From the NCBI GenBank assembly GCA_027627225.1, contig CM051029.1:3396404-3460403 (forward strand): 64,000 nucleotides of DNA. The letters run 5' to 3'. Origin of the DNA: Congeria kusceri (Eukaryota > Mollusca > Bivalvia > Myida > Dreissenidae). How positions within the stretch are numbered: position 1 is the stretch's first letter; every line of letters starts with the position of its first letter. The notes beneath the pieces are model-generated. The model did no database searches. It saw only the letters and a program-made list of their open reading frames with translations, and had not been told where the DNA came from. The position numbers and the translations under genes are program-made. Below are positions 1 to 64,000 of the stretch, in pieces.

Positions 1-37
1 AGTAGTAGTAGAAGTAGTAGTAGTAATATTAGTTGTT

Positions 38-98
<61 letters not shown>

Positions 99-145
99 CA
101 GTAGTAGTAGTAGCAGTAGTAGTAGAAGTAGTAGTAGTAGTAGTC

Positions 146-180
<35 letters not shown>

Positions 181-190
181 TGTAGTACTA
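1..190. repeat. (AGT)n trinucleotide microsatellite
   Basis: Nearly uninterrupted AGT/TAG triplets with a few single-base changes, fading into TTG-rich triplets by about position 270. It runs into the left edge, so its full length is unknown. It lies 3' of the partial secreted-protein gene, in a presumed intron or flank. Confidence 0.95.
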
Positions 191-481
191 GTTGTTGTTC
201 TAGTAGGTATTGTTGTTGTTTAAGCAGCACCATACGTAGCCCTAGTAATAGTAGAAGTTGTTGCTGTTGTTGTTTTTTTGTAACAAGTATGCCTTTTAAA
301 TACTATTATCTTAAAACTAAAGGCACGATGGACAATTTTTAAGGTTTGAAAGATAACACAATATTTGACTTGCTTCCCCTATCGGATGAATGCAATTGTG
401 ACTAACAGTTATATAGATCTAATTGAAATAAAATATGTTATACAAAAAAACTCGATAAAAAGTGAGTTCTGTTTTATGTAC

Positions 482-776
482 CTTCCACACTGTATGTTTC
501 GTAACTGATGTCTTTTGTTCCGTACTTTGCAAGAGCAAATAAGGGGATATCCGACAACAGACATTCTTTTGTTGCCATCTTGTAGCTAATGCTCGCGCAT
601 AAGGGATCCGAATTACACTCAGCGGAACATAAAATTGCAGAGCGTGACGTCAAGGTCTTGTATGATGACGTAAGCAGAAACGATTGTGTTTTCATAAACC
701 GAGAATTTCTACAGAATACATATCCAGAAGATAAACAAGTAAGGCAAAACACCACAAGATATGTGCTTGCCTTCAT
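482..776 (-). CDS. First exon of a secreted PAN/apple-like protein (partial gene)
   Basis: Exon 1 only; later exons would lie left of position 1. I place the start at 776 because the product then begins MKAST, aligning with MDAST of the paralogue at 4142; an upstream in-frame ATG at 812 also exists. The product has a hydrophobic signal peptide (about residues 1-21), then a PAN/apple-like Cys pattern with the motif CSAECNSDPLCASISYK and a later C-L-L. The exon ends in phase 1 at a GT donor (GAAG|gtacat), the same phase as its paralogue. The two genes are direct repeats about 3.4 kb apart and most residues match, so this is a local gene duplication. The missing part is expected to encode a FAMeT-like domain, as in the neighbour (inference). 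The function of such mollusc secreted proteins is not established. Confidence 0.7.
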
Positions 777-869
777 GCTGACAACCGTTATACTGTTGAA
801 TTGTTTCCACACCGTTGGTTTTATAGTTTTATTTCATAATACATTATGTTGCACGTATAACTATTTATA

Positions 870-2138
870 ATATGCCAATCAATATATTGGAATAACGTGT
901 TTACATAACTCAATGACCCATTTGGTAATTCATTCCAACAAAAGGCAGCATATACACTAATTTCCCATATAAATCGTTTACAAATATCTATTGTTCAGTT
1001 ACAATAGGAAATAACAAGCAATTTCCAAAACAGTTTAAACTATCGAAACATTCATTATAGGTCGGTTTTATAATTGAAAGTTAGTTTATTAAGTGCATGG
1101 TTTTTAAATGAGACGGCGGTTCAAACTTAATATACAATTTACTAAAACACCACAAGATGTACATATTTTTTATTAAAAACATATTAAATATTACATTTAG
1201 ACGAATGCAGTTTTTATCAAGCTGTGGGTCACTTCAGTTTTAAAATATTTCTTTAAGTTATATGTTAACGCATTAACGTTTATAACATGTCAATCAATAT
1301 TTAAAAAAAAACAGCTCCTTTTATTTGCATAACTAATACAACCAATATGGGTATACAGAAGAACAAACGAATATAAAACCGTGGGGTTTTATTTGCATAA
1401 CTAATACAACCAATGAGGGTATACAGAAGAACAAACGAATATAGAACCGTGAGGTTTTATTTGCACAACTAATACAACTAATGAGGGTATACAGAAGAAC
1501 AGACGAGTATAGAACCGTGAGGTTTCGGATTGGCGAGGAAACGGCGTTGATCCACCTAAGTTTAAATGATTATATTCTAACCGTTCATAAACTAAAATAT
1601 ATTGTTGCATTATTAATTAATCTATTATAAACCATGGTATCAAGGTTCGTCTGTCGAAGAACGCAAAAGCTTCATTCCATAGTTAACAGCAAAACATCAG
1701 AGATGTTCTTCTTTTGGATAAATGTATATGGTTATCTATATACATGCATATATTAACCCTTTAAATTGAATATGCCTCGATAGAAAAAATAATGAAACAG
1801 TTTGCCATAGTATTTACACTTCTTAACCGTTTCGTCATCCGAAAAAAGAATTACTAATTTTTAATCGAAAAACTATTTGAAATACTAAAATTAAAGCAAT
1901 TCTAACACTTTCAAAACGTGCATTGACAAGAAGCTATAAGGACTTCTAATAATAATATGTATTGTGAGTCGTCAAACAGGAATATACAACATGTAGTAAT
2001 TATTGTAACATACGTTGGAGGGTAGAAAGTAGGCACGTATTTTTATCAATGGTCAATTATCATTATTGAACATCATGTAAAAGCATAAAATGAGAACCAC
2101 ATTTCGTTTGGCTTAATGTCTCACTTCAAAAACCATAC
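870..2138. other. Intergenic, no gene seen
   Basis: AT-rich sequence between the two secreted-protein genes. The only structure I see is the three-copy repeat listed separately at 1319-1527. No open frame here has splice sites or a recognisable motif. Confidence 0.5.
1319..1527. repeat. Tandem repeat, ~69-bp unit, about 3 copies
   Basis: The string TTTTATTTGCATAACTAATA recurs at about 1319, 1387 and 1456. Each copy carries GGGTATACAGAAGAACA and ends in ACCGTGRGGTTT. The copies differ by a few substitutions. Confidence 0.85.
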
Positions 2139-4142
2139 CTAACACTTCGGACAACAGTTTTGATTGTTCCATTCTCGCCTAAAATACACTAATATACAGT
2201 AAATATCATACATGCTTTGGTCTTCGGAAATTCTTGTCGATCTGATGAATATTGCAAGCACGTCAGCGATTGAAACTCCTGAAATAAAAATACCGGTATA
2301 TAGATACATTCTATCAATTGGGTACAAATTCATACTTCATAAAATAAAGAAATGACACATTAAAAAAAAATACGAAAGGTATCTATCGATGCCGATTTTA
2401 ATATACGAGGCTTCAAATCAATCTGGATTGAATAACCATTCATAGATTCGGGATATCCGGGGTAGTAATTGCAATAGCTAAAATAATTCAAGATAAGCCG
2501 CGAATAAACTCGGTCCGGAATTAACTTATCGTTCATGGACTCGGGATATCCGGGGTCGTTTCCGCTGGCGAAGTAGAACTGGGGGTAGGGCGAACGCAGG
2601 TCGATGTCACATTGGTGGAGCTGTTTTGAATCGACTACCAGAGTGAAAATTCGATCGTATGAACACACCGAGTACGGTGTGCACGAGAAGAAGTGGCGAC
2701 CGCTATGACTACAGTTAAATAACAAAGATAAATAAATACATTTATTTTACTTATTACTAAAATAAATTATGCGCCGACAAATTAAATCCATTTAATATAA
2801 AAGAAGATTGTTCTGTATATTTTGCATTCATTACATGTATCAACATGCAATATGGAATTGGAAAAAAAACTCTTGTCCGTCTGTCTTTCTGTCCGTCCGC
2901 GTAACTGTGTGTTTATTGTGACATCTTAATACCAAATATGGTTATTGAAATTAATGCAAATAACATATATTTTGCTTAAGCTACGCATTTGGTTTAATTT
3001 AAGAAATATGAAGCTTATGTGGTTTACCCTTCCAAGGAAAAGAGCTGGAAGTCATGCGCAAGAAGGGTTGACCATGAGGAGGAGTTCAGCACCCTTCCTT
3101 TGTCAAACCAGCTGGACAGGTTGCTCCCCTGTCCGTCAAAGATGATGTACTTCACCTGGTTGCCTTTGTAGAAGGCAAGTTTGACCTGCATGACAACGTA
3201 GTTGTCAACAACTCATGCATAACATACATGTTGTATTTAACTCATGAAATATTACTAAATTGACATTAATGCTATGAATTACTAATTTGATTTTAATGCT
3301 ACGAATTGTATTTAAAAGTGTGTGTATTTAGATGTTAATAAGGTGATGTCTCTGGGGTTTCGTTATTCGTATATTTAAGGCGTGAACAATTAATATTCAC
3401 ACATTTAGTTACATTTTAGATCAATAACTACCTTCCTGATATTGAGCGCACTCCAAGAGTCGACGATCGGATGTCTGAAGTGTTTGGTGCATGACGAGGT
3501 CGTTAGCGACTTGCACGTGACGTCAGTAGTGGTCACGTCATTTCCAGTCAACCAGGCCGTCTTGACCTGTACACCTATTTCTGGAGTACCTCGAAATACC
3601 AACATCCAATCTAGAAAAAGAAATATTTAGAAAGGCAAATGCATATTGGTTATTATGAAGTTATATTATGTAAGGACTGATAATAAACTAAAATACTACT
3701 ACGCCCGATGTCAGACTACAAAGAACTACCAAAATAACCGCTTCAAAAGTGATCTTCCAGTTGTATTTTCGTTTACAATATTATATAGTTGAAATAAAAA
3801 TGATTTACACTCAATTTGAAGAAGACGAACATATGTTAACGTACCGGCCATACTGTAGGTTTCGGAACTGACGTCTTCAGTTCCATATTTTGATAAAACT
3901 GCTACCAAAGGGAGTTCCGACAGCATGCATTCTTTTGTTGCCGTCTTGTAACTAATACTTGCACATAATGGATCCGAATTACACTCAGCAGAACAAGCAA
4001 ATGCAGAACGTGACTTCACGGTCTTGTATGACGACGTCAGTGAAAATGATTGTGTTTTAATAAACCGAGAATTTCTACAGACTACAAATCCAGATGATAA
4101 ACAAGTAAGGAAACAAACTGCAAGATATGTACTTGCATCCAT
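2139..4142 (-). CDS. Secreted PAN/apple-like plus FAMeT-like domain protein, five exons
   Basis: Exons read on the minus strand: 3845-4142 (start ATG), 3432-3610, 3028-3185, 2437-2708, 2139-2278 (stop). All junctions are GT/AG and all phases agree, giving about 348 residues. Exon 1 encodes a signal peptide (about 1-20) and a PAN/apple-like Cys pattern (CSAECNSDPLC...KECML). Exons 2-5 match the mollusc FAMeT-like fold (Methyltransf_FA): W-MLVFRGT, then HPIVDSWSALNI, then YIIFDGQGSNLSSWF and SSSWSTL, then GRHFF...CSYD...LVVDS, ending SIADVLAIFIR. Despite the family name, no methyltransferase activity should be assumed; the fold is usually found in extracellular proteins. Exon 4 contains GYPESMN twice about 30 residues apart, a small internal duplication. 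The exon 4 donor (GAATG|gttatt) is the least certain junction. Single-copy in this window and outside the large duplication. Confidence 0.72.
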
Positions 4143-5641
4143 GCTGACAAACTTATTCTGTTACATTTATTTCATATTATCCGTTTTATAGGTTTTCGTT
4201 GTTGAATTTATGTTTTCGAGATTGGTCTTGTTACTGTCATAGCACTGACTCCAGCGTTGCTGAAGTTGAATGACTTTGTTTAGGCCATAACACAGATTAT
4301 ACATTTACACAACATTTGATAATTTTTTTGAAAGGGTTTGATGGGTAAAACACTGGATTTATATGCTATTTATAGACTATTATTTGTTCCATGAAATATT
4401 TAAACAAGGTGTACAAATAAATATTTCGAAGCATAGTGCAGAACAGACCAATTGTTTTCGTTTTCCGCTATACCAACATTAAGCCATTTATCACAAACAA
4501 TAGCAACCCATGCAGACAAATGTAATAAAACAACTCTATTCAAATACCGTCACCATTTACGCAGAAAATCATGAACAATGTGATATAATTGGACTGGTTA
4601 GAACATGCGTAAGCACAATCAGTTCTATTTTTGCAGTGCATGTATCCGTACCAGAACTAATACATTGTGACTGCTGACATTTTTTTATTCGAAGTGTCTG
4701 CATTAGCTGAGTTCATGTGGCATTCAGGCTGTTAGAACCGATTTTAATAAGAGGTTATTTTCTTATTTTATAATTACTGACGGAAGTGTTTTAATAGTTT
4801 TGTTCGGCATGTGTTGGGCTATCCATTTTATAAATGTATACAATTTGAAGTATATACAATTGTTAACATTGTATAAGGATTACTATGTGCAACATTGTCA
4901 TCGATTATAAAATGACAATCAATGTTTGCTATCAACATTTCACTTTCTGAGTTTAACATTTTTTTGTGTATAATTGTTAAACTTTGCTAAGGAGTCGATG
5001 TTTAAATTAGCATATATCCTAGCAAAGTGCACGTGCATTTCCTACATGATTTTCAAATTTAATTTCTTATTTGAAGTTCTTATTATAAAAATGTTTATAT
5101 TAACCATCGCATTGATATTCATATTATCATATCGTCCAGCGAAAGCCAAAAGTGCCTATCAGCCTTCTCTGCACATATGCTGATTCCGCCTTTCGGCAAT
5201 CAATGGACGAATTATAACCTATCAAATTTACAAATAGAAGCACTCCATTATCATTTTCAAATGTAATATCGTATATGAGCGATAAATGTATACTGCTTGT
5301 ATTGTGCCTTCTACTGATGCTGTAATGCTGAAAAACTAGTATAATTTTTCTTTAAGACACCAAGTACTGGTTATACCAAGCAAGTGGACGCGAAATAGTC
5401 TTAATGGACATCTGACGGACAACAAAATCGAGATAAAACCAATAGGTTTAAACAACTAATAACAACACGTTTAATATATACCTGGGGATAGAGTTATCAT
5501 TAGTATCTTTGTTTCGTAATATAATGATCATCATTAATTAAACGACGGCAAATTTTATTTTAGTATAAATGCACCAACAAAAAATAAACTAAACATGTTT
5601 TGGGTGAAATGGAATAAATATAATGTATACAGTGCAAACAG
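4143..5641. other. Intergenic, no gene seen
   Basis: AT-rich sequence upstream of the secreted-protein gene, up to the (CA)n tract. An open frame at 4974-5183 (+) is hydrophobic and AT-driven, without homology I recognise. No repeat or regulatory site stands out. Confidence 0.5.
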
Positions 5642-5667
5642 CACACACACACCCGCATGCACGCACG

Positions 5668-5728
<61 letters not shown>
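5642..5728. repeat. (CA)n microsatellite at left boundary of the duplication
   Basis: A CA run with imperfect CCGCATGCACGCACGC near its left end. Similarity to the region after 42 kb begins inside this tract. Sequence to its left (5.3-5.64 kb) is unlike the sequence left of the 42.0 kb tract. Confidence 0.95.
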
Positions 5729-5732
<4 letters not shown>

Positions 5733-5917
5733 TTGCATACGGTGCAGAGTGAGGACACAAGTCGTAGGACCTCCAAATGGGTACACCACATTCCCGTGAA
5801 GTAATTTCGACGAAAATTGGTGAGAGCGCGTCTTTTGATACAAACAATATGAATTGATACTTATTTTTTATTTTTTTTGTTTATTAAAGAGTTGGACATT
5901 TGATATGACATTGAGGA

Positions 5918-6165
5918 CTTTGGACACACCGACTCGCACTGAGGACCCAAGCAGACTGAGGACTAAGGACAGTGGGGACGCCACACACACGCACATTGAG
6001 GACTCCACCCACTTGAACACACTGACTCGCACTGAGGACTAAGGACAGTGGGGACGCCACACACACGCACATTGAGGACTCCACCCACTTGGACACACCG
6101 ACTCACACTGAGGACTAAGGACAGTGGGGACGCCACACACACGCACATTGAGGACCCCCACCCAA
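5918..6165. repeat. 76-bp tandem repeat, about 3 copies (unit 1)
   Basis: GACTAAGGACAGTGGGGACG recurs at 5961, 6037 and 6113, a 76-bp period. Each copy continues with CACACACGCACATTGAGGA and CTCCACCCACTT. A short GAGGAC submotif recurs within each unit. Confidence 0.9.
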
Positions 6166-6784
6166 TGACAGTTTAGAACAATACGCACCTTTAATTAAGA
6201 ATATATTACATTTTATGATATTCATTTTAAAATATAGAATCTGAAATTTTTAGATTACGTATAATGTATTAGAATGCTCCATTTATGTACATCCTTAAAA
6301 AGCTATGATGGTAACCATGTGCGACATATTCTACCTGCACGTTTTTAAACAGAAGCGCATTGAAACTGAAAAAAACGAAGATTATAAAAATAAAATGTAT
6401 AATTGATAAGGTTTGATCACCTTATTTTGTTTTCGTCCCGAATATACATTGTTGTTGGGTAATTTTATTTTATTCAAAGCACTCGGGACAATCCATGCAC
6501 ACCCAGCGTCTTCGTCCTCTCTTTGACGTAGTTAACCGTAGCTTTCAAACGTTATGTTGATGCGGTGTCGAGCGTTGCGGCTGATTTCTGAGAGTTAGGC
6601 CAGAGTTTTTAATAAGTTGTTTAACGGAAGCGCCGAATCAAATTTGCCGAAAAGTGAAATAAAAATAAAAAGGGATTTTATATTTTATTTTTATGTTCTG
6701 CGCCGCTCTTTACAAAAGTACCGACCTGAAAAAAAGTACATAATACCTTAAGTTAACTTCCCGTTAAAACGTTGAATGTTGTGG

Positions 6785-7262
6785 TCAATGATGCGGTCTA
6801 TTTAAGGCAGGTGTGGTGCATGCTATGGTCGATTTCAGGCAGGTGGGCCGAACATTGAGGCCGATTTCAAACAAGTGAGATAGAGCTTTACGGCAGATTT
6901 CAGACAGGTGGGATCGAACGTTGCGGAAGATTTCAGGCAGCTGGAATCCAGTGTTGTTGTCGATTTCATTCAGGTGGGATCGAGCGTTGCAACTGATTTC
7001 AGACATGTAAGATCGAGCGTTTCGGCAGTTTTCAGGCAGGTGGGATCGAGCGTTGCGGCCTATTTCATGGAAGTGGGATAAGCGTTGTGGCCGATTTCAG
7101 ATAAGTGGAATCGAACTTTGCGGCCCATTTCAAAAAGGTGGGATCGAGCGTTGCTGTCGATTTCAGGCAGGTGGAATCGAGCGGCGCGGCATATTTCAGA
7201 CAGGTGGTATCGAGCGCTCTTTTGCGGCCGATATCAGGCAGGTGGGCTCGAGATGGCGATAG
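6785..7262. repeat. 33-bp minisatellite, about 14 diverged copies (unit 1)
   Basis: The consensus is GATTTCAGGCAGGTGGGATC followed by GAGCGTTGCGGCC. The period is 33 bp (11 codons), so long open frames appear on both strands; I treat these as artefacts of the repeat. Individual copies differ by several substitutions. One unit near 7200-7230 carries a short insertion. Confidence 0.9.
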
Positions 7263-8937
7263 CAAATTGTTGGACTACCATGCGATTCACTGATTATATC
7301 ATTCTTTGTGGAATTTATATTGCGACAGAGACCAATGTGTTTTTTAATACATATTTATAGGTTTGTTTTAATATATAGATTAAAAAAAACAAAAAACAAA
7401 AAACAATTAAGCGAATTAATATCTTTTTCAAGACGCGGAACGTGGCATGGCTAATAATAGACGCTTGAAACGCATACGTAAATAACGGTATTTGATCTTT
7501 GGTCTGCTAAGAATAGAATGGAACAGAACAGCTTATTATATTTTCAAGTGCGTGCACACCGTCTTCATCACATAATATAATACAACAAACATAACATAGC
7601 GTAGTGCTGGAGAAATATACATACTTTCCAATCGTATACATGCTCGAAAAAAAAGTAATTAAAGGATGAACATCGTTTTAATAATTAACGCAATTTGGTA
7701 CATTTTTAACTTTTAAAGCTGATAAGGCTCCGAAGATTAAAGGCATCTGTTTTATTAGTTGAGGTCAAGGGCGGTGTAAATGTAAAGACAGAAGGCTCTA
7801 CATAGAAAACTATTAAATATATAAATATACTCCGGATAATAGTATAGCAATTGCAAATAATGACAAAATGATATACGTCAACAGTTTAGTTACAAAGTCT
7901 ACATTATCCGTTTCTTGGAATTCAGTTATATCCGAGTTGAAGTCCCTTTATCAAATATGAGTCTACACATAAAAAAATGAACAATGAGATTTGGTTAAAC
8001 TTAGAAATAAAGGTTCGTCATTATGTGATGATTTTCCATTTACAGACACAACGTTGAGCTATTTTCTATTTTCTCTAAAAAAGCGTCTATAATTCGCAAA
8101 TCCACGAACAGTTAGCAGCTTTCTAATGTCTGATGCCCGATTAAACTGTCCGACAGCAAAAGAAAGCGAAGTACGGAAGTAAGGTTTGAAAAAAAAATAG
8201 CTTTAGCTTACTCATTAATATACTTTTCGTCGTTAGTACTTTGTGTAACTGCACATGTGAGTAAATGTCTATAACATGATTATGTCGGATCGGAATCGGT
8301 TTGTGTATAAAACTTACGTAACATTCGTGTCTTGTACACTTAGTCGCACCATTTAAATCTCTGTTGCTCCATTAGCATTGATTTTTAAAACATTTGAATG
8401 AATTTTGTGCTATAAGCAGACTGTTAACTTCTAGATCGAGTAGAAGTCCGGAATAAATAAATTCATACATAATAGTATATACATTAAAATCATATTATAT
8501 TTATGTCATTAATTAGAAATCTTGTTAATTTATATTCATGATATTTGCCTTGTCATTGGGCTGAAGACTGCTGCATTAGTCTGAAGTCGTAGGATGTCTA
8601 AAGTCCAACAACAAGTCAAATATGAATTCAACATATTAATGAGAATTTTATTATTTGACTTTATAAAAGTATTCATCATATTTCAGTTTAAACAGCATCA
8701 AAAACAATTATTTCGATTTATATTAACTTTTGTTCGTCAGCTTTCAGTTTCAAAATTCCATGCAAGCTCTAGCCTATGGTCAATACATTTTCTGAAAGTG
8801 GAAAACGACAACAATATGTCAAATAAAATAAATAACAATGAAACGTATCAATCCCTGAGTCAAACTTTCACTTTCAGTTTAAAACCCGCGCTCCTTAGTT
8901 TTTAGCTGAATCCTTTCTTTTCATTGTGAAGATGGTC

Positions 8938-8977
8938 TCGATGAGTTGACAGAGCAAACGCTCCGCTAACTCGTCGA
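8938..8977. other. 18-bp imperfect hairpin (copy at 45276-45315)
   Basis: TCGATGAGTTGACAGAGC pairs with GCTCCGCTAACTCGTCGA around an AAAC loop: 14 Watson-Crick pairs, two G-U and two A-C mismatches. It may be a small structured RNA, a palindromic transposon remnant or chance. Confidence 0.5.
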
Positions 8978-11900
8978 TTATATTTCCTTTCTTGTGTGCA
9001 TCTAATCCAAATATTTAAGAATAATTTAATTAATAAATATATAAATATTTTTTTAGAATAGATCTAATTTTATGAAATTCATAAACATAAGGGCCTTCTA
9101 TTGATAGAGGTATGACCACAGGAATTGGGCGCGGGGCCAAGTCACTATCCCCCTATCCCCCCACCACTACTACACCCCCCCCCTTGTGAAAAAAAATGTA
9201 ATAAATTGTGAGTTGTGAGATTTACTGGCAAGTTTCACTTTGTATTAGGCAAGCCCACTAACGAGATTCTCGTCTAATATTACTTACCAAGCCTCAAAAC
9301 AAAAGCATGCCGTTGTTTAAAAATCTTATGGAGTTTGCATGGGCAACACGAGGCTATAGTTCGGGAACCCTGCGACCGCCGCTGGTCTGCCGCACGTCTG
9401 GAGAAACTTATGAAATAATGCGATTGATGTCCATCTAACGTATATTGATTTACTTTTGTTGAAACAACAAAACACCAATTACACATATAATGACATAATC
9501 GACGCAAGTGTTTCGCAAACTGTGTCATTTAAAGTCTTTTGCACCGATACTTTTTGTGCGCAGCATGACAATATGACACGTGACATACGAAACACCGTGC
9601 GTGCTTCCGCCATGTTATTACGACGCTACAAACGTTGGACGTCAGAATGTGGACGCACGATGAGGGGCTGACGCACTGCCGCCCAATAAACTACCGTAGT
9701 TGCCTGCTTTCCGACCGACGAGTCAAACCTCTCTGTCCGCATCGTGTGTTTCCGTATCCGATAAATAGTGTGCTTTTCCATTCCTACATCTGCCTCATAC
9801 GTTAAAACCGTATGGGTAAACAAAACGAGCAGCGTGCATTTTTTCCTCTCTCAGACGCACACGATGAAATACCCAATTATATATTAACTATTTTGATTAA
9901 AAGATACTTATATGGGTATGACCAACACAATTATTGTGTGTTTTAAAAGAAAGAAGGTGAATGACATTACAGTACAGTGTTCCCATTTTTAATATTCTAC
10001 TTCTTGAAACAGCATTTAAAACTGATTAAAAAAAAAAATGAAACTATAAAATTACAAGTGCTAATAACGCTGGAATACCTAAAAACGTGTCACCGAGGAT
10101 AAAGGCATGGAATAGTGCATGCGTTTACTGAAGCGTAGACGAAACAGGTAGAAGGCTTATGCAATGTACTGACACAAAGATGGCAGTTTATGACTAATAA
10201 AAATGCACGAATGCCGTAATGACACGAAATGCATTCGGCTTTAAGTAAGCAAGCTCATCATGCGATATGGATATATGTTTGTTTTGTCAAAGATTTAAAT
10301 CAGAAATAAAAGACTTTTTGGTTACAAATTATTATATATTATTATATAATATATAAGCTTCGGGGTCAGCAAGTGCCCGCAATGGAATGTCGGATATATG
10401 CCATCTCGTCAAATTTTAGTCAGACGGACATATCCCCTCCAGTGCGTATGCCCACCCGGACATATACCGCTAATTTAACAACGCGGACTTTGTCCGTCCA
10501 AAATGGAATGTTGGACATATCCCCGCACGAAAATATGTCCTCCCTCTGTGCCCCCGTTAAATCCTGGCATACCTCAGCTAGAAACAACGTTTTTGCATTT
10601 CATAATGCATACTTAATGCATTAAGAGAGTCATTAATAACATATGCTTTAACATGCAATTTATTTTAATTTCTCTGGTAATGGTATTATGTTTTAGTCTG
10701 AAATATGTGTATATAATATAAATTTAATAACAAACAGCATTAGCTCATCGAGTTAAGAAATATTACTAAATTGTTTTGCTGAATGAAATAATATGTAATT
10801 AGTTCAGTTGATTATTATATAATTATATAAATTAGAAATGCATATTAGATACTTTTTATATTTTATATCGTCATGAAATAAAGATTCTTGTATCTTCGAA
10901 CTTGTATGTTTCGTACACATGGTTCAATGCTCAAGCGTTCCATTGGTTCACATGTACCAGAAATATTGGTTATTGTAATTTATCAGTAGTTTACAGTACT
11001 GGTTCTTGTACAGACAATGCCCGATAAGCAGGCGATTACTGTATTACTAGGTCGGCGCTTTTCCGGACGCATGCCGTCTACATGGTATTGGTGTCGATCG
11101 CTGTTGAAATAGTGAATGTTTTTAAACTTGAATTATTAATTACCAATCCAAGACAATGCCTTTCGTCTACGGTGCTCGGTCGATGTGATTCCGATCGTTT
11201 TGTCTTCTGAATTCAACGTTAAAAGATGCGATTTATATGAATCGCAATTGTACGGAAATACGTGTGAAAAGTAAACGACCATACTAATTGCCGACTGGTC
11301 AATTTTATCACACTTATTTGACGGGCAGCAACCCTCCGTTGTTTCTTATAATACAGCTGTGAACGTGGATGTTACGACAGTGCTGCAAACATTTTTAAAG
11401 GGACAAATGCATTAGGTGAATTCATTATTTATAGACATTAAAACGTGTAATTTCCTTGAAACAAATGCCCCAAAGATTATTATATTCATTTTCACCGCAA
11501 CACTATTTATTTGAGCAAGAAACAACGTCTTTGAATTTTGTGATGCATTTTTAATGCATTCGATTAAGCCATTCCGGTGCGCACATGAACTTCAATAAGC
11601 GACCTATATAGCAGTCAATTGTTATTGCTTCCGGCAACGTCATAGGTTGACAGTCATACAGACTCACGCGTGTGCACGTTGAGGTTACACGTTCAATGAA
11701 TAGTAACTTTAAGCGTTGTATAGGTTGCTGTGGTAACAAATAAACAACGTGATAAGTATGTGTAAGCGAATTTCGAATGCCCTTACCTGTTTTCCATTAC
11801 AAATGTAATTAATGGATTTCCCTGCAATTGTGTCTACTATGATGTGTACTCGGATCTATCTGTGAACATGTGGTAATTGTGTAAGAACAAACCCAAGAAT

Positions 11901-12717
11901 AATGCTTACAGCAGTTTCATTTCTTGCCTAATTTTTCTTGGCTGTAACAAAAAAGTAAACATGCGCGACGATTTATGAATTCGGGTTGTGACCTTCGCTG
12001 TGACTGTCAACTCCAGCCCCACCCCACATCCGCCATCCAGGTCACGTAAAATCTTTGTTTATAGACCTTTCTTTCATTCGTGCAAACCACTTTATAAACC
12101 TTTCGTACACATTTGTTAGCAGAAAAAAATAATCTAAACTATCTACGTAGTATGCATTAGTACAAAAGAACAAATGCCAATATGTCGGGCGGTCTTCTTA
12201 TTGTCGGACGGCGGCGGGTTACCAACTTTCCAATCACCAGATCCATTGATCAATACACTTAAGTTGCAGTCATTTACAATCATTTGCTGCGACCGTCCTA
12301 TGCAAATATCTTGCGCTCACCTAAACTGTTCGGAGAACGTTTTAGCTGGTCTGTGTTCAGACGGCGATCAATAACCGTCTGGTCGCATACAATATGCAAG
12401 ATGTCGACAATAAATTTGTGAATTGTTTGTCGGCTAATAGTTGAAGACCGACTTACCTAGTTTTCAAAACATTTTTAATGAAGGGGGAAGGGGGACCGCT
12501 AATATTTTTATTGTCTATAGTTTACATGTGTCAAAATGATTTAGTTTTTCCCCTAATGCTGTCTCAACACATTTTTGTTTTTCCAATGACTTTATTTATT
12601 CAATTGATAACGTTCATTGACAATTCTTCAAATGTGTTGTACTATAATCCCTTAAATACGATTCGCATTTTAACATGCTATTACCAAACACTGACGCGTT
12701 GAAGAAGGCGAATAAGC

Positions 12718-12875
12718 AGGAACTATGTGAGAACATGTGAGAAGTGTGCGAATAAGGGAAGGACGTTGTGTGAACAAGTTAGGATAGTGTGTGAACAAGT
12801 GAGGAAAGTATGTGATTAAGGCACAGAGTGAAAACCCGAAGGGAAAGTGTGAACAAGGGGAACAGAGTGCGCAAT
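12718..12875. repeat. Degenerate relative of the 21-bp minisatellite (copy at 49056-49213)
   Basis: GTGTGTGAACAAGTTAGGAT, GTGTGTGAACAAGTGAGGAA and further decayed units match the GTGTGTGAACAAGTGGGGAC unit of the array at 22.4 kb, nearly 10 kb away. The units are too diverged for a stable period. Confidence 0.7.
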
Positions 12876-15650
12876 GTAAGACAGTCGATTATTCATGTTC
12901 GTTGCTGTTCAATAGTTCCGGTTAGGTACATAACTTGAGAAAGACATTGAAAATGTTATTTCTTCTTTGTGTGCTTTGGTTTTAGTCAGAAGACTATTGT
13001 GAACGTTGGTTGATAATAGTTTGATAAAATTTAAACCAGTCGTCGATAATAATACCGCGTATGAATCAGCCACACTATTTATTTCATTTAGTGTTATAAA
13101 ATATATATAATGATGTATAATTAATGCGACATAATCATAATACATAATTTTTGTCATCACATTTGAAGAACTTTAAGGTGTACACTGACAGCGACGCTAT
13201 AAATTGTACATGTCAATCAGCTGATCATAAAATAACATTAAAAGCAAAACAATTGTATTTAATTCAGATTTAATTGTCTATAGTCCATGCATATATACAT
13301 ACACTGCATGAAACGAAAGAAACAATACATTCTCTTCATCATACAATTTTAGCATGAAAACCAATACTAAATTTTCTGTAGTTTTATTCGATTTTACAAA
13401 CATTTGCTTTTGGACTTATATGGAACTATTTTTGAATTCAAACACAGATCTCTTTCGCCAGCATAATTTCTGAAACAAGAATTAACATATGATACATGCA
13501 TATTTAGTTCTATTTGAGTAAAAGTTACCTTGACCCAACTGGCCAAAATTACAAGCTAGGTTAACATGTAAGCTAACTACACACACAATTTAAGTGCAGT
13601 TTCAATATTCAACAACACATTATTGTGTGGAAACTTTTTTACTAATGTTAGTAAGGAACATTGACGATGACACAACTGGCCTCAAATGCAATCTCAAGTT
13701 GAGTAATAAATACACAAATAATTCCAACACAATGCCTCTATCCTACCTCAAGATATTGAGTGGGAACAGTTTTTCTGTTTTCATTTAGTGACCTGGACCT
13801 TCAACTGACTTGCCCCAAATTTCCCAAGCTAAGTCGCCATGAAGTCTTGCAGTTTCATCAAGATTTGTCCATACAAACCTAAGTTAATGACCGGATCCCC
13901 CCCCCCACCTACCAACCATCACTAATCTAAGAGCCAGGATTTGCAATTTTCTTTAAAACCAGGTAAAATATCGTTTTGTGTTTCTCAAAACTTTTATAAC
14001 TATCAAGTTGGTTATTTCACAACGGGGCCAAATTCTACATGTGTAGATAAACATTGCTTGTTTAATTTCATAAGGGCAATCCTGCCATATTTTACCCGTA
14101 TGTTAACTTATGTTATTCACCGGAAACCACTTGTTTGACAACGCCTGCCCGCCCGCCATACCTCAATCTAATAACCAGGATTCGTTGAAAACCTGGTTAA
14201 AAATACTGTCATTTATACATGGTACACACAATTATTTACAAAATACCATCATTTATAAATGCACAATATTACTAATACTACGGCCTTATCAGCATACAAA
14301 CCAGCAATTTTATTAGTGACTGAAACTTTAGATCTGGTTTATGCATCATGTGACATGCTGTTAATATATTTTACAATTGCTGAATGACAGTTCATAGCCA
14401 TGTTACAAGAGGAACTGTAAAATGACAAATCAGAAAAGAATTGTACCTAAACAAACACACAAATGAACACGTTTTTATAACATAAATTATGTCACAACAT
14501 TGTTTTGACAACATGGCAACCAATGCAAAAAATCCTTACCAGCCAAAACTACTATAGTTATAACAACATAAATGAATAGCACTATTTCATGATATGACAA
14601 AAACAATGCTTTGACAGTATTGCAAGAAATGCAGCATCCCGTTAAAGTTGGAATATCAATAACCAAACTATAATATAGTGGCAACAAAATAAGGAACTGG
14701 GAATGTGCAATTTTAAAATAAACTGTTCTTATGTACTCTGTCTACCAATTCTAAACTTTGTCAAAACATTCTGATGGATAGCACACACCAACATCAGTTT
14801 TTCTGCGCATGCGCTTAACACGGTTTACGTAGAAATTAATTTACTGGGGGCTTATTTTATTTCTTAAATGCATTATTATATCCGTTTGCATCAGTGTAGT
14901 TACTAGACATATGAACATCTTCAAACGAAGGATGCTACTTTACAACAGTGATGTAATTACAAAATTGCATGTCAGATTTTATTGATATTCCAACTTTAAT
15001 ACAAGTGAAAACATAATATTACATAACAGTCTTTATTCGGCATTAATAGCCCATTGCATACTTATAGCCTGAATAGATGTACAACATTGGCGTGTGTAAG
15101 TATAGAAACATGGTGCAATCTGAGAAGGGTTAACAAATGACAGTGCAAACAACAATTGCATGAAAACAGTGAAAAAAAATATACAATTCTATTTAAAGAG
15201 CCTGTTTATACAAACTCCAAATGTTCTTTTTTCCTTTTCTGTGATTCATTACGATGTCTAATAATTATCTGAGATTGTAATTGAAATTTTTTCAGACTTG
15301 CCAAATACAACATCTTTCAAAATGTGTGAAGTACTAATATTTTCATAATAACTTGCATGTATTAATACTTCTAACAGTTTTGTTTTTAAAAAGTCAAATT
15401 TTCATCACAAAATTAATAGTAAATGTATTATACTTGTTTTGTTTTTTATAACAATGACTACCACTGTTCAATTTTCATTCCAGACCAAATTTTTATGCAG
15501 AAACATTTATAGATCTTGTGACAGTAGTGACTAATACAACCCGATGCCGCATGTCGAAATACGTAGAAAGTTGTAATAATTAGGTTATACAAATTCTAAC
15601 TAATTGTACGAAGAGCTTCACCTGTTGGATGCTGACTAAACTCTAAATTA

Positions 15651-17267
15651 ACACAAGAGGGCCATAGACCCTAGGTTGCTCACCTGAGACTTCGGGGAAC
15701 TGAACTGTTCTGAGCAACTTTTGTGATGTTTCAGAAACCAATTTCGATCTTGGCTGAGATATCATTAGAACAAATGTTCTGAGCAAGTTTCATGAAGATT
15801 GGACAAAAATGCGAATTCGAGAGTGTTCACAATGTTTCACTTTAGCCATATAAGGAAACTTGCACCCCCTGGTGGACATGTTTTCAACTGACCGCAACCA
15901 TTTTCATACTCGGAATAGATATTATTAAAACAAGTTACCCCCAGGGTGGGGCCAGTTTGACCCCAGAGGAATGATTTGAACAAACTTGGTAGAGGACCAC
16001 CATACGATGTTACATGCCAAATTTCAAATGTATGGGTTGTGCGTTTCAGAGATTTTTCAAGTTTTAGTATATACATATAAGGGAAACAAGTAACCCCCAG
16101 GGCGGGGCCAGTTTTGACCCCAGTGGCATGATTTGAACAAACTTGAAAGAGACCCACAATATGCTGTTACATGCCAAATACCAATCCTCTGGGCCTTGCG
16201 GTTTCAGAGAAGATTTTTGAAGTTTTCACTATACACGTATAACAGAAATAAGATAGCCCCAGGGTGGGGCAAATTTTAACTCCAGGGGTATGATTTGAAC
16301 AAACTTGGTAGAGGACCACCATATGATGTTACATGCCAAATATTACACCTCTAGGCTTTGTCCTTTTAGAGAAGATTTGTGAAGTTTTGACTATATACAT
16401 ATATGTGAAATAAGATAGCCCCAGGGCGGGGCAAATTTTATGATTTGAACAAACTTGGTAGAGGACCACCAACCATGTTTGACACCAAGTATTAAAAACT
16501 GACCCTTGTGGTTTCAGAGATTTTTAAAGTTGTTTACTATATAAGTCTATATAAATCTTGTGACCCCTAGGCGAGGCCAGTTTTGACCCCAGAGGCATGA
16601 TTTGAACAAACTTGGTAGAGAACCACAATACAATGTTACATGCCAAAAACCAAACCTCTTGGCCTTGCGGTTTCAGAGAAGATTTTTTAAAGTTTTCACT
16701 ATATACATATAAAGAAATCAGGTCACCCCCAGGGCGGGGCCAATTTTGACCCCAGGAGCATTATTTGAAAACACTTTGTAGAGGACCACTAAATGATATT
16801 ACACACCAAATAATAAACCCCTGGCCCTTGCGGTTTCATAGAAGAAGATTTTTAAAGTCATTTACTATAGAAGTCTATATAAATCATGTGACCCCTGGGA
16901 CATGGCCAGTGACCCCAGGTGCATGATTTGAACAAACTTAGTAGAGGACCACTAGACAATGTTACACACCAAATATTAAACTCCTGACCGTTTTGGTTTC
17001 AAAGAAGATTTTTTTAAGTTTTCATTTTTTAAATCATTTTAAGCTCTGGTGACCTACATATGCAATGGACTATAGCGATTTGAACAACGTGGAAAGAGGG
17101 TCACCCAAGGAATATTCCTGTGAAGTTCATTCATTAAAATCTGTCAACGGGTTAAGGAGGAGAAGTCGTTTGAAGAAAAAGCTAACGCACGGACGCACTG
17201 ATGTACGGCGGATAAAACGGTATCCTAAAAGCTCCCCATGAGCACTATGTGCTCAGGTGAGCTAAAA
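15651..17267. mobile_element. Dispersed repeat bounded by GCTCACCTGA/TCAGGTGAGC (unit 1)
   Basis: Starts ACACAAGAGGGCCATAGACC followed by GGTTGCTCACCTGAG, and ends TGAGCACTATGTGCTCAGGT followed by GAGCTAAAAAA. The ends are therefore inverted versions of TAGCTCACCTGAG. The interior is a chain of ~165-bp diverged units, each with GATTTGAACAAACTTGGTAG, ACATGCCAAATA and CCCCAGGGYGGGGC. No coding potential. It lies directly 3' of the last exon of the large gene, so the 3' UTR may run into it. Confidence 0.7.
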
Positions 17268-17294
17268 AATCGGACAGGAGGTATGGACAGACAT

Positions 17295-19267
17295 TCATTT
17301 CCTTCTATTCAATGTTGTTCTAACAAATCCTTTTACCATTGTCCACGTTCTGTTCTTTAAACATTGATTCTTCTTTATTACTTGTTCACATTCAGACTTG
17401 GAAGGCAATGTTCCCAAATTTAAACATTTACGTAATTCATTTTTCACACAATTTTTCTCCTCCTCTCTCCACGGGGTTCTTAGCCCTTTCTTTGGGAAGT
17501 TTTTGCCTAAAATTAACATCAATAAAATTAACATCAATATATATTTAAATTATACTAACGAAACATCGTTTAAAACATGCATCACCATTCAATCGAACTG
17601 AATGGGAAATAAATATATAGACAAGGCGTTCTTAGTATTTTAAATGTACTTTCAGTGGCAACAGCTGACTTTTTCATACCTTTTTAATTACCCAATCAAC
17701 AGCTGTCAAACAGCACATTTGAATTTTCTTGTGCTTGTAAGATTGCCTTTTTTTTTAAATATCCAGTTATTGAGTGGAAATTTTTTTTTTTTTTAATTAC
17801 CAGTGATTAACAGTGATGTTGACCCATCACACAATCTCTATCCCTTTGCTATCTAACTTTATTGTATCCTTCAATAATTTCGTTTTTAAGTTATTGAGTT
17901 AACCTTGTTTGTTTCAGTACTTGTTACCTTGATCTTTGAACAATAACCTCATACTATGCAATACATATTAAATTGGTTTAGGGTAACTATGTATGAATAC
18001 TCATTGTCGAGTTAGATAATGGAAATAAAAATTGACTCTGTCACTCAAGTTTATGAAATTTGAAATTTTCAAGTGTCAAAGGTCATAAAGACACATTTCA
18101 AATTGAAGTAACCAAACCTTTAGGTTAATTTTAAAATTAAGACTAAAAGTTTTAGGTTTGAATGCAATCACTCGAGTCATTCCTGAGAAACACCCTTTAA
18201 CCTGATTGGACGCCAATACTTGGTCGAGTGGAATAGAAAAGACAAATTACATAATTAAACAATAATATCAGCTGAACAAATTTATTCTCCCTGGATTTTA
18301 TGCCATATTCAACAGTATTTCAGTCACATAACAGAGGTCAGTTAACCTACTAACACTTTTCCTAGGAAAGTGCAACTGCAAAGGGCGGCATAAAGGTTAA
18401 TTCAAATACAATATAACTTTACAGATATGTTTATGAAGAATTTCCAAACAAAACAATGGAAAACTGTAATGAGGACAAATAGAAAATCAAATCAGGATAA
18501 ATATTCCTTACATAGTTTCTTACGGGGTGGACACCATTCTGCATCGCTATCGCTACCACTATCACCATCCTCATTTTCTTCATTTTGCATGGAGACCCAT
18601 TCTGTATTGAAAACAAGTATTTATTAAGCAACCATAGGGAAATACAAAATTGGTTAATGGTGGTAGAATTGTATCAAGAGCTGTCGCAGGACAGTGGGTT
18701 TGCCAGCATTACACAATACATATGAACTCTATAAGGTAACATAATGACCCCAAAGATATGTGTGGAGTTTCAGTTGAATATGTTGATAGGTCAGTAATCA
18801 ATTAAATGCTAATTAAATAATGTGTTCATGTACTGTTACCCAAATTGTATCAATCGTTCTATTCTATTGTGAAACTGAATACATTGTGTCAAGTTTCAAT
18901 AGCTATAATGGTTACAGACAGAATTTTTTTTAGTAGGGTTTCTGTTTGTTGTCACAATTCTCTAGAAAAATAATAAAGGGGTTTACATACTTTGTTTCCT
19001 TGACGTAATGAAATCTTTTGAAGATTCGCCTTTGTCGACAGAGGTTTTCGTCAGATCTAAAATTTGTTAATTCAAACATTATTGTGATGTACCAGGCCAT
19101 ACACATACATAAAACTAATGAAGTGCAACAACATATTAACTTTACTAGGAAAAAACCTTCGGTTCAGCTGTATTATTTTTATCAATAAAGGTATGGATTT
19201 TAATTACCCTCCAGATGCACACTTATTTCCTCGTCTAAAGATTCATCACCAGAACTGTCTTCTAGTT
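17295..19267 (-). CDS. Exons 18-21: acidic linker and SANT/Myb-like C-terminus (copy 1)
   Basis: Exons 19208-19267 (LEDSSGDESLDEEISVHLE), 18991-19056 (LTKTSVDKGESSKDF...RKQ), 18524-18601 (WVSMQNEENEDGDSGSDSD then AEWCPP) and 17295-17506. All junctions are phase 1, matching the G left over by exon 17. The last exon reads TPWREEEKNCV...LGTLPSKSECEQVI...LKNRTWTMVKGFV and ends RRK-stop. Its W-x-E-E-E opening and R-T-W near the end resemble the SANT/Myb-like module that closes several uncharacterised animal proteins with integrase-like cores (from memory of the family). It lies downstream of the copy 1 nonsense codon. Confidence 0.75.
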
Positions 19268-22200
19268 CTGTAAACAGATAATTGGCATGAATGAGTTGCA
19301 CAAGGACATACTTATACTAGCTTTCCATAAACATAATAGCCATATATTTTATGCATTAATCCAATCAAATTTATAGCATGTTCATGCACACTCTCGTATT
19401 GCTTTGCAGCCAAACAATGTCAGTATGACCTGCATCAAAGGGTTTAAATTGCAAAAAAAAAGCAGAAACAAAACACCAAAATAAGCAAACCAATATACTC
19501 TGCCATCTTCCATTTAATTTTCATAATTAGCAACAATGTGGTTTAATATTTTAAAAGGATTGTAACTGAAATTCTTGTTGATAACAATGTTTAAACCATT
19601 TTGTTAAACCTCTTAACAATATCTTACCATCAAAGGTTAGTAAAGAGTGACTTACCAACATCAAGATCAATATGGTTGAGGTCTTTCCCCTCCAGGTCGG
19701 ATATTTTTCCTGCATTAAGCAAGTGTAGCACTTTTGTCACTTTTGCTATTTCTATCGTGCTCTGGGGAAGTCTGTAAAATTCACGGTGTACTCGAATGTC
19801 ATGTCCCATGAACTTGGCTAAAACATCTTGTTCATTTTCTGTTAAGCCCAACAGCTGACACATCGTCCCCAACTGTTTTCTTAGGTTAGTTGACTTTATT
19901 CTTTCTGGATACTTCAATCCTGCTTCCAATGATACTTCCCGTAAGGTTTTTGATCCCCTGTAAGGCATATGTGTGTTGGGAGGGGCAAACACATACTTAG
20001 ACTCGATGGCCAAGTTCTTTCTTAATTTCAACAAAATTTCAATGTGGCTCTTCATTTCCGCAGTAAAAATTACCGCAACCTTGCGTCCACGTTTTCCTCT
20101 GGTTTCTACAAGAATGTGGGTCTCGCACAATGTTTGTTCGAAATTGGTAAGCGACTTTTTTACTTCAGCGTCCACTTTTGGGTTTAAAGAGGCCCTCAAA
20201 AAGTCCTCAACTTTAAGTCGTTGGGCTTCTCCTGCCCTTTTTCTGTTAAACAGGATGACCTGTGCCAACACTGCTTTGCATAGCTTGGTGTACATTTCAG
20301 GTTTTTTGGGAGACGTCCTGGCTGCCTCAATTTCAGATTTCAGATATGTAGAAAGGGTGACAACATCTTCCACCAGAGGCAACAGTTTCGGTGTGTTATA
20401 CTTCACTGAGGCTAATGAGGCTCTTGCTGGAGACACTATGCGCTCCTCCCACTCATCTTCATACAACTCAATAATAGAGTTGGCGCGTTCTCTTAATTCT
20501 TCATCCTCCATTATGTTAGCTTGATTTCTAACAATTTTAGCACACTTTTTGATGACATGTCCTACTTTAATAGCAAATGAAGGTCTTGATCACTGCATGG
20601 TCTCGCTATCGAAACCAGCTTCTGATCTTACAGCATTTAAAAGAAGTTTCCATCGTGTTGGAATTAAGCAGTCTTTCAAAGTCAACATTCTCTTACTTGT
20701 ATCCTTCATAGATATCACTATCCTTGCCAATTCACGCATCCTTTGACCGATGTGCTGGTGCATATGGTCTTGATCTCCTACTTTTTCATATTTTCTTGAT
20801 CCAAACTCGAGGATAAGTGGATCAGACCTGACAACAACCGAAATGAGGTCATCCCGCATTTTGCTAAGACCTTTTCTGTTTAGTTCCTGAGAACAATCAA
20901 CAGGCAATAGTAATTTAGAATTTGCAATCGGTGAGTCGCTATGAATGCCTGCTGGCCTTACAACACATGTCTTGTGATGCTTCCACATATCACTTGCAAC
21001 AATTTCGGATTTACAGAACTCACAAGGAAGATACTTTCGCTCAACATTGTTGATGGATGGCCTGTATTTTGGAATAATAAACCCCTTTCCAGTTTCACGA
21101 ACTTCTTTGTTGTGGACCCAATTCCCTTTTGCTGCAAGTTCAATCCAAGCTCGCCTTCGTTTCTGGGATCCTTTCGGCAATGCTAATATTTTGGCAACTT
21201 CCAATTCATTTGAATGTTTACTCGCAAGATGTCTTGACATTTTTGTATTCAATACCTGACAGTAGACACAACTTTGGAGCTTTTGCTTTCTTTTTCCAGA
21301 CAGAGATCCTGAAGTCTGGACAAATATTTTTTTACTTGGTGAAAATGCTTCACACCCGACAATGTCCGAGTCATTATCACTGCAATTCACTATGTCATCG
21401 GATATTTTGGATAGAGGGCTGATGACCTTTCCACTGATTATGGTGTGGAAGATCCACTCTTTATCAACACATTGAGCTGAAACATACACAACGTAATATC
21501 AGTGCACAGTTTTGTTTTACATCAGCTGTCAACAGACATCTGACTCCAGTAAGAACAAATGCAAAGGACAAAACGAACACTTCTGTTATGTTTCGTGATA
21601 GTACAAGAGCTTCCCATGTTTCTAATAGTACAAGAGCTTGCCAGCACAAACTGTTTCAGGAGTATTGCAGTAATTTTTTATAGAGATAAAAGGTGGATTG
21701 TAACGATCATTTATAAATTTTTACACAGTACACATTATTATTTTTTTATAGTTACGTTAGCAAGCAGTTGTTCAAAGAATGATTAATACCAGGTAACTGT
21801 AAGCAATATAGTTTCAAGTGTTCTTAATCTTTAACGACCAAAGGGATAATTCACTCAATACATATCTTGAGAAAAATGATTTCGGACACATTGCTATTTC
21901 CATGTGTATAGAATATTGGACCGTTAATCATGGATATTTTCTGATAAAGTGATAAAATTCAAATTAAATTTTGACAAAAAAAACTCTTACATTGGAACTA
22001 TTGAACAGTAAGAAAAATATATACATGATGTATGAAGTTCTCCATCAGCGCAAATGAAGATAGTGTCTACAGACGCTATCAACACCTCATGACCACCAAT
22101 TCTAGTTAAAAGACATCGGAGATCGTCTGAAGATAATAAAATAAAGTTGTTCCACTTCAATATCTGTTCATGTTTTATCATTCATTTCTCTGAAATAACA

Positions 22201-25200
22201 TAAAACTATATATAACAGGGATGCCCTCAATTTCAATAATCATTCTGTTGTAACGTGTCCCTTCCTAAATATACAGGGTATCTTTTTTAATGTGTCGTCA
22301 CAGACACTGATGCCCCCACAACGCATATCACATTACACTAACAGCTGATTAGAGGATATTATAAGTTATATAATAATAACAAATTGAACAGGCAAGGACA
22401 GTATGTGAGCAAGTGGAGACAGTGTGTGAGCAAGTGGGTTCAGTGTGTGAAAAAGTGAGTTCAGTGTGTGAACAAGTGGAGACAGTATGTGAACAAGTGG
22501 AGACAGTGTGTGAGCAAGTGGGTTCAGTGTGTGAAAAAGTGAGTTCAGTGTGTGAACAAGTGGGGACAGTGTTTGAACAAGTGGGTTCAGTGTGTTAACA
22601 ATTGAGTTCAGTGTGTGAACAAGTGGGGACAGTGTTTGAACAAGTGGGTTCAGTGTGTTAACAGGTGGGGACAGTATGTGAACAAGTGGGGACAGTGTGT
22701 GAACAAGTGGGTTCAGTGTTTGAACAAGTTGGTTCAGTCTTTGAATAAGTGGGGACAGTGTGTGAACAAGTGGGGACAGTGTGTGAACAAGTGAATTCAG
22801 TGTGTGAACAAGTGGGGACAGTACTCGAACAAGTGGGTTCAGTGTGTGAACAAGTGAGGACAGTATGTGAACAAGTGGGAACAGTGTGTGAACAAGTGGG
22901 GTATAAATGATGAGCTAATTGACATTCTTTAACTGAAATTCCATTAGTTACCTTCTTTAGTTTCAATCCAATCACTTCCAAGGAATTTGAATTCGAAAGG
23001 ATCATAATTCTCATACGCAGACCACTCGCCATATGTTACTGCACTCTTCACAGCATATCTTTCATCCTGTGCAATAATAAAGAAACAAGAAAACCATAAT
23101 AACCATTTGACCGGCCTGAATATTGACTGAATAAATTAAAACAGTCCTGTGTTTCTAGTCTGATCACATCTGCATTCTTCCACTGGTTATGGGGCATGAA
23201 TTAATTAAATGCGGGTTTACAACCAACCATAACCTTGCTTGAAAACTTTTGTTTCATGTTTGCACAAAAAATCGTAAGTTATTTTCCACACAAGCTATAA
23301 CATGATTATATATGATGGAATACACAGGACAGTACCTCTATAATAGCTCATCAATCACTTAATAATGTGGCGAGTAGGGGGGGGGGGCAGTAAAATTAAG
23401 TTTATTTTTATTGTACTCTTACCAGCTCTTGCAAGCAACCTGTTGCAATAGAGTCTGTCACCCACTTTGCACTGACAATAGATTTCTCTCTGCCAACAAG
23501 GCACTGGAATAGTTTCATTGTTGAATGTTTAGTGTGTCCATTTCCTGCTGAAAACCAAAAATAAAGGAACTGATCTTGTTGTGCTGCCAAAGATCACAGC
23601 AATGGCTAAGTTGACATCATGTGACAGGCAAACTGTCTAATGTCAACATTTTGTTTGTAAAGGATTAAATGAAACATTTCCAGGGTAACACTGATTGTAT
23701 GATTGCAAATGCATAAAAGGTACAAATATAAGCATTTCAGCTTATTTTAATCCTGTCAAATTTTGTTAATGGAATCTATAGATTTGTCACTAGTAACCTT
23801 GCAACGCTTATTCAACTTGTGACATTGTATGCGGACAGATCACTGCCCATGTCTTTGCTTAAGGGCAAATAACAAAGTAATATGTAGATCACTGGATATG
23901 AGTTGTTTCTTGCAAACTTCATGGTTATGACGCATAAATGTGGAGTAAGTTCACTCCATAAAGTTATAACATTTAATGTGGACTGACCTATCGACCAACA
24001 AACCGACTGACAGAGTGACTCCAGTATACCCCTCTCTCTTCAATTACGAGGTAATAATAATTAATTAAAAAAAAAAATGTAAATTTCCTCTTGCACACTT
24101 ATGCCTACACATGTGGAATGTTTCAGATTTACTGTAGAGATGATATATTTCTGCAGATTATATTTAAGACTTAATGGGTTAACTGGTAGTAAAATTGTTG
24201 ATGAAAATGTTGCAAGTAATACATGTAATCATGAAAACGACTCACAACGTTCAAATGAATTAATTTTTTTAACTGTTAAATAATTTAATGAACATCACAT
24301 ATTTAAATGTATTCCATTGATAGTGACTTTAAAATTCTGATTAAACGTTTCCGATTTTTGTGAACATTTTTCGACAAAACACTACATGATTATGTTTAAA
24401 TGTTGAATGTGATACCCTTTAATTGTTAAATACCGGCAATGAAAGTTTGCTATATTACATGTCATTGAGCAACAGGCATGATAATACTCCTACTGGATAT
24501 GACACTGGTTATAATTAAACATTTATAAATATATTGATAACTGTATAGCCATTATATTTCTTATACATATGATGTATTTGTGATTTGCCTTACATGCTGG
24601 AAGAACGAGAATATCAGCCTCTTCTGCGCTCGTTACAAGCTTGCAGGTTCGAAAAATCTTGAAAAATCCCTTAAAAATAGATACAAGAAATTGCTCAATA
24701 CTTGTATAAAGCATAAGAAGCACACTGACAGAACATACTCATGTAAGGACAATTTGATAATAATATGCTTAGGATTTCACACACACATATATTAATATAC
24801 ACTTATTTTTGCAAACATTTATTTTCATTTAAATTATTTCATAGTGAAAACTGATGTGTGCCTATACGACATAGATGTCTCCATATTATACAGATTATCA
24901 CAAAACTCTTATGTTGTCTGTTTGTTTGTTTGTTTTGTTGAATTTTTTGCCGTTTCAACAGTATTTCAGTCACATCATGGTGGTCAGCTAACCAACTCAC
25001 ACTTTTCCAGGGGTAGCTGGTTTAACTGTACTAAGCGCACATACTTATGCAAGTAACTGACAACTGCCCTCCTTGAATCAGAGGTAGGGGGAGAATGGCC
25101 GTAGAAAGAACTTCATGACCAATCACCACACAAGTTATGTGGCCAGGCCAGGGATCAAACCTGCAATCTTCAGATTTGTAGTCCAGCCCTCTACCAACTG

Positions 25201-28200
25201 AGCTAGCCAGCCTGGTTACTGATGTCACCAACCACAACTTCACCAAAATACCCATGTGCATTAGTTAAAAAGCTGGTGAATATAAATCTAGAGTTTATTC
25301 ATTCTTGCTGTCACCAATGCAGGCCTTTCCCCAGGATTTTGTTAAGGCACAGGGGCATAGACCCACAGTTGGCATTGGGTTCTACTTTTTTCTTAATTGA
25401 ATGTGTCCCATATTAATTTCTACATTACTCCAGAGCTAAACAAGAGGGCCATGATGGCCCTAGGTCGCTCACCTGATATCTATGTATGAAGTTTCATTAA
25501 AATATCTAGAAAGGTTTTCAAGTTATTGAGCGAAAACTTTTAGTAACTGTGACCTTGACCCCACCCAACACAAACATAATGCAAGGTCTTGATATTAGGT
25601 ACATGTATCTACATATTAAGCTTCATTAAAATATATCAAAGGGGTCTTCAATTTTTTTTTATTTCACCTAATGACCTAGTTTTTGCCTCGCGTGACCCAG
25701 TTTCGAACTCAACCGAGATTTCATTGGAACAAATGTTCTGAAAAAGTTCCATGAAGATTGGACAACAAATGTGGCCTATAGAGTGTTAACAAGGTTTCAC
25801 TACAGCCATATAAGGAAAACTGCCCCGCCCCCTGGCGGCCGTGTTTTTCAACAGACCGGAACTATTTTCGGCCTTGGCCGAGATATCATTAGAACAAATG
25901 TTCTGACCATGTTTCATGAAAATTGGACAATAAATGTGGCCTATAGAGTGTTAACAAGGTTTCACTATAGCCATATAAGGAAAACTGCCCCGCCCCCTGG
26001 CGGCCATGTTTTTCAACAGACCGGAACCATTTTCGAACTTGGCCGAGATATTATTAGAACAAATGTTCTGACTTAGTTTCATGAAGATTGCACAATAAAT
26101 GTGGCCTATAGAGTGTTAACGAAGTTTCACTATAGCCATATAAGGAAAACTGCCCCGCCCCCTGGCGGCCATGTTTTTCAACAGAACGGAACCATTTTCG
26201 AATTTGGCTGAGATTTCATTTGGACAAATGTTCTGACAAAGTTTCATGAAGATTAGACAATAAATGTGGCCTATAGAGTGTTAACGAGGTTTCACTATAG
26301 CCATATAAGGAAAACTGCCCCGCCCCCTGGGGGCAATGTTTTTCAACAGACCGGAACCATTTTCGAACTTGGCCGAGTTTTCAGTGGGACAAATGTTCTG
26401 ACCAAGTTTCATGAGGATTGGACAATAAATGTGGCCTATAGAGTGTTAACGAGGTTTCACTATAGCCATATAAGGAAAACTGCCCCGCCCCCTGGCGGCC
26501 ATGTTTTTCAACAGACCGGAACCATTTTCGAAATCAGCTGAGACATCATGAGAACAAATGTTCTAACCAAGTTTCATGAAGAATGGACTAAAAATGTGAC
26601 TTCTAGAGTGTTAACAAGCTTTTTCTTTAATTTGACCTAGTGACCTAGTTTTTGACCTCACGTGACCCAGTTTCGAACTCAGCCGAGATATCATTGGGAC
26701 AAATGTTCTGACCAAGTTTCATGAAGATCGGACAATAAATGTGGCCTCTAGAGTGTTAACAAGGTAAATGTTGACGACGCACGACGCACGATTCACGACG
26801 GACAAAAGGTGATCCTAAAAGCTCACAATGAGCACGTTGTGCTCAGGTGAGCTAAAAAGCACATACACAGATAATAATTGGAAATTTAGGTACAGGGGTG
26901 TTCCTGAATTAAAAATTCAGGCACTGGGGTACCCTTCTTTGGAAATTCAGACACAGGGGTACCCCTGATTTGGAAATTCAGGCACAGGGGTGCCACTGTG
27001 CTTAAAAGCCCTGTGGAAATGCCTGCAATGGTGAAACCGTTAGGGGACTAAAAACTGGTAAAAGTAAAATGAAAATTCTGAAGACTCACCAAATTAACTG
27101 ACATTCCTGAAAACAGTATGTTGATGACACATTTTCCTGCATAACCTGAAAAATGATACCATTTATTATTGCTGTGAGTAAATATCTAATCAAACAACTA
27201 GCTATTTTGTACAGGCCACTCACTTCTTTCATGGTAACTAGGCAGTCGAAGAGGCAACTACATCCCCGGCTGACATTCTTTTACACTAAAGTGGTGACTT
27301 ATGACTTCAGAACATCTTATAAATGACAAACTTTTCATGACAATCCTTCAATGGGTATAGGAGATATGAATCATATACGAAAGCAATGAAGGGTAAATTA
27401 GTGTTCTTCAACTGTGACATTGACCTTGAGCCGGCGTAACTGACTCATGCCTTCTGCACATCATCTCAATGACCTTAACATTGTAACAAAATTTCATGAA
27501 AACCCTTCAAAGGGTATAAGAGATATTGAGCGGACACGACAATGGAGATTCAAACATTTGACCGTAAAGTATGACCTTGACCTTGAGTTGGCATAACTGA
27601 CTTGTGCCTTCTGCACATTGTCTGAATTTCCTACACATTTTAGCCAAGTGTCATTAAAATCCTTTAATTGGTATAGAAACATGGAGAAGACACAAAAATA
27701 AAGGCTGTAACTCTTGACCTTGAAATTGGGCCAGCTGTCTGACTCATGCCGTCTGCACATTGTCTCAACGAAATTAACATTTCAGCCAAGTTTCATGAAA
27801 ATCCTTTAAAGGTAATAAGACAAACAGAGCCGACACGACAATTGAGGTTCAAACCTTTGACCTTGAAGTATGACCTTCACCTTGAGCCAACATGACTGAA
27901 TCATGCCTTATGCACATTGGTTCTATGCCCTTAACATTTGTAGTAAGTTTCATAAAAATCCTTCAAACGGTATGTAGCGGACACGAAAATGGAGGCTCAA
28001 ACCTTTTACCTTGAAGTACGACCTTGACCATGAGCAGGCATAACTGACTAATGCCTTCTGCACATTGTCTTAATGCCCTTAAGGCAAGTTTCATGGAAAT
28101 CTGTCAAAGGGTATAGGAGATATGGAGCGGACACAAAAGTGTTAGGGACAGAATGACGGATGGACGGACAACGGGCATTCTTAAAATACCCCTCCCGCTT

Positions 28201-31200
28201 TGCGACGGTGGATTAATAAGTAGTTTCTTGACCAAAAATGAGACAAACACGATGAGCGATGAATTCTCATTCAATATCTACATCATGGATAAAAGGGGTT
28301 TGATTAAAACTGGGAGTAGGGTAAATAACCCTTCTATTTTCTACAACTATATTCAACAGCACTCTGAAACTTTTTGAGCCTTAGAAAAAATCCGCATAGC
28401 TAACTATGAGGAAAAATGAAACTCCAAAAATATTATTTTTTGGGGGGAACTTCTGGTAGTCTTTCATTTAAAGCTAGTGACCAATTGCCTCGACGATACA
28501 AGAAAATACATACAACAAAACATTAAACATGAACATTTATTAAAGCTGGGGTCACCGTCTTGGAACAGTCAATGCAAAGTATTTGGGGTTTAAACCGGTT
28601 TTATGGATAGCCTAAACTCACACTTAGCCCAGAATTATCACAAAACACACAAGTGAAAAATAAATTTTAACGATGAAATGATGAATGATGCCTAAAACAT
28701 AATAGCCTTATTTAAATCCAGAAAAAAATGTTCAATAATACCTGCTGTCTTGTTTGCTAACATGGAGGTAGCCCTCTCTTTTTCGACATTCGAAGCATCA
28801 TCATCATCATCATCATCATCATCTATAAAAAACAAATTTTTGCATAAATTTATATGCATAACTGAACACAAAAAGGTTTGTTGTGTTTAAGACAATAACA
28901 CATCTTTGTGTGCTCTTCACATCATATTATTTTTAGAAATGTGCACCAAATTATACAAACCTTCTGCAAAGGATTCAAAATGATTGGGACCTTCCGACAG
29001 AGACCTTTTGTTTTTTTAAGCTCATTTGTGAATACAGTCTAGTGCCAAATGTTTAAAAACAAACAACCGATAACAGTTAAATAATACCTGCTGTCTTGTT
29101 TGGTACGATGGAGGTAGCCCCATATTTCTCAACGTCCAAAGGGGGGCCATCATCATTGTCAATATCATCATCATCGTCCCCATCATCGTCATCATCATAA
29201 ACAATGTCCCCGTCATCGCCATCATCAGCATCATGGTCACCATCATCATCGTCGCCTGAAAAGGAAATACACAATTTAGCACAAAATTATATAACCATAA
29301 ATAGAAAGGAATTTGTGAATACAGTGTAGTGCCAAATGTTTAAAAACAAACAACTGATAACAGTTAAATAATACCTGCTGTCTTGTTTGGTACGATGGAG
29401 GTAGCCCCATCTTTCTCGAAATCCAAAGGGGGGTCATCATCATTGTCCCCGTCACCATCACTGTCCCCGTCATCGTCATCCTCGTCTGAAAAGGAAATAC
29501 ACAATTTTGAATAAAATTATTCAGGCATAAATAAACAGGAATTTGTGAATACAGTGTAGTGCAAAATGTTTAAAAACAAACAACCAATAACAGTTAAATA
29601 ATACCTGCTGTCATATTTGGTACGATGGAGGTTGCCCCATCTTTCTCGAAATCCAAAGGGGGGTCATCATCATCGTCCCCGTCATCGTCATCATCATTGT
29701 CCCCGTCATCCTCATCCTCGTCATCGTCTGAAAAGGAAATACACATTTTTGAATAAAATAACATAACCATAATTAAACACTAATTTGTTAATACAGTCTA
29801 CAGCCATCATTAATGATAACACACACATTAAAATAGTTTAATGGTACCTATTGTCTTGTTTGTGAACATGGAAGTAGCCCTCTCTTTCTCGACATCGAAA
29901 GGGTCATCATCATCATCATCATCATCTGAGAAGGATAAACACATTGTCACATAAAACATATTAAGCATAAATAAAAACTAGAAGGTTTGTGGTGACATTT
30001 TTTGTATTTATTTTTGATTAATTATCCTTTTCTCCAGTAAATTCTATTTTTATAATGTCTTAACATCATCCTGCAATTGAAATATTAAGTAAAAGTCGTC
30101 TTGTACGACTGAAATGGTGTTCATGTTACTTTACTTCATTGGCATAGCATGCAAACTTTATTTGTAACGCTAAGAGCATGTAAAGTGTATTATGGGGTCT
30201 GGGAAGTCACACAAACAATTATTTTGGTCCTCATGTACTTTACTTTAGAGCATAACATCTCCATATTAATTTTAATTTTTTAAAGACATTTGTTGTTTCG
30301 CTTTGTTTTTTTCACAGAGGTCTTAATAATGTGTTGAGCCCTAGTGTTTTCCCTAACAACAGCAAAAGGGTCGCTATTATAGCATAACAATTTTACATCT
30401 AGAATAAACAGGGTCTTTTTTTAATAAAATGATTTTCTGTTTAGTTTAGCTTAACCCAACATGGCCCACCTAATCACAAATTTTAATCTATTAGGAACAA
30501 ATAGAAAGGCATTTGAATTGATTTATACAATTTTTTTCTTGTCAACACTACATGGATAATGAACCGAAAACATACATTTAATGCTCGTACGTAACAATGT
30601 TATACATTGACCTTCTTTATCTTTATGACCGGTATGTAAAAATCATATAGCATTGAAGAGAATTATATGAACCGGCCAATATTTTTAGTACATGGACCAA
30701 TGAGGTAAGCATCATTTATATCAAACAAAAAATCTCATGTCATTTTTTTTACAGATCAAACTAATTTGAACAAACTTGCTACAGTATCAACCAAGGAACT
30801 TTGGTACCTAAATATTTTCAAATCGGGATTTTGTTTTTTGACAAAAAAAATTCTGAAACTTGCTTGAACCATTTGTACTATTATACACATGATGATCCAC
30901 CTGGTTAAAATGTTCATTATAATATATGGCAAAAAAAAACCATTTCAGCTCCAATGGAATTGAAGTGACCAGCCAGGCAGTCACAAAGTGTACATGGACC
31001 AAAGCTGCCTAGCCGGTAGCTCTTTACCATAGCGTCCTCAGTAGATTTTACTATTTCTCAAAGATTATAAAGTTGTCCTTCTTTATCCTCTATAACTGGT
31101 TTCGGTAAAATGCGATAGAAGCAACAAGAGTATATGGACCTGTCACTATTTTTTATATGGACTGCACATGCTAAATATTCATGAATGACGTCACCGCCTG

Positions 31201-34200
31201 GGTTAGTCAGAGCTTAGTTGCACTGTGCAGTAGCATTTATTGTATTTCACTGTTGCAGGCACTTTTAAACCGTTATTTTTAAAACAATTTAAAATTTGAA
31301 ATATTAACACTTTATAAAAACACAAGACTTCAACATTTGAAGATGTTCTGGGTGAGTACTTTAAAGAGTTTAATCGTTTTTGTCAAGTTGTTGTGCTGTT
31401 AAACTCATTAATACACACTTTCAGGACGAAAAGATACAATTTTGGGCTGCCTGGCTGGTCACTATAATGCCATAGGGCCCTCAGTGGGGTTTTCTATTTC
31501 TTAACTATTAACACAACGTTAATCATTTACACAATGTAACAGTTACACATGAAACTGCTAAAACATTACCTATTTCGTTTTCCTGATTATGCTGAAATAT
31601 TTATAGTAAATACACATACAAAACAGCCCTCGAGTGGATGAACTGTGCTTAAAAATATGTGGGCCCAGACAATAACAATCCGTTACAGAGAGAAGATATT
31701 TGTTTTATATAGCGGACATTTGTTGGTGTCAGTGTAAAATTATATGAATTCATGAGTGTTTTCTTCTTGTTTTTGTGTTTAACATTTTAATTGCTTTCTG
31801 TATTGATTTTAGAGTTTGATTGGATTTTTGTGTGGAAATCATAACATTAATACAAATTAAACCCATAAAACACATCTGAAAATAGCAAAAGATTGTCTGT
31901 AATGAAACATTTATATTTCAAAATACAAAATAGTCCTTACTTTATTCCTCCAAGGTAAATTGTTTGTATCATCCCCATAGTCGTAACGTAGCTCTTCTCC
32001 AGAAGCAATGTTTCGGGCAGCGAACAAACAAAGACGTGGATAGTTATTGAAGATCATTAATTTCATTTTACTATTGCATTTAAATGTTCCTTCTGCTGCA
32101 TCGTTGACCAACCCACCCAGGTGGTTTCTAGTTGTTCTAGAAGCATCAACCCTTAAAAAGTAAGAAATTACGTTGCTTTTATATTACTTATATTTTAAAT
32201 AACTTTAATATAACAACAGCTGTCACAGAACAGTGAGCTTGACTTTTCTTGTTCTTGTCAGAGTTTCTGGCTTTTTTTTTTATAAAACAAACTGTATGTA
32301 TTATTGTATGGTAGGAGCCAAATAATGTAAGTTACTACTGTTATCAAGTAATTTAGTTATATTTTTTTTTTCTAATTTGCAAATATCTCTCAAGACACCT
32401 AAACCTTGATTTGAATCTGCCAACACAAATGACAGACATGGCGAAAGACTGCCACAATTTACAGGCCAGACTGTCCTACGAAGAGGAAAAATTTACAAGC
32501 CAGTTGTAAATTTCACCGGCCTCAATTTTGTATGTGCTAAACATAATTGTGTTTTACTGTTCAAAAGAAATATTTATACATATTGTTCTTTAGTGACAAC
32601 TTTACTGACACATATTCCTGATACATTCACAAAAATAACATTGGAGATTTTATTATTCTACTTTTTTTTCTATTTCATATTCTTTTAACAACTTTTGCTT
32701 GAGAAAAGAAATTAATTTCTTTCATATTTTGGTCAAAACTAGTAGATCTATTCAGTATTGTATGCAAGCCATAAAGCAAGTCAAACTAAATGTGTTTTTT
32801 ACAACAAAATCCTTATTTTTAATATGAATACAGGGAAAAGAACGCTGATTTAAAAAAAAAACTTTAAGAGTTTCACTTTCGAAAAGGACTTTTCTACCAC
32901 AAACTTTCATTAAAATGTTACCTCAGCCAAATAAAATAAAAAATCATGTAACAACTAGTTATCATATTGCATACCTCCTCTATTGATACACATTAGTAGT
33001 TATATATTTTAACATCAATAAAGTGTGATTTTTGACAGTATCTGTGTGTGTATTAGATTTTTATCAAGTGCACTGGGAATTTCCCATATGGCCATCGCCC
33101 CCAGAAGACTTGTTAGTTGGGTAAGGGGAATACTGTGGATACAGAAGACGCCCCATTCCAGAGATGACCCTGAGTCTTTTAGCGCCCGGTGTGAAGCACC
33201 TAGTACACTGCACCTCGGTGTAACGTCTTAGGTAGGTTAGGGTTGAGCGGAGGATCAAACCTGCCACCCGAGTTCTGGTACCAGTGTTTCCACTAGACCA
33301 CAGATCCGCTCGACATGATCTGAATATGCAATTAGACAATGAAAGAGCATGATCAACTCGCTCATTTGCGTACACTTTCTGATTGGCTGATTGGTAATGT
33401 TGGTAATGTTGACCTTTGGAATCAGTATCGGAAATTATAATTGTGTTGGTGGTAATCCATTTTTGAACAGGCGTTCCTTCCTGCCATCATATTTTTTCCT
33501 GGAATAGCCCTCATTATAATGAACATTTAAACTCCCCTTTCATTTGCACTTACCATAGCATTTTCCCATGAAACATGAAGCCAAACAAAAAATTGTTTCC
33601 GTTTTCTTCTCTGCGGTTTGCTTCATCCTTGTCAATTCGATCCCCAGTGTATTCAAGGAGGAACTCTCCTTTTGCAAATGTTTTTTTTGTAAAAACTCCG
33701 TAACCAAAGAGAAATGAAAACCACATAAATACAAGACTTTGACAGTATTGCAAGGAGCATACATGCCATAATTTTTCAAGTCCAAATCCATTAAAATTGT
33801 CGGGACATTCCAAATGATCTTTCATTTCACCTTTACTTTAGTCAGTGATCAGTACAGTACATGTACTAACAAAAACTCTAAATTTCTGGCCAATATTGAC
33901 GATTAATGTGTTTAAGAATTTCATGCTGATGAACACAAACTTCTGCATTTTCAGGAAGTAAACATACAGGTGCACCATGTGCGTGACGTCATAAAGTGAA
34001 TTGTGGGGTATGCCTCTATTTGACGTCCAATCGAGACAGGAGTATTCCCATTGAACATGCATAAATCATCTAACGCGATGTGCGCGCATCGGGCACTGTT
34101 CTTGTTTGACAAATCATCAGTACAGGGCTTTTTTTATTCTATAGCTGTAGCCTTATACAGGCTACATCCCCTCAGAAATTTGCTTTAAATTCATGCAGTT

Positions 34201-37200
34201 TTCCCCAAAAATGAAACTTATACCTGGAAATTTCATTCCCCTATGAGTAACAGCGCACGAAAATTATCCCCAAATTTGGTTTTCACGCGCTTTTTCCCCC
34301 CATATTTGAAGGCTAGGGCCCCTTCCCCCGAGCCTTAGAAAAAAACCTGCAGTATCAAGATTTTTTAAACATTCTCACAATATCGTTACTCTCCATGTTC
34401 ATACAATGTTTTCACAATTATATCTTTATATGTACTTTTACAGTTATTGCAGTATTTAGCGTAATTCTATTTTAAGTAAAAGTCATCTGACAATTGACCT
34501 CTGGAAAAGTTTAGGTTCATGCGTGATACCAAGTTTCATGATCATTATCACAAGTTTTTTCATTTGTTGCAGACCAACCAAAAGATAGATGAACAGACGA
34601 ACATATAGTAAACATATAGCCCAATGTGTATACCAAATTTCACGATAAAGCCTTGTGTACTTTTTTAGTTATTACAATATTAAGATTTGTTTCATTTTCT
34701 TTGAGAGACATGACCTTTGACCTTTGACCTTTGAATAAGAGATACCAAACATGTCACAAAAACAGATGGGAGGGCAAATCTCTGAAGTGGGGGCATAAGG
34801 TACTGGAGTAACCGTAACTGTTAAGTATTTGAGTGGCAGTTTAAAATTATTTATTTTTACTTATAATTCAAAAGAAAACCATACATACCAATATGTTTGG
34901 AAACTATTTTTTTTTGAAGGCCCTCTTGGTCCACCCCAGCCTTGCACCAAAACTTGGCGCATGATGATGGAGATTGTCTCCGCTAAATACAAACAAGTGC
35001 TTTGAATATCAGGTACTTGTTTTAAAAAGTTATACAAACTAGAAATGTGTCACAAACACTGATGCCCCACAACACGTTTGGACACACACAAATCCACTAT
35101 ACATGTATATTCAATAGTAGACAATAAGACAAAGGGCCGAAATTCAGCCAAAACTGGTCGCAGTCACTTTTCCATTCTTTACGATCATCTACGCTTTTAG
35201 GTCATTCAACTGTTAAAGATTCAGCGAGATGCAAAGAGCAGTTAAAAAAAAATAATTGGCACTATATATTCTATAGTGGAAAAACAGGCAAAGGGCCATA
35301 ATTCTGACAAAACTCGTCTCAGCCAAAACAGTTTCTTTATGATCATCTACTCATTAAGGTCATTCAACTGTGAAAGTTTGAGCGAGATCCACCCAATATT
35401 TTAAGAGGAGTTGAAAACACAAAATTTTGGGGCTACAGTGGAAAAACAGACAAACAGCCATAATTCTGCCAAAAATTGTCGCAGCCACAATTCCTTTATT
35501 CACCATCATCTACAGTTTGAGCAAGATCCACCCATTAGTTAAAGAGGAGTTGAAAACACAAGCTTCAGGCAACTATATAAAGGGCCATAATTCTGCCAAA
35601 AATCTGTACAGCCCGAATTCCTTTCTATACGATCAACTACACATTAAGGTCATTCAACTTTGAAAGTTTGAGCGCGATCCACCCAGTAGTTAAAGAGGAG
35701 TTCAAAACACAAGCTTCCTGACGTACGTACGAACGGACGGACAAGTGCAATGCTTAATGCCTCCCACTCTGTGGGGGCATAACAAACTATTCATGTTTAA
35801 AATTGATTAATTCACCGATTGATATGTGTTAAATGATTCAGATTGTGGCACAAACAATTCAATAGACAAGTGTCTGTTTAGTGAAAATTTCATACTTGTA
35901 CAAAATATTTAGTATTATTCCAACAAATAAACCAAACACACTATGTCAATTGCTCATATACATGATTTCGCTCAACATGGCATTTCTAAACAACTACTTC
36001 TCAGGAAAGAATTGCGTATTGATTCTGCACAAAGAATAGCACCACCTATAATGCAGTTTTGGCAGTTCAGTCATTGCTGAAGTTTTCTAACTTACATTTC
36101 AATTTTTTTTCTCAGTTCTCTTTCTTTTATTTGAATGATTTGTATCAATCTTACACTATGTTTCTTTAACTAAACAGTTTCAAATGCAAATATATGTAAG
36201 TTACCGTATTCTACCGAGTATAACACGCACCCGTGTATAACGCGCACCGATTTTTTTACCCCAAAAAGGAGAAAAAAAGATTTCAAGACTAGAAACTAGC
36301 AAATCGGACCGAAATGGCCGCCATTTTACTATTGCGCAATCCGTCGATCGCCTGTCTCAAATGCCAATAAGCGTCTCAAATTACTCAACAGGTCATGGCA
36401 TAAATTGCTCAACGAAAGCTGTCAATTAAGAAGTGCAAAAAACACCAAAAAGACCCCATTCACACCTGCCGTTACCCGCGAAAATGAAGATACAATTTGT
36501 AGGTTAGATTTTTGGATGTAATCATACATTATGCAGTTTTGGCAGGGATGGTCACAAAGGCTCAGTCCTTGAGGTGAGCTAAAAAAGGTACAGATGACAA
36601 CTCACTTGTTTCAATGAAATCTTTAGGCTTGTCTTCAGCTGAAAAAAAAAACAAGCCTGACATTGAACTCATTTGTCGTGTGACCATAGGTTCACCTTAT
36701 TTAATAAATGTCACAAAGGCAGCCCTGCAGTTTGTGCTTCTTGTCAACTGATCTTTTGATACAATATGAATTGTATTGATTCCATAACCAGGGCTTTTTC
36801 TCACCATTTTGGGAATATGACCTATACCCGTCTAATTGGGAATTTTAGCGTCAATTTATTTTAAATTGGGAAAATGTACTATTGTTTGATTTATTACATT
36901 TGAATAATTATTGATAAAACTTACATAAAAAAGAAAATTTTTAATATAAACATATCGGTAAAATGGATATTACAACTTCAAAACGCTTTATTTCTACACT
37001 TGACAGCTCTATTTCCAAACATCTGAAAGTCAAACGATCAATTGGGAATTTTCGGCATGGATTTGGGGAAAAAGATACTTTTTGCCACTGGGAATATGAC
37101 CGAATAATGGCTATAAAATCAGCCAAAAAAAGCCCTGATAACCAACAGTATTTGAACAAAACTAATTAAAACATTGCTGAAAAATATTTTTTTTTATCAT

Positions 37201-40200
37201 AATTATAGTCTAAGAGTAAAGAGTATCATGGTGGCGTAAAACGCAGGCTGTTTGCACTCGTCAAGACTGTCATGACATACATGTAACCAATCAATCAAAT
37301 ATTTTGTAAAAGCCTCAAGTATGGTTAACACTGCTATAACAATATTGACTGGAGTGGACCCCTGGATTTATATTGTTATGCATCCCAGCGTTTTTCCTCT
37401 ATACCATTCCCAAACCTATTTTCTGGCTATTTTCCTCAAATTGAAGGTAAAACTTTCCCAAATCAGAGAAAACATATTCATAAAGGACCATTAATGATTG
37501 ACGATGTGCTTTTTAAAAATTTTGTTTTATCCATGCGTCTACCAAAATTCAAATCAGCTACTGTGCACCGCTAGGGGAAGTAACTGCGTTTGGTGGCGCT
37601 GTTATCGAATCGTTTCAATTACAATTCATTGTTTCTTACATACATGGCATCTGAGAATGGGAACCAACTGAATTGCACTGCGTTTTTGCGAGTGGCAATA
37701 AATCATTAAACTAATAATACGGAAAACCCTTCAGGATGCAATATTTTATATAGTTTAAAGGCTTCATTAATGATCAACAAGCAGGTTTTTCTTTCCTTCT
37801 TTGAGACCCACCGAATATCGGCCCTTTCTCCTTGACGTATTTTTCCCCTATGTCATTGAATTCAGGGTTCCCGCTGTCGATCGCCATTGTCGCCAATGGC
37901 GACAAAATAAAAAATTTGGCGACAACTTTTTGAATTTGGCGAAAGTAAGTGGCGACAACTTTTCAAAAATGGCGATTTTTCAAAATTCCACATTTTTTCT
38001 GCGTAATATTTACTTAAAATGACATAAGAGGCTCTGTTTACCAGCCGCTTTACGGCAGTCGCTGTGCAATGGATTTCCGTGATGTAAGCGACACTGCTGA
38101 AATCAATGGAGCGTGCTGATTGCCGGAAAGTGGCAGATTATGGTGATAATTGGGATTATTGGTGGTGTTGTTACAAGTTATCTTAATTGGTCGTCAGTTT
38201 TATTGCTTCAGAGATAAGACAACTGTGAAATGTACCGACTTTGCGCTGAAGTGTGAAGTGTTTGTCACAGTATAGGAAGCAGATTAAAGCCTGTTAGGTT
38301 GACAACAATAACAATCAAAAAGGTAAATATGGATTGTTTTTAGCATAATCGGTGTGTTTAAAGGCAATAATTAAACATTTTGCCTTGATTAGTGCTATAT
38401 AAACATGAGATAATATTCTCTGTTTCACTCGTCAAAATGGCAAGTTCAGAGTGTATAACGCCTGTTAAAAAGTGAACGTTAGATTCAGATGATGTTGAGA
38501 CTCCTTCAAAAATGTATAAAACTCTAAATTCACCAGCTAACAGAAATTTCAAAGACAGTTGGAAATCAGATTTCCCGTTCCTCAAATATGATTCCAACAC
38601 AAAATCTATGCTGTGTGAACTCTGTATATCCTCAAAACTGAGCAATTCATTCACTACAGGATGCACTGTATTGAAAAAGGAGAACATTGTTAAGCATATG
38701 AAAACCAAAGGTGAGATTTACTGTAGAGTGAAGTACACAAATACTTAACTTATTTAACTGTGTTCTGTACAAGGCACTATGTAGTAGTTCATATAATATA
38801 ACGCGTATTTATATTGTTTATATGCTATTATTGTTATTAGCAGAATTTTTAATGTCTTATTTTCTACAATGCAAATTTGGCGACAACTTTGTGAATTTGG
38901 CGAAAGTAAGTGGCGACAACTTTTTGAATTTGGCGAAAGTGGCGACAACTTTTTGATTTTGGCGAAAGTAAGTGGCGACAACTTTTTAAAGCCCAGATGG
39001 AACCCTGGAATTTTCCCCAAACGATCCATTTTCCCCCAAAATTGCCTATATATTAAACAATTAAAAACAACTACGTTTGTAAATATCGTAAGAGTGCAAC
39101 AATAGTAACGATAGTTAAAATGGAGGATATTGAAAGGTAAACATATTAAATATATTAATTCAAACTCAGTTAAATACTCCAATAACATAACAATAACACT
39201 TAAGTGTGTACGGTTATAGGTTTTTATATTTCCCCCAAACTGCCAATAACGCGCTTATATTTTGCCCTAAATCCGGTTTTTCTCACTATTTTTTCCCCAT
39301 AAAAATGAACGGCCCTTTTCCCCCTAAGTCGGAAAAAAACCCTGACAAGGAGATTGTCAATATTGATGTATATTCTAAAATAAATTAACATGCAAACCTG
39401 TGTCTCTGATGCAACTTGTGGAACGAAACTGAAACTTAGACACATTCAAGTCTCAAGTAACACGAGCAATTTCCTGTAAAAAGATGCTTTTCTGAGCTTA
39501 ATTCAAGTACAAGAATAAGTTGAACAAGTTGTTTTCAGACAGGTTTTTTTGTAAGGCTCGGGGGAAGGGGCCCTAGCCTTCAAATATGGGGGAAAAATAG
39601 CGCGTGAAAACCAAATTTGGGGATAATTTTCGCGCGATGTTACTCATAGGGGAATGAAATTTCCAGGTACAAGTTTCATTTTGGGGGAAAACTGCATGAA
39701 TTTAAAGCAAATTTCTGAGGGATGTAGCCTGTATAAGGTTACAGCTGTAGGATAAAAAAAGCCCTGTCAGAATTTAACTTATTGGTTTGACATCCTCTTG
39801 ATAGCTTTTAAAGAATAAGATAAAATTCCCAATTGAGCTGAAAACGACGCTAATTTACCCAATTTGACCAGTACCGTTACTATTCCCAAAGTGGTGAGGA
39901 AAAACGTTGTATCCCAACAGCGTCAAATTTGGGGCCGAAATTCGGCCCCATTCCCAATCTCAAAAAGTATATATTTGTCCCAAATGACAGCCTAAAATTC
40001 CCAATTGAAGCTTTCAAAGCAAAAAAAATAAAAAATATTTTTTATATATATATATTTCAACTTTCAGTTCATCTCCCTATCCAGCTCTATGAGTTGAACC
40101 TTAGTAAATATAATATTGAAAACACTTTTATCATACATGCCATACGTCCCGATCTCGATTTTTTATTTCACCTTAACTTTAGTCATTAGTCAGTATAGTA

Positions 40201-40878
40201 ATCACAATAACTCAAAACTATTTACTTTTTTCAAGATTTTAAATACAGCTGAAATGAAACATGTAACTTAAATCATAACACCAATAATTTATTAAATAAG
40301 TCAAGAAAATAAATAAATAGACGTCTTTCATCTGAGTTCTCGCTAGAATTTCAGAACATGGAGTCCAGGACTCCTTCCTTAGGAAAATTACTCGTCCCAG
40401 TATATATCTTGCGTCAAAACCGAATGCTACCAGGGCCTGGTGACGACATATTTCAAGTTTTAAATCAATTGCTTAAGAAATGTTGACGAATTTCGCTCCA
40501 CAAACTTATCACATTGTATGCAGACAGACCGACAAACCATCCGACAGCGTGACTCCTATATATCCCCTTACAAACTTCGTTTGCGGGGGTATAACTAGCT
40601 TGTCTTAATTTAAATACCTTGTTTAAGCCTTGACTTGTCTTCAGTTGTTTGTTTGTTGTTGTTTTTTTAATTATAGGCTAGTTTTTTTTTCGATTTAATA
40701 ATTTTAGTGTGCAGAAAATAAAAACATTTATTTTAATACATTTATATCTACTGCCCACCTAATTTTTTACACAACATAAAAAAATCAAGTCCATTGCTAT
40801 TGGGAAAAAAATTAAATAAGTACTTACTGCTTGTTTTCCGCGTGTGAGGTCCGTCATTCCACATAAGCGGTCTGCCAT
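17295..40878 (-). CDS. SET-BRCT-tyrosine recombinase-like multidomain gene, copy 1 (nonsense-interrupted)
   Basis: A 21-coding-exon model assembled from GT/AG sites. Exons 5'->3': 40828-40878 (ATG), 39398-39428, 36606-36638, 34948-34977, 33554-33704 (acceptor TG; canonical AG gives 33695), 31941-32151, 31570-31591, 29848-29925, 29605-29727, 29375-29485, 29088-29255, 28742-28822, 27090-27145, 24594-24657, 23423-23547, 22952-23066, 19656-21476, 19208-19267, 18991-19056, 18524-18601, 17295-17506 (stop TGA). Every junction preserves the frame, for about 1228 codons. Domains: SET (about 46-169), Asp-rich exons (about 177-363), BRCT-like (about 364-460), two Cys/His motifs (about 553-571 and 635-654), tyrosine recombinase (about 890-1060), acidic linker, SANT/Myb-like C-terminus (about 1160-1228). 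Codon ~779 is TGA here but TGG in copy 2, which removes the recombinase and C-terminal parts. The tiny exons 2, 3, 4 and 7 are the least certain. Confidence 0.65.
18310..18380. repeat. SINE core fragment (copy at 54646-54716)
   Basis: CAACAGTATTTCAGTCACAT, then GGTCAGTTAACCTACTAACA and CTTTTCCTAGG, matches the non-tRNA part of the SINEs at 24.96 and 41.2 kb. No tRNA-like head is attached. Confidence 0.65.
19656..21476 (-). pseudogene. Exon 17: zinc-finger-like plus tyrosine recombinase-like, nonsense-interrupted (copy 1)
   Basis: One 1821-nt exon, acceptor tttcag|CTCAATG and donor GATGTTG|gtaagt. Its first half ends at a TGA (20590-20592), where copy 2 has TGG (Trp) in identical context. The frame stays open after the stop, so there is one point mutation and no frameshift. 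Three other protein differences from copy 2 are visible: Val->Gly before the stop, and Arg->Leu and Thr->Lys inside the recombinase domain. The Thr->Lys lies just before the STNLRK box II. If translated, copy 1 would make a SET-acidic-BRCT-zinc-finger protein without recombinase. It could be a decaying copy or a null allele. Confidence 0.75.
22395..22902. repeat. 21-bp minisatellite, about 24 copies (unit 1)
   Basis: The unit GTGTGTGAACAAGTGGGGACA (variants with GGTTCA or GAGTTCA) repeats every 21 bp. Because 21 is a multiple of 3, both strands stay open: VCEQVGS on plus, CSHTVPT on minus. It lies in the intron between exons 17 and 16 of the large gene, about 50 bp from the exon 16 donor. I do not regard either open frame as a gene. 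Confidence 0.92.
22952..27145 (-). CDS. Exons 13-16: BRCT-like domain (copy 1)
   Basis: Exon 13, 27090-27145: YAGKCVINILFSGMSVNL (strand 1, FSG). Exon 14, 24594-24657: IFRTCKLVTSAEEADILVLPA (A-D-I-L-V as in BRCT strand 3). Exon 15, 23423-23547: GNGHTKHSTMKLFQCLVG, then IVSAKWVTDSIATGCLQEL. Exon 16, 22952-23066: DERYAV..., GEWSAYENYDPFEFKFLG. The IVS-x-x-W-V-x-D-S-I-x-x-G run followed by a Tyr is the signature of the last BRCT helix. The segment between strand 1 and strand 2 is shorter than usual, so an alternative upstream acceptor for exon 14 (tttttaag|GGATTT) is possible. Exon 17 opens with CVDKEWIFHTIISGKVI, another W-containing BRCT-like stretch, so a second degenerate repeat is conceivable. 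BRCT domains usually bind phosphopeptides; the ligand is unknown here. Confidence 0.65.
24956..25214 (-). mobile_element. tRNA-derived SINE (unit 1)
   Basis: Read on the minus strand it starts with a tRNA-like head: box A TAGCTCAGTTGGTAGAGGG (25187-25205) and box B GGTTTGATCCC (25151-25161). A conserved body follows (CATGAAGTTCTTTCTACGGC, AGTTACTTGCATAAGTATGT, GGAAAAGTGTGAGTTGGTTA), ending near TTTCAACAGTATTTCAG read from the plus strand. It is similar to RUDI-type bivalve SINEs from memory; that name is tentative. It sits in the intron between exons 14 and 13. Confidence 0.8.
25441..26858. mobile_element. Dispersed repeat with 165-bp internal units, GCTCACCTGA ends (unit 1)
   Basis: Starts CAAGAGGGCCATGATGGCCC followed by TAGGTCGCTCACCTGAT, and ends TGAGCACGTTGTGCTCAGGT followed by GAGCTAAAAA. 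These are the same ends as the element at 15.65 kb. Inside, about five near-identical 165-bp units each carry ACTATAGCCATATAAGGAAA, CTGCCCCGCCCCCTGGCGGC and GAACAAATGTTCTGACCAAG. The open frames through it (repeating VLTRFHYSHIRKTAPPPGG) are by-products of the repeat. It lies in the intron between exons 14 and 13. Confidence 0.8.
27300..28200. repeat. Diverged ~145-bp tandem repeat array (copy begins at 63679)
   Basis: About six units carrying GACCTTGACCTTGAG, TAACTGACTCATGCCTTCTG, CACATTGTCTCAATG, TTTCATGAAAATCCTTCAAA and GGTATAGGAGATATGGAGCG. It ends with ACGGATGGACGGACAACGGG, a tail style also seen at 35.7 kb. It lies in the intron between exons 13 and 12; no coding potential. Confidence 0.75.
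28742..29925 (-). CDS. Exons 8-12: tandem-duplicated Asp-rich exons
   Basis: Five consecutive symmetric phase 1-1 exons, 5'->3': 29848-29925, 29605-29727, 29375-29485, 29088-29255, 28742-28822. Each starts with an Asp/Gly-rich run and ends in a conserved tail. Exons 9-11 end PPLDxEKxGATSIVPNxTAG; exons 8 and 12 end VEKERATSM(F/L)xNKT. Their introns are also nearly identical (acceptor ttccttttcag, donor CAG|gtattatt), so exon plus intron were copied together. The product is a highly acidic, probably disordered spacer between the SET and BRCT domains. Because every exon is symmetric, any subset can be skipped without a frameshift, which would make spacer length variable by splicing. Confidence 0.75.
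30964..31463. mobile_element. Possible short inverted-repeat element
   Basis: AGTGACCAGCCAGGCAG at 30964-30980 is the exact reverse complement of 31447-31463. A related CTGCCTAGCCGGT...CCTCAGTAGATTTT stretch at 30999 repeats in direct orientation as CTGCCTGGCTGGT...CCTCAGTGGGGTTTT at 31447. No target-site duplication is clear. It lies in the intron between exons 8 and 7. Confidence 0.4.
31570..31591 (-). CDS. Exon 7: 22-nt micro-exon linking SET to the acidic exons
   Basis: Acceptor atatttcag|CATAATC and donor AAATAG|gtaatg flank 22 nt encoding HNQENEI plus one base. It is the only candidate I found that converts the phase 0 end of the SET exon to the phase 1 start of the acidic exons. Confidence 0.5.
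31941..33704 (-). CDS. Exons 5-6: KMT5A-like SET domain
   Basis: Exon 5, 33554-33704 (or 33695): GYGVFTKKTFAKGEFLLEYT, then GDRIDKDEANRRE and FHGKML. Exon 6, 31941-32151: VDASRTTRNHLGGLVND, then CNSKMKLMIF, PRLCLFAARNIASGEEL and RYDYGDDTNNLPWR. The order GxGVF / KGEFLLEY / VDAS / GGLVND / GEELRYDYGD is that of the SETD8/KMT5A branch of lysine methyltransferases, including the catalytic-site Tyr motif. The usual NHS of box LINHS is N-D-A here. No post-SET Cys cluster follows. The domain would methylate lysine with S-adenosylmethionine if active; the substrate is unknown. Confidence 0.78.
33070..33311 (-). mobile_element. tRNA-derived SINE with intact acceptor stem
   Basis: The head at 33245-33311 (67 nt, minus strand) begins GAGCGGA and ends TCCGCTC, a perfect 7-bp acceptor stem. 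It has box A TGTGGTCTAGTGG and box B GGTTTGATCC. The body continues to about 33070 (ACCGAGGTGCAGTG, TTCACACCGGGCGCTAAAAG). It is a different SINE family from the one at 25 kb and lies in the intron between exons 6 and 5. It is too short and lacks an anticodon arm good enough to be a functional tRNA. Confidence 0.75.
34123..34349. mobile_element. 227-bp MITE, CAGGG ends, TSD CAGTA
   Basis: Starts CAGGGCTTTTTTT and ends AAAAAAACCTG, flanked on both sides by CAGTA. The interior (GCTACATCCCCTCAG, GGTTTTCACGCGC, CCCTTCCCCCGAGCC) matches the element at 39540-39766 in opposite orientation, and both are exactly 227 bp long. Confidence 0.85.
34400..35790. repeat. Diverged tandem array, ~150-bp units
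   Basis: AGGGCCATAATTCTGCC-like starts recur near 35133, 35291, 35453 and 35581. Each is followed by GGTCATTCAACTGTGAAAG, GAGCGAGATCCACCCA and GTTAAAGAGGAGTTGAAAAC. It ends with GACGGACAAGTGCAATGC and CTCTGTGGGGGCATAACA. Exon 4 of the large gene (34948-34977) lies just beside it. Confidence 0.65.
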
Positions 40879-40893
40879 TTATTCTATGTCAAT
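34948..40893 (-). CDS. Exons 1-4: short N-terminal exons of the large gene
   Basis: Exon 1 (40828-40893) contains the ATG at 40878: MADRLCGMTDLTRGKQA, with an in-frame TAA immediately upstream. Exon 2 (39398-39428, FRSTSCIRDT), exon 3 (36606-36638, EDKPKDFIET) and exon 4 (34948-34977, NLHHHAPSF) are 30-33 nt each with GT/AG borders; their phases chain exactly (0, 1, 1, 1). KPKDFI before a SET domain is typical of KMT5A-like proteins, and joining exon 4 to exon 5 restores SFGYGVF. Exons this small found by eye are provisional. Confidence 0.5.
36200..36590. repeat. Dispersed repeat remnants
   Basis: ACCGTATTCTACCGAGTATA and ACACGCACCCGTGTATAACG resemble the ends of widespread DNA-transposon families. 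The stretch closes with CAGTCCTTGAGGTGAGCTAA, a truncated right end of the GCTCACCTGA element type. Confidence 0.5.
36789..37137. mobile_element. 349-bp MITE, CAGGG ends, TSD ATAAC
   Basis: Starts CAGGGCTTTTTCTCACC and ends AAAAAAAGCCCTG, with ATAAC on both sides. The interior carries TTGGGAATTTT and GGGAATATGACC twice. Parts resemble 39.83-39.91 kb in reverse, another decayed copy. Confidence 0.85.
37863..39007. mobile_element. Nested hAT-like non-autonomous element, TSD GAATT
   Basis: Starts CAGGGTTCCCGCTG and ends CAGATGGAACCCTG, with GAATT on both sides. Both subterminal regions carry GGCGACAACTTTTTGAATTT / GGCGAAAGTAAGT tandem units of about 35 bp. It holds one zinc-finger exon remnant (38437-38748). 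The CAGGG ends and this finger suggest a hAT-group element; 5-bp target duplications are reported for some hAT subgroups, although 8 bp is classical. Confidence 0.75.
38437..38748 (+). pseudogene. Transposase N-terminal zinc-finger exon remnant
   Basis: Reads MASSECITPVKK, then an in-frame TGA, then reopens to NFKDSWKSDFPFLKYD, CELC, TGCTVLKK and VKHMKTK. The order W-x-x-x-F-P-F-L-x-Y...C-x2-C...TGC...H matches the N-terminal BED/TTF-type finger of ZNF862/hAT-related proteins. It ends at a plausible donor (AAAG|gtgag) with no second exon, so the catalytic part is missing. Confidence 0.65.
39540..39766. mobile_element. 227-bp MITE, inverted relative to 34.1 kb, TSD TCAGA
   Basis: Starts CAGGTTTTTTTGTAAGGC and ends AAAAAAAGCCCTG, flanked on both sides by TCAGA. 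Its interior is the reverse complement of the element at 34123-34349. Confidence 0.85.
40030..40820. other. Intronic sequence, dispersed-repeat tail only
   Basis: Intron between exons 1 and 2. From 40.33 to 40.60 kb it carries a dispersed repeat tail (GACAGACCGACAAACCATCC, GCGTGACTCCTATATATCCC, TTTGCGGGGGTATAAC) like that at 23.8-24.05 kb. Nothing else is recognisable. Confidence 0.5.
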
Positions 40894-41209
40894 CTGAAAA
40901 TAGGAATTACATGTATGGACTTCTACTAGACAACTCAAATATTCTATTTTGTCCCCACAGATCAATATTGCATTCACTTGTATTCACATTTTTTCCTTGA
41001 TGAAAACACTGAATGGCGGCCTAAATTGTATTCCTATTATAGACTTTTATAATTATTGGTATTATTTGATGTATTTGACAATTTCAATTCGATGTACCTG
41101 TATGTCAATATGATGAAATATGTGCACTGAATTAATTCATAAATTTCAAAATTAACCTAACCACTGTGTTTCACATTTGATACATTGTTGGCTTCAGTGA
41201 ACAGGTTTA

Positions 41210-41645
41210 GTTTTGTTTGTTTAATTGGATTTTTCACTGTTTTCCACAGTATTTCAGTTATATCACCGCGGTCAGTTAACCAACTAACACTTTTCCTGGG
41301 TTAGCTGGTTTACCAGTACGTGTTCATCTGTATTCTCGCGGTACTTAACCTTAAGTATATATTTGGAGCCATAAGGTACAAATAAAATATTTCTTTCAAA
41401 AGTATGCTAACCATTGAACCTTTTTACGAACATTACGACTAGAAATTATGTTTATTAGTATTCTTCATTAAATTATTCTGTTTGTCGATGTATACCATGC
41501 CGCCATCTTGAAAAATTACTAAGTGCACATGCTTATGCCAGTAACTGACAACTGCCCTACTTGAATCAGAAGTAGGGGGAAATGGCCGTAGAAAGGATTT
41601 CATAACCAATCCGCACACAGTTATGTTGCCAGGCCGAAGGTCGAC
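41210..41645 (-). mobile_element. Interrupted SINE fragments
   Basis: The body of the 25-kb-type SINE appears in two parts: 41.24-41.32 kb (CAGTATTTCAGTTATATCAC, CCAACTAACACTTTTCCTGG) and 41.51-41.64 kb (GTAACTGACAACTGCCCTAC, TGGCCGTAGAAAGGATTTC). About 190 bp of unrelated sequence separates them. The tRNA-like head is missing. It lies in the first intron, just inside the promoter-proximal exon. Confidence 0.65.
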
Positions 41646-41658
41646 CATCGTAACTTAC

Positions 41659-41747
41659 CATCGATAAGAAATAACTCCACTTCCATTTTGTTCACAAAAC
41701 AGACAATGACGTCACTGAGCGGAAAAATGTTCGCGCATGCGCATTGG
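41659..41747 (-). promoter_or_regulatory. Probable promoter and first (uORF-containing) exon of the large gene
   Basis: On the minus strand the order is CCAAT (41743-41747), GCGCATGCGC (41733-41742, NRF1-type palindrome), TGACGTCA (41707-41714, CRE). Then comes an exon with ATG at 41686 in strong context (ACAAAATGG), ending at donor GATG|gtaagt (41659). Spliced to the next exon (acceptor at 40893) this ATG gives a 10-codon uORF, MEVELFLIDD, then TGA before the main ATG at 40878. No TATA box. The motif order is typical of broadly expressed TATA-less promoters; the assignment is inferred. Confidence 0.6.
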
Positions 41748-42000
41748 ATTTTAAGTGTGTCGCTTCATAGGAAAAAAAGCGACAAAAAAAGAAAACGACA
41801 CACTGGTGAAAAAAATAACCCGAGGTTAACGACGAATGGGGATACCCTATTTTTTCAATTTTATTTTGTGTTTCATGCAAAATTATGAAGAATAAAGGGT
41901 ATTTATACTTTTGACAAGTGAGGACGTCCTCACTCTGCCACTGAGACCCCACTCGTTGCTGTGCATACCCATTGACGGCCTCAGTGTCCCGTACGTGCAA

Positions 42001-42001
<1 letters not shown>

Positions 42002-42066
<65 letters not shown>
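42002..42066. repeat. (CA)n microsatellite at the duplication junction
   Basis: Uninterrupted CA run. Sequence to the right matches that right of 5.73 kb; sequence to the left (CAGTGTCCCGTACGTGCAAC) has no match left of 5.64 kb. The unit junction is therefore inside or next to this tract. Confidence 0.95.
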
Positions 42067-42070
<4 letters not shown>

Positions 42071-42255
42071 TTGCATACGGTGTAGAGTGAGGACTCAAGT
42101 CGTAGGACCTCCAAATGGGTACACCACATTCCCGTGAAGTAATTTCGACGAAAATTGGTGAGAGCGCGTCTTTTGATACAAACAATATGAATTGATACTT
42201 ATTTTTTAATTTTTTTGTTTATTAAAGAGTTGGACATTTGATATGACATTGAGGA

Positions 42256-42503
42256 CTTTGGACACACCGACTCGCACTGAGGACCCAAGCAGACTGAGGA
42301 CTAAGGACAGTGGGGACGCCACACACACGCACATTGAGGACTCCACCCACTTGAACACACTGACTCGCACTGAGGACTAAGGACAGTGGGGACGCCACAC
42401 ACACGCACATTGAGGACTCCACCCACTTGGACACACCGACTCACACTGAGGACTAAGGACAGTGGGGACGCCACACACACGCACATTGAGGACCCCCACC
42501 CAA
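42256..42503. repeat. 76-bp tandem repeat (unit 2)
   Basis: Copy of the repeat at 5918-6165 with the same three units and 76-bp period. Confidence 0.9.
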
Positions 42504-43122
42504 TGACAGTTTAGAACAATACGCACCTTTAATTAAGAATATATTACATTTTATGATATTCATTTTAAAATATAGAATCTGAAATTTTTAGATTACGTAT
42601 AATGTATTAGAATGCTCCATTTATGTACATGCTTAAAAAGCTATGATGGTAACCATGTGCGACATATTCTACCTGCACGTTTTTAAACAGAAGCGTATTG
42701 AAACTGAAAAAAACGAAGATTATAAAAATAAAATGTATAATTGATAAGGTTTGATCACCTTATTTTGTTTTCGTCCCGAATATACATTGTTGTTGGGTAA
42801 TTTTATTTTATTCAAAGCACTCGGGACAATCCATGCACACCCAGCGTCTTCGTCCTCTCTTTGCCGTAGTTAACCGTAGCTTTCAAACGTTATGTTGATG
42901 CGGTGTCGAGCGTTGCGGCTGATTTCTGAGAGTTAGGCCAGAGTTTTTAATAAGTTGTTTAACGGAAGCGCCGAATCAAATTTGCCGAAAAGTGAAATAA
43001 AAATAAAAAGGGATTTTATATTTTATTTTTATGTTCTGCGCCGCTCTTTACAAAAGTACCGACCTGAAAAAAAGTACATAATACCTTAAGTTAACTTCCC
43101 GTTAAAACGTTGAATGTTGTGG

Positions 43123-43600
43123 TCAATGATGCGGTCTATTTAAGGCAGGTGTGGTGCATGCTATGGTCGATTTCAGGCAGGTGGGCCGAACATTGAGGCC
43201 GATTTCAAACAAGTGAGATAGAGCTTTACGGCAGATTTCAGACAGGTGGGATCGAACGTTGCGGAAGATTTCAGGCAGCTGGAATCCAGTGTTGTTGTCG
43301 ATTTCATTCAGGTGGGATCGAGCGTTGCAACTGATTTCAGACATGTAAGATCGAGCGTTTCGGCAGTTTTCAGGCAGGTGGGATCGAGCGTTGCGGCCTA
43401 TTTCATGGAAGTGGGATAAGCGTTGTGGCCGATTTCAGATAAGTGGAATCGAACTTTGCGGCCCATTTCAAAAAGGTGGGATCGAGCGTTGCTGTCGATT
43501 TCAGGCAGGTGGAATCGAGCGGCGCGGCATATTTCAGACAGGTGGTATCGAGCGCTCTTTTGCGGCCGATATCAGGCAGGTGGGCTCGAGATGGCGATAG
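43123..43600. repeat. 33-bp minisatellite (unit 2)
   Basis: Copy of the array at 6785-7262, with the same number and order of variant units. This indicates recent duplication without unit turnover here. Confidence 0.9.
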
Positions 43601-46600
43601 CAAATTGTTGGACTACCATGCGATTCACTGATTATATCATTCTTTGTGGAATTTATATTGCGACAGAGACCAATGTGTTTTTTAATACATATTTATAGGT
43701 TTGTTTTAATATATAGATTAAAAAAAACAAAAAACAAAAAACAATTAAGCGAATTAATATCTTTTACAAGACGCGGAACGTGGCATGGCTAATAATAGAC
43801 GCTTGAAACGCATACGTAAATAACGGTATTTGATCTTTGGTCTGCTAAGAATAGAATGGAACAGAACAGCTTATTATATTTTCAAGTGCGTGCACACCGT
43901 CTTCATCACATAATATAATACAACAAACATAACATAGCGTAGTGCTGGAGAAATATACATACTTTCCAATCGTATACATGCTCGAAAAAAAAGTAATTAA
44001 AGGATGAACATCGTTTTAATAATTAACGCAATTTGGTACATTTTTAACTTTTAAAGCTGATAAGGCTCCGAAGATTAAAGGCATCTGTTTTATTAGTTGA
44101 GGTCAAGAGCGGTGTAAATGTAAAGACAGAAGGCTCTACATAGAAAACTATTAAATATATAAATATATTCCGGATAATAGTATAGCAATTGCAAATAATG
44201 ACAAAATGATATACGTCAACAGTTTAGTTACAAAGTCTACATTATCCGTTTCTTGGAATTCAGTTATATCCGAGTTGAAGTCCCTTTATCAAATATGAGT
44301 CTACACATAAAAAAATGAACAATGAGATTTGGTTAAACTTAGAAATAAAGGTTCGTCATTATGTGATGATTTTCCATTTACAGACACAACGTTGAGCTAT
44401 TTTCTATTTTCTCTAAAAAAGCGTCTATAATTCGCAAATGCACGAACAGTTAGCAGCTTTCTAATGTCTGATGCCCGATTAAACTGTCCGACAGCAAAAG
44501 AAAGCGAAGTACGGAAGTAAGGTTTGAAAAAAAAATAGCTTTAGCTTACTCATTAATATACTTTTCGTCGTTAGTACTTTGTGTAACTGCACATGCGAGT
44601 AAATGTCTATAACATGATTATGTCGGATCGGAATCGGTTTGTGTATAAAACTTACGTAACATTCGTTTCTTGTACACTTAGTCGCACCATTTAAATCTCT
44701 GTTGCTCCATTAGCATTGATTTTTAAAACATTTGAATGAATTTTGTGCTATAAGCAGACTGTTAACTTCTAGATCGAGTAGAAGTCCGGAATAAATAAAT
44801 TCATACATAATAGTATAAACATTAAAATCATATTATATTTATGTTATTAATTAGAAATCTTGTTAATTTATATTCATGATATTTGCCTTGTTATTGGGCT
44901 GAAGACTGCTGCATTAGTCTGAAGTCGTAGGATGTCTAAAGTCCAACAACAAGTCAAATATGAATTCAACATATTAATGAGAATTTTATTATTTGACTTT
45001 ATAATAGTATTCATCATATTTCAGTTTAAACAGCATCAAAAACAATTATTTCGATTTATATTAACTTTTGTTCGTCAGCTTTCAGTTTCAAAATTCCATG
45101 CAAGCTCTAGCCTATGGTCAATACATTTTCTGAAAGTGGAAAACGACAACAATATGTCAAATAAAATAAATAACAATGAAACGTATCAATCCCTGAGTCA
45201 AACTTTCACTTTCAGTTTAAAACCCGCGCTCCTTAGTTTTTAGCTGAATCCTTTCTTTTCATTGTGAAGATGGTCTCGATGAGTTGACAGAGCAAACGCT
45301 CCGCTAACTCGTCGATTATATTTCCTTTCTTGTGTGCATCTAATCCAAATATTAAAGAATAATTTAATTAATAAATATATAAATATTTTTTCAGAATAGA
45401 TCTAATTTTATGAAATTCATAAACATAAGGGCCTTCTATTGATAGAGGTATGACCACAGGAATTGGGCGCGGGGCCAAGTCACTATCCCCCTATCCCCCC
45501 ACCACTACTACACCCCCCCCCTTGTGAAAAAAAATGTAATAAATTGTGAGTTGTGAGATTTACTGGCAAGTTTCACTTTGTATTAGGCAAGCCCACTAAC
45601 GAGATTCTCGTCTAATATTACTTACCAAGCCTCAAAACAAAAGCATGCCGTTGTTTAAAAATCTTATGGAGTTTGCATGGGCAACACGAGGCTATAGTTC
45701 GGGAACCCTGCGACAGCCGCTGGTCTGCCGCACGTCTGGAGAAACTTATGAAATAATGCGATTGATGTCCATCTAACGTATATTGATTTACTTTTGTTGA
45801 AACAACAAAACACCAATTACACATATAATGACATAATCGACGCAAGTGTTTCGCAAACTGTGTCATTTAAAGTCTTTTGCACCGATACTTTTTGTGCGCA
45901 GCATGACAATATGACACGTGACATACGAAACACCGTGCGTGCTTCCGCCATGTTACTACGACGCTACAAACGTTGGACGTCAGAATGTTGACGCACGATG
46001 AGGGGCTGACGCACTGCCGCCCAATAAACTACCGTAGTTGCCTGCTTTCCGACCGACGAGTCAAACCTCTCTGTCCGCATCGTGTGTTTCCGTATCCGAT
46101 AAATAGTGTGCTTTTCCATTCCTACATCTGCCTCATACGTTAAAACCGTATGGGTAAACAAAACGAGCAGCGTGCATTTTTTCCTCTCTCAGACGCACAC
46201 GATGAAATACCCAATTATATATTAACTATTTTGATTAAAAGATACTTATATGGGTATGACCAACACAATTATTGTGTGTTTTAAAAGAAAGAAGGTGAAT
46301 GACATTACAGTACAGTGTTCCCATTTTTAATATTCTACTTCTTGAAACAGCATTTAAAACTGAAAAAAAAAAAAAATGAAACTATAAAATTACAAGTGCT
46401 AATAACGCTGGAATACCTAAAAACGTGTCACCGAGGATAAAGGCATGGAATAGTGCATGCGTTTACTGAAGCGTAGACGAAACAGGTAGAAGGCTTATGC
46501 AATGTACTGACACAAAGATGGCAGTTTATGACTAATAAAAATGCACGAATGCCGTAATGACACGAAATGCATTCGGCTTTAAGTAAGCAAGCTCATCATG

Positions 46601-49600
46601 CGATATGGATATATGTTTGTTTTGTCAAAGATTTAAATCAGAAATAAAAGACTTTTTGGTTACAAATTATTATATATTATTATATAATATATAAGCTTCG
46701 GGGTCAGCAAGTGCCCGCAATGGAATGTCGGATATATGCCATCTCGTCAAATTTTAGTCAGACGGACATATCCCCTCCAGTGCGTATGCCCACCCGGACA
46801 TATGCCGCTAATTTAACAACGCGGACTTTGTCCGTCCAAAATGGAATGTTGGACATATCCCCGCACGAAAATATGTCCTCCCTCTGTGCCCCCGTTAAAT
46901 CCTGGCATACCTCAGCTAGAAACAACGTTTTTGCATTTCATAATGCATACTTAATGCATTAAGAGAGTCATTAATAACATATGCTTTAACATGCAATTTA
47001 TTTTAATTTCTCTGGTAATGGTATTATGTTTTAGTCTGAAATATGTGTATATAATATAAATTTAATAACAAACAGCATTAGCTCATCGAGTTAAGAAATA
47101 TTACTAAATTGTTTTGCTGAATGAAATAATATGTAATTAGTTCAGTTGATTATTATATAATTATATAAATTAGAAATGCATATTAGATACTTTTTATATT
47201 TTATATCGTCATGAAATAAAGATTCTTGTATCTTCGAACTTGTATGTTTCGTACACATGGTTCAATGCTCAAGCGTTCCATTGGTTCACATGTACCAGAA
47301 ATATTGGTTATTGTAATTTATCAGTAGTTTACAGTACTGGTTCTTGTACAGACAATGCCCGATAAGCAGGCGATTACTGTATTACTAGGTCGGCGCTTTT
47401 CCGGACGCATGCCGTCTACATGGTATTGGTGTCGATCGCTGTTGAAATAGTGAATGTTTTTAAACTTGAATTATTAATTACCAATCCAAGACAATGCCTT
47501 TCGTCTACGGTGCTCGGTCGATGTGATTCCGATCGTTTTGTCTTCTGAATTCAACGTTAAAAGATGCGATTTATATGAATCGCAATTGTACGGAAATACG
47601 TGTGAAAAGTAAACGACCATACTAATTGCCGACTGGTCAATAGTATCACACTTATTTGACGGGCAGCAACCCTCCGTTGTTTCTTATAATACAGCTGTGA
47701 ACGTGGATGTTACGACAGTGCTGCAAACATTTTTAAAGGGCCAACTGCATTAGGTGAATTCATTATTTATAGACATTAAAACGTGTAATTTCCTTGAAAC
47801 AAATGCCCCAAAGATTATTATATTCATTTTCACCGCAACACTATTTATTTGAGCAAGAAACAACGTCTTTGAATTTTGTGATGCATTTTTAATGCATTCG
47901 ATTAAGCCATTCCAGTGCGCACATGAACTTCAATAAGCGACCTATATAGCAGTCAATTGTTATTGCTTCCGGCAACGTCATAGGTTGACAGTCATACAGA
48001 CTCACGCGTGTGCACGTGGAGGTTACACGTTCAATGAATAGTAACTTTAAGCGTTGTATAGGTTGCTGTGGTAACAAATAAACAACGTGATAAGTATGTG
48101 TAAGCGAATTTCGAATGCCCTTACCTGTTTTCCATTACAAATGTAATTAATGGATTTCCCTGCAATTGTGTCTACTATGATGTGTACTCGGATCTATCTG
48201 TGAACATGTGGTAATTGTGTAAGAACAAACCCAAGAATAATGCTTACAGCAGTTTCATTTCTTGCCTAATTTTTCTTGGCTGTAACAAAAAAGTAAACAT
48301 GCGCGACGATTTATCAATTCGGGTTGTGACCTTCGCTGTGACTGTCAACTCCAGCCCCACCCCACATCCGCCATCCAGGTCACGTAAAATCTTTGTTTAT
48401 AGACCTTTCTTTCATTCGTGCAAACCACTTTATAAACCTTTCGTACACATTTGTTAGCAGAAAAAAATAATCTAAACTATCTACGTAGTATGCATTAGTA
48501 CAAAAGAACAAATGCCAATATGTCGGGCGGTCTTCTTATTGTCGGACGGCGGCGGGTTACCAACTTTCCAATCACCAGATCCATTGATCAATACACTTAA
48601 GTTGCAGTCATTTACAATCATTTGCTGCGACCGTCCTATGCAAATATCTTGAGCTCACCTAAACTGTTCGGAGAACGTTTTAGCTGGTCTGTGTTCAGAC
48701 GGCGATCAATAACCGTCTGGTCGCATACAATATGCAAGATGTCGACAATAAATTTGTGAATTGTTTGTCGGCTAATAGTTGAAGACCGACTTACCTAGTT
48801 TTCAAAACATCTTTAATGAAGGGGGAAGGGGGACCGCTAATATTTTTATTGTCTATAGTTTACATGTGTCAAAATGATTTAGTTTCTCCCCTAATGCTGT
48901 CTCAACACATTTTTGTTTTTCCAATGACTTTATTTATTCAATTGATAACGTTCATTGACAATTCTTCAAATGTGTTGTACTATAATCCCTTAAATACGAT
49001 TCGCATTTTAACATGCTATTACCAAACACTGACGCGTTGAAGAAGGCGAATAAGCAGGAACTATGTGAGAACATGTGAGAAGTGTGCGAATAAGGGAAGG
49101 ACGTTGTGTGAACAAGTTAGGATAGTGTGTGAACAAGTGAGGAAAGTATGTGATTAAGGCACAGAGTGAAAACCCGAAGGGAAAGTGTGAACAAGGGGAA
49201 CAGAGTGCGCAATGTAAGACAGTCGATTATTCATGTTCGTTGCTGTTCAATAGTTCCGGTTAGGTACATAACTTGAGAAAGACATTGAAAATGTTATTTC
49301 TTCTTTGTGTGCTTTGGTTTTAGTCAGAAGACTATTGTGAACGTTGGTTGATAACAGTTTGATAAAATTTAAACCAGTCGTCGATAATAATACCGCGAAT
49401 GAATCAGCCACACTATTTATTTCATTTAGTGTTATAAAATATATATAATGATGTATAATTAATGCGACATAATCATAATACATAATTTTTGTCATCACAT
49501 TTGAAGAACTTTAAGGTGTACACTGACAGCGACGCTATAAATTGTACATGTCAATCAGCTGATCATAAAATAAAATTAAAAGCAAAACAATTGTATTTAA

Positions 49601-51986
49601 TTCAGATTTAATTGTCTATAGTCCATGCATATATACATACACTGCATGAAACGAAAGAAACAATACATTCTCTTCATCATACAATTTTAGCATGAAAACC
49701 AATACTAAATTTTCTGTAGTTTTATTCGATTTTACAAACATTTGCTTTTGGACTTATATGGAACTATTTTTGAATTCAAACACAGATCTCTTTCGCCAGC
49801 ATAATTTCTGAAACAAGAATTAACATATGATACATGCATATTTAGTTCTATTTGAGTAAAAGTTACCTTGACCCAACTGGCCAAAATTACAAGCTAGGTT
49901 AACATGTAAGCTAACTACACACACAATTTAAGTGCAGTTTCAATATTCAACAACACATTATTGTGTGGAAACTTTTTTACTAATGTTAGTAAGGAACATT
50001 GACGATGACACAACTGGCCTCAAATGCAATCTCAAGTTGAGTAATAAATACACAAATAATTCCAACACAATGCCTCTATCCTACCTCAAGATATTGAGTG
50101 GGAACAGTTTTTCTGTTTTCATTTAGTGACCTGGACCTTCAACTGACTTGCCCCAAATTTCCCAAGCTAAGTCGCCATGAAGTCTTGCAGTTTCATCAAG
50201 ATTTGTCCATACAAACCTAAGTTAATGACCGGATCCCCCCCCCCACCTACCAACCATCACTAATCTAAGAGCCAGGATTTGCAATTTTCTTTAAAACCAG
50301 GTAAAATATCGTTTTGTGTTTCTCAAAACTTTTATAACTATCAAGTTGGTTATTTCACAACGGGGCCAAATTCTACATGTGTAGATAAACATTGCTTGTT
50401 TAATTTCATAAGGGCAATCCTGCCATATTTTACCCGTATGTTAACTTATGTTATTCACCGGAAACCACTTGTTTGACAACGCCTGCCCGCCCGCCATACC
50501 TCAATCTAATAACCAGGATTCGTTGAAAACCTGGTTAAAAATACTGTCATTTATACATGGTACACACAATTATTTACAAAATACCATCATTTATAAATGC
50601 ACAATATTACTAATACTACGGCCTTATCAGCATACAAACCAGCAATTTTATTAGTGACTGAAACTTTAGATCTGGTTTATGCATCATGTGACATGCTGTT
50701 AATATATTTTACAATTGCTGAATGACAGTTCATAGCCATGTTACAAGAGGAACTGTAAAATGACAAATCAGAAAAGAATTGTACCTAAACAAACACACAA
50801 ATGAACAAGTTTTTACAACATAAATTATGTCACAACATTGTTTTGACAACATGGCAACCAATGCAAAAAATCCTTACCAGCCAAAACTACTATAGTTATA
50901 ACAAAATAAATGAATAGCACTATTTCATGATATGACAAAAACAATGCTTTGACAGTATTGCAAGAAATGCAGCATCCCGTTAAAGTTGGAATATCAATAA
51001 CCAAACTATAATATAGTGGCAACAAAATAAGGAACTGGGAATGTGCAATTTTAAAATAAACTGTTCTTATGTACTCTGTCTACCAATTCTAAACTTTGTC
51101 AAAACATTTTGATGGATAGCACAAACCAACATCAGTTTTTCTGCGCATGCGCTTAACACGGTTTACGTAGAAATTAATTTACTGGGGGCTTATTTTATTT
51201 CTTAAATGCATTATTATATCCGTTTGCATCAGTGTAGTTACTAGACATATGAACATCTTCAAACGAAGGATGCTACTTTACAACAGTGATGTAATTACAA
51301 AATTGCATGTCAGATTTTATTGATATTCCAACTTTAATACAAGTGAAAACATAATATTACATAACAGTCTTTATTCGGCATTAATAGCCCATTGCATACT
51401 TATAGCCTGAATAGATGTACAACATTGGCGTGTGTAAGTATAGAAACATGGTGCAATCTGAGAAGGGTTAACAAATGACAGTGCAAACAACAATTGCATG
51501 AAAACAGTGAAAAAAAATATACAATTCTATTTAAAGAGCCTGTTTATACAAACTCCAAATGTTCTTTTTTCCTTTTCTGTGATTCATTACGATGTCTAAT
51601 AATTATCTGAGATTGTAATTGAAATTTTTTCAGACTTGCCAAATACAACATCTTTCAAAATGTGTGAAGTACTAATATTTTCATAATAACTTGCATGTAT
51701 TAATACTTCTAACAGTTTTGTTTTTAAAAAGTCAAATTTTCATCACAAAATTAATAGTAAATGTATTATACTTGTTTTTTTTTATAACAATGACTACCAC
51801 TGTTCAATTTTCATTCCAGACCAAATTTTTATGCAGAAACATTTATAGATCTTGTGACAGTAGTGACTAATACAACCCGATGCCGCATGTCGAAATACGT
51901 AGAAAGTTGTAATAATTAGGTTATACAAATTCTAACTAATTGTACGAAGAGCTTCACCTGTTGGATGCTGACTAAACTCTAAATTA
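43601..51986. other. Long region with no supported gene (unit 2)
   Basis: Copy of 7263-15650 with scattered substitutions and small indels. It includes the hairpin copy at 45276-45315 and the degenerate 21-bp-type repeat at 49056-49213. No coding evidence in either copy: the differences include changes that break or alter the small open frames. Confidence 0.5.
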
Positions 51987-53603
51987 ACACAAGAGGGCCA
52001 TAGACCCTAGGTTGCTCACCTGAGACTTCGGGGAACTGAACTGTTCTGAGCAACTTTTGTGATGTTTCAGAAACCAATTTCGATCTTGGCTGAGATATCA
52101 TTAGAACAAATGTTCTGAGCAAGTTTCATGAAGATTGGACAAAAATGCGAATTCGAGAGTGTTCACAATGTTTCACTTTAGCCATATAAGGAAACTTGCA
52201 CCCCCTGGTGGACATGTTTTCAACTGACCGCAACCATTTTCATACTCGGAATAGATATTATTAAAACAAGTTACCCCCAGGGTGGGGCCAGTTTGACCCC
52301 AGAGGAATGATTTGAACAAACTTGGTAGAGGACCACCATACGATGTTACATGCCAAATTTCAAATGTATGGGTTGTGCGTTTCAGAGATTTTTCAAGTTT
52401 AAGTATATACATATAAGGGAAACAAGTAACCCCCAGGGCGGGGCCAGTTTTGACCCCAGTGGCATGATTTGAACAAACTTGAAAGAGACCCACAATATGC
52501 TGTTACATGCCAAATACCAATCCTCTGGGCCTTGCGGTTTCAGAGAAGATTTTTGAAGTTTTCACTATACACGTATAACAGAAATAAGATAGCCCCAGGG
52601 TGGGGCAAATTTTAACTCCAGGGGTATGATTTGAACAAACTTGGTAGAGGACCACCATATGATGTTACATGCCAAATATTACACCTCTAGGCTTTGTCCT
52701 TTTAGAGAAGATTTGTGAAGTTTTGACTATATACATATATGTGAAATAAGATAGCCCCAGGGCGGGGCAAATTTTATGATTTGAACAAACTTGGTAGAGG
52801 ACCACCAACCATGTTTGACACCAAGTATTAAAAACTGACCCTTGTGGTTTCAGAGATTTTTAAAGTTGTTTACTATATAAGTCTATATAAATCTTGTGAC
52901 CCCTAGGCGAGGCCAGTTTTGACCCCAGAGGCATGATTTGAACAAACTTGGTAGAGAACCACAATACAATGTTACATGCCAAAAACCAAACCTCTTGGCC
53001 TTGCGGTTTCAGAGAAGATTTTTTAAAGTTTTCACTATATACATATAAAGAAATCAGGTCACCCCCAGGGCGGGGCCAATTTTGACCCCAGGAGCATTAT
53101 TTGAAAACACTTTGTAGAGGACCACTATATGATATTACACACCAAATAATAAACCCCTGGCCCTTGCGGTTTCATAGAAGAAGATTTTTAAAGTCATTTA
53201 CTATAGAAGTCTATATAAATCATGTGACCCCTGGGACATGGCCAGTGACCCCAGGTGCATGATTTGAACAAACTTAGTAGAGGACCACTAGACAATGTTA
53301 CACACCAAATATTAAACTCCTGACCGTTTTGGTTTCAAAGAAGATTTTTTTAAGTTTTCATTTTTTAAATCTTTTTAAGCTCTGGTGACCTACATATGGA
53401 ATGGACTATAGCGATTTGAACAACGTGGAAAGAGGGTCACCCAAGGAATATTCCTGTGAAGTTCATTCATTAAAATCTGTCAACGGGTTAAGGAGGAGAA
53501 GTCGTTTGAAGAAAAAGCTAACGCACGGACGCACTGATGTACGGCGGATAAAACGGTATCCTAAAAGCTCCCCATGAGCACTATGTGCTCAGGTGAGCTA
53601 AAA
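51987..53603. mobile_element. Dispersed repeat bounded by GCTCACCTGA/TCAGGTGAGC (unit 2)
   Basis: Copy of 15651-17267, same ends and internal ~165-bp units, located directly 3' of the copy 2 stop codon. Confidence 0.7.
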
Positions 53604-53630
53604 AATCGGACAGGAGGTATGGACAGACAT

Positions 53631-55603
53631 TCATTTCCTTCTATTCAATGTTGTTCTAACAAATCCTTTTACCATTGTCCACGTTCTGTTCTTTAAACAT
53701 TGATTCTTCTTTATTACTTGTTCACATTCAGACTTGGAGGGCAATGTTCCCAAATTTAAACATTTACGTAATTCATTTTTCACACAATTTTTCTCCTCCT
53801 CTCTCCACGGGGTTCTTAGCCCTTTCTTTGGGAAGTTTTTGCCTAAAATTAACATCAATAAAATTAACATCAATATATATTTAAATTATACTAACGAAAC
53901 ATCGTTTAAAACATGCATCACCATTCAATCGAACTGAATGGGAAATAAATATATAGACAAGGCGTTCTTAGTATTTTAAATGTACTTTCAGTGGCAACAG
54001 CTGACTTTTTCATACCTTTTTAATTACCCAATCAACAGCTGTCAAACAGCACATTTGAATTTTCTTGTGCTTGTAAGATTGCCTTTTTTTTTAAATATCC
54101 AGTTATTGAGTGGAAAGTTGTTTTTTTTTTAATTACCAGTGATTAACAGTGATGTTGACCCATCACACAATCTCTATCCCTTTGCTATCTAACTTTACTG
54201 TATCCTTCAATAATTTCGTTTTTAAGTTATTGAGCTAACCTTGTTTGTTTCAGTACTTGTTACCTTGATCTTTGAACAATAACCTCATACTATGCAATAC
54301 ATATTAAATTGGTTTAGGGTAACTATGTATGAATACTCATTGTCGAGTTAGATAATGGAAAAAAAAATTGACTCTGTCACTCAAGTTTATGAAATTTGAA
54401 ATTTTCAAGTGTCAAAGGTCATAAAGACACATTTCAAATTGAAGTAACCAAACCTTTAGGTTAATTTTAAAATTAAGACTAAAAGTTTTAGGTTTGAATG
54501 CAATCACTCGAGTCATTCCTGAGAAACACCCTTTAACCTGATTGGACGCCAATACTTGGTCGAGTGGAATAGAAAAGACAAATTACATAATTAAACAATA
54601 ATATCAGCTGAACAAATTTATTCTCCCTGGATTTTATGCCATATTCAACAGTATTTCAGTCACATAACAGAGGTCAGTTAACCTACTAACACTTTTCCTA
54701 GGAAAGTGCAACTGCAAAGGGCGGGATAAAGGTTAATTCAAATACAATATAACTTTACAGATATGTTTATGAAGAATTTCCAAACAAAACAATGGAAAAC
54801 TGTAATGAGGACAAATAGAAAATCAAATCAGGATAAATATTCCTTACATAGTTTCTTACGGGGTGGACACCATTCTGCATCGCTATCGCTACCACTATCA
54901 CCATCCTCATTTTCTTCATTTTGCATGGAGACCCATTCTGTATTGAAAACAAGTATTTATTAAGCAACCATAGGGAAATACAAAATTGGTTAATGGTGGT
55001 ATAATTGTATCAAGAGCTGTCGCAGGACAGTGGGTTTGCCAGCATTACACAATACATATGAACTCTATAAGGTAACATAATGACCCCAAAGATAGGTGTG
55101 GAGTTTCAGTTGAATATGTTGATAGGTCAGTAATCAATTAAATGCTAATTAAATAATGTGTTCATGTACTGTTACCCAAATTGTATCAATCGTTCTATTC
55201 TATTGTGAAACTGAATACATTGTGTCAAGTTTCAATAGCTATAGTGGTTACAGACAGAATTTTTTTTAGTAGGGTTTCTGCTTGTTGTCAAAATTCTCTA
55301 GAAAAATAATAAAGGGGTTTACATACTTTGTTTCCTTGACGTAATGAAATCGTTTGAAGATTCGCCTTTGTCGACAGAGGTATTCGTCAGATCTAAAATT
55401 TGTTAATTCAAACATTATTGTGATGTACCAGGCCATACACATACATAAAACTAATGAAGTGCAACAACATATTAACTTTACTAGGAAAAAACCTTCGGTT
55501 CAGCTGTATTATTTTTATCAATAAAGGTATGGATTTTAATTACCCTCCAGATGCACACTTATTTCCTCGTCTAAAGATTCATCACCAGAACTGTCTTCTA
55601 GTT
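53631..55603 (-). CDS. Exons 18-21: acidic linker and SANT/Myb-like C-terminus (copy 2)
   Basis: Exons 55544-55603, 55327-55392, 54860-54937 and 53631-53842. The last exon encodes the same protein as copy 1; the one difference noticed there (CCT/CCC in LPS) is synonymous. Exon 19 differs at two residues (Lys->Asn twice). Confidence 0.75.
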
Positions 55604-58600
55604 CTGTAAACAGATAATTGGCATGAATGAGTTGCACAAGGACATACTTATACTAGCTTTCCATAAACATAATAGCCATATATTTTATGCATTAATCCAA
55701 TCAAATTTATAGCATGTTCATGCACACTCTCGTATTGCTTTGCAGCCAAACAATGTCAGTATGACCTGCATCAAAGGGTTTAAATTGCAAAAAAAAAGCA
55801 GAAACAAAACACCAAAATAAGCAAACCAATATACTCTGCCATCTTCCATTTAATTTTCATAATTGGCAACAATGTGGTTTAATATTTTAAAAGGATTGTA
55901 ACTGAAATTCTTGTTGATAACAATGTTTAAACCATTTTGTTAAACCTCTTAACAATATCTTACCATCAAAGGTTAGTAAAGAGTGACTTACCAACATCAA
56001 GATCAATATGGTTGAGGTCTTTCCCCTCCAGGTCGGATATTTTTCCTGCATTAAGCAAGTGTAGCACTTTTGTCACTTTTGCTATTTCTATCGTGCTCTG
56101 GGGAAGTCTGTAAAATTCACGGTGTACTCGAATGTCATGTCCCATGAACTTGGCTAAAACATCTTGTTCATTTTCTGTTAAGCCCAACAGCTGACACATC
56201 GTCCCCAACTGTTTTCTTAGGTTAGTTGACGTTATTCTTTCTGGATACTTCAATCCTGCTTCCAATGATACTTCCCGTAAGGTTTTTGATCCCCTGTAAG
56301 GCATATGTGTGTTGGGAGGGGCAAACACATACTTAGACTCGATGGCCAAGTTCTTTCTTAATTTCAACAAAATTTCAATGTGGCTCTTCATTTCCGCAGT
56401 AAAAATTACCGCAACCTTGCGTCCACGTTTTCCTCTGGTTTCTACACGAATGTGGGTCTCGCACAATGTTTGTTCGAAATTGGTAAGCGACTTTTTTACT
56501 TCAGCGTCCACTTTTGGGTTTAAAGAGGCCCTCAAAAAGTCCTCAACTTTAAGTCGTTGGGCTTCTCCTGCCCTTTTTCTGTTAAACAGGATGACCTGTG
56601 CCAACACTGCTTTGCATAGCTTGGTGTACATTTCAGGTTTTTTGGGAGACGTCCTGGCTGCCTCAATTTCAGATTTCAGATATGTAGAAAGGGTGACAAC
56701 ATCTTCCACCAGAGGCAACAGTTTCGGTGTGTTATACTTCACTGAGGCTAATGAGGCTCTTGCTGGAGACACTATGCGCTCCTCCCACTCATCTTCATAC
56801 AACTCAATAATAGAGTTGGCGCGTTCTCTTAATTCTTCATCCTCCATTATGTTAGCTTGATTTCTAACAATTTTAGCACACTTTTTGATGACATGTCCTA
56901 CTTTAATAGCAAATGAAGGTCTTGACCACTGCATGGTCTCGCTATCGAAACCAGCTTCTGATCTTACAGCATTTAAAAGAAGTTTCCATCGTGTTGGAAT
57001 TAAGCAGTCTTTCAAAGTCAACATTCTCTTACTTGTATCCTTCATAGATATCACTATCCTTGCCAATTCACGCATCCTTTGACCGATGTGCTGGTGCATA
57101 TGGTCTTGATCTCCTACTTTTTCATATTTTCTTGATCCAAACTCGAGGATAAGTGGATCAGACCTGACAACAACCGAAATGAGGTCATCCCGCATTTTGC
57201 TAAGAACTTTTCTGTTTAGTTCCTGAGAACAATCAACAGGCAATAGTAATTTAGAATTTGCAATCGGTGAGTCGCTATGAATGCCTGCTGGCCTTACAAC
57301 ACATGTCTTGTGATGCTTCCACATATCACTTGCAACAATTTCGGATTTACAGAACTCACAAGGAAGATACTTTCGCTCAACATTGTTGATGGATGGCCTG
57401 TATTTTGGAATAATAAACCCCTTTCCAGTTTCACGAACTTCTTTGTTGTGGACCCAATTCCCTTTTGCTGCAAGTTCAATCCAAGCTCGCCTTCGTTTCT
57501 GGGATCCTTTCGGCAATGCTAATATTTTGGCAACTTCCAATTCATTTGAATGTTTACTCGCAAGATGTCTTGACATTTTTGTATTCAATACCTGACAGTA
57601 GACACAACTTTGGAGCTTTTGCTTTCTTTTTCCAGACAGAGATCCTGAAGTCTGGACAAATATTTTTTTACTTGGTGAAAATGCTTCACACCCGACAATG
57701 TCCGAGTCATTATCACTGCAATTCACTATGTCATCGGATATTTTGGATAGAGGGCTGATGACCTTTCCACTGATTATGGTGTGGAAGATCCACTCTTTAT
57801 CAACACATTGAGCTGAAACATACACAACGTAATATCAGTGCACAGTTTTGTTTTACATCAGCTGTCAACAGACATCTGACTCCAGTAAGAACAAATGCAA
57901 AGGACAAAACGAACACTTCTGTTATGTTTCGTGATAGTACAAGAGCTTCCCATGTTTCTAATAGTACAAGAGCTTGCCAGCACAAACTGTTTCAGGAGTA
58001 TTGCAGTAATTTTTTATAGAGATAAAAGGTGGATTGTAACGATCATTTATAAATTTTTACACAGTACACATTATTATTTTTTTATAGTTACGTTAGCAAG
58101 CAGTTGTTCAAAGAATGATTAATACCAGGTAACTGTAAGCAATATAGTTTCAAGTGTTCTTAATCTTTAACGACCAAAGGGATAATTCACTCAATACATA
58201 TCTTGAGAAAAATGATTTCGGACACATTGCTATTTCCATGTGTATAGAATATTGGACCGTTAATCATGGATATTTTTCTGATAAAGTGATAAAATTCAAA
58301 TTAAATTTTGACAAAAAAAACTCTTACATTGGAACTATTGAACAGTAAGAAAAATATATACATGATGTATGAAGTTCTCCATCAGCGCAAATGAAGATAG
58401 TGTCTACAGACGCTGTCAACACCTCATGACCACCAATTCTAGTTAAAAGACATCGGAGATCGTCTGAAGATAATAAAATAAAGTTGTTCCACTTCAATAC
58501 CTGTTCATATTTTATCATTCATTTCTCTGAAATAACATAAAACTATATATAACAGGGATGCCCTCAATTTCAATAATCATTCTGTTGTAACGTGTCCCTT

Positions 58601-61600
58601 CCTAAATATACAGGGTATCTTTTTTAATGTGTCGTCACAGACACTGATGCCCCCACAACGCATATCACATTACACTAACAGCTGATTAGAGGATATTATA
58701 AGTTATATAATAATAACAAATTGAACAGGCAAGGACAGTATGTGAGCAAGTGGAGACAGTGTGTGAGCAAGTGGGTTCAGTGTGTGAAAAAGTGAGTTCA
58801 GTGTGTGAACAAGTGGAGACAGTATGTGAACAAGTGGAGACAGTGTGTGAGCAAGTGGGTTCAGTGTGTGAAAAAGTGAGTTCAGTGTGTGAACAAGTGG
58901 GGACAGTGTTTGAACAAGTGGGTTCAGTGTGTTAACAATTGAGTTCAGTGTGTGAACAAGTGGGGACAGTGTTTGAACAAGTGGGTTCAGTGTGTTAACA
59001 GGTGGGGACAGTATGTGAACAAGTGGGGACAGTGTGTGAACAAGTGGGTTCAGTGTTTGAACAAGTTGGTTCAGTCTTAGAACAAGTGGCGACAGTGTGT
59101 GAACAAGTGGCGACAGTGTGTGAACAAGTGAATTCAGTGTGTGAACAAGTGGGGACAGTGCTCGAACAAGTGGGTTCAGTGTGTGAACAAGTGAGAACAG
59201 TGCTCGAACAAGTGGGTTCAGTGTGTGAACAAGTGAGGACAGTATGTGAACAAGTGGGAACAGTGTGTGAACAAGTGGGGTATAAATGATGAGCTAATTG
59301 ACATTCTTTAACTGAAATTCCATTAGTTACCTTCTTTAGTTTCAATCCAATCACTTCCAAGGAATTTGAATTCGAAAGGATCATAATTCTCATACGCAGA
59401 CCACTCGCCATATGTTACTTCACTCTTCACAGAATATCTTTCATCCTGTGCAATAATAAAGAAACAAGAAAACCATAATAACCATTTGACCGGCCTGAAT
59501 ATTGACTGAATAAATTAAAACAGTCCTGTGTTTCTAGTCTGATCACATCTGCATTCTTCCACTGGTTATGGGGCATGAATTAATTAAATGCGGGTTTACA
59601 ACCAACCATAACCTTGCTTGAAAACTTTTGTTTCATGTTTGCACAAAAAATCGTAAGTTATTTTCCACACAAGCTATAACATGATTATATATGATGGAAT
59701 ACACAGGACAGTACCTATATAATAGCTCATCAATCACTTAATAATGTGGCGAGTGGGGGGGGGGGCAGTAAAATTAAGTTTATTTTTATTGTACTCTTAC
59801 CAGCTCTTGCAAGCAACCTGTTGCAATAGAGTCTGTCACCCACGTTGCACTGACAATAGATTTCTCTCTGCCAACAAGGCACTGGAATAGTTTCATTGTT
59901 GAATGTTTAGTGTGTCCATTTCCTGCTGAAAACCAAAAATAAAGGAACTGATCTTGTTGTGCTGCCAAAGATCACAGCAATGGCTAAGTTGACATCATGT
60001 GACAGGCAAACTGTCTAATGTCAACATTTGTTTGTAAAGGATTAAATGAAACATTTCCAGGGTAACACTGATTGTATGATTGCAAATGCATAAAAGGTAC
60101 AAATATAAGCATTTCAGCTTATTTTAATCCTGTCAAATTTTGTTAATGGAATCTATAGATTTGTCACTAGTAACCTTGCAACGCTTATTCAACTTGTGAC
60201 ATTGTATGCGGACAGATCACTGCCCATGTCTTTGCTTAAGGGCAAATAACAAAGTAATATGTAGATCACTGGGTATGAGTTGTTTCTTGCAAACTTCATG
60301 GTTATGACGCATAAATGTGGAGTAAGTTCACTCCATAAAGTTATAACATTTAATGTGGACTGACCTATCGACCAACAAACCGACTGACAGAGTGACTCCA
60401 GTATACCCCTCTCTCTTCAATTACGAGGTAATAATAATTAATTAAAAAAAAAAAACTGTAAATTTCCTCTTGCACACTTATGCCTACACATGTGGAATGT
60501 TTCAGATTTACTGTAGAGATGATATATTTCTGCAGATTATATTTAAGACTTAATGGGTTAACTGGTAGTAAAATTGTTGATGAAAATGTTGCAAGTAATA
60601 CATGTAATCATGAAAACGACTCACAACGTTCAAATGAATTAATTTTTTCAACTGTTAAATAATTTAATGAACATCACATATTTAAATGTATTCCATTGAT
60701 AGTGACTTTAAAATTCTGCTTAAACGTTTCCGATTTTTGTGAACATTTTTCGACAAAACACTACATGATTATGTTTAAATGTTGAATGTGATACCCTTTA
60801 ATTGTTAAATACCGGCAATGAAAGTTTGCTATATTACATGTCATTGAGCAACAGGCATGATAATACTCCTACTGGATATGACACTGGTTATAATTAAACA
60901 TTTATAAATATATTGATAACTGTATAGCCATTATATTTCTTATACATATGATGTATTTGTGATTTGCCTTACATGCTGGAAGAACGAGAATATCAGCCTC
61001 TTCTGCGCTCGTTACAAGCTTGCAGGTTCGAAAAATCTTGAAAAATCCCTTAAAAATAGATACAAGAAATTGCTCAATACTTGTATAAAGCATAAGAAGC
61101 ACACTGACAGAACATACTCATGTAAGGACAATTTGATAATAATATGCTTAGGATTTCACACACACATATATTAATATACACTTATTTTTGCAAACATTTA
61201 TTTTCATTTAAATTATTTCATAGTGAAAACTGATGTGTGCCTATACGACATAGATGTCTCCATATTATACAGATTATCACAAAACTCTTATGTTGTCTGT
61301 TTGTTTGTTTGTTTTGTTGAATTTTTTGCCGTTTCAACAGTATTTCAGTCACATCATGGTGGTCAGCTAACCAACTCACACTTTTCCAGGGGTAGCTGGT
61401 TTAACTGTACTAAGCGCACATACTTATGCAAGTAACTGACAACTGCCCTCCTTGAATCAGAGGTAGGGGGAGAATGGCCGTAGAAAGAACTTCATGACCA
61501 ATCACCACACAAGTTATGTGGCCAGGCCAGGGATCAAACCTGCAATCTTCAGATTTGTAGTCCAGCCCTCTACCAACTGAGCTAGCCAGCCTGGTTACTG

Positions 61601-63524
61601 ATGTCACCAACCACAACTTCACCAAAATACCCATGTGCATTAGTTAAAAAGCTGGTGAATATAAATCTAGAGTTTATTCATTCTTGCTGTCACCAGTGCA
61701 GGCCTTTCCCCAGGATTTTGTTAAGGCACAGGGGCATAGACCCACAGTTGGCAATGGGTTCTACTTTTTTCTTAATTGAATGTGTCCCATATTAATTTCT
61801 ACATTACTCCAGAGCTAAACAAGAGGGCCATGATGGCCCTAGGTCGCTCACCTGATATCTATGTATGAAGTTTCATTAAAATATCTAGAAAGGTTTTCAA
61901 GTTATTGAGCGAAAACTTTTAGTAACTGTGACCTTGACCCCACCCAACACAAACATAATGCAAGGTCTTGATATTAGGTACATGTATCTACATATTAAGC
62001 TTCATTAAAATATATCAAAGGGGTCTTCAATTTTTTTTTATTTCACCTAATGACCTAGTTTTTGCCTCGCGTGACCCAGTTTCGAACTCAACCGAGATTT
62101 CATTGGAACAAATGTTCTGAAAAAGTTCCATGAAGATTGGACAACAAATGTGGCCTATAGAGTGTTAACAAGGTTTCACTACAGCCATATAAGGAAAACT
62201 GCCCCGCCCCCTGGCGGCCGTGTTTTTCAACAGACCGGAACCATTTTCGGACTTGGCCGAGATATCATTAGAACAAATGTTCTGACCATGTTTCATGAAA
62301 ATTGGACAATAAATGTGGCCTATAGAGTGTTAACAAGGTTTCACTATAGCCATATAAGGAAAACTGCCCCGCCCCCTGGCGGCCATGTTTTTCAACAGAC
62401 CGGAACCATTTTCAAACTTGGCCGAGATATTATTAGAACAAATGTTCTGACTTAGTTTCATGAAGATTGCACAATAAATGTGGCCTATAGAGTGTTAACG
62501 AGGTTTCACTATAGCCATATAAGGAAAACTGCCCCGCCCCCTGGCGGTCATGTTTTTCAACAGACCGGAACCATTTTCGAATTTGGCTGAGATTTCATTT
62601 GGACAAATGTTCTGACAAAGTTTCATGAAGATTAGACAATAAATGTGGCCTATAGAGTGTTAACGAGGTTTCACTATAGCCATATAAGGAAAATTGCCCC
62701 GCCCCCTGGGGGCAATGTTTTTCAACAGACCGGAACCATTTTCGAACTTGGCCGAGATTTCAGTGGGACAAATGTTCTGACCAAGTTTCATGAGGATTGG
62801 ACAATAAATGTGGCCTATAGAGTGTTAACGAGGTTTCACTATAGCCATATAAGGAAAACTGCCCCGCCCCCTGGCGGCCATGTTTTTCAACAGACCGGAA
62901 CCATTTTCGAAATCAGCTGAGACATCATGAGAACAAATGTTCTAACCAAGTTTCATGAAGAATGGACTAAAAATGTGACTTCTAGAGTGTTAACAAGCTT
63001 TTTCTTTAATTTGACCTAGTGACCTAGTTTTTGACCTCACGTGACCCAGTTTCGAACTCGGCCGAGATATCATTGGGACAAATGTTTTGACCAAGTTTCA
63101 TGAAGATCGGACAATAAATGTGGCCTCTAGAATGTTAACAAGGTAAATGTTGACGACGCACGACGCACGATTCACGACGGACAAAAGGTGATCCTAAAAG
63201 CTCACAATGAGCACGTTGTGCTCAGGTGAGCTAAAAAGCACATACACAGATAATAATTGGAAATTTAGGTACAGGGGTGTTCCTGAATTAAAAATTCAGG
63301 CACTGGGGTACCCTTCTTTGGAAATTCAGACACAGGGGTACCCCTGATTTGGAAATTCAGGCACAGGGGTGCCACTGTGCTTAAAAGCCCTGTGGAAATG
63401 CCTGCAATGGTGAAACCGTTAGGGGACTAAAAACTGGTAAAAGTAAAATGAAAATTCTGAAGACTCACCAAATTAACTGACATTCCTGAAAACAGTATGT
63501 TGATGACACATTTTCCTGCATAAC
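53631..63524 (-). CDS. SET-BRCT-tyrosine recombinase-like gene, copy 2 (exons 13-21; 5' part beyond window)
   Basis: Exons 5'->3': 63469-63524, 60973-61036, 59801-59925, 59331-59445, 55992-57812, 55544-55603, 55327-55392, 54860-54937, 53631-53842 (stop). All splice sites and phases of copy 1 are kept and the large exon is open throughout, so this copy can encode the intact BRCT, zinc-finger, recombinase and SANT-like parts. Exons 1-12 (SET and acidic region) would lie right of 64 kb, near 65-77 kb if the unit is complete. Visible amino-acid differences from copy 1 include WVTDS preceded by T instead of K, YSVKSE instead of YAVKSA, and the recombinase-domain changes listed for exon 17. Confidence 0.7.
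55992..57812 (-). CDS. Exon 17: zinc-finger-like plus tyrosine recombinase-like domain (copy 2, intact)
   Basis: A single 1821-nt open exon of about 607 residues. The N-terminal part has CVYC...SRHLASKH (C2H2-like) and CEFC...MWKHHKTC (C2HC-like). A helical middle (LNAVRSEAGFDSET...SFAIKVGHVIKKCAKI) resembles the core-binding region of tyrosine recombinases. The catalytic part shows box I in LFNRKRAGEAQRL (Arg), a basic beta-hairpin region (GKRGRKVAVIF, candidate Lys), box II in STNLRKQLG (Arg, but Thr where His is usual) and KFMGHDIRVHREFY with His and Tyr nine residues apart, the canonical spacing. Four of the expected catalytic residues are therefore kept. Closest known types are Crypton transposases and their domesticated derivatives (inference). 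It may cut or rejoin DNA, or act only as a DNA-binding fold. Confidence 0.72.
58732..59281. repeat. 21-bp minisatellite, about 26 copies (unit 2)
   Basis: Same unit as at 22395-22902, but 42 bp (two units) longer. The extra units are near 59.15-59.22 kb, where GTGCTCGAACAAGTGGGTTC occurs twice. Several units also differ by single bases (GTGGCGACAGT for GTGGGGACAGT). Confidence 0.92.
59331..63524 (-). CDS. Exons 13-16: BRCT-like domain (copy 2)
   Basis: Exons 63469-63524, 60973-61036, 59801-59925 and 59331-59445, with the same splice sites and phases as copy 1. Encoded motifs: INILFSGMSVNL, TSAEEADILVLPA, IVSATWVTDSIATG, DERYSVKSEVTY. The Trp and D-S-I of the last BRCT helix are conserved; the Lys/Thr difference lies just before the Trp. 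Confidence 0.65.
61335..61593 (-). mobile_element. tRNA-derived SINE (unit 2)
   Basis: Copy of the SINE at 24956-25214 with identical box A and box B. Its presence at the same site shows that the insertion predates the duplication or the haplotype split. Confidence 0.8.
61820..63237. mobile_element. Dispersed repeat with 165-bp internal units (unit 2)
   Basis: Copy of 25441-26858. Same five internal units with scattered substitutions and the same inverted GCTCACCTGA ends. Confidence 0.8.
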
Positions 63525-63678
63525 CTGAAAAATGATACCATTTATTATTGCTGTGAGTAAATATCTAATCAAACAACTAGCTATTTTGTACAGGCCACTC
63601 ACTTCTTTCATGGTAACTAGGCAGTCGAAGAGGCAACTACATCCCCGGCTGACATTCTTTTACACTAAAGTGGTGACT

Positions 63679-64000
63679 TATGACTTCAGAACATCTTATA
63701 AATGACAAACTTTTCATGACAATCCTTCAATGGGTATAGGAGATATGAATCATATACGAAAGCAATGAAGGGTAAATTAGTGTTCTTCAACTGTGACATT
63801 GACCTTGAGCCGGCGTAACTGACTCATGCCTTCTGCACATCATCTCAATGACCTTAACATTGTAACAAAATTTCATGAAAACCCTTCAAAGGGTATAAGA
63901 GATATTGAGCGGACACGACAATGGAGATTCAAACATTTGACCGTAAAGTATGACCTTGACCTTGAGTTGGCATAACTGACTTGTGCCTTCTGCACATTGT
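63679..64000. repeat. Diverged ~145-bp array, truncated by window end (unit 2)
   Basis: Copy of the start of the array at 27300-28200, in the intron upstream of exon 13 of copy 2. Confidence 0.75.

Follow-up and report, generated by a model that had tools for sequence, protein, structure and literature searches.

A probable tyrosine recombinase transposon with SET and BRCT-like domains in the bivalve Congeria kusceri

To what kind of genetic unit does a gene belong that joins a SET domain, a BRCT-like region and a tyrosine recombinase (YR)? The question is raised by a locus of the bivalve Congeria kusceri, which was analysed within a stretch of 64,000 nucleotides, hereafter called the window. 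An earlier note on this DNA had proposed that a host gene captured a recombinase of the Crypton type. Our analysis indicates that the region is very probably one damaged copy of a DNA transposon of about 36-37 kb, moved by its own tyrosine recombinase. The features of the window are collected in Table 1.

Table 1. Features of the element and of its gene in the window
Feature	Position	Strand	Remark
CA/CG-rich simple repeat at left insertion point	5641-5728	none	
Complete element, unit 1	5729-42002		36,274 bp from end motif ATACTTGCATACGG to end motif GTACGTGCAACC; from window self-comparison and the same end motifs at other sites
Three 76-bp subterminal repeats, TGAGGAC-rich	5955-6182	+	
Last exon T4, conserved tail of about 70 aa and stop	17295-17506	-	
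Tail exon T3, acidic	18524-18601	-	
Tail exon T2	18991-19056	-	
Tail exon T1	19208-19267	-	
Large exon: end of second BRCT, two Cys/His motifs, YR	19656-21476	-	in-frame TGA at 20590-20592
BRCT exon B4, second BRCT begins	22025-22126	-	homology
BRCT exon B3	22952-23066	-	homology
BRCT exon B2	23423-23547	-	profile and homology
BRCT exon B1	24594-24669	-	profile and homology
Exon V	27090-27145	-	
Acidic exon D5	28742-28822	-	
Acidic exon D4	29088-29255	-	
Acidic exon D3	29375-29485	-	
Acidic exon D2	29605-29727	-	
Acidic exon D1	29848-29925	-	
Mini exon	31570-31591	-	22 nt, restores phase
SET3 exon, end of SET	31941-32151	-	ELRYDYGD
SET2 exon	33554-33704	-	AG acceptor missing in this copy
SET1 exon, pre-SET part	34889-34982	-	tblastn with Tegillarca P0029; 5' boundary and start uncertain
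Subterminal palindrome GTGAGGACGTCCTCAC	41918-41933	none	16 bp
(AC)n junction of unit 1 and unit 2	42003-42066	none	
Second unit	42067-64000	-	cut by window end; exons T4 to V at 53631-63524
Unit 2 counterpart of large exon	55969-57834	-	stop-to-stop frame open, 622 codons; folded and searched

Exon chain and domains of the gene

The chain rebuilt on the minus strand runs SET2-SET3-mini exon-D1 to D5-V-B1 to B4-YR-T1 to T4, with all phases in agreement. Counted from SET1, the spliced product comprises 1250 codons with one internal stop, and its domain order is SET, acidic repeats, BRCT, BRCT, two Cys/His motifs, YR, acidic region and conserved tail. Of the in-phase chain of 21 exons and about 1228 codons claimed in the earlier note, the part from SET2 to T4 held, whereas the proposed first exons E1 (40878-40828) and E2 (36638-36606) found neither homology support nor a proven phase into SET1, and the copy is not intact. 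What had been called an Asp-rich spacer corresponds to the five acidic exons D1-D5, in phase with the chain. These five (window 28742-29925, minus strand) are consecutive and alike, and the array apparently arose by exon duplication.

The SET domain gave a full-length match to Pfam PF00856 (E = 2.3e-15). Among solved structures the best match was KMT5A/SETD8 (E = 5e-18), ahead of EZH2 (9.5e-13), in keeping with its original description as KMT5A-like. In most SET enzymes a His stands beside the SAM-contacting Asn. Here Asn-Asp was found where Asn-His is expected, and the teleost relatives that were read carry the same change; the enzymatic activity of the domain is therefore not certain. That the SET merely travels along as cargo, or serves for binding as a dead domain instead of being a life-cycle enzyme, is conceivable if somewhat doubtful: the replacement recurring in teleosts would agree with it, but the domain is full length, retains the YDYGD motif and has been kept beside the recombinase in distant lineages.

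A profile made from the window sequence and four relatives matched BRCA1 BRCT structures (E = 2e-6), and BRCT_2 was matched by all five profile rows at E of 0.1 or less, so that the BRCT-like domain recognised earlier is predicted to be a tandem BRCT. By itself the window sequence scored 18.4 bits, under the Pfam cut-off of 27.3 bits, which was passed by the Mercenaria and Ruditapes relatives and not by those of Mytilus and Mya. In the AlphaFold model of the Mercenaria relative the BRCT part has mostly pLDDT below 50, and the structural look-up rows for this model concern the recombinase part only; the BRCT assignment consequently rests on profiles.

The recombinase is the firmest part of the domain chain. 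Its R...R...GH-x8-Y motif is present as first reported, and the catalytic residues R421, K469, R540, H566 and Y575 are each conserved in at least 90% of 47 aligned sequences, across which the two Cys/His motifs, also named at the outset, are invariant or near-invariant. The AlphaFold model of the recombinase exon of unit 2 (pLDDT 86) predicts a XerH/Cre fold, matching XerH, Cre and the Tn1549 integrase over the core-binding and catalytic domains. Comparison of the second half of the exon with PDB sequences gave no match, while the fold search did. With hmmscan at E of 1 or less, the recombinase matched Phage_integrase and a weak zinc finger only; neither DUF3504 nor DUF3435 was matched at this threshold, which is informative only if the library includes both models. 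The tail of about 70 aa is conserved among relatives, but it had no Pfam match that would justify the SANT/Myb-like label once given to it.

Unit 1 carries two defects. Its recombinase exon is interrupted by the in-frame TGA (Table 1), and SET2 lacks the preceding AG acceptor that is present in both of the other copies read there (two of the eight fetched stretches contained that place). The unit 1 copy is therefore probably non-functional. Open exons exist in other copies, the recombinase exon being open (622 codons) in 38 of the 63 whole-length copies. A shortened frame of 340 codons was seen in 12 of these 63, and one of 516 codons in seven (on contigs C16, C7, C15, C17, C1 and others). Damaged copies thus also appear to have been amplified, perhaps through the action of intact ones.

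Copies of the element, their ends and their insertion sites

Self-comparison of the window revealed tandem units that recur about every 36.3 kb with 98-99.5% identity, the second of which (42067 onward) the earlier note had overlooked. Unit 1 has a single recognised gene, on the minus strand, and a scan of 20 open frames recognised no reverse transcriptase, cargo gene or nimaviral core gene. Two further observations concern its interior. A frame at 38476-38748 on the plus strand, opposite to the gene, matches zf-C17orf113 (PF25431, E = 1.9e-8, above cut-off) and is probably a piece of some other gene or element, and a tRNA-like match at 25140-25212 on the minus strand (31.2 bits, threshold 29) is probably a tRNA-derived repeat.

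It is very improbable that the unit is a degenerate or minimal endogenous DNA virus integrating via a tyrosine recombinase, as nimaviruses do at telomere repeats. Its size is virus-like, and according to passages of PMC10871703 simple repeats are the insertion sites of nimaviral recombinases, which possess a C2H2 domain. A repeat-rich frame (22366-22914) also matched Baculo_PEP_C (3.8e-5) and NPV_P10 (0.0021), both below the curated cut-offs. However, that frame is a tandem repeat matching nine unrelated families simultaneously, and the baculovirus-named matches were therefore judged spurious. The other 19 frames were scanned without recognising a capsid, polymerase or other viral hallmark, and 68 pattern matches in viral contigs yielded no confirmed relative of the recombinase.

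The genome (1.55 Gb, 1071 contigs) was then searched for copies. After subtraction of five second fragments of listed copies, 125 matches left 120, namely 73 of the window family and 47 of other families. The window recombinase family thus has at least 73 places at 89% identity or more among the best candidates scored, and 63 of these listed places cover the entire 319-aa query. In 72 of the 73 listed copies the SET exon lies upstream on the same strand at a distance of 9.6-13.8 kb; the sole copy without a SET match begins 385 bases into its contig. Among the matches listed, three SET places of the window family had no listed recombinase. The same left end, in the expected orientation, was found 13.6-19.8 kb downstream of the recombinase, again in 72 of 73 listed copies, and the reversed pattern, used as a control, gave no genome match. 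The left-end pattern had 94 matches in all. Of these, 22 could not be assigned to any listed recombinase copy, and they may represent relatives, copies in decay or derivatives of reduced length.

Since there are at least 73 places and the left end is fixed in 72 of 73, the reading as a host gene was rejected; the gene belongs to a multi-copy element, dispersed and in tandem, that carries chromatin domains. Because the introns between SET and recombinase are kept in 72 of 73 copies, the element appears to move as DNA. For the same reason, retrotransposition of the DIRS/Ngaro type, via an RNA copy, was ruled out. The recombinase exons of the 30 best-scoring of the 73 copies diverge by 0.13% on average and by 0.52% at most (435 pairs), which points to a recent burst: the family has recently multiplied. 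The same 30 copies contain 12 synonymous and 20 non-synonymous variants, so that selection within the present burst is unproven.

Ends were fetched for 17 other copies, and the stretches read contained 14 left and 13 right ends, with both ends in 10 copies; three left ends lay outside the first-read stretches and were later listed by the pattern search, and four right ends lay outside the stretches. ACAC or ACGC, which make up 0.7% of the 4-mers of the window, precede each of the 14 left ends read beyond the window, and ACA continues after all 13 right ends. In the pattern search (n = 72) the two bases before the left end were AC in 50 cases, GC in 21 and CA in one, with a pattern that itself began with AC and allowed three mismatches. 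The flanks read differ between copies, except for pure CA-repeat flanks, and at one site (contig C3, L061/L086) the left side has a short CACAC only. No long inverted repeat was found, and ACA/CAC-type sequence lies on both sides of the element. The two ends share a weak inverted match of about 10 bp, which 407 of 20000 random pairs equal in score; a terminal inverted arm is suggestive only.

Copies are dispersed over many contigs and partly arranged in tandem, neighbours being 36.3-37.1 kb apart in the window, on C17, C2, C145, C1, C14 and C16 and in one pair on C7. The tandem junction reads right end, (AC)n, left end, both in the window and at one place on C17; the four stretches fetched for other array junctions contained one whole junction, one right end alone and, in two cases, neither end. 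These head-to-tail units, together with a host-like, intron-rich gene, would suit a macrosatellite, in which segmental duplication amplified a host gene after its capture of a Crypton-type recombinase. Yet the dispersed copies share the end motif, have different flanks and occupy CA-rich sites, and several recombinase families coexist in the genome. The fixed ends largely refute the macrosatellite, which we regard as extremely unlikely.

The palindrome GTGAGGACGTCCTCAC has 153 exact places in the genome versus none for the reversed control, and both it and the TGAGGAC repeats look like binding sites. The same palindrome, with CACAC after it, is present at an end that lies 16 kb from a recombinase of 62% identity and probably belongs to that recombinase. 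The palindrome also recurs at a spacing of 11.5-12.0 kb (assembly G000, C3:28584294-28630810, C1:7869575-7881608 and C2:61476557-61488446); these arrays are perhaps shorter or non-autonomous tandem relatives.

Relatives in the genome and in other animals

The 47 listed places of other recombinase families in the genome are 40-62% identical to the window recombinase. Among the SET matches listed, a SET lies upstream on the same strand at 2.5-28 kb in 22 of the 47 and downstream only in one, and 24 have none within 40 kb. All five members of the 61-62% family are without a SET match within 40 kb upstream, again among those listed, and the 25 places without an upstream SET weigh against the main reading.

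Seven teleost predictions (P0064-P0068, P0071 and P0073) contain SET and recombinase in one chain, including those of Anabarilius (P0065), Alosa (P0066) and Sparus (P0068); some of the seven are named 'N-lysine methyltransferase KMT5A' and others are uncharacterised. Tegillarca P0029 joins a partial SET to the recombinase. BRCT and recombinase share a chain in Mercenaria P0004, Ruditapes P0060 and Mytilus P0059, the last under the Pfam cut-off. The combination is therefore not unique, related designs being present in bivalves and ray-finned fish. The same domain order was recovered elsewhere in part, as SET-YR or BRCT-YR chains, but no single predicted chain among the database relatives contained SET, BRCT and recombinase together. 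These chains, with the SET upstream in 72 of 73 copies, indicate that the three domains belong together, as had been claimed from the window.

Could the element instead carry two neighbouring genes, one for a SET or SET-BRCT protein and a separate one for the recombinase? Some annotated relatives are without SET (for example P0014 and P0019), and the exons of the window cannot alone prove a single transcript. Against two genes, the phases join throughout, the recombinase exon contains the end of the second BRCT, and there are the seven teleost SET-YR chains and the BRCT-YR chains of Mercenaria, Ruditapes and Mytilus. We consider two genes unlikely, and retain the single chain.

The recombinase parts of Alosa P0064, P0066 and P0067 are identical over 513 aa, and Anabarilius and Alosa (P0064-P0067) agree at 95.5% in the recombinase part and at 95.4% in SET. 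Alosa and Anabarilius are fish of different orders, for which such identity is high; horizontal spread, strong constraint and contamination could each account for it. The Asn-Asp common to teleost and bivalve SET domains favours, at the sequence level, a single old SET-recombinase fusion. A prokaryotic origin was rejected, as 34 pattern matches in prokaryotic contigs gave no confirmed relative.

A different multi-copy frame of reverse order, with a YR-like part followed by a C-terminal SET and no introns separating the two, was also observed (L014:4696-6885 and L009:4281-6296, both on the minus strand, and L013; also on G000 C15, C17 and C10). Its SET is matched at E = 2.3e-14, and its YR-like part was recognised from a weak Phage_int_SAM_4 match and otherwise by eye; no database relative of the frame was found. 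The frame suggests that SET and a recombinase were joined on a further, independent occasion.

Proposed mode of movement and comparison with known systems

The element is best read as Crypton-like in logic, with a chromatin modifier fused to the recombinase that, we infer, moves it. By analogy with tyrosine recombinase elements, as described in parts of PMC3212892, the recombinase would join both ends of the element into a circle with an (AC)n core at the junction. This core could recombine with a CACAC-like sequence in host CA-repeats, giving integration, or with that of a copy already in place, giving head-to-tail arrays. The SET might methylate chromatin at the donor or target, on a lysine of a histone or of another protein, and the BRCT might read a phosphopeptide, for example a damage or replication mark; both roles are put forward with low confidence. 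Jointly they would time or place excision and integration in chromatin. That simple repeats can be targeted by such recombinases is illustrated by endogenous nimaviruses in parts of PMC10871703.

More broadly, we propose, tentatively and at somewhat less than even chances, an undescribed superfamily of large animal transposons common to bivalves and ray-finned fish, whose recombinase carries a KMT5A-like writer of histone marks and, in bivalves, a phosphopeptide reader, so that the mover itself would set or read chromatin state and steer insertion into CA-repeats. If true, transposition would be coupled to chromatin marking within one protein. A recombinase with a built-in methyltransferase raises the question of whether selfish DNA places marks on host chromatin to its own benefit. 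Database names may need correction, since certain fish proteins named 'KMT5A' resemble those of transposons. Large transposons moved by recombinases are best known from fungi. If very young and almost identical copies were at hand in an animal, excision, circles and targeting could be tested there directly.

In the open-licence literature searched, no account was seen of a recombinase fused to SET or BRCT, nor of an animal transposon that targets CA-repeats, which does not prove their absence; in the available part of PMC6431247 both mentions of tyrosine recombinases fall in the section on bacteria. Cryptons are YR-only DNA transposons with a proposed circular intermediate, and the present element resembles them in having a YR as mover, no long inverted repeats and, as in fungal Cryptons, a short sequence common to both ends (PMC3212892, in part). 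Animal Cryptons are described in the same excerpts as having no C-terminal domain and no terminal repeats, and three CryptonA recombinases as matching DUF3504, whereas this element has SET and BRCT on the N-side, a tail, a unit of about 36 kb and, provided that the library includes the model, no DUF3504 match at E of 1 or less. By this comparison, size and fused domains set the element apart, and its working would be Crypton-like.

The Starships of fungi are likewise large DNA elements with a YR gene near one end, as sections of PMC11623301 describe; here, in contrast, the host is an animal, DUF3435 was not matched as far as the library includes that model, no cargo was recognised in the frames scanned and chromatin domains are fused. 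Endogenous nimaviruses of crustaceans share a YR with a C2H2 motif and insertion in simple repeats (PMC10871703, in part), but they have viral gene content and a telomere repeat as target, whereas the frames scanned here held no convincing viral gene and the target is CA-rich sequence.

The teleost predictions are alike in the succession of SET, linker, Cys/His motifs and recombinase in one chain, with the tail matched in six of seven. They differ in having no BRCT match. SETMAR, the SET-mariner gene of primates, is one domesticated gene, and its transposase is of the DDE type. It resembles the present case in that a SET is joined to a transposase, and differs in that the SET described here belongs to a multi-copy element with a recombinase.
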